Of a stretch of 64,000 nucleotides of DNA, positions 1-64,000 are shown piece by piece; positions within the stretch are counted from its first letter, which is position 1; every line of letters begins with the position of its first letter. The DNA comes from Darksidea phi (taxonomy: Eukaryota; Ascomycota; Dothideomycetes; Pleosporales; Lentitheciaceae), in contig JASJFT010000032.1 of assembly GCA_030770425.1 (NCBI GenBank), positions 1 through 64,000 of the forward strand, in the 5' to 3' direction. The notes below the pieces were generated by a model. It had not been told where the DNA came from, did not search any database, and saw nothing but the letters and a program-made list of their open reading frames with translations. The translations under genes and the position numbers were made by a program.

Positions 1-124
1 TTCGCTAAGATATAGATTAACTAGATTATTATTATATAATATTAGATTACTAACTAAGCCCCTATCTTAGCTTCTAATCTTCTTAGGATACCTCGTATCC
101 TATAGTTCGTATAGGGTTATAATA
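1..124. repeat. Right end of a family C LTR (partial)
   Basis: The sequence from about 36 to 124 matches the right end of the 435-bp insertion at 33195-33629. They share a run of about 20 bases near 37 (attagattactaactaagc) and the terminus gggttataata. The left part lies outside the window. I cannot tell whether this is a solo LTR or one LTR of a complete element, because the DNA to its right is Plavaka-like rather than retroviral. Confidence 0.55.
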
Positions 125-129
125 ATTAC

Positions 130-265
130 CTATAGTTTACTTTTTCTAAAGAGTCTACTTATATTATTCTATAAAAAGGCTATTATTATATTATTATCTA
201 TAGTTTACTTTTTCTAGAAAGTCTACTTATATTATTCTATAAAAGGGCTATTATTATAGTCTTAT
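130..265. repeat. 68-bp tandem duplication
   Basis: Two adjacent near-identical copies start with ctatagtttactttttct at 130 and 198, a period of 68 bp. They lie between the LTR end and the transposase relic, so they could be subterminal repeats of the DNA transposon. No terminal inverted repeat was found to prove it. Confidence 0.6.
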
Positions 266-319
266 CTATATTAGGATTATATATTATTTATTATATTATC
301 TTTACTATCTATAATATAT

Positions 320-3300
320 CTACGTCCCTAACGTCGCCCTTTATAACGACTACTACTAATCTTCTCTTTAGTCTTAGTTCTAGTCTATATTCTCTTATTC
401 TTACTTTTCTTCTTTATTTTCTATTTCTAATACTACTTAAACGTCTTTATCGTCTTATCCCTATTAGATTCGAATAATAGAGAGTATAGCTAATTATATA
501 GTTTAAAATTAATATAGTTATTAATAAATATCTTTTTAAAACTCTTAATTAATAATATAATATATATACCTCTTTATATTATTAGTATAAAGAAGACTCG
601 TCTACTCTCTAAAGTTATCTTAGAAGTTAGTACTATTATATTATTCTCGGTTAGTTTAATTATACTATAGATTAGATATAGTCGTCCTTTATCTATTATC
701 TATAATCTATTTACTATAGCTTTAGTATATATCGTTCGTTTATATATATTATTCTTATTACCTATATCCTATATTATAAAGATTAGATTAATCTAACTAA
801 TAACTTTTTCGTATAGCCTCTATCTTAGATCTATAGAATATAGATCTATCTAAGTATTATAGTTAAACTTATTTATAATAATATAGTCCTTCTACTAATT
901 ATCTTTATATTCCTATAGCTAATAGTATACTAACTAACGTAATATAACCTCTATATCTATTAGATACTTTCTAGCTTTATACTAGTACTATATTAAAGAG
1001 TATATTTATATTATTATTTAATAAATCTAGATTAAATATTCTTTATATATAGATTCGTCTAATAGATTAATAGTAGCTATTAGTATTTAAGAGTTAATAA
1101 GGCGTCTTCTCTTATAACGAATAAAAACTATAAGGATATCGACTAAGTTAGTAATCCTAGATAGTACTATTACTCGTTAAACTATAATCTATTTACTATA
1201 TAGTTAGCCCGATTTTTATACCTTAGAATCTATCTACTATTTAATATTATATAATAGTAGTACCTTTAATAGAGTAGTAACGTATATATTATAAATTTAC
1301 TTTACTATACTAGATATAATAGTACTACTATCCGATATAAATTATACTTCTATAGAGAGTACTACTATTAAATAGCTATTTAGCTATTTAAGTTATAGTA
1401 GTAGGTCTTATTTATTAGTTAACTTATATACTTCCTTAAGAAGAAAACTATATAGTATTTCTCTATTTAGTCTAGTATTATAGCCGTCCGGACTTCCTCT
1501 TAATTAGATAAAATATCTCTAATAGATAAGACTATATAACTTTAAGAGGTTAAAATAACTAGTTAAAGTTATATCTTTTATATAGGGTTAAAAGGCTTCG
1601 AATATATACTTTAAGATATTAATATATCTAAATATATTATCTAAGTATAATAATATATTATTATTATATATTCGGTATTATATTATAGTAATAAAGTTAT
1701 ATACTACTTTAGTAAAATAGATAGTATATAGTTCTTTATTATATAGTATTAGTATTACTACTACTACTAGCTATTATATAATTACTCTCTATTTATCTCC
1801 TATCTACTAGGATATCTTACTAAAGTTAATATAAATAAATTATTATAGACTAGAATATTCTAGTACTATCTTAAATTAGTAGTCTAGTTATACTTTCCCT
1901 CTAATATTATTCGTTAGCCTTCTAGTACCCTTACGAGCTCGTTTTATTAGTATTATATTTCTTACTAACTATTATAACTATTTAACTATATATATAATAA
2001 GGCCCTTTAGTAGTTAATATAATATATCTATTAGTATACCCTTATATATATTAAAGTATAGGTATTTCTATATAAAATATATTATATTATAGATCTACTC
2101 GTTATTTATTTACTTAATTTTATTTCTACGTTACTTCTAAATTTAAGCTTATATATTACTATATATTCGTATTTCCTATAGTTTAAAGAGGAGATTATCT
2201 CTCTTCTCTAGTAGTATCTTATATATTATATAGTATCTATTATTTTTTACGCCTATAATAAGTATTTACTTCTAGTAGTCCATAATTATCTTATATAATA
2301 TAGAATAGTATTTTTAAACTTATTTATTAGTATAGTATATTAGTTTACTATCTATAGCGAGTTTCTTAAGAGCTAATATTAATTAGTATAGAATAAATAT
2401 ACTATTACGTATAGTACTATTTCGATTTAATTAGCTTATACTCTAGTAAATATACTATTATCTTATAATATACTTTAAACTTAATATCTTTATCTTTATA
2501 ATTAATAATTAGAATAAACTTTATTAGAATAATTCTATATTAATTACGCGCTCTTTAGATATCTCTATTAATATTTCTAATTATTAAATAGACTAGCTAG
2601 TATACGGTATCGCTATATAATATTATTATTAATATCTTATCTACTAATATTAGTACTAGAAGAATAGTCGAGCTAGATAGTAGTTTTCCTTATATATTCT
2701 ACTACTAATTTTCTATATTTAGCTCGTTATATATACGTACGTTATAAGATTTATTTTAAAATAAATAAATAGAAGTATACTATATATACTCCGCGAATAG
2801 TTAATATCTAATTAGAAATTATATAACCTTAGCTATATTATAGTATACTAGGTTATATATAGCTAGTAGTATATATTTAATATTTAATATAACCTTAAGC
2901 TTATCGATTATAAAACTATTATTATTAATACTAAAGAGTAGTCTTTCTAGTAGCTTAGACTATTACTTACTAGTCTTAAATAATAATTTATTATATAGTT
3001 CTAATAGTCGACTATCTTCTAATAGTCTATTTATATTATTCTTAGTATATTAGATCTTATATAACTAGAAGGTAAAGATATAATTAAACTATAACTAGAA
3101 TCTATATACTACGAAGTTATTTAGATTAACCCTATTTAGTTATTAGCTAGAGATAGTAGTTTATATTAGTCTATATACTCTTTATAACTATCTATAGCTC
3201 TAAAGCTTATATCTACTTCTATTATATTAATATATTTATATACTACTTTATAGAGTAATTATATAGAGGTTACTAATAATAGTTTATCTTCTTTATTTAC

Positions 3301-3650
3301 TCTTTATATATTATTTATATTTACTATTTAAGAAGCGCTTAAGAGTTAGTTATCTAGATATAGATTAGTTTAGAATCTATTATCTAACTCTATCTTAGTA
3401 GACTCGTTATTATTATACGTACTATTATCTAAGAGTTAGAATTACTAAAATATTTTAGTTCTACTATAGAATATAAATCTATTATCTCTATTCTTAGTCG
3501 ATATAACTAAAGTATTCGATAACTACTTTCTAATTATACTTTATTATATTAGGTATCTAACTATATTATTCTACTCTAGTATATATATTATAAGAATTAT
3601 TATTATAAGACTAGTCTAGATTAATCTTACCTTATATCTATAAGTAAAAA
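320..3650 (-). pseudogene. Plavaka-type DNA transposase relic
   Basis: Read on the - strand through stop codons, one frame keeps the order of conserved blocks of fungal Plavaka transposases (CACTA-like, KDZ-related). At about 2,560-2,730 the relic reads LNIEN, three stops where Trp is expected, NI, a stop, GKL, then VDK, VYLIIRNINRDI and RARN. This follows the family pattern of Asn-rich hinge, WWW, Q-K, SDK, PVYLTIGNI and K-D-I-R. At about 1,415-1,495 it reads GYNTRLNREILYSFLLKEVYK followed by TNK, the usual C-terminal GYNTE-LH-KE-Y-N block. The same frame continues to the right to about 3,600. Both ends are approximate. The tail at 320-420 is Lys/Arg-rich and may not belong. No start codon, TIR or TSD was found. 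The family call comes from remembered consensus, without a search. Confidence 0.55.
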
Positions 3651-5056
3651 GGTTACTAGATATTAACTATTTAATATTATTAACTAGGTACTTTCTATAT
3701 ACGTAGAGGTATTATCTTATTCCGTTATATAAGATAATCCTCCGTATATAGTACTAGTAGATAAGATTAGTTATAATAGTTAATACTATATAATAGATTT
3801 TATATATAATATAGAGAGTATATATAATTATAAAGATTATAATAGTATTAGTATAAGATATACTATATAATATAGTATAGAATATATAACTAGACTATTC
3901 TTAAAATCTTTTAGTATCTTATTATCTTTAGTTTAATACTATAAGTATAATAATATAGAAAGTAGTTTTATCGAATATAGTTTATAAATACTTAATATTA
4001 TACCCCTTAAACTTCTTCTTTATAAGGTATTATCTATACTAATTCTTATATAATATATATATCTCGTAGTCTAGTATTATTCTTAGATCGTAGTTAATAA
4101 AGCTATTCGTATTACTATATATACGACGACTTTAACTAATATATATCTATCTTTATTACCTTTACTTAATATTATACTTAATAGTATAATTTTATATATA
4201 TAATTTTTATACTTTAAAAGTTATATTTATAATAGTTTATTATTATATTAATATCTATTAGACTTTTACTACGAGTATAATATAAGAACTTATACCTACT
4301 ATATTATATAAGTACTTTACTATATTCTTATAGTAATAACGTAAAAAATTCTTTATACTTCTTCTTTCTATTCTTTACTATCTATACTATCTCTATAACT
4401 ATTTACGCTAATAATATTATTTCTTTTTAATATAGAGTCTTATTAATTACTATTATAATTATATTTTTAAGTACTTTTATTAAACTATTATATAATTTCT
4501 TTAACTATCTTACTACTTACTTTTCTATTATCTATCTATCTTACCTCCCCTCTATAGTAAGAAAAGTCGTTATACTACTATACCTATAGATACCTAAAGA
4601 ATAGAAAAAGATTTTAAAAAGTTTTACTAGATTTAATTATATAACTAAACTTAGTATACGGATACTATTTTAAATTATAAAGAAATACTTAGAGAAATTA
4701 ATTAGTCTTATAGTAGTTAAGATTAAGAAAACTTTTAGAATATTATATCTTATTATTAAGAATTATAGTAAGTCGGTAAAGAAGTATAAGACGTATAAGT
4801 ACCTTAAGTAACTAATAAAAAAAAAATTAAAAATTAGCTAATTAACTAATCTAACTATACTAACGTCTTTGGTAAAAACTTCTAGACTAGAGATTATCCT
4901 ACGTCGAATACTAAAGAACTTCTAAAGTAAGAGGTAGTACGTAGTATTATATTTATAGCTAAAGAAAAAGTCTAAAAGAAAACTAAGAAAGAAGATACTA
5001 AAGAGAGTAAAAAGGTTATTTAGTTTAAGTCTAGTTTATCGATAGCTATAGTTAAG
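3651..5056. other. Unclassified decayed DNA left of A1
   Basis: I recognise no domain here. From about 4,560 to 5,050 the + strand is purine-rich and could encode a Lys-rich C-terminal tail, such as that of a DNA transposase, but no motif supports this. TpG at 4870 is one of the few left. A1 was inserted at 5,057-5,061, so this sequence originally continued at 12,101. Confidence 0.4.
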
Positions 5057-5061
5057 TAAGA
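5057..5061. repeat. Left TSD of A1 (TAAGA)
   Basis: TAAGA directly precedes the LTR at 5,062 and is repeated exactly at 12,096-12,100 after the right LTR. A 5-bp duplication is typical of Ty3/gypsy integrases. The match shows that A1 is a single, unrearranged insertion. Confidence 0.9.
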
Positions 5062-5509
5062 TATTAACGGAGTTCGGACCTAATAGGTTATTTAGCCTCG
5101 TTTAGGGTTTATACTTAAGATAGAAATAAAAAAGTAAAAATAAGTAGATAATAGTTTAATTATATTAATAGGTAAGGATTAATCTAGATTTAAAATTAAC
5201 TATAAAAGAAAACTATCTAGAAGATTCGTAGTTATTATATATTAATTTAGTTTTCTTAGATTTATAAGATCTATAGCTCTATATTTTTATAGATCTACTA
5301 ATCTATAAATCTATAACTTTATAGATCTATATCTATTAAGTCTTATAAATCTATAGATCTATTATATAACTTCCTAGTAAAGCTATCTATACTAATTATT
5401 ATTTATACTATAGTTAAGGTTATTATATTCTATATTAGAGCTAGTAATAGGTTTAATCTTAGGTAGCTTCTTTTATTACTATCCTATAGTATATATTTAG
5501 TTCGTAATA
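5062..5509 (-). repeat. A1 left LTR (3' LTR)
   Basis: The LTR is 448 bp with termini TATTA and TAATA, and equals the right LTR in length. It belongs to the LTR subfamily shared with A2, which has long AGATCTATA-type runs near its middle. Confidence 0.92.
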
Positions 5510-5525
5510 CTATTTCCCCTTTCTA
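5510..5525 (-). other. A1 polypurine tract
   Basis: On the - strand, AAAGGGGAAATAG runs directly into the left LTR. This is the plus-strand DNA primer site of LTR elements. Equivalent tracts follow the left LTRs of A2 (13,949), A3 (17,341) and A4 (38,544). It supports transcription from right to left. Confidence 0.75.
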
Positions 5526-8500
5526 AACCTTTAGCTTAGAGGTTATTCTAGATCTAGTACTCGGCTATATTAGTATTAGCTTAGAATCTTCTTAAGTTAT
5601 ATCTTTCTTCCTCTATAGTTTCTTATAAAATTAAAGAATATCTTATACTTATTAATTATATTAGTTATAATAATTCTAAAATATTTCCTTATTCTTAGTA
5701 TAGTAGACTAGGGGTATCTTATATTATTTCTCTTAGTAAAAGTAAATACTATAAAGTCTATATTCGCGTAAACGTATATAATTCTTATTAGTCGTCTAGA
5801 ATTTCTATAACTAAGTATTTATTTTTAATAATAACTCGTATATATAGACTTATATATATTAGGGCGATTTATTAACTATTTATAAGAAAAACTTTAAGCT
5901 TAGTTATAAGTAGTAGAAGAGTATTATAAAGAACTACTTTATTATATAGTTAAGTTTAGTTAAGAGTTATCTAATATATAGGTAAAGGTTTAACGTCTAA
6001 AGAAATAGAAAGAGTTTCTTAATAAGAAGATAGCTAAGTAATCTTATACTCTTAAGGCTAAACTTAATACTAAGAAGATAGAGCTTTAATAGTTAGAGTA
6101 ATAAGAGAATCTAAAGGCCTCTTTAACTACTTTAAACGTTACTTATAATATTATAGATAATATTATTTCTTCTAGTCTATTAAGTATCTTATATTATACT
6201 ATAAATAGTATTAGTCTTCTTAACTTATTATAAGGCGAACTTACCTTATCTTTAGATTTCCTTTAGAATTATAGTTTTAGTACTCTATAAGCTTCTTAAG
6301 ATAATTAAGATTATCTTTAGATTCTTAGATTTATTTTTATAAGTTTTCTTTTTCGTCTATCCCTTACTATTTAATTAAATAGTAGTTTTTTCTATTTCTA
6401 ATATCGTTATTTAGGATTTCTTCTACTTTTTATTCTTTATTATCTTCTTTATATATATCTACTTTATATACTACTAGTTTAGTATTTTATAGTACTTTTT
6501 CTAGTAAACTAATATAGAATATAAGATAGATTTTTATTTATAGGAGTAATCTTAGTTAGTAATTTATAGATAAGACTTATTTCTTAATCTTATAGAGTTC
6601 GATCTTAGTATAGTCTAGTTTACTATTAGATTACTTACTTTTAATATTTTTTCTTAGTAATTATACCTTTTCTCCCTCTTTAAAAGTAGATACTTTCTTT
6701 TACTTCTTATTATAATACTTACTTATTTTATTTTAAAAGAATTCTATATCTTTCTTAAGCTATTAGTATATTTATAGAATAATTTTTACTATTTCTTCTT
6801 TATTCTAGCTATAAGACTAAAGTTACTTAGGTTCTTTATATATTCTTAATTTAATTTTATAGTTTATAAAGAAAGGTATTATCTTTATTATACTATATTA
6901 CGAACTATTATATATAAATTATACTATAAATAAAAGTATAATCTAATTATTCTAGTAGTAGTTTAGATAATATCTAAGGTATTACTCTACTATTTAATTT
7001 ATTCGCTTAATTAGTCTATCTATCTATAGATAATAGGTAGTTAATATACTATATTTTATTTCTAGTTTAGCTATAAGGGTCTACTAAAACTTTACTATAA
7101 ATTTAATATCTTTATTTAAAATAATTTTATCTAGTATTTTATATTTATTAAATATATATCTTAGTAGAATATAGGTAAGTTATTCTATAGTATTTCCCTT
7201 ATTTATATATAGAATAAAGTAAGCGTACTTTATAAACTTATCTACTACTATTAATATAATATTATAGGATACTTCTATTATTAGTTCCTTAGAATATAAT
7301 AATTACGTAATAAAGTCTATAATAATAATCTTCTATAATTCTTTTATATTTTCTATTAGTTATAGTATTCTATAGGGTACGTATCTAGTATACTTATTAT
7401 AATAATAGTCTATATATTCTAAAAGTATCTAAATAACTAACTATCTTATATATAGAAAATAGTATATTCTTATTAATTATTTAAGGGTTTTTTCTACTTC
7501 TTAGTATCTATATATTAGTACTTTATAGTATTATCTAATAAATTCTTTCTATATTATCTTAGGTATATAGGTTTTTTAGAATATATAAATAATTCTATTC
7601 TTCTCTTAGATTACTTTTTAAATTTCGTTTTATTTATTTATTACTTCTATAGTAGTTATACGAATCTATTAAGTCTATTTATTTCCTTCTAATTTAAGTA
7701 TTATCTCTTATATTTCTACTAATTTTAGATAGTTATAAGTAATCGTTTCGTCTAGTTATAATTTAAGAATAGCTATACTAGATTTTTTCGTCCTTTAGTA
7801 ATTAGGTCTCCTACTAAGCGTATCTACTTATTTATTTTCTAATCCTTTAGTATATACGATCTTAATATTATAGATTATAAGAGTTTATACCTATTATATC
7901 TATCTTCTAATTAGAGATTTATTTATTAAGAATCTTATTAGATTCTTATAATCTATATAAATTATAATAGGGTACTTAGATTCCTATAAATTAGATCTCT
8001 ATTCTTTTAGAACTTTAATAATTATTAATAACTCCTTATTATAAATATTATAGTTAAGTTTAGCTATTAATATTTTTTATAAGAAGTAGTATATTAGTTT
8101 AAGGTTATCTTTATTATCTTTCTATAGTAATACTACTCCTATTATATAGTCTAATATATTCGTTTTAATAATCGAGGGTTCTTTAGAGTTATATATCTTA
8201 ATTATAGATTTCTTAGTAAATTATTCTTTAATCTTCTTAAAGACCTATTAGTATTCTTCCTTCTATTTAAAGAATTAGTCTTTTTTTATAAGTTATATAA
8301 GTAGTATTATTATTATACTCTATTATAGTATTAATTTTTAATAGAAGTTATAGAATCCTAGGAATAATTATAGATCTTTAAGATTCTTAGATATTAACTA
8401 TTCTTTAACTTTCTTAATTTATTATAGGTCTACTTTAATTTCTCCTAGTTTAATAATAAATCCTAAAAACTCTATTTCTTATATATAGAATTTATATTTT

Positions 8501-10400
8501 TATAGATAAAGGTATATTTATATCTTCTTAAGCGCCTATAGAACCTTCTTTATATATTCTTTATATTCTTTTTCTATTTTAAAGTAGATTAGAATATTAT
8601 TAAGGTATATTATTATAAATTAGTTAAGATAGTTTTATAAAATATTATTAATTCGTTCTTAAAATATCGCGGGTACGTTAGTAAGTCTAAAGGGTATTAC
8701 TTAGTATTTATATAGTCCTTTCTTAGTTTAGAAAGCTATTTTCTATTCTTTACCTTTCTTAATTCTAATCTAATAATACGCGTTTTAGATATCTAGTTAT
8801 ATAAACTATTTAGCTTTTCTTAATTAATCTTATATTTCTAATATTAGAAATAAGGAGTATTAGTTCTTAATTATAATATTATTAAGCGTTTAGTAATTAA
8901 TATATAATTATAGTTCTATAATATCTTTCTTAGATATAAAGAGAACTAGATATTCTATAGATAAGTTTAAGTATTAAATATATCTTTTTATAAGATTATC
9001 TTCGAGGTACTTTATTATAATCTTTTTCTCTTCTTTAGTTAACTTATAGATTAGTCTAAATTCTAGAGTTTTCCCTTCTTATAATAGAATTACGTAGTCC
9101 TAAGACTAGTATTAGGGTAGGTTTTTCTCTAGTTCTATAAATAATTCCTTCTATTTTTTATATTATTCTAGAATATTATCGTTTTCTTCTTAAGTCGCGC
9201 CTAGATTCTATTATAGAAATAATACCTATTAATTTATCTATTAAATCTAAGGATTAGCTTCTTATAGCTATAATATTCTTAAGATTATATTCTAGTTATC
9301 TAATATCTTAATTACGTCGAGTATTTCGCTTTCTTTCTCCTATATCTATAGGCTAAGTTTACCTTTAGTTTTATATATTATAGGTTTATTAAAGGGTTCT
9401 CCTTTAATAGTATATATAATACTAAGATATTATTTTTTCTATTAAGAGATTCTCTTTCGTTAGATAAAGTCCTTACTAATAAAGTTTTAAGTAGCTCTAC
9501 TATTAATTAGAGTAGTAATCTTTTTTTCTTAATAGGTCCCTTAGAGGTAGATATAGTCCTATCCTTTAGTTTCTTAAATCCTTATTTTCTTCGGCTAGTA
9601 TTTTATATTAATCTTAGTTTATATATACTTTAGATATTTATTTTCTAGATATTTATATTATAATCTTCCTAGAATATAGTTTAATAGTAAAAGTAGTCCT
9701 AGTATAATTCTAATATATTCCTTTTATTATTAATTCTTAAATCGTTACTATCTATATATTACTTTTAGGGTAATTACTTAAGTAATTCTTTTATTATAAT
9801 TTTTTACTAGATAGTAATTATTTTTTTATTTTACTTTCTTATAGAGTTTATATTCCCTTTATATATATAAGATCTATACGATCTTAAAGTATATTAGATA
9901 TTTTATTTTATACTATAGATTATCCTCTAGATTAATCTTATATCTCTAATTATTATATTTTATAAAGATTATTCGTATAGGAATCTATTATTTAATTACT
10001 ATATACTATAGTTATTCTTTATTAACTATCTTTATAATATACTATATCTCTTTCTAAGTTTCTTAGTTAGGTATAAGATCTATAATAATAAAGTTCTATT
10101 TAACCTATTATTTAAAATCTTTAAATAGTTAGTATATTAGGTAAGATCTAGACTATTCTTTATAAATTTCCTATATTATTAAGAATATTATAGTTTTCTC
10201 TATAAATTATAAGGTTCGAGTATAAATTATATTAAGTTTTAGTACTAGTCCTATTTCTTCTTTAGATAGTCGAATTATCTATAGATATTTAGTATTCTTA
10301 TATATTATAACTAGATTTTTATCTTCTAATTCTAAGAACTTATTACTATTATTAACTATTTATAACGACGTATTTAGGGCGTTATTAAAGTCTTTCTACT
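5526..10400 (-). pseudogene. A1 pol relic: RT, RNase H, integrase, chromodomain
   Basis: Read on the - strand through stops. The RT active site at 8,596-8,607 is YLNN followed by ILIYF, where the family has YLDD: both Asp codons followed a T and became Asn. Farther left, an FKEG-KVYLL stretch near 6,680 and a K-IGPYKIK stretch near 6,600 are the GPY/F region of chromovirus integrases, followed by IYPIFYISLLEK near 6,510. A chromodomain lies at about 6,290-6,435 (KVEEILNND, then NYYLIK, two stops in place of Trp, and EN-L). About 850 bp between the chromodomain and the PPT shows no domain. Boundaries between protease, RT and integrase are approximate. Confidence 0.82.
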
Positions 10401-11647
10401 CCGTAGATAAGTCTTCTTTAGATACTTCTTCTTATACTTCTAGTAAGAACGAAACTCTTCTCTAAGACTCCTAAGTTATAACTACTTACTATTTCTATAA
10501 CTAATAGCTAGTATTTAACTTAGTTTTATAGTATATTTTATACTAGTCGTATATATAAGTCGTCTAATATATAGTATTATATTCTTATATTATAGCTACT
10601 TTATCTTTTTTACTTTACTAAGTATATTAGGGTTTTTCTTTCTTTAGACCTATTCTATAGTCTTTTACTAAGTATTCTTACTTCTCGTATTTAAAGTATA
10701 CTCGTTTTTTATAGAGCTCTTATTTCTTAGAATTCTATTTTTCTTTTTTAGGTTTTAGACTAGCCCCTAGAACTATTACTTCTAATCTATAGTATTTTTC
10801 TTTTTTTTTTTTTATAGAATCTAATCTTTCCCTTTCTTTCTAGATTCTAGAGATAGAGGTTATCGTTAATCTTAATAGCTTATTTAATTAGTTCTTTTAT
10901 AATTTAGGGTCGTTCTATTTAAATTATTTTATAATAGATATAGTTCTTTAGTCCCTCGTAATATTATAATATAAGGGCTACCTCTTCTTATTAGATTTTT
11001 ATAGTAAGTTATTTAAACTTAGATATATAAGTTATAGTAGATTTCGTTTATTTAAGACGTATAATTTTTTATTCTATTAATCTTTCTAAATTAATATTTT
11101 TAAAGGTAATAATATATAACTTATTCTTAAAGTACTTATAACTTAAGAAGATAGCCTTTATCTTATTACTTTACTAAACCTCTAGTAGTTATAGTTATTC
11201 GTTTAAATACGTTTTAAACTAAGTAATAGCTTTCCCTATAAACTAAGCTACTATAAATAATACTTTATTACTTTTAATAGATAGTTTTATTCTATTAAGG
11301 TCGAGATAAATCGCTATATTAGTTAGGAATTCTCTAAGCTTTAATCTTATTCTATTAAACTTCTCTAGTTCTCTAAGCTTTAATAGTTTACTTATATATT
11401 TTTAAAGTTAAGTAGTTAACTTTATAAGTTAAACTTTTAATATATCCTTCCTCTTCTTAAATATATACTAATTCTTAATAATTCTTTTAAAGTTTTCCGT
11501 AGTTATACTATCTTCTAGGGAATTAAATTCCTAATAGCTTTCTACCTCTAAGGGTTCGACCTAAGTTAACGACTATATTATTTTACTTTATTAAGTTCCT
11601 TCTTCTACTATCGTAGTTAGCTATTCCTATCTACTAGATAGTTAAGG
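10401..11647 (-). pseudogene. A1 gag relic with zinc knuckle
   Basis: The gag region follows the right LTR in the - direction. At 10,657-10,698 it holds YFKYEK*EYLVKDY. This is a retroviral CX2CX4HX4C zinc knuckle in which all four metal ligands are now Tyr, as expected when TGT/TGC (Cys) and CAT/CAC (His) lose their CA or TG to RIP. The same relic is at 21,064-21,105 in A2 and 43,670-43,711 in A4. N-terminal gag is too decayed to delimit, and no start codon exists. Confidence 0.75.
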
Positions 11648-12095
11648 TATTAATAAGGTCTAGGTCTAATAGGTTATTTAGTCTCGTTTAGGGTTTATAC
11701 TTAAGATAAGAATAAAGAAGTAAAAATAAATAGATAATAGTTTAATTATATTAATAGATAAGGATTAATCTAGATTTAAAATTAACTATAAAAGAAAACT
11801 ATCTAGAAGATTTATAGTTATTATATATTAATTTAGTTTTCTTAGATTTATAGGATTTATAGCTCTACGTTCCTATAGATCTACTAATCTATAGATCTAT
11901 AGCTCTATAAATCTATATCTACTAAGTCTTATAAATCTATAGATCTATTATATAACTTCCTAGTAAAGCTATTCGTACTAATTATTATTTATACTATAGT
12001 TAAGGTCGTCGTATTCTATATTAGAGCTAGTAATAGGTTTAATCTTAGATAGCTCCTCTTATTACTATTCTATAGTATATATTTGGTTTATAATA
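11648..12095 (-). repeat. A1 right LTR (5' LTR)
   Basis: This 448-bp LTR carries the same termini as its partner at 5,062. A TpG at 12,084 (tttgg) is an A-to-G difference from the other copies, so it arose after RIP. Confidence 0.92.
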
Positions 12096-12100
12096 TAAGA
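12096..12100. repeat. Right TSD of A1 (TAAGA)
   Basis: This is an exact duplicate of 5,057-5,061 and closes the A1 insertion. Confidence 0.9.
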
Positions 12101-13492
12101 ATTAGTTCTATATAATAATTACTATCTTCTTACTTAATCGATTAAGTTCCTTATAATCTTTAATATCTAGTTTATTAACTTATATACTAATAGTACTATT
12201 ATAAGAGTACCTTTTATCTAGTTTTCTAACCTAAATAATATACCTCTAGGCCTAGATATATATATAGACGGCGGTAATTTCTCTACTAAGGTATTAACTA
12301 AGATACTTCTAGAATACTTAGAGGTAGATAATAAATTTACTTAGATCTAGAACTATAAAGTTCTAATTATTACTTATAATAGTATTAAAATTAACGATAA
12401 TATAACCTTTATAACTAAAATTAATAACTTTATTAATAAACTATACGACTATTATAATCTATATATTATAGTTTTACTAGGTAAAGCTACTAGTATAAAA
12501 AAGGATAAGAAGTTCTATTTAATAACTTTATTCTATACTTTAGCTAATAGTATAGTATATAGATTCTAGCGGCGCTTAAGGTAGTAGATTTAAAATAAAT
12601 CTTAATAGTAGTAAGGAGTTCTATTTAATAACTCTATTCTATACTTTAGCTAATAGTATAGTATTATAGACGGCGCTTAAAATAGTAAAAATAAAATAGA
12701 TATTAATAGTAGTAAGGAGTCCTATCTAATAACTCTATTCTATACTTTAGCTAATAGTATAGTATTATAGACGGCGCTTAGAATAGTAAAGAGGAATTTA
12801 TTAATTATAGTAAGAAGTTATATCTAATAAGTTTATTTTATACTCTAGCTAATAGTATATTATATATAGTCCTTAAAAATACTCTAACTAAAGAAGAAGA
12901 GAATAAGTTACTATTATATTAGATATTAGTAAAGTATAGTTTAATAGTAAAGATACCTATAACGTCTATAAAGAAACTAAGACTATAGTAAATACTTAAG
13001 AATAGAAATTCTCGTTCTACCTAAATTATAGTACTATAAAGTAAATAAAAATCTCGTATAGTAGCTAAGATACTTAATAAACTTAAAGAAAAAAAGATCG
13101 ACGTAATATTAATAAAAGATAGTAGAAATTATAAGTATAGGTCTAAGGAATTAGATTCCTCCTATAATAATCTCTATAGGTAGGATTACTTATTTATAGA
13201 GAGAGGTATTAGAATAAAAGAAAAGTAAAGGGTAGAATAAATAGTAAAAAGATTAGATTAGAGAAGAGGGATAGTATATATATATTATATAATATAAGAA
13301 ATCTAATAAGATATAATAACTTAAATATTATTTTAAGTTTATATAATAGGTAGATAGTAAGTATTATACTATAATCTAGTATAAGGTAAAGTTATATATA
13401 ATACTATATAAATAATCTAACTAATATATATTATATCTAATCCTACTATAATTTATACTATTTTATAGAATATATTCTTTATTAAGATTAAG
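12101..13492. other. Unclassified decayed DNA between A1 and A2
   Basis: This was once contiguous with the DNA left of 5,057. From about 12,250 the + strand has a fairly open frame leading into repeats of about 100 bp (listed separately). From 12,860 to 13,250 it is purine-rich, and from about 13,300 it is a low-complexity AT run. I recognise no domain. Confidence 0.4.
12505..12850. repeat. Direct repeats of about 100 bp, four copies
   Basis: The anchor ttctatactttagctaatag recurs at 12,531, 12,637, 12,738 and (weaker) 12,837, with spacings of 106, 101 and 99 bp. The same unit, more diverged, forms the array at 52,800-53,260. Spacing close to 99 bp would suit a 33-residue protein repeat. On the - strand one frame gives ELLNRTP-like blocks with a faint resemblance to ankyrin repeats, but the + strand frame is about equally open, so I assign no function. 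Confidence 0.7.
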
Positions 13493-13497
13493 ACTAG
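13493..13497. repeat. Left TSD of A2 (ACTAG)
   Basis: ACTAG precedes the LTR at 13,498. The sequence after the LTR ending at 22,504 is GCTAG, one transition different. Together with the LTR relationship, this supports 13,498 and 22,504 as the two ends of one insertion. Confidence 0.65.
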
Positions 13498-13948
13498 TAT
13501 TAAATAGGGTTTAGGTCTAATAGATTATTTAGCCTCGTTTAGAGGTTATACTTAAGATAGAAATAGAGAAAAGAAAATAAGTAGGTAATAGTTTAATTAT
13601 ATTAATAGATAAGATTAATCTAAACTTAAATTAACTATAAGAAAGAAAAATTATCTAGAAGATTCGTAGTTATTATATATTAATTTAGTTTTCTTAGATT
13701 TATAAAATCTATAGCTTTATACCCCTATAAATCTACTAATCTATAGATCTATAGATCTATAGAATCTATATTTACTAAGATATATAGATTTATAGATCTA
13801 TTATATAACTCTTTAGTAAAGTTATTTATACTAATTATCGTTTATACTATAGTCGTAATCGTTATATTCTATATTAAAGCTAATAATAGATTTAATCTCA
13901 AGTAGTTCTTCTTATTATTATTCTATAGTATATATTTAGTTTATAATA
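13498..13948 (-). repeat. A2 left LTR (3' LTR)
   Basis: This 451-bp LTR has termini TATTA and TAATA. Within it is the residual CA at 13,899, where A1 and the A2 right LTR have TA. Confidence 0.9.
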
Positions 13949-16929
13949 CTATCTCCTCTCTTTAAACCTTTAGCTTAGAGGTTATTCTAGATCTAATATT
14001 CGACTATATTAGTATTAGCTTAGAATCTTTCTAAGTTATACCTTTCTTTCTCTATAATTTCTTATAAAACTAAAGAATATCTTATACTTACTAATTATAT
14101 TAGTTATAATAATTCTAAAATATTTCCTTATTCTTAGTATAGTAGACTAGGGGTATTCTACGTTATTTCTTCTAATAAAAGTAAATACTATAAGACTTAT
14201 ATTCGTATAAATATATATAATTCTTATTAGTTATCTAGAATTTCTATAGTTAAGTATTTATTTTTAACTATAACTTATATATATAAACTTATATATATTA
14301 GAGCGATCTATTAACTATTTATAAGAGAAACTTTAAGCTTAGTTATAGACGGCTAAAGAATATTATAAAAAACTACTTTATTATATAACTAAGTTTAGTT
14401 AAGAGTTATCTAATATATAGGTAAAGGTTTAATATTTAAAGAAATAGAAAGAGTTTTTTAATAAGAAGATAGCTAGGTAATCTTATACTCTTAAGACCGA
14501 ACTTAATACTAAGAAGACGAAGCTTCGTTAGCTAGGGTAGTAAGAGAATCTAAAGGTCTCTCTAGTTATACTAAATATCGATTATAATATCGTAGATAAT
14601 ATTACTCCTTTTAATTTATTAAATATCTCTTACTATACTATAGGTAGTATTAGTCTTCTTAACTTACTATAAGATAAACTTATCTTATCTCTAAGTTTTC
14701 TTTAGAATTATAATTTTAATACTCTATAAGCTTCTTAGAATAATTAAGGTTATCTTTAGATTTCTAGATTTATTTTTATAGTTTTTTATTTTTATCTATT
14801 CCCTACTATTAGATTAGGTAGTAGTTCTTTCTATTCCTAATATTATTATCTAGGATTTCTTTTACTTTCTATTCTTTATTATCTTCGCTATATATATCTA
14901 CTTTATATACTACTAGTCTAGTATTTTATAATACTTTTTCTAGTAAGTTAATATAAAATATAGGATAAATTTTTATTTATAGAGGTAATCTTAATTAGTA
15001 GTTTATAGGTAAGATTTATTTCTCGATTTTATAAGGTCCGATCTTAGTATAATCTAGTTTACTATTAGATCGCTTACTCTTAATATTTTTTTATAGTAAC
15101 TATATCTTTTCTCTCTCTTTAAAAGTAGATACTTCCTTTTATTTCTTATTATAGTACTTACTTATTCTATTTTAAAGGAATTCTACGTCTTCTTTAAGCT
15201 ATTAGTATATTTATAGAATAATTTTTACTATTTCTTCTCTATTCTAGCTATAAGATTAAAGTTATCTAGGTTCTTTATATATTTTTAATTTAATTCTATA
15301 GTTTATAAAGAAGGATATTATCTTTATTATACTATATTACGAACTATTATATATAAATTATACTATAGATAAAAGTATAACCTAATTATTCTAATAGTAG
15401 TTTAGATAATATCTAAGATATTATTTTACTATTTAATTTATTTATTTTATTAGTCCGTCTATTTATAGATAGTACGTAGTTAATATACTATATTTTATTT
15501 CTAGTTTAGTTATAAGAGTTTACTAAAACTTTACTATAAATTTAATATCTTTATCTAAAATAATTTTATCTAGTATTTTATATTTACTAAATACGTATCT
15601 TAGTAAGGTATAGATAAGTTATTCTACTATATTTTCTTTATCTATATATAGAATAAAGTAAGTATACTTTATAAACTTATCTACTACTACTAGTATAATA
15701 TTATAGAATACTTCTATTATTAATTTCTTAGAATATAGTAATTACGTAATAAAGTCTATAGTAATAATCTTCTATAATTCTTTTATATTTTCTATTAGTT
15801 ATAGTATTCTATAGGGTACGTATCTAGTATATTTATTATAATAATAGTTTATATATTCTAAAAGTATTTAAGTAACTAGTTATCTTATATATAGAAAATA
15901 ATATATTTTTATTAATTATTTAAGAGTTTTTTCTATTCCTTAGTATCTATATACTAGTACTTTATAGTATTATTTAATAAATTCCTTTTATATTACCTTA
16001 GGTATATAAACTTTTTAGAATATATAGATAATTCTATTCTTTTCTTAGATTACTTCTTAGATCTTATTTCGTTCGTCTATTACTTTTATAGTAGCTATAC
16101 GAATCTATTAAGTCTATTTATTTTCTTCTAGTTTAAGTATTATTTCTTATATTTCTACTAACTTTAGGTAGTTATAAGTAATTATTCCGTCTAGTTATAA
16201 CTTAAGGATTACTATACTAGACTTCTCTATTCTTTAGTAATTAGGTCTTCTACTAAGTATATCTACTTATTTATTTTTTAATTCTTTAGTATATATAATT
16301 TTAATATTATACGTTATAAGGATTTATATCTATTATATTTATCTTCTAATTAGAGATTTATTTATTAAGAATTTTATTAGATTCTTATAGTCTATATAAA
16401 TTATAATAGAGTATTTAGATTTTTATAGATTAAATCTCTATTCTTTTAAAGCTTCGACGATTACTAATAACTCCTTATTATAAATATTATAGTTAAGTTT
16501 AGCTAGTAATATCTTCTATAAGAAGTAGTATACTAGTCTAAGGTTATCTTTATTATCTTTCTATAATAATACTACTTCTATTATATAATCTAATATATTT
16601 ATCTTAATAATCGATAGTTCTTTAAGATTATATATCTTAATTACGGGTTTCTTAATAAATTATTCTTTAATCTTTTTAAAGACTTATTAGTATTCTTCCT
16701 TCTATTTAAAAGGTTAGTTCTTTCTAGTAAGTTATATAAGGGGTACCGTTATTATACTCTATTATAATATTAGTTTTCGATAAAAATTATAGAATTCTAG
16801 GAACGATTATAGTTCTTTAAGATTCTTAGGTATTAGTTATTCCTTAATTTTTTTAATCTATTATAGGTCTACTTTAATTTCTCCTAGTTTAATAATAAAT
16901 TCTAAAAACTCTATTTCTTATACGTAAAA
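13949..16929 (-). pseudogene. A2 pol relic, C-terminal portion
   Basis: A - strand relic beginning with the polypurine tract next to the left LTR and then covering the tail, chromodomain, GPY/F region, integrase, RNase H and the edge of RT. It is colinear with A1 from about 5,510 to 8,489. The break at 16,929 is the A3 insertion site. It lies before the position of the RT active site, which is therefore absent from A2. Confidence 0.78.
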
Positions 16930-17340
16930 TATTAAACGAGATCTAGGCCTACTAGGTTATTTAGCCTCGTTTAGGGTTTATACTTAAGATAGGAAAGAAG
17001 AAGTAGAAATAAGTAAGTAATAGTTTAATTACGTTAATAGATAAGGATTAATCTAGATTTAAATTAACTATAGGAGAGAAAGACTATCTAGAAGATTCGT
17101 AATTATTATATATTAATTTAGTTTCTTAGAATCTATAGCTCCGTAGCTCTATCTTAATAGATCTACTAAGCTATTACGTAGCCCTTTAGATCTATTCTTA
17201 TTAAGGTATAGATCTATTACGTAACTCCTTATTTTCTAATTATAAGATTTACGTCGTATTCTTTATTAGAATTAGTAGTTAACTTAATCTTTAATAGTTC
17301 TATTTACTAGTAGTTTATAGTATATATTTAATTTATAATA
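16930..17340 (-). repeat. A3 left LTR (3' LTR)
   Basis: At 411 bp this is about 30 bp shorter than the LTRs of A4. It is diagnostic of the A3/A4 subfamily by the stretch agctattacgtagccctttag and its neighbours. Termini are TATTA and TAATA. Confidence 0.88.
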
Positions 17341-19748
17341 CTATCTCTTCTCTCTAAACCTTTAGCTCGGAGGTTATTCTAGATCTAATATTCGGCTATA
17401 TTAATATTAGAATCCTACCTTAAGAGATTATTATTATCTATTATAGTATTACGTAAAACTTAAAAACGTATTATACTTATTAATAAGATTCTTTATTATA
17501 ATTCCGAGATATTTTTTTATAGTTATTATTCTTAGTTAGGAATATTATATATTACTTCGTCTAGAGATAGTAGATATTATAAGATATATATTTATACTAA
17601 TATACGAGATTCTTATTATATATCTAGTATCTTATTATTAGAAGGTTCGTCTATATTAAGTAATAAAACTTATATATTAGAACTTATTACTATTAGTAAG
17701 ATCTATTAACTATATAGAAGAGAAACTTTAATAGTAGTTAAAGGAGGTTTAAAAAGCTTAGAACGAGCTTCTTAATAAGCTAATAGAGATTTAGATATAA
17801 GTATATTATTTAGAGAAGTAAAGAATAGTCTTTTATAAGAAGTTAGTAGTATAATCCTAAATACTAGAAACTAAGCTAGATAAAGAAGAGGTAGAACTTT
17901 AGCGACTAGGGTAATAGAAGGATCTAGAGACCTTTCTAATTACTTTAGATATTACTCGTAGTATTATAAATAATATTACTCTTTCTAGTCTATTAAATAC
18001 CTCGTATTATACTATAGATAATAATAGTTTTCTTAACTTATTATAAGACGAATTTATCTTATCTTTAGATTTCCTTTAGAATTATAGTTTTAGTACTTCG
18101 TAAGCTTCTTAAGATAATTAAGATTATCTTTAGATTCCTAAATTTATTTCTATAAATTTTCTTTTTCGTCTATCCCTTACTATTTAATTAGATAGTAGCT
18201 TTTTCTATTTCTAATATTATTATCTAGAATTTCTTCTACTTTTTATTCTTTATTATTTTCTCTATATATATCTACTTTATATACTACTAATTTAGTATTC
18301 TATAGTACTTTTTCTAGTAAGTTAATATAGAATATAGGGTAGATTTTTATTTATAGAAGTAGTTTTAGTTAGTAGTTTATAAATAAAACTTATTTCTTAA
18401 TCTCGTAGAGTCCGATCTTAGTATAGTCTAGTTTACTATTAGATTACTTACTTTTAATATTTTTTTATAGTAACTATACCTTTTCTCCCTCTTTAAAAGT
18501 AGGTACCTTCTTTCGTTTTTTATTATAGTACTTACTTATTCTATTTTAGAGGAATTCTACGTTTTTTTTAAGCTATTAGTATATTTATAGAATAATTTTT
18601 ACTATTTCTTCTCTATTTTAGCTATAAGACTAAAGTTATTTAGGTTCTTTATATATTTTTAGTTTAATTCTATAGTTTATAAAGAAAGATATTATTTTTA
18701 TTATACTATATTATAAACTATTATATATAAATTATACTATAGGTAAAAGTATAACCTAATTATTCTAATAATAGTTTAGATAATATTTAAGATATTACTC
18801 TACTATTTAATTTATTTATTTAGTTAATCCGTCTATTTATAGATAATAGACGGTTAATATACTCTATTTAGTTTTTAGTTTAGCTATAAAAGTTTACTAA
18901 AACTTTACTATAAATTTAATATCTCTATTTAAGATAATTTTATTTAGTATTTTATATTTACTAAATACGTATCTTAGTAAAGTATAGATAAGTTATTCTA
19001 TTATATTTTCTTTATCTATATACGGGATAAAGTAAGTATACTTTATAAACTTATCTACTACTACTAGTATAGTATTATAGGATACTTCTATTATTAGTTC
19101 TTTAGAATATAGTAACTATATAATAAAGTCTATAGTAATAATCTTCTATAGTTCTTCTATATTTTCTATTAGTTATAGTATTCTATAGAGTACGTATCTA
19201 GTATACTTATTATAGTAATAGTTTACGTATTTTAAAAGTATCTAGATAACTAACTATCTAGTATATAGAAAATAATATATCCTTATTAATTATTTAAGAG
19301 TTTTTTCTACTCCTTAGTATCTATATATTAGTACTTTATAGTATCGTCTAATAAATTCCTTTTATATTACTTTAGGTAGATAGACCTTCTAGAATATATA
19401 AATAATTCTATCCTTCTCTTAGATTACTTCTTAAATTTTATTTTATTCGTTTATTACTTCTATAATAGCTATATAAATCTATTAGATCTATTTATTCCCT
19501 TCTAGTTCGAGCGCTATTTCTTATATTTCTACTAGCTTTAGGTAGTTATAAGTAATCGTTCCGTTCGGCTATAGTTTAAGAATAGCTATACTAGGTTTCT
19601 CTATTTCTTAGTAGTTAGGTCTTCTACTAAGCGCGTCTACTTATTTATTTTCTAATCCCTTAGTATATATAATTTTAATATTATAAGTTATAAGGATTTA
19701 TACCTATCGTATTTATCTTCTAATTAAAGATTTATTTATTAAGAATCT
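17341..19748 (-). pseudogene. A3 pol relic: chromodomain, integrase, part of RNase H
   Basis: This - strand relic runs from the polypurine tract inward through tail, chromodomain, GPY/F region and most of integrase, colinear with A4 from 38,544 to about 40,950. It ends at the deletion junction near 19,748, so RT, protease and gag of this copy are gone. Confidence 0.75.
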
Positions 19749-22053
19749 AGTTATATAGATTAAGCTTATCTCTAGTTTTATATATTATAGATTTATTAAA
19801 GGGTTCTCCTTCGATAGTATATATAATACTAGGGTATCGTTTCTTTTATTAAGAAATCTTTCTTTATTAGATAAAGTCCTTACTAATAAAGTTTCGTATA
19901 GCCCTACTATTAATTAGAGTAGTAATCGTTCTTCTCTAGTAGGTTCCCTAGATATAGATATAATCCTATTCTTTAGTTCCTTAAATTCTTATCTTCTTTA
20001 GTTAATATTTTATATTAATCTTAGTCTAGATATATCTTAGATATTTATTTTCCGAGTATTTATACTATAGTCTTTCTAGGATATAATTTAATAATAGAAG
20101 TAGTTCTAGTATAATTTATATATATCCCTTCTATCGCTAGTTCTTAGATTATTATTATCTATATACTATCTCTAGTATAACTACTTAGGTAATCCTTTTA
20201 TTATAGTCTTTTACTAGGTAGTAGTTATTTTTTTACTTTACTCTCTTATAGAGTCTATATTCTTTTTATATATATAAGATTTATATAATCTTAAAGTATA
20301 CTAGATATCTTATTTTATATTATAAATTATTCTCTAAATCGACCTTATATCTCTAATTATTATATTTTATAGAGGTCGTTCTTATAGAAATCTATTATTT
20401 AATTACTATATACTATAGTTATTCTTTATTAACTATTTTTATAATATACTATATTTCTTTCTAAGTCTCTTAGTTAGATATAAGGTCCGTAATAATAAAG
20501 TTCTATTTAACCTATTATTTAAAGTCTTTAAATAGTTAGTATATTAAGTAAAATCTAGACTATTCTTTATAGATCTCTTATATTATTAGAGATATTATAG
20601 TTTTTTCTATAAATTATAAGACTTAAGTATAAGTCGTATTAAGTTTAGATATTAGTTCTATCTCTTCTTTAAATAGTTAAATTATTTATAGATATCTAGT
20701 ATTCTTATATATCGTAACTAGATTTTTATCTTCTAGTTTTAAGAACTTATTACTATTATTAACTATTTATAACGATATATCTAGGGTATTATTAAAGTCT
20801 TCCTACTTTATAGATAAGTCTTCCTCGGGTACTTCTTCTTATACTTCTAATAAGAATAAAACTCTCCTCTAAGACTCTTAAGTCGTAGCTACCTACTATT
20901 TCTATAGTTAATAGCTAGTATTTAACTTAACTTTATAGTACGTCTTATATTAGTTATATATATAAGTTATTTAATATATAATATTATATTCTTATATTAT
21001 AGCTACTTTATTCTTCTTACCCTACTAAGTATATTAAGTTTTTTCTTTTTTTAGATCTAATCTATAGTCTTTTATTAGGTATCCTTACTTTTTATACTTA
21101 AAGTATACTTACTTCTTATAAAGCTCTTATTTCTTAGGGTTCTATTTTTCTTTCTTAGGCTCTAGACTAGTCCCTAGGACTATTAGCTCTAGTTTATAGT
21201 ATTTTTCTTCTTTCTTTTTTTTATAGAATCTAACTTTTCCTTTCTTTTTCTAATTCTAGAGATAGAGGTTATCGTTAATCCTAATAGTCTATTTAATTAT
21301 CTTTTATATAGTCTATAGTCTATTTATTTAAATTATTTTATATTAAATATTATTTTTTAATTCTTTATAGTAGTATAATATAAGAGTAGCTTCTCTTTAC
21401 TAAATCTTAATTATAAGTTATTTAAACTTAGACGTATATATAATAGTAGACTTAGTCTACTTAAGACGTATAATTTTTTACTCTACTAGTCTCTCTAAGT
21501 TAATATCTTCGAATATAATATATAATTTATTTTTAAAATATTTATAACTTAAGAAAATAGCTCTAGTTTTATTACTCTAATAGGTTTTATTAAGTCGTAG
21601 TCTTTTATTTAAATAGGTTTTAAACTAGATAATAGCTCTTCCTATAAATTATACTACTATAAATAATATCTTCGAGGTTTTATTAGATAGTTATACCTTA
21701 TTAAGGTTAAGATAGATTATTATATTAGCTAGGAATTCCTTAAGCTTAGATCGTATTTTATCGAACTTCTTTAATTCTTTTAACTTTAACGGCTTCCTTA
21801 TATATCTCTTTAATTCTTCTATTAATATTATAATTTATACTTCTAGTACGTCTTCTTATTTTTTAAACGTATACTAGTTCTTAATAACTCTTTTAAAGTT
21901 TTTTATAGTTATATTACCTTCTAAGGAACTAAATTCTCTATAGCTTTCTACTTCTAAGAGTTTATCTTAAGTTAGTAGCTACGCCGCTCTACTTTATTAG
22001 GTTTCTTCCCCTACTATCGTAGTTAGCTATTTCTACCTACTAGATAGTTAAGG
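19749..22053 (-). pseudogene. A2 gag and protease-side relic
   Basis: This - strand segment is colinear with A1 from about 9,345 to 11,647. The zinc knuckle relic is at 21,064-21,105 (YFKYKK*GYLIKDY), with every Cys and His ligand turned to Tyr. It leads into the A2 right LTR, so it belongs to A2 rather than to A3. Confidence 0.75.
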
Positions 22054-22504
22054 TATTAAACGGGGTCTAGGCCCGATAGGTTATTTAGTCTCGTTTAAGG
22101 GTTATACTTAAGATAGGAATAAAGAAGAGAGAATAAATAGATAATAGTTTAATTATATTAATAGGTAAGATTAATCTAGACTTAAATTAACTATAAGGAA
22201 GAAAGATTATCTAGAAGATTCGTAGTTATTATATATTAATTTAGTTTTCTTAGATCTATAGGATCTATAGCTCTATATCTCTATAAATCTACTAATTTAT
22301 AAATCTATAAATCTATAGGATTTATATTTACTAAGATATATAGATTTATAGATCTATTATATAACTTTCTAGTAAAGCTATTCGTATTAATTATTATTTA
22401 TACTATAGTTATAATTATTATATTTTATATTAGAGCTAGTAATAGGTTTAATCTTAGATAACTCTTCTTATTATTACTCCGTAGTATATATTTAGTTTAT
22501 AATA
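22054..22504 (-). repeat. A2 right LTR (5' LTR)
   Basis: At 451 bp it is the same length as the LTR at 13,498, and shares its internal tttactaagatatatagattt block, which the A3 LTR lacks. It is followed by GCTAG, the partner of the ACTAG at 13,493. Confidence 0.9.
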
Positions 22505-23061
22505 GCTAGTAGTAGAAGTAATATAAGATAGTTTTATATTATAGTAAGAAATTAGGGTAAATTATTATAAGGGAAAGAAGTAAAAACTATAGTTAATTAT
22601 AATAGCTCTATATAAGAGTAGCTTATATAGAATAGAATATAATATAGTAGTTAGAAGTAATTATATAAGCTAATCTAGTATATAAGCTAGTCTAATACTA
22701 AATATTTAGCTATTATATAGAGAGAGTCCCTAGTATAGACTACTTAGAGACTAGATTTAATTAAATATTTCTCTATTTTCTTAGTATTACTATATTAACT
22801 ATAGCTTTTAGAGAATCTTCTTATTAAATAGAGTTTTAAAGTATTCTATTATATAGATAGTTATAATATTTTTAGTTATCTATAAGGGTAAGTAAAGTTA
22901 TCTTACTAATTAGATAGTCTACGAAGAATTTTAACTAATTAAATTATATAATATCTTATTTAGCTAGCTTATATAAGCTATATAATTTCTTTTACTAAGT
23001 ATCTAATCTAAAAGAGAAGAGTAAAGGGGAAGAAGTAAGTATCTAGTTATATAATAGTATA
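22505..23061. other. Unclassified spacer between A2 and D
   Basis: AT-rich with several copies of tatataagcta-like words in both orientations. I see no domain, LTR edge or array. Confidence 0.35.
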
Positions 23062-23066
23062 CTAAT
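23062..23066. repeat. Left TSD of D (CTAAT)
   Basis: CTAAT precedes the left LTR. CTAGT follows the right LTR at 30,947-30,951, one transition apart, as expected for a decayed 5-bp duplication. Confidence 0.65.
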
Positions 23067-23334
23067 TATTATAACCTACTCCCTAGATAATCTAGTTATT
23101 TTACTTATTTTCTATTTTAGTTAGTAGATTAGATAATTCTAAGAATTAGTCTAATAGTTAATTAGTTTATTTAGCGCGCTAAGCTCTATTTAGGTATAAG
23201 AACTCTCTATTCTTATACCCTTATAGCGCTATCTTAGGATAGCTTTAATATACTAATTCTACTATTAGTTAATTAAAAGACTACCTTAGCTATTATAACT
23301 CTAGGTTAATTATACTTAGTCTTAGAGTCTTATA
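23067..23334 (+). repeat. D left LTR (5' LTR)
   Basis: This 268-bp LTR begins TATTATAACCTACTCCC. It is equal in length and highly similar to 30,679-30,946. Confidence 0.9.
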
Positions 23335-25800
23335 TTATTCTAAGATTTTTAACTTTTAGCTAAAGATAGTAGCTAAATATTAATCCCCCTAAATCCCTAG
23401 AGGTCTATAGTACCTAGGGTAGATAGCGCGTAGCGCTTTCTTAGGTAAGTCTTAAAACTAATTATTTTAAGCCCTAATATTACTAGAGCGCCTAGTATCT
23501 TCTTTAAAGAGAAGGGATCTATAAAAGTATTATATAGGATTAAATCTATATTCTAAACCTTATAATAAACTTATCTTTATATAATTAACTAAATTACTAA
23601 ATTAATATAACGATAAGATAATAGACTCTCTAGACTAAGTAGACCCTTTAAAGTCTATTCTATTAAATAAACTATCCTTCTATAAGCCCTCCCTATAAAA
23701 GAAAGATAAAGAAAAGAATAAGACTCTAAGCTAAGTCTTAAGTAGGGTAAGGAGTATATAAGCTTAGATTAGATCCTAGAGCTAGGCTAGAAGTAAGATA
23801 CTCTCCTCTAAAGAGAAAGTATACTAGTAAAAGCTAATTAAGATTTATAAACTAACCCCCTTAGAGGTATTTATTAATAAAGATATATATATTAATCTTT
23901 AAATCTTTAAGACTATCTTCTCTTCTTAAGAGGAGAGTATAAGTAAGGATAGTCTTAAGGAGAAGATTAATAAGTACGCCGAGAGGGTTAAATTACTTTA
24001 AGAAGAAAATAGATCCTAAATCCTCTATCTAATAAATATTAAAGGATAGAAAGAACTTCTAGATTATAATATAATTTAGGATATACTAGTTATCTAGAAG
24101 GGATTTAACCTAATTACTAATACCCTAATAGATAATAATCTCTATTTTATTATAGTTAAAAGGCTAGTATATACTATAAGAGTAGATATAGTTAGTAGGA
24201 ATACCTTTATAAATACTATAGCTAATAAGTTTAACTAATTAGTTAAGAAAAGAAATAATTATAGAAGATAAGTTAAAAAATTATAAAAAAAGCTCTAATA
24301 AGTATAGAAAACTATAAGTAGGTAGTAGAATTTAGAAGAAGACCTTAAGTAGTCCTCCTCTATAGCTATCTATACTAAGGTTAAACTCGTAGTCCTTTCT
24401 TAGTATAACCTTAAGTTTACTCTTAAGACTTTACTATTATAGTATAACCCTAATAGTAGATAAGATATAAAAGAGATAAGACTTCTCTCTATAATAGTAT
24501 AACTAAATAGTCTAAATATCGACCTTTAAAGAACCTCTTTTATTTATTATACCCCCCTTTAAACTCTTAGACTCCTAGGAAGGTTCTAGTAGGATTTAGT
24601 TTAATATCTAACCTTCTAGTTAAGCTTCTTACGAAAAGAGCTAACTACTAAATTAATTATATTCTCTAATCTAATATAAACTCTTCTATTTAATAAGAAT
24701 TACTATAAGTATCTATTAGAATTAAATATACTACCCTTTATTATAGAGAAAATAGAAAGTACTTCTATCTTCTATTCTAGTACTCTCTCCGTAAAATTTC
24801 TATTAGCCTTACTAGGATTTATAATTATTATCTTAGGTAATAAAATATAGGTTCTTATTTAGGAGAAGGACGTTATAAAAAATTACTAAAGTAAATTCTT
24901 ATAAATCTCTAACTTCTAGAAGACTACGTTCTATTCTAACCTTATTTTATTTAAAAATAATAGAGAGTCTAAGTTAAAGAACTAGCTCTATAATATAGAA
25001 TAGAAACTTATTATTAATAAGAACTAGTACATATAAGAGACCTCTTAGTAGATAGCTAAGATCTATTAAGTCTATATTATATCCTAACTAGTAGACCTAG
25101 TAAAAGACTATATTCGAATATAACTAAATTTTAAAGAAGAAGAAGTAGACTTCGTATTTAATATAGATTTATTAGAATATATTAAGAAATACTATAAAGA
25201 TTCCTACGCGAGGAAGAAGATAAAGGTAGAATTTTACTAACTATATATAAACGCGTTTAGCGAAGTTAGTAACTTCGTTAAGAATTTTAAGCGTCTAATA
25301 ATAGAGGTTTATCTATCTTACTATTAGTAGAATAAAGAATTTATAGATAAGCTCTACTTCGATCTAAAAAATAAGGTAAATCTATTTAATAATAGTAATT
25401 CTATCTTTAATAAGCTCTATAAATATATAACTTTAGTTAATAGAGTATTATTTAAAAATAACTAGTACTAAAAGGTCTAACTTATTTAAAGTAACTAATT
25501 AACTATTTCTAAGAGGAAGTAGCTAACTATAAGTAGACCCTTCTTTAATAAGTTAGAAAAGAAGTCTATTTACTTTAAAGATATATTTAAGCTTTATAAC
25601 TACTCTTTTAAGAAGTATAAAGAGTAAAACTACTACTTTAATTATAGAAAAAGAAATAAGTAGTAAAATTACCCTAACTATATTATATATAAAGTAATAT
25701 AGAATACTATAAAAGTAGAAGTTAATACTACCTTTTTTAATAATTCTAAGAAAGGAGCTTATTTAGATCCTTTATATAAAGAGGAAAGTAGTTTAGAGTA
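23335..25800 (+). pseudogene. D gag relic
   Basis: A + strand frame at about 25,080-25,760 keeps the layout of a gypsy gag: a helical capsid-like part (FYQLYINAF-like, then FVKNFKRLI and YLSYY), then a basic linker and a knuckle near 25,592-25,640. There YSFKKYKE*NY preserves the CX4HX4C spacing with Tyr in place of the ligands; the first Cys position is not recognisable. The stretch from 23,335 to about 24,800 probably holds the N-terminal half, but I cannot assign domains there. It contains the rare CA at 25,030. Confidence 0.6.
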
Positions 25801-28800
25801 TAACTCTAATATCTTCTTTATAGTATTAAAAAATAAAAATTATTAAAGAAGAGCTTCTTCCTAATAGTCTATATAGGAGTAATTAAACCCCTTAATTATT
25901 AACGACTTATTAAGATACTATAGCTTATTAATTTAAAATTATTTATACTTCCTATTTAACTTATAGTAAATAGCCTAGCTATATAGCTAAGAGGATTAGT
26001 AGATAGTAGTACTAGTATATACCTATTAGTCTACTCTAAATATTTAAAGATAGTAAAGAAAAAACTAAAGCCCGTCTTCTATTAACTAAAGAAACTAATC
26101 CCTCTTAATAGATTTAATAAAAAATATAGTTATTTAGTTAATATAGCTATCTAAGCTAATCTATTAATCTAAAGAAAGAATATATCTATTTAGTTTTTCT
26201 TTTATAAGCTTAGGTATTATAATATAATATTTAGAAGAAAATTCTTTAAGTAAATCTAATTCTTAATTAACTACTATAATCGGACTTTATACTAGCTAGA
26301 TAATATTCTAAAGTAGATAAAATATAATTTAATTACTATAAAGAAGCTAAATCTAAAGCTAAAGCTAGAATACTAGAATAATACTTTACGTCGTAATAAT
26401 CTAATTAATTAGTAGATTAAAGTATAAAAGAAGGCCTATTTACTTAAAAAGAATTTAATATCTAGTTTAGAGATTTCTATTAAAGCTCTTATAATCCTCT
26501 AAGAGGAGGTCTATAAGTCTACTAAAGCTCTATTATAGATAATAAAGGACTAGTAAACTACTTCTAAGAAAATATAGAGAAATATAGATAGTAATACTAA
26601 TAGTAGTTTAAGAGGTATTAAATCTAAGAAAAGCTAATAAAGTTATTAAAAAAATAAAAAAAAAAAAAGAAAGCTATATCTATTTCTAACGATCTACTAG
26701 AGTAGACTACTAGTAATAAGTTTAATATATATTTTCTTAAACCTTTTAATATATAAAAGCTTATAGATAAGAAAGAAGTTATATTAGAAGCTACTAATCT
26801 ATATAAAGTTAACTTATTAATTAGAGATAGATAGTTAAAAGATTTAGTAGAAGACTTAGTAGAATAGAATATATAAGATATAATAGTAGAGAAGCTTCTT
26901 TATAAAGATTATATAGAAGCTACCCTAGACTACTTCTTTAAGGTTAACTTAGATAAGCTATCTTTTAAAAGGGAGAATATTAACTATAAAATTATCCTTA
27001 AGAATAATATAAGTAAGTTTAGTATAAGTCTATTCTATAATATATCCCTTAAATATCTAAAGCTACTAAAAGCTTACTTAGAAGAGTACCTAAAAAAGGA
27101 CTTTATTATAACTAGTAATACTAACTTTACTTTATCTATTCTATTTACTAAGAAGTTAAGAGAGGGGTAGAGGTTCTATATTAACTACTAGAAAATTAAT
27201 ATAATTATAAAGAAAGATATTATTATTATTTTTTTAATTAAGAAGATACTAATATAACTCTTTAAAGTAAAGATCTTTACTAAGCTAGATATACGTTAAG
27301 TCTTTTATTATATTAGATTAGATCTTAACGTAGAAGACCTTATAACTTTTAAGATATAATATAAAAATTATAAATATTATATTCTATCTTTTAGGCTATA
27401 TAATAGACTAGTAACTTTTTAATACTATATTAATTAAGTACTTAAGGACGAAATTAATAAGATCTATACTACCTATATAGATAATATTTTAATCTACTTA
27501 AAAGACTTCTTTAAGTATAAGAAATATATAAGTAAAATCCTAAATAAGCTTAAGAAGACTAGACTATAGATTAATATTAAAAAGAGTAAGTTTATAATTA
27601 CTAAGGTAAAGTTTTTAGATTTTATTATTAATATTAAAGGGATCTATATAGACCTCGATAAAATAGTAGTTATTAAAGATTAAAAGAAATCTATAACTCT
27701 AAAAGGGCTATAAGCTTATCTAGGCTTCTATAACTACTATTATAAGTAGCTAAAAGATTATAGTCGTATAGTTCGTCTATTTATCTAATTATTACGAAAG
27801 GGAAAATTCTATATCTTTAGATCTAAAGAGTAAGCTATATTTAAAAAAAGTAAGATATTATTATATTTAAATATTATTATAAGATATTACTCGTCTTACT
27901 ATAAAATCTATATAGAAACTAACGTAAGTAATAACGTTCTAATAGGTATCTTTATATAGCTCTAAGATAATAAAACCTAGTAATCTATAGTCTACTTTAT
28001 AAAGATAATAAAGTCTATAGAAATAAATTATAAAATTTATAATAAAGAGATACTCGCGGTTATAAGGGGTTTAAATAAATAAAAGACTTAGTTTATAGGA
28101 TTATAACTAAATAAACCCTTCTAAGTTATTACTAATTACTAGGTACTAGAGTATTTCTTAACTAAGTATAAACTAACCCTATAATAGGTTTACTAGGCCG
28201 AGAAGCTCGTAGATTACTACTATACTATTTATTATTACCTTAGAACTACTAATATTATTATAAATACCCTCTTTTAAAAATAAAAGGAGTTAAAAACTTA
28301 GAAGAAAAAAGATAAAGCTATTAAGACTTATATCTTTATCCTCTCTAGATAGACCTTTACTATAATAACTACCTTAATAGCTACTATTAATACCTAAAAT
28401 CCTAAGTATAAAATTAAAGCTTATTTTTATTTACTTTTTAACTACGTACTTTATAAAAATCGTATATATACTATACTTAAACTAGAATAAGAATTAGCTT
28501 ATTAAGGATATAAGTATTTATTTTTAACCCTATCTAGACTTCTCCTTTAAAAAGAGAAGTTAGTAATATCTAAAGTAGAGTTTCTTAAGATCTATCTTAT
28601 TTAGGTAGTATATACTACGTAGATTACTACTTATCTAGATATAAAAAAAACTATTAGACTTCTAAGAAACCTATACTACTAGGGTATAATAAATAAGAAT
28701 ATAAAATATTATATAAGAAATTATAAATAGTATTAATAAAGTTATAAGTCTTAAGATAAGACCTTAGGTCTTTTTAAACTACTCTCTATACCTAAGAGGA

Positions 28801-30300
28801 TATAGAAAGATATCTCTATAAACTTTAAAAGTTTTCTAAAGAACTATAAAAGATATAATAATATATTTATAATAATATATAGATTATTAAAATATACTTT
28901 CTTATTACTTTACTTTAAGACTACTACTACTACTAAAGATATAGCTACTCTCTATTATATATATATATATAGCGAGTCTTTAGTCCCCTATATACTATAG
29001 TTTTAAATTAAAACCTATAGTTTATATTAAACTTTATAAAAGAATTATATAGATTTATAGAAATTAATTAGTTATTATTTATAGTCTACTATTTATAGAC
29101 TAATAGTAATACGGAAGTTTTTAATTAATAGCTAGACTAACGATTATACCCCTTTATAAACTTCTATTAGAATAACTAGTCTAATCTTCTACCTAGTATA
29201 AACTAGATCTAGATAATTCTTCTATATAATATAATAGGATTTTTTCTATTCGAGATCGAATTCGGCTATAAGGCTTATTACTATTAGGACTAGCGAGAAT
29301 ATATCTATAAATCCTTTAAATTACTAAATAATATAACTATATAAGTAGCCTAAGAGTTTATAAAAATCTAAGCTAATATAATCTAATAGGTTCGTAACTA
29401 TATCTAAGTTAATATTATAGTAGTTTAGAAAGTCTAAAGCTAATAAGCTAATAAAAAATACTATCCCCTAGATTTTAATATAGGAGATTAAGTCTATATT
29501 ATACCTAAGAGATTTACTACCTTAAGATTAAGTTTAAAATTAGACTAATAAATATATAAATCTTATCTTATTATTAGCTAAAAATATAGCTCCTATATAG
29601 TTTAGTTACCTCTTTATATAAAGATATATAATATTTTCTACGTAGATAGATTATATAAAGCTATATAAGATCTATTATCTAGTTAAGTACTTCTTAAAGA
29701 ACTAGTTATAGAAGTAAATAGATATTCTAAGTAATTAGTAGCCCGTATTCTTAATAGCCGGATTATTTATAGTAAGCTCTACTATTAAATAGAATAGATA
29801 GATTACGACCTAGACCTAATCTATTATCTAGTAAGTAATTTTATAAATATAGTTTAAAAAGTAAAAGAGTTTTATAATAAGTACTCTAATAAGCTAGGCC
29901 TATCTAAATAGCTAGTCTAGTAGCTAGAAGCTATATTATAAAATAAGTTCCTTAGCCCCTAGTTAGAAGATAAGGTACTAGTTAAGATAGAAATCTAGAA
30001 AAATTACTAATATTAAATATAGGCCCTCGCCCTCTATAGCCCGTTAAAATAGATAGTATAATATTTAGAACCTAGGGTAATTACCCCTAGGCTTAGGGTA
30101 TCTTTCTTCTATAATCTACTAAAATAGGTAGTATATAATCTAGAGCTTATAGTAATTATCTTTAAGCTTAGAGTACCTCTTCTTTATAATCTACTAAAAC
30201 GGGTAATATAATATCTAAAGTCTATAGTAACTACCTCTAAGCTTAGAGTACCTCTCTATAATCTTACTTTACTATAGATAGAAATATAGAAGAAGTAAGT
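25801..30300 (+). pseudogene. D pol relic: RT, RNase H, integrase, chromodomain
   Basis: RT spans about 27,130-27,680, with FTKLDIR near 27,275, active site YIDN at 27,474-27,485 (family YLDD; second Asp now Asn) and FLDFIINIKGIYIDLDK near 27,612. RNase H starts with ETNVSNNVLIG near 27,915. Integrase follows at about 28,400-29,450, then a GPY/F-type block near 29,480-29,560 and IYNIFYVDRLYKA near 29,625. A chromodomain lies at about 29,700-29,890 (IEVNRYSK, ARILNSRI, then SNFIN and EFYNKYSNKLG, matching the usual SNFKN and F-H-NP-KPG tail). The C-terminal 400 bp contain near-repeats of cctctaagcttagagtacctc. Stops are frequent. Confidence 0.85.
30060..30260 (+). repeat. Short direct repeats at the 3' end of D pol
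   Basis: Three diverged copies, spaced about 60-65 bp, of a word like aatctactaaaa-gg-agtata-tatctagagc...ttaccc-taagctta lie near 30,065, 30,125 and 30,190. They follow the chromodomain, and could be a repeated linker peptide or an untranslated repeat. Confidence 0.5.
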
Positions 30301-30678
30301 CTTATCTTTTAATAGGACCGCGTATATATAACTCCTAGATAATATAAAAAATTAAATTACTAGTATCCTCTTATATATTCTATAACGCCCTTTAAATATA
30401 CTAAGCGTATTATATAGTATATATATTAGAAAAATATTTTTTAGATAATAATTTATATAATAAAATAAGTAGATATATATAGGACTATATAATATTAATA
30501 TACTTTAAGAATAATCTAGAGGGTATTAGTTAAATTATTTTTTAAGTAGAAAGTAATAGATATAGATATCTATTTATTCTCTTTATCTCTTCCCTTCTTC
30601 TCTCCCTAAAAGCGTTTTTTCTTAATTATTCGTTTACTAGGCCCTTAAAGATAAGGCCTTATTTCGGAAGAAAGATAA

Positions 30679-30946
30679 TATTATAGCTTACTCCCTAGGT
30701 AACCTAGTTATTTTACTTATTTTTTATTTTAGTTAGTAAATTAGGTAATCCCGAGGATTAGTCTAATAGTTAATTAGTTTATTTAGTATACTAAACCCTA
30801 TTTAGGTATAAAAACCCTCTATTCTTATACTCTTATAGTACTATCTTAGAATAACTTTAATATACTAATTCTACTATTAGTTAATTAAAAGGCTATCTTA
30901 GCTATTATAACTCCGGATTAATTATACTTAATTTTAAGATCTTATA
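30679..30946 (+). repeat. D right LTR (3' LTR)
   Basis: This 268-bp LTR begins TATTATAGCTTACTCCC and ends CTTATA. A purine-rich stretch (ggaagaaagataa) lies immediately to the left and may be the polypurine tract. Confidence 0.9.
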
Positions 30947-31189
30947 CTAGTCTATAATCTATCTATACTTAGTAGAATTACTTAAAATATAAACTCTTAT
31001 CTAAATCCTCTTTATATCCCTTCTCTTTAGTCTAAAGTACTACGATAGTATAAGTAATTATTCTAGACTATTTATTTATCTATATCTATATTTAGTACTC
31101 TAGTTATCTTAACTATATATTAACTATACTATATCTCTATTTATAGTTTATAAAATAGTATTCTTTAATTATATATAATACGATCTATA
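30947..31189. other. Unclassified spacer between D and E1
   Basis: It starts with the right flank CTAGT of D. AT-rich, with no domain or LTR edge seen. The 5' LTR of the copia-like element E1 would be expected here or farther left, but was not found. Confidence 0.35.
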
Positions 31190-32075
31190 TATATATAACT
31201 TACGGCCTAGTAGTAATAACGAATATCTAGTATTATATATAGAAAGAGATAGAGTAGTAAAAATCTATTTTATATATAAGAAGAATATTTATATAGTCTT
31301 TTAGATTAAACTAGAGAAAATTAATACTATTATCTTAGATATAGTCTATAAGATAGTAGAGAACTCTAGTAAAGTAAGTACTATATAAGAAAATAATTAG
31401 TTAAGCTAATAGAAGAAAGTATATACTTATATAGTATATTAGTTATAGATAAACTCTTTATAAATAGTTACCTCTTACTTTAGAACTAGTAATATTACTA
31501 TACCCTCTCTATATATTAATAAGATAATATTTAAGATAATAAACTTAATATATTAGAAACTTATATTTAACTATATAGTATATAATATTAACCTTTTTAT
31601 AAAGCTTAAACTAGAGAACGACTTAACTTCTATTAAGTATCTATTAATAACTTTACTAGTTTAATTAGTAGTAAATATAGTAGTAAGTAAAATAACGTAT
31701 ATAACTCTTCTAGATAACTCTCTATCTATTATAAATCTTAGAACTATTAATATTTATATTATAATTAGTAATACTATAAATATTTTCTACTTTTCTATTC
31801 GTCTAGTCTACGTTAATAAGATCTAGTCTACTAATTAAACTAAACCTATTACTACTAATAATATTAACTTTAATTACTTTAATAATATAATATTTAGGAT
31901 TATAAAGAATTCTAGAAGGAAGTTTATAAATATAGTTATAATAGCTATAGATAACTATATATAAAACTAGTATAAGCTTAAAGTAGTACTAAATAATTTT
32001 ATAAATAGTATTAGAAGAGGTCCTAATTTTAAGATATATCTACTAGATATTAAAGATAAAGACGAATAGTACTAT
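31190..32075 (+). pseudogene. E1 copia-like gag and protease relic
   Basis: A + strand frame across about 31,250-31,690 has the composition and helix pattern of a Ty1/copia gag. It is followed by a protease motif LLDNS with its Asp at 31,713-31,715, where copia proteases have LDSGA, then a spaced S-T/N block. The paralogous motif is at 54,166. The frame ends at 32,075, where B1 was inserted. It resumes at 48,109, in the same sense, with an array and an integrase-like part. Assignment rests on one short motif and on the downstream integrase. I would not exclude another retroelement class. Confidence 0.5.
32071..32075. repeat. Left TSD of B1 (ACTAT)
   Basis: ACTAT precedes the LTR at 32,076 and is found exactly again at 48,104-48,108. 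The pair proves that the DNA between is one insertion 16,028 bp long, including later nested elements. Confidence 0.88.
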
Positions 32076-32261
32076 TATTATATCTACTTTTACTAAAGGA
32101 CTCCTAGATTATTATCGGTCTGACTATAGTTATATACTAAACCTTATATAGTTCTACGTTCTACTATTATATCTTCTTAAGAATTTATCTTATCTCTATC
32201 TAAATATAATTCTTTTACTATCTTAGTATTTCTATACCTATCTATCTATATATACCTTATA
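32076..32261 (+). repeat. B1 left LTR (5' LTR)
   Basis: This 186-bp LTR begins TATTATATCTACTTTTAC (TGTTA... before RIP) and ends CCTTATA. It has the same length as the other three B LTRs. The TpG at 32,121 lies where B2 has CpG (cccga). Confidence 0.92.
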
Positions 32262-35200
32262 ATTTAAATCCTTTCTACTCCTTTTTAAGGACTAGTAGTA
32301 CGGTATCGATACTAAAAGCTAATACTTTAAAAGTTCTCGTTAATTATACTATATAATACCTATTTAAAGCTATTAGTATACCTTCTTATACTATTTACTT
32401 AAAGAAGAGTACTCGCTCTAGTACCTATCCGTCTAGTAGACGAAATAATCCCGATATATAGCTAGTTAGCGAAGTATACTAGTAGTATTCTAAGTTTAGT
32501 AAATAATAAGTTTAAGAACTAGAATTAGATAATAAGAATAACTACTAGCCGAGAGACCTATTTAATTCTAAAAATATTTAGAAGAATTAATATATTTCCG
32601 AAACCTTTATAATCTATATATAGTATAATAGTAGAAATACCTTAGAGGTATCTAATAAGCTATTATCTTTTAGTAGAACCCTAATAATAGCTATAACTAA
32701 TAGGGACTACTAATCTATATAAGAAAATAATAGAATATCTAGCTATAAAAATATAACTTATATAAGTAGATTCTAACTATATTAATTTTTAGCTCCTATT
32801 ATACTACCTATATTAGGAGCTAATAATACTCTAATAGATAGTAATTACTTAGGTATAGTCTATACTATATCTATCTATACTTTAGTCTTAGGTAAAGTAC
32901 TTTTAGTCGAGGTAGTATAAATACTACTTAACCTTTAATACTAAAATATACTAGTTAACTAGATCGAGGCTATATAAGTAGACCTTATTATAGTCTAAGT
33001 AGTCTTCGAACTAGTTATAGTAACCTCTTAGACTATAACTAGTCTACCTCTAGTAGACGATACTCGTCGGGGGCTATCTAATCTAACTAAGGTTAGAAAT
33101 CCTCCTATACTAGACTTATTAAAGAAAATCCTAATAATCTAAGCTATAGACTATTAGATTAGAGATATTAATAGTTTCTTTTAAATTAACTTTATATTAT
33201 ACGTTATACGTACTTTAATACGGAGTTCGGGTTAGAGCTAATAGTACGTTTATCGTACTATTAGGTTTTAATAGGTTAAGGTTAAGTTAACGAATTCTAT
33301 TACTAGAATAACTACTTAGGAAAAGATCTAATCTTATTCGTAAGCGTTAGATAAACTAAAGAGAATTAACTATAAGGAATTAAAATAGAAAGTCTAAGAG
33401 ATCCTCCGCCCTCTTATACCTATCCTTATTCCTTAAGGTAGTAGTAGTAGTAGTAGAAGTAGTAACTTCTATAGCTTTTATAACTTCTATAGTAGTTATA
33501 GAAGTTATTATCTTAATAACTTCTATAACTTCTAAGTTACGTAATATTAGATTACTAACTAAGCGTAGCTTAGCCGTTCTAGCTACGTTGGAGCTTACTC
33601 CGTATCCTTCTAATCCTAGGGTTATAATACTTTATTACTACTAATATCCTTAAGCGTACTATATAGGTTATAATACTCGTTAAGAATAATATATATTATA
33701 ATCTACTAGTCTAAACTATTAATAATAACGAAGTTATTATATAGTCCTAGTTATAGACGAAGCTAAAGAGTCTTATAGAGGACCCCGTCCTAATAAAGTT
33801 TAATAACTACTTTAAGTTTTAGAATATTAAATAGTATTAGAATAATAGCTTTAACTTCTTTTTTAACTATTTTATAACTTATAAAACTACTCTAAAGATA
33901 AAACCTTTTAGTAGTAATATAAGCCCTAATATACTAAAGATATTCGTAATATAGAATAAGTATCTAGAATCTTTATACTATAAGATATAAAGAGGTAGCT
34001 AGCTAAAAAATATATATACTTAGATATAATTCGAATATACCTTATAGAATATAGAGATAGTAGTATATTCTACCTCTATACTAGCTACTCTTTTAAAGGT
34101 TTCCGGCTCTAATTTAACTATAAGTAGAAAGTATACTATATCTTTAGTAGCTTTAAGTAATTCTAGCTAGAAGAAATAGAATTAGAAGCTCTCTTAGTAG
34201 GGTAATACTAGATAGTCTTTATTAAGGACCCTATTATACTCTAAAAGCGTAGTATTAATATCCTAATTAGAGACTAACTAAAAGAAGAACTATTAGAAGT
34301 ATTACTTTAAAGGTAATAATAGATTAGATAAAACTTAAGAAGAGAAAGCTAACTCGTCCTTAAAAAAAGATAAGTCCTAGTTACTAATATTACTATAATA
34401 CTACTAGGACTAAATATTAATAGTAAATCCTTATAGATTACTAGTAATATAAGAATATATCTCTCTATAGATATTCTAATATAGATCTAAGATCTTTTTA
34501 ATATAGAATTAGACTTAAATATTATTAAAGAGAATCTTATACTATAATAGAACCTCTCTAAGGTATTATTATATATAAAGCTATAAATATATTAAATCTT
34601 TAATATACTACTATATCTAGGAGAGCTATATATTATTACGATAATAATATAGAATTCCTAGAATATAATAAGAATAATAAGTTCTTAGGTATTTTAGACT
34701 ACCTCTATAAATAGCTATAATCTTATTCTTAGCTAGCTATAGCTATATAAGATAGACCCTTAAGTAGATTACTAAAAGGAATCTTTTAAGTAGTAGAATG
34801 GAAGTATAGTAGTCGAGTATATTAAAGTTAAGATAATATTTAATAATATAATATAATAGTTATAATCTAGAAAGAAAGTATATATACTATACTTAGAGAG
34901 CTTTTATACTTAATTACTTATAAGTAAAAAAGAGTATTAACTTTAATTCTTTAATATAGTAGAGGCCGTAGAATATCTATAAATATCTATTAGTAAGATA
35001 TAAACCCTAGAGGGTAATAAACCTTAGAATACTTAATATTAAAATAAATAGGATTTATTTTAGTTAAAAAACTAGATTCTATAACTTTATAATTATCTTA
35101 TCTACTATATAAAGTAATACCCTAAACTAGCGTAGCTACCTAAGACTATAGTCTCCTAGATTATAATATTAGTAATAAATATCCCTTTATAAAGAATTAT

Positions 35201-35460
35201 AGTTCTTTATTAAAAGGGGTAATAGAAGTCTAAGAACTATCTAGATACTTTCTATAATAATTCCGATAAGAAAATTAACTCTAAGAAGGTTATAAAGGTA
35301 TTAGAATACTTTTATAATTAGCTTTAGTACTTTAGTTTTAAACTTACTAGTAGAATTACTTCTAATTTAGAGTATAACTATACTATTAATCTTAAGAAGG
35401 AAAAGATACTATTAAATCTACCTATTTATAATCTTTCTAGAAGAGAACTTAAGATTCTAA
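32262..35460 (+). pseudogene. B1 gag and protease-side relic
   Basis: A long + strand frame, colinear with 54,519-57,310 in B2, can be followed through stop codons that are mostly former Gln and Trp. The N-terminal half is Gln/Asn-rich once stops are read that way and matches no family I know. The capsid and protease parts are not identifiable individually. The frame is interrupted at 33,195-33,629 by a solo LTR. Its position between the 5' LTR and RT is the basis for calling it gag. Confidence 0.55.
33190..33634. mobile_element. Family C solo LTR with TSD CTTTA, inside B1 gag
   Basis: A 435-bp insertion at 33,195-33,629 is absent from the same place in B2 (55,450). It is flanked by CTTTA at 33,190-33,194 and 33,630-33,634. 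Its ends are TATTATA and TATAATA, a perfect 7-bp inverted repeat (TGTTATA...TATAACA before RIP). It has no coding capacity and contains a GTAGTAGTAG microsatellite-like run and several ACTTCTATA words. Its right end matches 36-124 of the window. A short MITE is the alternative, but the TG/CA-type ends and 5-bp duplication favour an LTR. Confidence 0.8.
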
Positions 35461-38102
35461 GAGAATACCTTAATAACTCTCTAGAGAAGAGATAGATTTA
35501 GTCTAATAAATCTTTAGTAGAGGTCCTAATACTTTTTATATCTAAAGTTAATAGTATACTTTAATTATATATTAATTATAGAGGTTTAAATAAGATAATA
35601 ATTAAAAATTATTATCCTATACCCCTTATAAACGAGATACTAGACTAGTTATCTAGGACTAAGATCTTTATAAAACTTAATCTCTATAAGATATATTATC
35701 GATTATATATTAAAAAGGACGACGAGTAGAAGATAGTATTTAAAATATACTATAACTATTTTAAATATTTAGTAATATTATTTAGTTTTATAAATATATC
35801 TATTACGTTTTAGTTATATATTTATAGAGTCTTAAATAATCTATTAAATAAAATATATATCGTCTATTTAGACGATATTCTTATATACTTTAAAGAGAAG
35901 AAGAACTATAAATAATATATTTATAAAGTCCTTAAGAGATTATATAATTAGAAACTCTATTATAAAGTCTTAAAGTATATCTTCTTTATAAAGTTAGTAG
36001 AGTTTCTTAGCTTTATTATAATCCCTTATAGGGTAGTTATAGACCTAGTATAGGTCTAAATAATTAAAAAGTAGCTAGAGTCTAAAAATTATTAGAATAT
36101 TTAAGTATTTTTTAGATTTATAAACTTTTACTAATAGTTTATATATAACTATTTAGATATTATTTATTTACTTCTAGAATATATAACCTCTACGTAGAAT
36201 CTAATACTAGTCTAATAAAATTCTAGTAAAGATACGTTAGTAAAAAAGTTAAAGAAGATTAAAAAGAATTCTATAAAGTAGTATATCTCTTAGTTTTAGC
36301 TAGAGAATATATATAATATATTTCTTATACTCTATAAGCTTTTTATAAGAGCTTCTATCCTCTAGTACTTTAATCTAGTAAAATCTATAATAGTTATTAC
36401 TAATATCTTCGAGTTTACTATAGTAGCTATTCTATTATAGCTATAAATAATAGTACTCTTAATAGAAAAATACTAGAAACTAGTTATATTCTTTAGTCGT
36501 AAGTTTATTAGGCTATAGGTTTAGTAGAATACTTATAATAAAGAGTTATTTACTATTATAGAAATCTTTAGATAGTAGTAATACTATTTTAAGTATACTT
36601 TAAATACTATCTATATACTATATAATTATAATAATCTAAGATATTTTATAACTATAAAGGTACTCTTATCTAAGTAAGTATACTAGACTAAAGAGTTAAC
36701 TCGTTTTAACTTTAAGATCGAATATAAGCTTAGTATAAAGAATCTAGTTAATATACTATTATAATAATTTAATTATACTAAAGACTTTTAGCTTAAAAAA
36801 AGAAGAATATTAAGAAATATTATACTTTCTATACTCTAAAATAAACTCTAGGTATAGATACTTTAGAAGCCTATAGCTTTATATACTAAAGATTAGATAG
36901 TATATAAATTTAATCTTACTAATAAGAATTTATAAGTAATCTATTAGAAATCTAAAGATAATATAAACTATTCTACTATAGAATTCTTTAATATAGTACT
37001 AGTTTTTAACGATATATTATCTATTAACCTCGATCTATCTATAGACGGGGACGATAAATCTAAAAAATAATTAAAAGACTTAAATTTAGCTTTAATATTC
37101 CTTTAATATTATAAAGTATTTTTTACCTTTATATTATATAAGTCTTTACTAGAAGCTATAAATAATAACTTACCCTTTAGCTAGAAAACCTCTAGGCTAC
37201 TATTAGACTATATCTAGAAAGTATAGGAATATAATATAGTCTATTATAAGAATATATAGTATATATAAAAGTCTAAGAATAAAGAAGAATAAAAGAATAC
37301 GTCTTTATAAATTATAGATCTAAAGGGTATTCTTTAAAGAGTAGAGAAAGTATAGATTCCTAATAATAAAGCTCTTCGTTAAGCTATTCTTATAAAGAAT
37401 TATAATAACTCTTTAAAGGGCTATTATAGAGTAGATAAGACTATTAAACTCCTATAAAGAAAGTACTATTAGCTAAAGCTTTAAGTAGAGGTTAATACGT
37501 ATATATAAGACTATATAGTATACTAAATAAATAAAGTATAAAGGTATAAGCTATAGGGATTACTAGAATTAATTCTTCTACTATAGAAGCTATAGTATAA
37601 TTACTTCCTAGACTTTATTACTAACTTACTAGAATCTAAGAATTTTAAGGGTAATATTTATAATATAGTACTAGTACTTATTAACTACTTTTTAAAGCTA
37701 GTCTAGTATTTATTTATAATAAAGAATATTATTATAAGTATATTAGTTAATCTATTATTTATAGAAGTATTTATAAAGATCGGACCTCTATTATTACTAA
37801 TCTTGAATTAGAGCTTTATCTTTATTAGTAAATTCTAGTTAGATATATATTTTTATTTTAACGTTAAATAATAAATAAGTATAGCCTTTTATCTATAGAT
37901 AGATAGTTAAATTAAATACTAGAATTAGGAGCTTAAAGTATATTTATAGATATACCTAAACTATTAGTAAAATAACTAGTATTAGTTACTTCTAATAGTA
38001 GAATATATATATAACTCTAAGATTTATTTAAGTTATAGTATATACCCTATTAAAATTATAATAAGTATTAAATCTAAGGGTTTTAATAATATAGAAGATA
38101 AG
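35461..38102 (+). pseudogene. B1 pol relic: RT, RNase H, integrase (first part)
   Basis: RT spans about 35,500-36,060: YRGLNK near 35,580, IFIKLNLY near 35,670, and an intact active-site motif YLDDILIYF starting at 35,865. The codons there (tat tta gac gat) contain no CA or TG, so RIP could not touch them. RNase H follows from about 36,380 and the integrase zinc and core region from about 37,000. The integrase reading is cut at 38,102 by A4 and continues at 45,106. B2 gives the uninterrupted version. Confidence 0.87.
38098..38102. repeat. Left TSD of A4 (ATAAG)
   Basis: ATAAG is repeated exactly at 45,101-45,105. Removing A4 and one copy restores colinearity with B2 at 59,910-59,940. Confidence 0.92.
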
Positions 38103-38543
38103 TATTAAACGAGGTCTAGGTCTACTAGGTTATTTAGCCTCGTTTAGGGTTTATACTTAAGGTAGGAAAGAAGAAGTAGAAATAAGTAAGTAATAGTTTA
38201 ATTACGTTAATAGGTAAGGATTAATCTAGATTTAAATTAACTATAGAAGAGAAAGACTATCTAGAAGATTTATAATTATTATATATTAATTTAGTTTCTT
38301 AGGATCTATAGCTCTATACCTATAGATCTACTAAGCTATAGCTCTATAGCTCTATCTTAATAAATCTATTAAGCTATTACGTAGCCCTTTAGATCTATTC
38401 TTATTAAGATATAGATTTATTACGTAACTTCTTATTCTCTAATTATAAGGTCTATATTATATTCTTTATTAAAATTAGTAGTTAACTTAATCTTTAGTAG
38501 TTCTATTTACTAGTAGTCTATAGTATATATTTAATTTATAATA
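38103..38543 (-). repeat. A4 left LTR (3' LTR)
   Basis: This 441-bp LTR begins TATTAAACGAGGTC and ends TAATA. It equals the right LTR in length and carries the subfamily block around agctattacgtagccctttag. Confidence 0.92.
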
Positions 38544-41500
38544 CTATCTCTCCTTTCTAAACCTTCGACTTAGAGGTTATTTTAGATCTAGTATTTAGCT
38601 ATATTAGTATTAGGACCCTATTTTAAGAGATTATTATTATCTATTATAGTATTATATAAAACTCGAGAATATATTATACTTATTAATAAGATTCTTTATT
38701 ATAGTTCTAAAATATTTCCCTATAATTATTATTCTTAGTTAAGAATATTATATATTACTTTATCTAAAGATAGTAGATACTATAAGGTATATATTTATAC
38801 TAATATACGAGATTCTTATTATATATCTAGTATTTTATTATTAAAAGATTCGTCTATATTAAGTAGTAAAACTTATATATTAGGGCTTATTACTATTAAT
38901 AAGATCTATTAACTATATAGAAGAGAAACTTTAATAGTAACTAGAGGAGGCTTAAAAAGCTTAGAACGAGCTTCTTAATAAGTTAGTAAAGGCTTAGATA
39001 TAAGTATATTATTTAGAGAAGTAGAAGATAGTCCTTTATAAGAAGTTAATAGTATAATTCTAAATACTAAAAGCTAAGCTAGATAAAGAAGAGGTAGAAC
39101 TTTAGTAGCTAGAGTAGTAGAAGGATCTAGAGACCTCTCTAACTACTTTAGATATTACTTATAATATTATAGATAATATTATTCTTTCTAGTCTATTAAA
39201 TATCTTATACTATACTATAGATAATAGTAGTTTTCTTAACTTACTATAAGGTAAACTTACCTTATCTCTAGGTTTTCTTTAAGATTATAGTTTTAGTACT
39301 CTATAAGCTTCTTAGAATAATTAAAATTATCTTTAGATTCCTAGATTTATTTCTATAGGTTTTCTTTTTCGTCTATCCCTTACTATTTAATTAAATAATA
39401 ACTTTTTCTATTTTTAATATTATTATCTAGAATTTCTTCTATCTTTTATTCTTTATTATTTTCTTTATATATATCTACTTTATATACTACTAGTTTAGTA
39501 TTCTATAGTACTTTTTCTAGTAAGCTAATATAGAACGTAGGATAGATTTTTATTTATAGGAGTAGTTTTAGTTAGTAGTTTATAGATAAGACTTATTTCT
39601 TAATCTTATAAAATTCGATCTTAGTATAGTCTAGTTTACTATTAGGTTACTTACTTTTAATATTTTTTCGTAATAACTATACCTTTTCTCCCTCTTTAAA
39701 AGTAGGTACCTCCTTTTATTTTTTATTATAGTACTTACTTATTCTATTTTAGAGGAATTCTACGTCTTTCTTAAGCTATTAATATATTTATAGAATAATT
39801 TTTATTATTTCTTCTTTATTTTAGCTATAAGACTAAAGTTATCTAGATTTTTTATATATTTTTAGTTTAATTCTATAGTTTATAAAGAAAGGTATTATTT
39901 TTATTATACTATATTACGAACTATTATATATAAATTATACTATAGATAAAAGTATAATCTAATTATTCTAATAATAGTTTAGATAATATCTAAGGTATTA
40001 CTCTACTATTTAATTTATTCGTTTAGTTAATCTATCTATTTATAGATAATAGATAGTTAATATATTCTACTTAGTTTCTAGTTTAGCTATAAGAGTTTAC
40101 TAAAACTTTACTATAAATTTAATATCTCTATCTAAGATAATTTTATCTAGTATTCTATATTTATTAAATATATATCTTAGTAGAGTATAGATAAGTTATT
40201 CTACTATATTTCCTTTATCTATATATAGGATAAAGTAAGTATACTTTATAAACTTATCTACTACTACTAGTATAGTATTATAGAATACTTCTATTATTAG
40301 TTCTTTAGAATATAGTAACTATATAATAAAGTTTATAGTAATAATCTTTTATAGTTCTTCTATATTTTCTATTAGTTATAGTATTCTATAGGGTACGTAT
40401 CTAGCGTACTTATTATAGTAATAGTTTACGTATTCTAAAAGTATTTAGATAATTAACTATCTAGTATATAGAAAATAATATATTCTTATTAGTTATTTAA
40501 GAGTTTTTTCTACTTCTTAGTATCTATATACTAGTATTTCGTAGTATTATTTAATAAATTCCTTTTATATTATCTTAAATAGATAGACCTTCTAGAATAT
40601 ATAAATAATTCTATTCTTCTCTTAGATTACTTCTTAAATTTTATTTCGTTTATCTATTACTTCTATAGTAGCTATATAGATCTATTAAATCTATTTATTC
40701 CCTTCTAGTTTAAGTACTATTTCTTATATTTCTACTAGCTTTAGGTAGTTATAAGTAATCGTTCCGTCTAGCTATAGTTTAAGAATAGCCGTACTAGATT
40801 TCTCTATTTCTTAGTAATTAGGTCTTCTACTAAGTATATCTACTTATTTATTTTCTAATTCCTTAGTATATATAATCTTAATATTATAAGTTATAAGGGT
40901 TTATACCTATCGTATTTATCTTCTAATTAAAGATTTATTTATTAAGAATTCTATTAGATTCTTATAATCTATATAGATCGTAATAGAATATTTAAATTTC
41001 TATAAATTAGATCTCTATTCCTTTAATACTTTAATAATTATTAATAATTCTTTATTATATATATCGTAGTTAAGTTTAGCTAGTAATATCTTCTATAAGA
41101 AGTAGTATACTAGTCTAAGATTATCTTTATTATCTTTCTATAGTAGTACTACTTCTATTATATAGTCTAATATATCTATTTCGATAATTAATAGTTCTTT
41201 AGGATTATATATTTTTATTATAGGTTCCCTTATAAACTATTCTTTAATCTTCTTAAAAGCCTATTAGTACTCTTTCTTCTATTTAAAGGGTTAATCTTTC
41301 CTTATAAGTTATATAAGTAGTACTATTATTATACTCTACTATAGTATTAGTTTTTAATAGAAATTATAAAATTCTAGAAACGATTATAGTTCCTTAAGAT
41401 TCTTAGATATAGACTATTCTTTAACTTTCTTAATCTATTATAGATCTACTTTAATTTCTTCTAGTCTAATAATAAATTCTAGAAATTTTATTTCTTATAT

Positions 41501-43400
41501 ATAGAATTTATATTTTTGTAGATAAAAGTATAGTTATACTTTCTTAAGTATCTATAGAACCTTCTTTATATATTCTTTATATTTCTTTTCTATTTTAGAA
41601 TAAATTAGAATATTATTAAGGTATACTATTATAAACTAGTCGAGATAGTTCTATAAAATATTATTAATTTATTTCTAGAATATTATAGGTATATTAGTAA
41701 GTTTAAAAGGTATTACTTAGTACTTATATAGTCCTTTCTTAGTTCTAAAAGCTATTTTCTATTCTTTATCTTTTTTAATTCGGATTTAGTAGTATATATT
41801 TCGGATATCTAGTCGTATAAACTATTTAGCTTTTCTTAGTTAGTCTTATATCTTAGATATTAGGGGTAAAAGATATTAGTTCTTAATTATAATATTATTA
41901 AGTATTCGGTAATTAATATATAATCGTAGTTCTATAATCCTCTTTTTAGGTATAAAGAGAACTAGGTATTCTATAAATAAGTTTAAGTACTAAATATATC
42001 TTTTTATAAGATTATCTTTAAGATATTTTATTATAATCTTTTCTTCCTTCTTAATTAACTTATAGATTAGTCTAAATCCTAGAGTCTTTCCTTTCTATAG
42101 TAGGATTATATAGTCCTAAGACTAGTATTAGGGTAGACTTTTCTTAGATTCTTAAAGTAATTCTTCCTATTTCTTATATCGTTCTAGAATACTATAATCT
42201 TCTTTAGTTATATTAACCTTTTTCTAAAGGAATATTACTTATTAATTTAACTATTAGATACGCGGATTAGCTTCTTATAGCTATAGTATTCCTAAGATTA
42301 TATCTTAGTCTTCTAATATTTTAATAATATTAAGTATTTTATTTTCCTTTATTTAGTTATATAGACTAAGCTTACCTCTAGTTTCGTATATTATAGATTT
42401 ATTAAAGGGTTCTCCTTTAATAGTATATATAATACTAGGGTATTATTTCTTTTATTAAGGAATCTTCCTTTATTAGATAAAGTTCTTACTAATAAAGTTT
42501 TATATAGTCCTACTATTAATTAGAGTAGTAATCGTTTTTCTCTAGTAGATTCCCTAGATATAGATATAATTCTATCCTCTAGTTCCTTAAATTCTTATCT
42601 TCTTTAGCTAATATTTTATATTAATCTTAGTCTAGATATATCTTAGATATTTATTTTCTAAGTATTTATACTATAGTCTTTCTAGAATATAATTTAATAA
42701 TAGAAGTAGTCCTAGTATAATTTATACGTATCCCTTCTATTACTAGTTCTTAGATTGTTACTATTTATATACTACCTCTAGTATAACTACTTAGGTAATC
42801 CTTTTATTATAGTCTTTTACTAGGTAGTAGTTATTTTTTTACTTTACTTTCTTATAGAGTCTATATTCTTTTTATATATATAAGATCTATATAATCTTAA
42901 AGTATACTAGATATTTTATTTTATATTATAGATTATTCTCTAGATTAATCTTATATCTCTAATTATTATATTTTATAGAGGTCGTTCTTATAGAAATCTA
43001 TTATTCGATTACTATATACTATAGTTATTCTTTATCGACTATTTTTATAATATACTATATTTCTTTCTAAGTCTCTTAGTTAAGTATAAGGTCTATAATA
43101 ATAAAGTTCTATTTAATCTATTATTTAAAGTCTTTAAATAGTCGGTATATTAGATAAGATTTAGACTATTCTTTATAAATCTCTTATATTATTAGAGATA
43201 TTATAGTTTTTTCTATAAATTATAAGGCTCGAGTATAAGTTATATTAAGTTTAGGTATTAGTCCTATTTCTTCTTTAGATAGTTAAATTATCTATAGATA
43301 TCTAGTATTCTTATATATCGTAACTAGATTTTTATCTTCTAATTCTAAGGACTTATTATTATTATTAACTATTTATAATAGTATATCTAGAATATTATTA
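38544..43400 (-). pseudogene. A4 pol relic: RT, RNase H, integrase, chromodomain
   Basis: A polypurine tract (GAAAGGAGAGATAG on the - strand) starts the segment at the left LTR. Then follow tail, chromodomain (about 39,290-39,450), GPY/F region, integrase, RNase H and RT. The RT active site, on the - strand near 41,620, again reads YLNN followed by ILI, with both catalytic Asp now Asn as in A1. This copy is uninterrupted and is the best full-length template for the A3/A4 subfamily. Confidence 0.82.
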
Positions 43401-44659
43401 AAGTCTTTCTACTCTATAGATAAGTCTTTCTTAGATACTTCTTCTTATACTTTTAGTAAGAACGAAACTCTTCTTTAAGACTTCTAAGTCGTAGCTATCT
43501 ACTATTTCTATAACTAATAGCTAGTATTTAACTTAGCTTTATAGTATATTTTATACTAATTATATATATAAGTTATTTAATATATAGTATTATATTCTTA
43601 TATTATAGCTACTTTATTCTTCTTACCCTACTAAGTATATTAGGGTTTTTCTTTTCTTTAATCTATCTTATAGTCTTTTACTAAGTATCCTTACTTTTTA
43701 TATTTAAAGTATACTTATTTTTTATAGAGCTCTTATTTCTTAGGGTTCTATTTTTCTTTCTTAGACTCTAGACTAGCCCCTAGGACTATTAGCTCTAGTC
43801 TATAGTACTTTTCTTCTTTTTTCTTTTTATAAAATCTAACCTTTTCTTTCTTCTCTTAGTTCTAGAGGTATAGGTTATCGTCGATTCTAATAGCTTATTT
43901 AATTATCTTTTATATAGTTTATAGTCTATCTATTTAAATTATTTTATATTAAATATTATCTTTTAGTCCTTTATAGTAGTACGATATAAGGGTTAATTCT
44001 CTCTATTAAATCTTAGTAGTAAGTTATTTAAATTCGGATATATATATAGTAGTAGATTTAATCTACTTAAGTTATATAATCTTTTACTCTATTAATCTTT
44101 CTAAGTTAATATCTTTAAAGGTAATATATAACTTATTCTTAAAGTACTTATAACTTAAGAAAATAGTTCTAGTTTTATTACTCTAATAGGTTTTATTAAG
44201 TTATAGTCTTTTATTTAAATAGATTTTAAACTAAGTAATAGCTCTTCCTATAAACTATACTACTATAAATAATACTTTTAAGATTTTATTAAATAGTTAT
44301 ACCTTATTAAGGTCGAGATAGATTACTATATTAGCTAGAAATTCCTTAAGTTTAGATCGTATTCTATTAAACTTCTCTAATTTTTTTAATTTTAATAGTT
44401 TCTTTATATATCTTTATAGTTCCTTTATTAATTTTATAATTTATACCTCTAATATATCTTCTTATTTTTTAAATATATACTAGTTCTTAATAACTCTTTT
44501 AAAGTTTTTTATAATTATACTTCTTTCTAGAGAACTAAATTCCCTATAGTTTTCTACCTTAGAGGGTTCGACCTAAGTTAATAGCTATACTATTCCGTTT
44601 TATTAAGTTCCTTCTTCTACTATCGTAGTTAGCTATTTCTACCTACTAGATAGTTAAGA
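43401..44659 (-). pseudogene. A4 gag relic with zinc knuckle
   Basis: The - strand gag region ends in a knuckle relic at 43,670-43,711 (YFKYKK*GYLVKDY). It keeps exact CX2CX4HX4C spacing with all ligands now Tyr. The Lys/Arg-rich tract near 43,810-43,850 (a T/C-rich run on the + strand) precedes it, as in A1 at 10,800. Confidence 0.75.
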
Positions 44660-45100
44660 TATTAAATGGGGTCTAGGCCCGCTAGGTTATTTAGCCTCGT
44701 TTAGGGTTTATACTTAAGGTAGAAAAGAAGAAGTAGAAATAAATAGATAATAGTTTAATTATATTAATAGGTAAGGATTAATCTAGATTTAAATTAACTA
44801 TAGAAGAGAAAGGTTATTTAGAAGATTCGTAATTATTATATATTAATTTAGTTTCTTAGAATCTATAACTCTATATCTATAGATCTACTAAGCTATAGCT
44901 CTATAGCTCTATCTTAATAGATCTACTAAGCTATTATATAGCCCTTTAGATCTATTCTTATTAAGATATAGATTTATTATATAACTTCTTATTCTTTAAT
45001 TATAAGATCCGCGTCGTATTCTTTATTAGAACTAGTAATTAGCTTAATCTCTAGTAGTTCTATTTACTAGTAGTCTATAGTATATATTTAATTCGTAATA
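44660..45100 (-). repeat. A4 right LTR (5' LTR)
   Basis: This 441-bp LTR begins TATTAAATGGGGTC: the TG at 44,667 corresponds to CG in the other A LTRs (AACGGGG or AACGAGG). It ends TAATA and is followed by ATAAG. Confidence 0.92.
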
Positions 45101-45105
45101 ATAAG

Positions 45106-45880
45106 TATTAGCTCTATTAACTATCTAACGACTAGAGTATAAACGGAAAGACTCTAAGTATATATTAAAGAGTTATCGACTTTCTAACTAGTTAGATATA
45201 CTAGTTTTTTAATATTTAGAAAATATTAATCTATACTTAAAAAAGCTAGTAATACTAGTATAACTTAAAGAGAATAAGTAAGTATTTTACCGTCGGCGAA
45301 AAGATAATTCTAAAGGCTATTAATATTAAGACTAAGCGCCCTTTAAAAAAGTTAAATATAAAGTACTTAGAATCCTTTACTATTTAAACTAAGTACGGGA
45401 AGCTAAGCTACTAGCTTAAGCTATCTCTATTAATATTTTAGCTATATTCCGTCTTCTATATATCTCTTTTAGAGAAATAGATAAAGTTAAGAAAAGGTTT
45501 AAACTTTAAACCTAAGTTTATATAGTATCTAGAGCTTAATAATAGTAACTAATATAAAGTCGAAGCTATCCTTATATATAAGATAATATATAATAAGAAG
45601 CTTTTTCTTATAAAGTAACTAGGTTAGTTATATAAGAATAGTATATAGAAGTCTAAGACCTCTTTTAATAATTATAATAAAATTCTTATAGAATATTAGA
45701 TAAACTTAGACGATTAAATATTAGGTTATCTAAAGTAGAAAGCTATTAGAGAAACGTTATAAACTCTATAAAGGAATAATAACGTATATAAGAAGTTCTA
45801 AAGAGATAGACTATATAAGTAATATTAATATAAAGGAAGAACTAAAAGATTTAACTAGAAGGTACTCTTAAGACTCTATT
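45106..45880 (+). pseudogene. B1 integrase C-terminus and chromodomain
   Basis: This continues the integrase frame cut at 38,102. Near 45,395-45,470 KLSY*LKL, VFYISLLE keeps the block that follows the GPY/F region in chromoviruses. The chromodomain is at about 45,553-45,665 (YKVEAILIYKI, then NKKLFLIK*, with later YKNSI where the family has YENSWEP). The equivalent in B2 is 60,367-60,480. After this the sequence gggggatac at 45,882-45,890 marks the point where the pol frame normally meets the 3' end of such elements. Confidence 0.8.
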
Positions 45881-45889
45881 CGGGGGATA

Positions 45890-47917
45890 CTATATAAGTA
45901 GAGTAATTAGTTAAAAAAAGAATACTATCTACTTTAGTAATAAGCTATAGCTTAAAGGATTTAGTAAGACTAGTCTTTATATATTATAGTAATAGATAGA
46001 CTATAAATCTAAAAGGATACGTACTTAAGAAGTAATTAGTAAGACTAAACTTTTAATTTAAGTATTTATTCTATCTATATACTCTAAACTAGAAATCTTA
46101 GCTAAGTATTATATAATCTATAGATAATCTAAGTAAGTTATACGTACTAAACGAGAAGTTCCTAAAAAAGCTTTATAGCGTCCTCTTCTAGAGAGTAATA
46201 GATATTATATTTCTACTAATAATACTTCTATTAAGAATATTAGGACTATAATAGTACTAATAATACTTATAATTAGTAGTTCTAAGGAGTATACTAGTTA
46301 AGGAGTTATACTTAATAAAGTAAGCTTTATAAATAGTAAAGGCTATAAAGTTAATAGGTACTAGATAGCTAACGCTACCTAGTCTATACTAGAGGAATTA
46401 GTATAGAAAGTCGTCGGAAAGATAGTAGAATATATCTAATAATATTAGAAGTTAAGCTTATATACTATAGCTATAGTCTAATATAATTCTACCTTACTAC
46501 TAGCGTTCTTAATTAGATACTTCTACTTAGCCTTATACTAGTTTTAACTAGTATTAATATTAAAAGTATAGAATTATATATTCTACTAGACCTTCTTAAG
46601 TATATTAGAATCTATATCCTTATTATTATAAGTAGCTTAGGTATTATAATATTAGGTATACTTAATAGTAAAGATAAGAAAGTTAAAGTAGTAGTAAAAA
46701 GTAGACTTAATCTATATAAATTATTAGTAGAACTATATTAGTAAGAAGAGGGAAAGACTAGTATATACTACTAAGTAGATCTAATAGTAAGCTTTATATC
46801 TACTATAGATAGTATAGATATTAGCCTTCTAGTACTAGTTACTTAAAGTAATCTAATAAAGCTTAGTTATATTAAATTTCTATATAAACTAGAAGAGATA
46901 GTTTATATACTAATAGTATACGAGAGAAGACTAAGGTTCTAAATAAATAGGGAGAGTATAGATATACTTAAAAAGAGTAGTATTACTATACTAACTAGTA
47001 AAGGTAATTATAATAAGAGATAGGATCTTAAAAGTATTAAGAAATAAAGTAAAGAAATCTAAAAGTAGATATACCTTCTTATACTTATACTAAAAGAGAC
47101 TATTCTATATCTAAGTTAATAATACTTTAGATACTTACTAGTAAGAGTCTAAAATATAGAAATAAAGACGTTTAAAGAGATATAATATATAATAATTTAT
47201 TACCTCTTAGATAAATATCTATAAAGATATAAATAAAATTTCTCTTACTAGAGAAGTTATAGATAAATAAGTAATTTAATATAATTATAAGTTATAATAG
47301 ACGGTAGCTAGTAATTACTAAGTACTACTAGATTATACTATTATAATAGATATTAAGATCGAATTAAATAGAGTCTAGACTAGTTTCGAAGCCTTTATAA
47401 AGATATTATAAGTAAGTAAAGTAATTATAGAGATTATACTTAGTAAATAACTCTTATATAAAGATAGTAAGTATCTACTAGATAGAAGTTATCGAAAATC
47501 GTCTATAAGGAAAGTAGTAATACTATTACTACTAGTATAAGGACCTATAAGAATACGTATAGACTATAAGCTATAATAGTAATAAATAAAAGTTATAAAT
47601 ATATACTAATAATAGACTAATACTTAAGTTATATATACTTTTTAATTAAACTAATTAGATATTATAAGATTAAGGTTAAGGGCTATAAGGTTAGAAAGAC
47701 TATAGAAACCCCCTATTAAGGTAGTAGGGTATAATATAGATATTAAATAGCTAAAGAATCTTCTTTATAAAGTCGTTTTTTTCTTAAAAATAGAATTTTT
47801 TAGGAGTATAAATACTTAGGTAAACTTTTCTAAAGGAAGTAAGGGAACTAATAAAATACGTTATAGTAAATAACTCTCTATAAGAGCCGGGACGACTTTT
47901 AGAAAAGAGAAAGGCTA
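45890..47917 (+). other. B1 extra 3' segment, function unknown
   Basis: About 2 kb separates the chromodomain from the 3' LTR, and B2 has a colinear equivalent (60,700-62,722). Chromodomain gypsy elements usually have little here. Candidate frames exist on the + strand: one is rich in hydrophobic residues around 46,500-46,640 (TLLLAFLIRYFYLALY and following), but RIP itself enriches for Ile, Leu, Tyr and Phe codons, so this is weak. It ends in a polypurine tract (agaaaagagaaaggc) next to the LTR. It could be an extra ORF, a captured sequence or an older nested insertion inherited by both copies. Confidence 0.5.
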
Positions 47918-48103
47918 TATTATACCTACTTCTACTAGAGGACTTCTAGATTATTATTAACCTAGCTATAGTTACGTACCGGACCCTATATAGTCCTACG
48001 TTCTACTATTATATCTTCTTAAGGATTTATCTTATCTCTATCCGAATATAACTCTTTTATTATCTTAGTATTTCTATACCTATCTATCTATATATACCTT
48101 ATA
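47918..48103 (+). repeat. B1 right LTR (3' LTR)
   Basis: This 186-bp LTR begins TATTATACCTACTTCTAC and ends CCTTATA. It is followed by ACTAT, which matches 32,071. Confidence 0.92.
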
Positions 48104-48108
48104 ACTAT
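48104..48108. repeat. Right TSD of B1 (ACTAT)
   Basis: This is an exact partner of 32,071-32,075. From 48,109 the interrupted E1 sequence resumes. Confidence 0.88.
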
Positions 48109-48199
48109 ATAGAGTTTTAATTTCTAAGTCTAGTATTAAAACGACTAAAACGATCTATAAGAGGTCGAAAATAGATAGTAAATAAGAGTAAGAGTAAGA

Positions 48200-48785
48200 A
48201 TAAGAACTAACTATTTAGTATATATTATATTAAATTATACTATTATATATAGTATAATTTTAATCTAAATCTTATAGATCTCTTTTATCTATACCTATCT
48301 ATAAAAGCTAATAATAAGAGACTACTTAGTAAGTATTATATTAAAGTATACTATTACGTATAGTATAATTCTAACTTTATTCTTATAGACTTCTCTTACC
48401 TATATTTATCTATAAAAGCTAGTAATATAGAATTACTTAGTAAGTATTATATTAAAGTATACTATTATATATAGTATAATTCTACCTTTATTCTTATAGA
48501 CCTCTCTTATCTATATCTATCTATAAAAGTTAGTAATATAGAACTACTTAATAAGTATTATATTAAAGTATACTATTATATATAATATAATTCTAATCTT
48601 ATTCTTATAAACCTCTCTTACCTATACCTATTTATAAAAGCTAGTAATAAGAAACTACTTAATAAGTATTATATTAAAGTATACTATTATATATAGTATA
48701 ATTTTAATCTTAACCCTATAAATACTCTATCTTTACTTTTATCTATAAATACTACTAGTATAACCTCTTTTCTAAAATTAATAAA
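48200..48785 (+). repeat. E1 array of exact 111-bp units (five copies)
   Basis: The word attaaa starts at 48,229, 48,340, 48,451, 48,562 and 48,673, always 111 bp apart, with base changes but no length changes. 111 bp is 37 codons. In the + frame starting at attaaa, each unit reads IKVYYYI*YN and ends LLSKYY or LLNKYY, with a single recurrent TAG that would be Gln or Trp before RIP. The frame enters from E1 and leaves into the integrase-like part, so this looks like a tandem peptide repeat within a polyprotein. A related array is at 62,910-63,715. Confidence 0.85.
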
Positions 48786-50350
48786 AGTTATTAAGAGTAT
48801 AGATTCTTTATTTATCTAAGTCTCGCGAAAGAAGTCTATAACTAGATAGCTAAATATAGATACTAGTATATTAGCTACTACTATTCTACTAAATACTAGT
48901 AGTTATAGCTTAAAGTTATCTACCTAAGAAGATAATAATAGTTTACTATCGTACTAACTTACTACGTAGAGCTTAGGATATAAGAAAGAGAACTATAGTA
49001 ACTAGCGTAGTAGTAAAGTCTTATTATTAGAAGAATTATTAAGTAAAGAAAAAAAGATTCTAATTAAGTATAATACTCTAGAGGTAGAAGCTTTTAAAGA
49101 AGAGAAGGATATATTTATAAAAGAAGAGAATAATATTAATAGAATAATATTATAATTATAAGTTAATGATACTATTAAGTATAGTATAGATTAATTAAAT
49201 AATAACTAATAGTAATAGTATATTAGTTAAACTTAATAATTTAGAAGTAGACGTTAAGATAATATATACTAATTATCTTAAGTAGAAGTTAACTATAAAT
49301 ATATTTAATATTCTATTAAAATGACTAAAGAAGTAATTTAAGTTAATAGATTACTATATTAAGATACTATCTAAGCTAGAGTAGAATCTAGACTTTAGGT
49401 TAATAGTCTACTAGATAGTTAGTATTAATATTTAGTATAGAATAGTATTCGGGCCTAAAAGGGTAAATATATAAGCTAATATAATAGGTCTAAATAAGAC
49501 TATATAAGTCTTAAATACTTATACCCTTAACTTTATACTATATATAGAACTAATAGAATATAAACTTTAGCTAAACTAATAACCTAGTCTTAATCTAATA
49601 GATATATTTAAGAGATACTTATTATAAATTAAAGTATTATTTATTTTAGTATTACCGTAAGACCTCTATATATAGATATAAGATTAAGAAAAGATAATAT
49701 AAAATAGTCTATTATTTAGAAATATAAATATTAAATAATATCTCTATCTTATTATACTCTATAAGTAAAAGGGAGTAAAGATTATATATACTTATAATAG
49801 GTATATAAATAGAATCTACTATTCTCTATCTAAGAAAGACTAGACTAAAATACTTTCTATATCTAATTAGGATAGAAAAGCTCGTTTAGTATATACTTAT
49901 CCTAATAAACTTATCTTAAAGAATATTAAATAGACTAATAATAATAACTAGATAGTATATAGCGACGTAATTATCTTAAAGCTAAGCCTAATAAATATAA
50001 GATTTATTATTATAATAATAAATATATTCTAGTACTTATAAGTCTATTAAGTTATTTTAAAGAATATATCCCCTTAGTCTAAGCTTTAGACTTACTATAC
50101 TAAATTTATAAGAGATTATTCTAGAAATATAAAGAAAATTACCTAGTATAAAATAGACTACTAGAAGTATCTTAATAGTTAACTAATTAGTACTACTAAA
50201 CTAAAACTTAAATTAAATAGTACTCTACTTAAAATAATAGAGAAGGAAGAGAAGGTATACCTATTAATAAAGAGATAAGATAATAAGTAATCTAATTAAG
50301 TAATACGTATAGCCTAATAGATAGATATTAAAGAGAAGAAGTACTTAATA
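48786..50350 (+). pseudogene. E1 copia-like pre-integrase and integrase relic
   Basis: The + frame continues from the 111-bp array. Around 49,960-50,180 it reads IVYSDVI, SLINIRFIIIIINIF, YYTKFIRDYSRNIKKIT and, after a gap, DY*KYLNS. These resemble the copia integrase core: HSDV-GPL, then G-RFFITMMD-FSRY, then a linker and D-G-EY. The first catalytic Asp is present and the second is replaced or misaligned. Two of the few TpG sites lie at 49,167 and 49,322, the latter in an ATG with no sign of being a start. The class call is tentative. Confidence 0.42.
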
Positions 50351-52790
50351 CTTATAGTTATTAATTAATACTATATAAGCTAGATTATAATTAATAAGCT
50401 ATATTTATAGGAATTAGAAGAGACTATTATATATATATAGATTATAGACCTACTTAAGTACTAATCTAATCTAAGTCTAATATCTTTATTTATAGGAATT
50501 ATAGGCTTAGTATTATTAAATAGTATTAATACTATTATAGTCTTTATTACGAAATATATTCTAGAATATAGAAAGATCTATACCTAGGATCCTATTATTA
50601 AGAAACTTAGTAATATTAATAAGAAGGACTTTACTAAAAAATAGTTTAAGTTTAAAACTAGTATAAGAGGGATAAACTAGGATATACCTATTAAATAACT
50701 ACTTAAAAATAATAAAGATATAAAGAAACTACTTAATATCTTTATTATTATTCTTAGAGAGTTTTTTATTATAAGAGACTATATATTAGTAGATTACTAG
50801 AGTAAAGTTCTAAACCTCCTAAATAGGAAGCTCGAGAAGAAACTACTTATTATTAAATACTACGATAAATATAAACCTAGTCTATACTAGATTAAATAGA
50901 TTATAGAGATAAGTTATAGATAAGCCTACTAAGCTTAAATATTTAAATAGAAAGTTAATAGTTAAAAGGACCTAAAGCCTAAGATATTAACTATAGAAAT
51001 AGCTAATAGACTAAATTACTAGTAATATAAACTTCTATTAATCTTTTTTAATATTTATAATACTATCTATACTTAGTAGAAGAAGAATCTAGATAAGTTA
51101 GGAATTATAGAATCTATATTATACTAGTATAAGAGCTTAAGTATAGATAATAATATACTAAAGTAGACTATTAGTAATTTACTTTCGATTTAAAAATTAT
51201 TTATTTAGTAGTATATAGATAATATCTACGTAGAGTCTAAGAAGATATATTATTATATAGCTAAAGCTAGACTTATATATATAACTTAATTAACGATAAA
51301 GTATCTAACTATAAAAGGTATATAGCTCTACTATCTAAGTAAGTATATCTAGGTCTTAAACTTATATATAGTTAAGACTATTATATATACTATAAATAGA
51401 AATATTATATAGAATTAATACTATTATCTATAGTATTAATAAGAATATAGACTTTTATAAGAGAGTTTAGATTTATAGTAGTTACTTTTATATTTAACTT
51501 ATTAATTTATAATACTAAGATTACTTAATAGAATTAAGTATAGAATAAGAAGAAGAATAGATATACTAATTACTATTAGCTTATAGTAGCTAGTCTAAAG
51601 ATTATCTACTAATTACTCGACTTAGTTAGAGGATATATCTTAGAGGTAATAGAATTATATTCTATTAATATTAAGATTATATAGAGCGCGTACTACTAGT
51701 ATTATATTAGATAAAAAGTATTAATAGTAGAGATAAATTTACTAGTATATAGCTTATCTTTTATAGAAGAGATAATTATATATAAAAATAAGATAAAGGA
51801 TATCTTTACCTTATAGCTAAAGATAATATAGACTAGTAAGCTAATTAAGAAGAATAAAAAGCTTATTAATAAAGTAATAGATAAGGAGAAGATCTAAGTA
51901 GATAGAGTAAATAGTAAGATAGTAAGTAATATATATAGTAGTAGATCGTAAATATATTAGTTAATTCGATTATTTTAACTTAAAACTATAAGAAAGTCCT
52001 ATTTAGATAGTATTTTATAAGGGCTAAGAGTATTAAGATAGTATACTAAGAACTTTAGTTATACTTCTACCTTACTCTATTATTTACCCTCTACTACTAC
52101 TTAGATTAATAATATTACCTCTTTTTAGTATATAGTTCTACTAATTATCGTTATATTTATATCTTTAGAATTCTTATTATATAGCTATATATACTCTATT
52201 TCTATATCTACTTTACTACTATTATATTTATACTATATTCGTCGCTTAGTTTTCTTCTATCTACTCTACCTATCTACTATAATAAAGAAAGTAGTCTTAA
52301 AAGCTAGCTTTATACTTATTCTAACTATATTAGTATCTTTAGTAATAACTTTAGCGCCTATAGTTATCCTTTATTAAGCTTAGAGTATTAATAACTAGAA
52401 GTAAGGGCCTATATAGAGTATAGGAGTTAATAAGACTATATAAAAAGAAAATATATAGAAAGAAAAGATTAAAGAGATAAAAGAAGTTATAGTTATTTAG
52501 CTTAGAACTAATATATTAAAGACTATAACTAGATAAGAATCTATAATAATATAATACGCTTCTATAGGTATCGACTTTATATAATAATTATTATCTATTT
52601 ACTTAATAGATTATATCCCTTATATTCTTTAATATCTAACTAATTAACTCGCGTACTAACTATATTATACTAAGAGTACCTATTTATAAACTTCTTAATA
52701 AAGCTATTATATATCTAGACTAAGATATACGTATAGATAGTAGTAATATATTCTTAATATACTTTTCTACTCTATTTATTAGAATAGAAA
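50351..52790. other. Unclassified decayed DNA downstream of E1 integrase
   Basis: The + strand remains purine-rich with long stop-interrupted frames to about 51,950, as expected for the RT half of a copia element. However, I cannot find a convincing YVDD or other RT motif: a YIDN at about 51,211 lacks matching context. From 51,960 to 52,790 no structure is evident. Confidence 0.35.
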
Positions 52791-52799
52791 TATAGATAT

Positions 52800-53260
52800 A
52801 GTAAATATTATTAGAATTCTATACTTTAACTAATAGTATAGTACTATAGATTCTAGTAGTACTCTATACGAGTATAGTTATATTCTAAATAATTATAATA
52901 AGAAGTTCTATTTAATAACTTTATTCTATATTATAGCTAATAGTATATTCTCTATAGAGGTATCCTAGTAGATTATTACTAGTAATAATAATTATAATAA
53001 GAAGCTCTATTTAATAACTTTATTCTATATTATAACTAATAGTATATTCTCTATAAAGGTATCCTAGTAGATTATTACTAGTAATAATAATTATAGTAAG
53101 AAGCTTTATCTAAAAACTTTATTCCGTACTATAGCTAATAGTACGTAGTATAGAGATAATAGTATACTTATAAATAAGATATTCTTATTAATAATTATAA
53201 ATAACTATAATTATAGTAAAGGAGTTATATCTAATAGCTATAATATATACTCTAGCTAAT
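52800..53260. repeat. Direct repeats of about 99 bp, five copies
   Basis: The anchor ttctatattatagctaatag or its variants occurs at 52,817, 52,924, 53,023, 53,122 and (weak) about 53,240. The central spacings are 99 bp. It is the same family as 12,505-12,850. On the - strand one frame repeats R-IPL*R and YRIKLLNRAS every 33 residues, which weakly recalls ankyrin repeats; the + frame is not excluded. Confidence 0.68.
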
Positions 53261-53499
53261 AGTATATTATAAATAGCGATATATTAATCTATTACTAGTA
53301 CTTCTATAACCTAGTTATTACTTCTAGAGATTAATTAGGGCTATTTAATATCCCTACTAACCCCTAGTAGTAACGAATTAGAAGTAATTAGGCTAAAAAG
53401 AAGCGTATAAAGGTATAAAAAGAAGAAAGTAAAGGTACTTTAAAAGAGAATTAATTCTATAAGTAAAAAAAAAGATATTTATTAACTTAGATTTATTTT
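53261..53499. other. Unclassified spacer
   Basis: Short AT-rich stretch between the 99-bp repeats and the start of recognisable E2 sequence. Nothing identified. Confidence 0.3.
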
Positions 53500-54332
53500 T
53501 TAGCCTAGTACTATACTATTATTATATTAACTAGGTCGTTTTAGCGACTCTATAAGTCTATTATTAAGAGTTTTTAATAATAAGTTCTAGATTAAAGTAC
53601 TTATAGGTATACCTACTATAGTATTTATCTATAGTACTATATAATATATTTTAGATAGAAGTTTTATAGAGTAAGAAAATAGATATATTTTATTAATAAG
53701 TATACCCTATCTATAAGTATATAAGTATAGGATAATAAAATAAAATATTAAAATATTAGTATAAATAGAATAGTAGAGACTTATTATACTAGTAATTTAT
53801 ATAAATCTACCTCTACTAGTACTACTCTATATTATATTAATATATATCTTTTTTAAAACTAAAAGTTAAATAAGAGACGAGAGTATATAGTCTTACTAAG
53901 ATATTATATAAATTATTAAAAGAGATAACTATTTATAGTAGTAAACTATAATACTATTAAGTAGTATTATTATTACTATATCTAGATTATATACTAATAA
54001 AGTATAAAATTCTTTTACTTATTACTATAAGAACTATAGTCTTAACCCTTTTATAAAGTCTAAGTCTAATAATTACTTAACTCTTAATAAGTATCTACTA
54101 ATAAATTTATTAACTTAATTAGAGGTAACTTAGTAACTAGTAAAATAGCGTATATAATACTACTAGATAATTCTACTACTATTACTAACTATAGGACTAT
54201 TATTATCTATATTATAATTAGTAATACTATATAGACTATCTACTCTTTTATCTAGAAGATCTATCTTAATAAGATATAATCGACTAATTAGAGTAAGATT
54301 ATTATAGTTAGTAATAATCGGTACGTATTATA
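53500..54332 (+). pseudogene. E2 copia-like gag and protease relic
   Basis: A paralogue of 31,600-31,840: the + frame has LLDNSTTITN, with its Asp at 54,166-54,168, in place of the copia protease LDSGA motif. A Tyr-rich stretch near 54,020-54,060 (YYYKNYS) may be a former gag zinc knuckle. The similarity to E1 is moderate, so the two are old, separate copies. It is cut at 54,332 by B2 and resumes at 62,914 directly in the 111-bp array. Confidence 0.48.
54328..54332. repeat. Left TSD of B2 (TTATA)
   Basis: TTATA precedes the LTR at 54,333 and is repeated exactly at 62,909-62,913. Confidence 0.85.
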
Positions 54333-54518
54333 TATTACGTCTACTTCTACTAGAGAACTTCTAGATTATTATCGACCCGATTATAGTTATATATCGAACC
54401 CTATATAATTCTATATTCTACTATTATATCTTCTTAAGAATTCGTCTTATCTCTATCTAAATATAATCTCTTTACTATCTTAGTATCTCTATACCTATCT
54501 ACCTATATATATCTTATA
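54333..54518 (+). repeat. B2 left LTR (5' LTR)
   Basis: This 186-bp LTR begins TATTACGTCTACTTCTAC and ends TCTTATA. Confidence 0.93.
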
Positions 54519-57310
54519 ATTTAAATCCTTTCTACTCCTTTTTAAGGACTAGTAGTATAGTATCGACGCTAAAAGTTAATACTTTAAAAGTTCTTATTAA
54601 TTATACTATACGACGTCTATTTAAAGCTATTAGTATATCTCCTTATACTACCTACTTAAAGAAGAATATCTACTCTAGTACCTATTTATCTAGTAGACGA
54701 AATAACCCTAACGCGTAGCTAGTCGACGAAATATACTAGTAGCGCCTTAAGTTTAATAAATAATAAGTTTAAGAACTAGAATTAGATAATAAAGATAATT
54801 ACTAGCTAAGGGATCTATTTAATTCTAAAAATATTTAAAAGGGTTAATACGTTTCTAAAACCTCTACGACCTATATATAGTACGATAGTAGAAATATCTT
54901 AAAGATATCTAATAATCTACTATCTTTTAGTAGGACTCTAATAATAATTATAATAGATAGGGACTATTAATCTATATAAGAAAATAATAGAATATCTAGC
55001 TATAAAAATACGGCTCGTATAAGTAGATTCTAACTATACTAATTCTTAGCTTCTACTATACTACCTATATTAGGAGCTAATAATACTCTAATAAATAGTA
55101 ATTACCTAGGTATAGCTTATACTATATCTATTTATACTCTAATCTTAAGTAAAATACTTTTAGTTAAAGTAGTATAAATACTACTTAATTTTTAATACTA
55201 GAATATACTAGTTAACTAGATCGAGGCTATATAAGTAGATCTTATTATAGTCTAAGTAGCCTTTAGACTAGCTATAGTAACCCTTTAAACTATAGCCGGC
55301 CTACCCCTAGTAGATAATACTCGTTAGGGGCTATCTAATTTAACTAAGATTAGGGACCCTTCTATACTAGGCTTATTAAAGAAAATCCTAATAATCTAAG
55401 CTATAGACTATTAGATTAGAGATATTAATAGTCTCTTCTAAATTAACTTTACTACTATTAATATTCTTAAGCGTACTATATAGATTATAATACTTATTAA
55501 AAATAATATATATCGTAATCTACTAGTCTAAACTATTAATAATAACGAAGTTATTATATAACTTTAGTTATAGATAAAACTTAAGAGTCTTATAGAGGAC
55601 CCCGTTCTAACGAAGTTTAATAACTATTTTAAATTTTAGAACGTCGAATAGTACTAGAATAATAGCTTTAACTTCTTTTTTAACTATTTTATAACTCTTA
55701 AAGCTACTTTAGAGGTAAAGTCTTTTAGTAGTAATATAAGTTCTAATATATTAAAGATATCTATAGTATAGAATAAGTATCTAGAATCCTTATATTATAA
55801 GATATAAAGAGATAGCTAGCTTAAGAATATATAAACTTAGTTATAGTTTAAATATATCTTATAGAATATAAAGATAGTAATATACTCTACCTTTATATTA
55901 GCTACTCTTCTAAAGGTTTCTAGCCCTAATTTAACTATAAGTAGAAAGTATACTATATCTTTAGTAGCTTTAAGTAATTCCGGCTAGAAGAAATAGAATT
56001 AGAAGCCCTCTTAGTAGGACTATACTAGATAGTCTCTATTAAGAACTCTATTATATTCTAAGAGTATAGCGTTAACGTCCCGATTAGAGACTAACTAAAA
56101 GAAGAACTATTAGAAGTATTACTCTAAAGGCGATAATAGATTAGATAAAGCTTAAAAAGAGAAAGTTAATTTATTCTTAAAAAAAGATAAGTTCTAGTTA
56201 CTAATATTACTATAATACTACTAGGGCTAAATACTAATAGTAAATTCTTATAGATTACTAGTAATATAAGGATATACCTTCTTATAGACGTTTCGATATA
56301 GGTCTAGAGTCTTTTTAATATAGGATTAAACTTAAATATTATTAGAAAGAATTTTATATTATAGTAAAATCTTTCTAAAATATTATTATATATAAAGCTA
56401 TAAATATATTAAGTCTCTAGTATACTACTATATCTAGAAGAGCTATACGTTATTATAATAATAATATAGGATTCTTAAAGTATAATAAGAATAATAGATT
56501 CTTAGATATTTTAAACTACCTCTATAAATAGCTATAACCTTATTCTTAGCTAGCTATAGCTATATAAGGTAGACCCTTAAGTAAATTACTAAAAGGGATC
56601 TTTTAAGTAGTAGGATAGGAGTATAATAGTTAAGTATATTAAAGTTAAGATAATACTTAATAACTTAATATAATAGTTATAACTTAAGAAGAAAGTATAT
56701 ATATTATATCTAAAGAGCTTTTATACTCGATTACTTATAAATAAGAAAGAATATTAACTCTAATTCTCTAATATAGTAGAGGTTATAGAATATCTATAGA
56801 TATTTATTAATAAGATATAAACTTTAGAGGGTAATAAGCCTTAAGATACTTAATACTAAAATAAGTAGAGTCTATTTTAGTTAAAAAACTAGATTCTATA
56901 ATTTTATAATTACCTTATCTACTATATAAAATAATACCCTAAACTAGTATAGCTATCTAAGACTATAGTCTCCTAGATTATAGTATTAATAATAAATACC
57001 CCTCTATAAAGAATTATAGCTCTTTATTAAAAGAGGTAATAGAAGTTTAAGAACTATCTAAATACTTTCTATAATAATTTTAATAAGAAAATTAACTTTA
57101 AGAAAGTTATAAAGGTACTAGAATATCTTTATAATTAGTTTTAGTACTTTAGTCCTAAATTTACTAGTAGAATTACTCCTAACTTAGAATATAACTATAC
57201 TATTAATCTTAAGAAGAAAAAGATACTATTAAATCTACCTATTTATAATCTCTTTAAAAGAGAACTTAAGATTTTAAGAGAATACCTTAATAACTCTCTA
57301 AAGAAGAGGT
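54519..57310 (+). pseudogene. B2 gag and protease-side relic
   Basis: Colinear with B1 32,262-35,460 minus the solo LTR. The + frame is followed through TAG/TAA codons that stand for former Gln and Trp. No zinc knuckle or protease motif could be pinned down. It resembles no gag I know in its N-terminal 250 codons. Confidence 0.55.
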
Positions 57311-60300
57311 AGATTTAGTTTAGTAAGTCTTTAGTAGGGACTCTAATACTTTTTATATCTAAAACTAATAGTATACTTTAATTATATATTAATTATAGAG
57401 GTTTAAATAAGATAATAATTAAAAATTATTACCTTATACCTTTTATAAGCGAGATACTAGACTAGCTATTTAGGACTAAGATCTTTATAAAACTTAATCT
57501 TTACGAGATATATTATTAATTATATATTAAGAAGGGTAATAAGTAGAAGATAGTATTTAAAATATACTATAATTATTTTAAATATCTAGTAATATTATTT
57601 AATCTTATAAATATATCTATTATATTTTAGTCGTATATCTATAAAATCTTAAGTAGTCTATTAAATAAAATATATATTATCTATTTAGACGATATTCTTA
57701 TATACTCTAAAGAGAAGAAGGATTATAAATAATATATTTATAAAGTCCTTAAGAGATTATATAATTAGGGACTCTATTATAAAATCTTAAAGTATATTTT
57801 CTCTATAAAGTTAATAGAGTTTTTTAACTTTATAGTAACCCTCTATAGGGTAGTTATAGACCTAATATAGGTCTAAATAATTAAAGAGTAGCTAGAGTCT
57901 AAAGATTATTAAGATATTTAAGTATTTCTTAGATTTATAAACTTTTACTAATAGTTTATATATAACTACTTAGATATTATTTATTTACTTCTAGAATATA
58001 TAACCTCTACGTAGAATCTAATACTAGTCTAATAAGATTCTAATAAGGATATATTAGTAGAAAAGTTAAAAAAGATTAAGAAGGATTATATAAAGTAGTA
58101 TATCTTTTAGTTTTAGCTAAAGGATATATATAATATATTTTTTATACTCTATAAGCTCTTTATAAGAGTCTCTATTCTTTAATACTTTAATCTAATAAAA
58201 CTTGTAATAGTTATTACTAACGCCTCTAAGTTTATTATAATAGCTATCCTATTATAACTATAAATAATAATACTCTTAATAGAAAAATACTAGAAACTAG
58301 TTACGTTCTTTAGTTATAAGTTTACTAGACTATAGATTTAATAAAATACTTATAATAAAGAGTTATTTACTATTATAAAAACTTTTAAATAGTAGTAATA
58401 CTATTTTAAGTATATTCTAGATACTATTTATATACTATATAACTATAATAATCTAAGGTATTTTATAACTATAAAGATATTCTTATCTAAGTAAATATAC
58501 TAGATTAAAGAATTAGCTTATTTTAATTTTAAGATTAAATATAAGTCTAGTATAAAGAATCTAATCGATATACTATTATAACGACCTAATTATACTAAAG
58601 GCTTTTAACTTAGAAAGAAAAAAGTACTAAGAAATATTATACTTCCTATACTCTAAAATAAACTCTAGATATAGATATTCTAGAAGCTTATAGCTCTATA
58701 CGCTAAAGGTTAGATAGTATATAAATCTAATCTTACTAATAAGAATCTATAAGTAATCTATTAGAAATTTAAAGATAGTATAAATTATTCTACTATAGGA
58801 TTCTTTAGTATAATATTAGTTTTTAATAATATATTATCTATTAATCTTAATCTATCTATAAGTAGGGACGATAAATCTAGAGAATAATTAGAAGGCTTAG
58901 ACCTAGCTTTAATATTCTTTTAATATTATAAAGTATTTTCTACCTTTATATTATATAAGTCTTTATTAAAAGTTATAAATAATAACTTACCCTTTAGCTA
59001 GGAAACTCCTAGACTACTATTAAACTATATCTAGAAAGTATAAGAATATAATATAGTCTATTATAAGAATATATAGTATATACGAAAGTTTAAGAGTAAA
59101 GAAGAGTAAAAGGGTATATCTTTATAGATTATAGATTCGAAGGATGTCCTTTAAAGAGTAGAGAAAGTATAAATTTCTAATAATAAAGCTTTTTATTAAG
59201 CTATCCTTATAAGGAATTATAATAACCCTCTAGAGGACTATTATAAAGTAAATAAGACTATTAAACTTCTATAAAGAAAGTATTATTAACTAAAGTTTTA
59301 AGTAGAGGTTAATACGTACGTATAAGGCTACGTAGTATACTAAATAAATAAAATATAAAGATATAAGCTATAAGGGTTATTAGAACTAATTCTTCTATTA
59401 TAAAAGCTATAGTATAATTACTTCTTAGACTTTATTACTAATCTACTAGAATCTAAGGATTCTAAGGGTAATATCTATAATATAGTACTAGTACTTATTA
59501 ATTACTTTTTAAAGCTAGTCTAGTACTTATCTATAATAAAGAATATTACTATAAGTATATTAGCCGACCTATTATTTATAGAAGTATTTACTAAGATCGG
59601 ACCTCTATTATTACTAATCTCGGACTAAGACTCTATCTTTACTAGTAAATTCTAATTAGATATATACTTTTATTTTAATATTAAATAATAAATAAGTATA
59701 ACTTTTTACCTATAGATAAATAGTTAAACTAAATACTAGAATTAGGAGCTTAAAGTATACCTATAGATATACCTAAACTATTAGTAAAATAACTAGTATT
59801 AGTTACTTCTAATAATAGAATACGTATATAACTCTAAGATTTATTTAAGTTATAGTATATACTCTATTAAGATTATAATAGATATTAAATCTAAGGGTTT
59901 TAATAACGTAGAAGATAAGTATTAGTTTTATTAATCGTCTAGTAACTAGAGTATAAATAGAAAGACCCTAAGTATAGATTAGAAAGTTATTAACTTTCTA
60001 ACTAACTAGGTATAATAGTTTTTTAATACTTAGAATATATTAATCTATACTTAGAAGAGCTAATAATACTAATATAACTTAAAATAAACGAGTAAATATT
60101 TTACTATCGGCGAAAAGATAATATTAAAAACTACTAATATTAAGACTAAGTACTCTTTAAAGAAGTTAGATATAAAGTATTTAGAATTCTTTACTATTTA
60201 AACTAAGTATAAGAAGCTAAGCTACTAACTTAAGCTACCTCTATTAATATCTTAGTTATATTCTATCTTCTATATATCTCTTCTAGAGAAATAGATAAAA

Positions 60301-60640
60301 TTAAGAAAAGATCTAAACTTTAGATCTAGACCTATATAGTATCTAGAGCTTAATAATAATAATTAATATAAAGTCGAAGTTATTCTCGTATATAAGATAG
60401 TATATAATAAGAAGCTCTTTCTTATAAAGTAACTAGATTAGTTATATAAGAATAGTATATAGAAGTCTAAGACCTCTTTTAATAATTATAATAAGATTCT
60501 TACGAAATATTAGATAAACCTAGATAATTAAATATTAGATCGTCTAAAGTAGAAAGCTACTAGAAAAGTATTATAACCTCTATAGAGGAATAGTAATATA
60601 TATAAAAAATCTTAAAGGGGTAGACTATATAAGTAATATT
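57311..60640 (+). pseudogene. B2 pol relic: RT, RNase H, integrase, chromodomain
   Basis: RT spans about 57,340-57,880, with YRGLNK near 57,400, KIFIKLNLY near 57,480 and an intact YLDD at 57,682-57,693 followed by ILIYSKEK. RNase H follows at about 58,190-58,600. Integrase runs from about 58,820 to 60,310, uninterrupted here. The chromodomain is at about 60,367-60,480 (KVEVILVYKI, then NKKLFLIK). TpG at 58,203 and 59,145 lie in this relic. Catalytic Asp codons of RT survive because none follows a T. Confidence 0.88.
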
Positions 60641-60699
60641 AATATAAAAGAAGGACTAAGAGATCTAGCTAAAAGATACCCTTAGAACTCTACTTAGAG

Positions 60700-62722
60700 G
60701 ATATTATATAAGTAGAATAATTAGTTAAGAAAGAGAATATTATCTACTTTAATAATAAGCTACGGCTTAAAGGATTTAGTAAGACTAGCCTTTATAAATT
60801 ATAATAATAGATAGATTAACTAGTAATAATAGTATCGGAATTAATAAGCTAGATTTTTAATATAGGTATTTATTCTATCTATATACCTTAATAATAAGAA
60901 TCTTAACTAAATACTATACGATCTATAAGTAATCTAAGTAAACTACGTATACTAGGTAAGAAGTTCCTAGAGAAGCTTTATAATACTCCCTTCTAAGGGG
61001 TAATAGGTATTATACCTCTATTAATAATATTTCTATTAGAAATATTAGGGCTATAATAGTACTAATAATACTTATAATTAGTAGTCCTAAGAAGTATACT
61101 AGTCGAAGAGTTATACTTAATAAAGTAAGCTTTATAGATAATAGAGGCTACGAAGTTAGTAGGTACTAGATAGCTAATACTACTTAGTCTATACTAGAGG
61201 AATTAGTATAGAAAACTATTAAAAAGATAATAAAATATATCTAATAGTATTAGAAGTTAAGCTTATACGTCGTAGTTATAGCCTAATATAATTCTACCTT
61301 ACTACTAGTATTCTTAATTAGATACTTCTACTTAGCCTTATACTAGTTCTAATTAGTATTAATATTAAAAGTATAGGACTATATATTCTATTAAATCTTC
61401 TTTAGTATATTAGAATTTATATTCTTATTATTACGAGTAGCTTAGACGTTATAATACTAGATATACTTAATAGTAAAGATAAGAAGGTTAAAGTAGTAAT
61501 AGAAAGTAGACTTAATTTATACGAATTATTAGTAGAACTATATTAGTAGAAAGAAGAGAAGACTAGTATATATTACTAAGTAGGTCTAATAGTAAGCTTT
61601 ATACCTACTATAGGTAGTATAGATATTAGCCTTTTAGTACTAGTTATTTAAAGTAATCTAATAGAGCTTAGCTATATTAAACTTCTATATAAACTAGAGA
61701 AGGTAGTTTATATACTAATAATATATAAGAGGAGGCTAAGGTTCTAGATAGATAGAAAGAGTATAGATATACTTAGAAAGGATAGTATTACTATACTAGC
61801 TAGTAGAGATAATTATAATAAGAGGTAGAATTTAAAGAGTATTAAGAAATAAAGTAAAAAAATCTAGAAGTAAATATATTTTCTTATATTTATATTAAGA
61901 AAGATCGTTTCGTACTTAAGCTAATAGTATCCTAGGTACTTACTAGTAAGAGTCTAAAATATAGAAATAAAGATATCTAAAGAGATATAGTATATAATAA
62001 TTTATTATCTCTTAAATAAATATCTATAAAGATATAAATAGAATTTCTCTTACTAGAAGAGTTATAGATAAACGAGTAATTTAATATAATTATAAGTTAT
62101 AATAGACGGTAGCTAGTAATTACTAAGTATTATTAGGTTATACTATTATAATAGATATTAAGACCGAATTAAACGGAGTTTAGACTAGTTTTAAAGCCTT
62201 TATAAAGATATTATAAGTAAGTAGAATAATTATAAAAATTATACTTAGTAAATAGCTCTTATATAAAGATAGTAAGTATTTATTAGATAGAAGTTATCGA
62301 AAATTACCTATAAGGGGAGCGATAATACTATTATTACTAGTATAAGAATCTATAAGAATACGTATAAACTATAAGTTATAATAGTAATAGATAAAAGTTA
62401 TAAATATATACTTATAATAGACTAATACTTAAGTTATATATACTTTTTAATTAAACTAGCTATATATTATAAGATTAGGGTTAAGGACTATAAGGCTAAA
62501 AAGACTATAGAAACCCCCCGTTAAAATAGTAGAATATAACGTAGATACTAAATATCTAAAAGATCTTCTTTATAAAATTATTTTTTCTTTAGAAATAGAA
62601 TTTTTTAGAAGTATAGATACTTAGGTAAACTTTTCTAAAGAAAGTAAAGGGACTAATAGAATACGTCGTAGTAAATAACTCTTAATAAGGACTAGAATAG
62701 TCCTTAGGAAAGAGAAAGGCTA
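60700..62722 (+). other. B2 extra 3' segment, function unknown
   Basis: Colinear with B1 45,890-47,917 and similar along its whole length. The segment was therefore part of the family before these two copies inserted. No domain is recognised on either strand. It ends in the purine run ggaaagagaaaggc beside the LTR, which fits the polypurine tract. Confidence 0.5.
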
Positions 62723-62908
62723 TATTATATCTACTTCTACTAGAGAACTTCTAGATTATTATTAATCTAGCTATAGTTATATATCGAACCCTATATAGTT
62801 CTACGTCCTACTATTATATCTTCTTAAGAATTCGTCTTATCTCTATCCGAATATAACCTCTTTACTACCTTAGTATCTCTATATCTATCTACCTATACGT
62901 ATTTTATA
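62723..62908 (+). repeat. B2 right LTR (3' LTR)
   Basis: This 186-bp LTR begins TATTATATCTACTTCTAC and ends TTTTATA. It is followed by the TSD copy TTATA. Confidence 0.93.
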
Positions 62909-62913
62909 TTATA
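62909..62913. repeat. Right TSD of B2 (TTATA)
   Basis: This is an exact partner of 54,328-54,332. The 111-bp array starts at this point, so B2 landed at or inside the first array unit. Confidence 0.85.
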
Positions 62914-63715
62914 TTAAAGTATACTATTATATATAATATAATTTTAATCTAGACTTTATAAACCCTTAGCTTCTATTCTTATCTCTAAGTATTAGTAATA
63001 GTAGACTACTTAGTATATATTATATTAAAGTATATTATTATATATAGTATAATTCTAATCTAAACTTTATAAATCTATTACTTCTATTCTTATCTCTAAG
63101 TATTAGTAATAGTAGACTACTTAGTATATATTATATTAAAGTATACTATTATATATAATATAATTCTAATCTAGACTTTATAGATCTATTACTTCTATTC
63201 TTACTTTTAAGTACTAGTAATAATAGACTACTTAGTATATATTATATCGAAGTATATTATTATATATAGTATAATTTTAACTTAAACTTTATAGATCTAT
63301 TACTTCTATTCTTACCTCTAAGTACTAGTAATAGTAGACTACTTAGTATATATTATATCGAAGTATACTATTATATATAGTATAATTCTAACTTAAACTT
63401 TATAAATCTATTACTTTTATTCTTATTTCTAAGTACTAGTAATAGTAGACTACTTAGTATATATTATATCGAAGTATACTATTATATATAGTATAATTCT
63501 AATTTAGACTTTATAAATCTATTACTTCTATTCTTATCTCTAAGTACTAATAATAGTAGACTACTTAGTATATATTATATTAAAGTATACTATTATATAT
63601 AATATAATTCTAATCTAAACTTTATAAATCTATTACTTCTATTCTTATCTCTAAGTACTAATAATAGTAGACTACTTAGTATATATTATATTAAAGTATA
63701 CTATTATATATAGTA
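62910..63715 (+). repeat. E2 array of exact 111-bp units (about seven copies)
   Basis: The anchor attaaa or atcgaa occurs at 62,913, 63,024, 63,135, 63,246, 63,357, 63,468, 63,579 and 63,690, each exactly 111 bp apart. In the + frame each unit reads IKVYYYI*YNSNLNFINLLL and ends RLLSIYY, with the same single TAG position as in E1. The first half of the unit is shared with E1 and the second half has diverged. Each unit also contains the near-palindrome tactattatatatagta. Confidence 0.88.
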
Positions 63716-63749
63716 GAATTCTAAAGAACTAGCTAATATAAACTAAGTC

Positions 63750-64000
63750 TACGTTCTTCTTAACTCTTATTAATAGAATATTTAAGTAAATCTAAGTTAA
63801 TAAACTAAGTTTAAAGCTTATAAAATATCTAAAGATTTACTTTTTAAGGTAGTACTCTATTATCTTCTACCCTACAAGAGGTATAATACCCTTTCTAACC
63901 CTTATTAATAGAATATCTAAGCGAATCTAAGTTAATAAACTAAGTCTAAAGTCTATAAAAAGTCTAAAAGATATACTCTTTAAGATAGTACTCTATTATC
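63750..64000. repeat. 136-bp tandem duplication at the window edge
   Basis: The word cttattaatagaatat starts at 63,765 and 63,901, followed in both by colinear sequence ending in gtagtactctattatc. The period is 136 bp, not a multiple of 3. The second copy runs to the window end, so more may follow. The rare CA at 63,875 lies in the first copy. It directly follows the E2 array. Confidence 0.75.

Follow-up and report, generated by a model that had tools for sequence, protein, structure and literature searches.

Near-complete loss of CpA, and slower loss of other cytosines, in a 64-kb nest of fungal repeats

The stretch of DNA analysed here, hereafter the window (64,000 bases, positions 1–64000), is the start of a 319,439-bp contig and consists of an AT block nearly devoid of CpA and TpG (GC content of 21.9%), which extends past the window to approximately position 71,200 of the contig. 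Repeated elements, some of them flanked by LTRs, are nested within it, the term LTR-type being based on terminal direct repeats only. Element A is present in four copies. The LTR-type copy A1 (5049–12095) has terminal direct repeats at 5049–5509 and 11635–12095, which are 90% alike and differ by 44 transitions and 2 transversions. Copy A2 (13497–16930) is truncated, while A3 (16920–22504) has an internal deletion and terminal repeats (16920–17356 and 22041–22504) separated by 67 transitions, 28 transversions and 9 gaps; given these transversions and gaps, A3 may be a recombinant. Copy A4 (38103–45103, terminal repeats 38103–38546 and 44660–45103) is nested in copy B1 of repeat B, and its part 38547–41500 has 39 other near-full-length copies, 86–91% alike, among the 40 candidates, out of 430, that were scored (self included).

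Element D is split into four pieces, all of which were matched together on eleven contigs. Piece 1 (1–5040) has 9 further copies of at least 4.1 kb with 89–91% identity (40 scored out of 236 candidates), pieces 2 (12096–13496) and 3 (30955–32075) have 13 and 12 further near-full-length copies (86–90% and 84–90%, respectively), and piece 4 (48770–53960) has 9 further copies of at least 3.7 kb. Element C (23067–30954) is bounded by terminal direct repeats (23067–23342 and 30679–30954, 87%), with 16 other long copies of its part 23400–30600 in the genome (17 scored out of 257 candidates, with self included). Repeat B comprises B1 (32076–48760), colinear with 54333–63555 outside the interruptions by A4 and by 33195–33628, and B2 (54333–62870), for which 7 further copies, 5 of them full length, were recovered among the 8 candidates, out of 425, that were scored (self included). 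For the A4 insertion, the 10-base overlap at B2 positions 59915–59924 is consistent with a short target-site duplication. The end of B2 is formed by a 111-bp tandem array of 7.4 units with 93% matches (62905–63724), and a related array lies at the end of B1 (48209–48712). Mutated copies have the advantage in such lists of matches, and un-mutated repeats may be under-represented in them.

The window contains only 4 CA and 13 TG, against 5,463 CA and TG expected from base composition and approximately 8,590 at gene-space density. When it is divided into 32 bins of 2 kb, each bin has 0–2 such sites, and the longest run free of them is 11,131 bp. The RIP indices are accordingly extreme, with TpA/ApT of 1.57 and a substrate index, (CpA+TpG)/(ApC+GpT), of 0.0032. 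The near-extinction of CpA and TpG noticed in the initial annotation (about 17 sites) is thus borne out by the dinucleotide counts and indices it had proposed, and the comparison with gene-rich DNA that it called for points the same way: CpA observed/expected (o/e) was normal, 0.97–1.18, in 16 sampled gene-space loci. Beside the window, sampling covered 24 pieces of 10 kb, with 16 of the 20 arbitrary ones being contig starts, and gene-space dinucleotide densities were taken from 120 kb. The edges examined between CpA-free and normal DNA are 100–300 bp wide, and at edges outside the window CpA is back to normal after no more than a few hundred bases. The DNA hit is duplicated DNA, in that 62,847 of the 64,000 bases recur within the window or at another place in the genome (31,446 by genome search, the remainder by copies within the window), and single-copy genes are left alone as far as the sampled gene space goes, a sample and not a whole-genome scan.

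Differences between repeat copies are dominated by transitions of the C-to-T and G-to-A type. In a gapless 4,479-bp pair (dup L), 489 of the 499 differences are transitions (C/T or A/G) and 10 are transversions. Across ten in-window pairs the ratio of transitions to transversions ranges from 67:28, for the A3 terminal repeats, to 237:0, so that the excess is 2.4- to 49-fold, with one pair free of transversions; between A1 and A4, 887 transitions stand against 232 transversions. The share of transversions is higher in the more diverged pairs, hence not all divergence was made by the mutator. Among thirteen gapless 2,954-bp copies of one element, the average pair differs by 340 transitions and 22 transversions, which amounts to 26,543 against 1,722 over the 78 pairs (15-fold). 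A comparison of the window with six fetched AT pieces, consisting of 37 overlapping and hence non-independent HSPs, gave 8,476 transitions and 785 transversions. Transversions private to one of the 13 copies (0–7 per copy, 36 in 38.4 kb) were considered as a measure of age to set against erosion, and are too few for this use.

The genome also encodes both cytosine methyltransferase types associated with RIP. A DIM-2-type gene (contig C306) encodes DNA_methylase, BAH and DUF7893 domains in an open frame. A RID/Masc1-type gene (contig C466), hand-spliced at two GT-AG introns, likewise has an open frame; its best match is from Lentithecium fluviatile (69% over 100%), in which motif IV is identical. 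The best named matches of both genes come from fungi of the Pleosporales, headed by Lentithecium, and the placement of this fungus is based on them. Together with the transitions between copies and the untouched sampled gene space, these genes support the proposal that RIP has run to completion at CpA. It is highly probable that a repeat-directed, RIP-type C-to-T mutator has processed nested repeats in a Pleosporales fungus; judging by family membership, the RID and DIM-2 homologues of this genome would be the enzymes involved.

The process itself, RIP, is already known, and the window represents ordinary RIP biology at an extreme. As in RIP of the RID/DIM-2 type in Pezizomycotina, C-to-T changes occur on both strands of repeats with CpA preferred and TpA as product, AT blocks lie amid normal gene space, and RID- and DIM-2-type genes are present; unlike there, CpA loss is essentially complete, with a substrate index of 0.003 over 64 kb. 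Reported substrate indices are 0.2–0.3 in the large RIP regions described from Fusarium circinatum (PMC7882544), 0.09 in Neostagonosporella sichuanensis (PMC11444983) and 0.48–0.74 in four repeat families among those listed for Stagonospora nodorum (PMC2621366), although these are averages over wider sets and the contrast with the window may be overstated. A kingdom-wide RIP survey is also available (PMC12543289).

CpG, described in the initial annotation as spared, is in fact heavily depleted, as both absolute densities and aligned repeat copies demonstrate. Its density is 11.0 per kb in the window versus 69.1 per kb in gene space, a deficit of about 84%, provided that the original CpG content of the repeats resembled that of genes. 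Its o/e of 0.92 looks unaffected owing solely to the scarcity of G and C in the window, and o/e ratios are thus misleading in RIPped DNA. The copy alignments reveal the loss of CpG with no assumption of a gene-like ancestral content: leaving CpA aside, copies differ most often at CpG in nine of ten pairs, and CpG ties with CpC in the tenth. Among the 13 copies, the fraction retained per C is 0.72 for CpT (a loss of about 28%), 0.55 for CpC and 0.23 for CpG, and the loss hazards per C, given a C on each CpG strand, are 0.33, 0.60 and about 0.75, respectively, so that CpG exceeds CpC only slightly on this measure. The near-absolute dinucleotide specificity claimed earlier consequently holds as a strong difference in rate and fails as an absolute, CpC and CpT being eroded as well. 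In the repeated DNA examined, CpA was erased first, essentially completely and on both strands, and the other cytosines were lost later and at a lower rate, with the losses decreasing from CpG through CpC to CpT.

Simple models agree with this succession. Pure removal of CpA from gene space would end at a GC content of 39.5% with 69 CpG per kb, while a leak model, in which the measured losses are added to CpA removal, predicts a GC content of 19.2% and 14.8 CpG, 12.2 CpC and 232 TpA per kb, against 21.9%, 11.0, 13.6 and 224 observed; it is too low on CpT (68 predicted versus 86 per kb observed). GC contents of 12–43% occur among the 723 windows of 200 bp that carry no more than one CA or TG, with CpG declining along this range from 60 per kb (2 windows) to 2.8 per kb (29 windows). 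The differences in GC content among CpA-free windows are perhaps partly original.

The states found at aligned CpG positions indicate how these sites may be lost. Within the 13 copies, 144 column pairs hold only TA, CG, TG and CA, and their 1,872 cells comprise 1439 TA, 417 CG, 10 TG and 6 CA. Six in-window pairs, some sharing a copy, gave 309 CG:TA, 72 CG:CG, 3 CG:TG and 17 other combinations (401 cells), and the overlapping HSPs between the window and the six AT pieces 1040 CG:TA, 155 CG:CG, 6 CG:TG/CA and 46 others (1,247 cells). Seventeen of the 22 CA or TG left in the 13 copies fall within CG columns, and of the 11 residual window sites that align to two bases of another copy, 5 face a CG there, compared with a baseline of 1,157 of 10,876 TA sites (10.6%). 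Most of the remaining CA and TG are therefore likely to be CpG-derived intermediates and not survivors, on the evidence of aligned sequence. Loss of one C turns a CpG into a new CpA site, TpG being CpA on the opposite strand, and this site would be cleared next; in the mechanism suggested by these states and intermediates, CG would pass to TA in two steps via TG (or CA), with CpA acting as a sink for CpG-derived sites. In part, CG-to-TA changes may alternatively reflect both strands being struck in one event. RIP has been said, without data, to reverse "CpG to TpA" (PMC5148876), the only source that a literature search for a sequential CpG-TpG-TpA route returned, which is no proof that the route is unpublished.

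A more far-reaching version of this mechanism, which we put forward tentatively and hold to be rather less probable than not, is a one-way CpG→TpG→TpA conveyor driven by a CpA mutator faster than the loss of CpG, in which the count of intermediates would read out recency or activity and GC content within CpA-free DNA would serve as a clock of cumulative exposure. The 16 intermediates per 417 surviving CpG would place the CpA mutator at least approximately 26-fold above the rate of CpG loss (rough 95% range 16 to 46), assuming a steady state. If the conveyor is real, CpA-free sequence marks the start, and not the end, of RIP.

The slow losses may be due to leaky RIP (RID), to a DIM-2-dependent mitotic mutator or to deamination of methylated C (5mC). 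Classical premeiotic RIP alone, driven by RID with leaky contexts over many sexual cycles and no deamination, has a probability that we put only a little short of even. The RID-type gene with its predicted motif IV kept, the targeting of repeats and the sharp edges are consistent with it, as are CpA-free zones with little other erosion in both a low-copy (L027) and a high-copy repeat (L015, GC content of 18–40%). The many RIP cycles proposed earlier are compatible with the kinetics, but their number is not readable from sequence. Against RIP alone, the order of contexts differs from the CpA>CpT>CpG>CpC reported for Neurospora crassa (PMC10170752), in which CpT is the second target, whereas here it is the least hit and the secondary order is CpG>CpC>CpT, a comparison that later deamination could confound; moreover, the residual TpG and CpA lie mostly at CpG, which deamination after the last cycle would fit equally well.

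Mainly mitotic clearing, by a DIM-2-dependent CpA mutator in methylated repeats with 5mC deamination (CG > CC > CT) supplying new CpA, is a possible reading to which we assign about one chance in three. A DIM-2-type gene is predicted in the genome, and in Zymoseptoria tritici with functional dim2 more than 98% of C-to-T changes over about 1,000 mitoses are reported at CA, a similarly CpA-specific process in methylated repeats (PMC8016269). According to the same source, methylation of transposable elements there follows CG > CA > CC with CT almost free, the order of the non-CpA losses found here. It also reports, however, that CGs stayed unmutated in that one-year experiment (PMC8016269), whereas approximately 78–84% of CpG is lost here, over a much longer time. 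The loss of about 28% of CpT, nearly unmethylated in Z. tritici, alongside so few private transversions, and the open frame of the RID-type gene, which makes RIP available, also speak against this reading. Strand tracts, whose lack of clear signal is compatible with mitotic clearing, were sought as strand and distance clustering of non-CpA losses in the 13 copies (20 column shuffles, 2–400 bp), and none was clear: one of 12 comparisons (opposite strand, 2–10 bp) lay about 2 SD over the shuffles, and values at 400–1600 bp, a range with no shuffles, were near zero. There is thus no positive sign of strand-tract events, and processive events are neither proved nor excluded.

The spread of RIP out of duplicated units into single-copy DNA, raised in the initial annotation, is very improbable. 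The entire window is CpA-free, including the 1,153 bases outside the parts compared with other copies (chiefly 22516–23066 and 33195–33628), which are CpA-poor as well, and RIP leakage has been both sought and reported in fungi other than this one (PMC10823647). Since the window is almost wholly multi-copy, however, no spreading needs to be invoked, and the edges are sharp. Two CpA-free edge zones outside the window (GC up to 40–44%) were considered as leakage and rejected as repeats: one has 3 further full-length copies, and the other has 35 further copies that span 600 or more of 800 bases. A plain AT bias of mutation, or CpG methylation decay of the ordinary kind, with no CpA-directed process, would explain the low GC content and depleted CpG but is ruled out, to near certainty, by the CA and TG count, as CpG decay yields the very dinucleotides that are missing, and by the excess of transitions and the prompt return of normal CpA at edges.

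Leptosphaeria maculans has a bipartite genome with AT-rich blocks. The nested, inactivated repeats of the window resemble the AT blocks of such genomes, reported with a peak at 25% GC and nested repeats in Epichloe festucae (PMC6218096) and about 20% GC in Paecilomyces variotii (PMC6300479), while RIP regions of Fusarium poae have a mean of 14.9% GC (PMC7882544); per-block CpA/TpG counts as low as those of the window were not found in these sources but may nevertheless exist. The clean end state of this genome allows relative rates by sequence context to be estimated with no need for crossing. Should the two-step reading be correct, leftover TpG and CpA at CpG would offer a sequence-only test for a still-active CpA mutator in fungi with no known sexual stage. 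As a minor observation, the residual sites of the window are skewed towards TG (13 versus 4 CA; two-sided p = 0.049, one among several looks).

The window contains 4 CA and 13 TG dinucleotides against 5,463 CA+TG expected from base composition, so that the initial annotation's estimate of about 17 sites proved exact. The depletion is uniform, with 0-2 such sites in each of the 32 bins of 2 kb and a longest stretch lacking both of 11,131 bp; ATG occurs five times, the longest stop-free frame among all six spans 100 codons, and neither an ORF of at least 100 aa nor a tRNA was found in the window. CpA depletion is not genome-wide: CA observed/expected was 0.97-1.18 in 16 sampled gene-space loci, and four further 10-kb gene-space pieces (L028-L031) carried 115-158 CA+TG per kb. 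Among 200 one-kb bins from 20 arbitrary 10-kb pieces, a sample biased by the 16 pieces lying at contig starts, 68 were CpA-poor (at most 12 CA+TG each, 54 summed over 68 kb), 126 gene-like (at least 80) and 6 intermediate, five of these across an edge. At the edges examined, CA+TG rises from about zero to normal over 100-300 bp.

CpG, initially thought to be spared, is heavily lost: the window carries 11.0 CpG per kb against 69.1 in gene space, and its CpG observed/expected ratio of 0.92 is misleading because the window is 78% A+T. After CpA, CpG was the top differing context in nine of ten aligned copy pairs and equalled CpC in the tenth; in a 4,479-bp gapless pair, among sites where one or both copies have C, 86% of CpG, 63% of CpC, 32% of CpT and 3/3 CpA sites differed. 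Across 13 gapless 2,954-bp copies of part of element A, C was retained at 0.72 of CpT (517 sites), 0.55 of CpC (43 sites), 0.23 of CpG (288 sites) and 0.08 of CpA (4 sites, about one copy of 13 on average), all overestimates, since a column that has lost its C in every copy goes unseen. The loss per C (hazard) was ~0.75 for CpG, 0.60 for CpC and 0.33 for CpT; as CpG has C on both strands, its per-C loss is just somewhat greater than that of CpC and about twice that of CpT.

Transitions outnumbered transversions 489:10 and 237:0 in two copy pairs and 340:22 per pair among the 13 element A copies. The lower excess in the A1-A4 pair (887:232) and between the terminal direct repeats of A3 (67:28) indicates that older or recombined pairs also hold ordinary divergence. 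The terminal repeats of A3 (window 16920-22504) are 28 transversions and 9 gaps apart, those of A1 (5049-12095) and A4 (38103-45103) two and one transversions, respectively; A3 is possibly a recombinant of two insertions.

Among 401 CG cells in six in-window pairs, some sharing a copy, the partner was TA in 309, CG in 72, TG in 3, CA in none and other in 17; among 1,247 CG cells between the window and six fetched AT pieces (37 overlapping HSPs) the corresponding counts were 1040, 155, 4, 2 and 46, and 144 CG column pairs in the 13 element A copies held 1439 TA, 417 CG, 10 TG and 6 CA. One-C-at-a-time loss of CpG by a product-blind process would pile up TG and CA; no pile-up is seen. The simplest reading is a two-step route, CG to TG (or CA) to TA, since TpG is CpA on the opposite strand. 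Of 22 residual CA/TG in these copies, 17 lie at CG columns, 4 where every other copy reads TA and 1 elsewhere, and those at CG columns appear to be visible intermediates of this route. An aligned position was available for 12 of the 17 residual sites in the window, one of them a gap; CG was the partner at 5/11 aligned sites vs 1,157/10,876 TA sites. Intermediates per surviving CpG came to 16/417 = 0.038 (Poisson range 0.022-0.062), which, with the mutator modelled at steady state, would make CpA loss ~26-fold faster than CpG-dinucleotide loss, a lower bound if the intermediates postdate the mutator's most recent activity.

Clearance of CpA is early and complete. Across 723 windows (200 bp each) that carry no more than one CA/TG, GC runs continuously from 12 to 43% and CpG falls from 60 per kb at the highest GC (2 windows) to 2.8 at the lowest (29 windows), a spread that may be partly original. 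In-silico removal of all CpA from gene space gave GC 39.5% and 69 CpG per kb, resembling those CpA-free windows that show the least erosion. When the losses measured at CpG, CpC and CpT were also applied, the result was GC 19.2% and 14.8 CpG, 12.2 CpC and 232 TpA per kb, near the observed 21.9%, 11.0, 13.6 and 224, with CpT too low (68 predicted vs 86 per kb); this computation indicates early CpA clearance, the overall AT content reflecting later events. A repeat at L027 4300-4700 (C450), with three other full-length copies and partial ones, GC up to 44% and CA/TG almost nil, is perhaps a young stage with CpA gone and other contexts near intact.

All observations fit RIP, and the departure from known RIP is in degree and secondary context order. 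The substrate index, (CpA+TpG)/(ApC+GpT), is 0.003 over 64 kb; published reports give 0.2-0.3 for large RIP regions of F. circinatum (PMC7882544) and 0.09 for N. sichuanensis, also of Pleosporales (PMC11444983), and in S. nodorum four repeat families among those listed span 0.48-0.74 (PMC2621366). The contrast may be overstated because these averages may include partly mutated DNA. The N. crassa order, as quoted from a review, is CpA>CpT>CpG>CpC (PMC10170752), with CpT the second target, whereas CpT is the least hit here. A mitotic, DIM-2-driven contribution to the erosion is plausible by analogy: the loss pattern here resembles that of Z. tritici Dim2, for which one report describes TE methylation of CG>CA>CC with CT nearly free, and mitotic C-to-T mutation >98% at CA (PMC8016269); however, a pure 5mC route sits poorly with the ~28% loss at CpT in the 13 element A copies. 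The slower losses may stem from leaky RIP, from DIM-2 plus deamination, or from some mixture of the two. The genome (51.35 Mb, 477 contigs) has predicted genes for both a DIM-2-type protein (C306; domains DNA_methylase, BAH and DUF7893) and a RID/DmtA-type protein (C466). For the former, the nearest named relatives include Lentithecium fluviatile, which aligns to 54% of the query at 74%, and Byssothecium circinans, which aligns to 74% of it at 59%; for the latter, L. fluviatile aligns to 100% of the query at 69%. These hits place the fungus in Pleosporales, close to Lentithecium. Motif IV of the RID/DmtA-type protein is LSPPCCYWSPAHT, as in L. fluviatile, and LSPPCCFFSPAHT in Plenodomus lingam; a recognisable form occurs in 13 of 14 homologues compared. 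A second RID-like C-terminal match lies at C3:91316-91507 (L005), and a DNA_methylase domain within a 2,014-codon open frame, apparently separate from DIM-2 and RID, at C429:84998-85504 (L003).

The window DNA consists of nested repeats. Element D is split into four pieces (1-5040, 12096-13496, 30955-32075 and 48770-53960) by insertions of element A (A1; A2, 13497-16930; A3), element C (23067-30954) and repeat B (B1, 32076-48760; the second copy, B2, lies at 54333-62870); the fourth A copy sits inside B1, with signs of short target duplication. All four D pieces were matched in eleven contigs, their order being confirmed by coordinates in C231, C130 and C154. Element D measures ~16 kb (C231 about 23294-39129; window 1-5040 to 48770-53960), and one of its ends carries tandem subrepeats of 68 bp. 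Seven genome searches took in 31,446 window bases; further bases have copies within the window. Self excluded, there were at least 39 other near-full-length copies of part of element A (best 40 of 430 first-look candidates scored), at least 16 other long copies of C (best 17 of 257) and at least 7 others of repeat B (best 8 of 425); the D pieces, in window order, had at least 9 other copies of at least 4.1 kb, at least 13, at least 12, and at least 9 of at least 3.7 kb. Another copy exists for 62,847 of 64,000 bases, the copy check leaving out 1,153 (chiefly 22516-23066 and 33195-33628), and two CpA-free zones at edges beyond the window, with GC of up to 40-44%, proved repetitive as well, so that RIP spreading beyond duplicated units into single-copy DNA, as once suggested, is superfluous.

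Arrays of 111-bp tandem units end both B copies (62905-63724 and 48209-48712), with unit-to-unit matches of 93 and 88%, respectively, despite heavy mutation. A ~750-bp repeat at L015 201-1000 (C75) has at least 35 other matches over at least 600 of 800 bases (best 40 of 182 candidates scored); at least seven matches begin at contig base 1 (C362, C218, C311, C410, C453, C205 and C215), and the repeat may therefore mark assembly breaks or chromosome ends.
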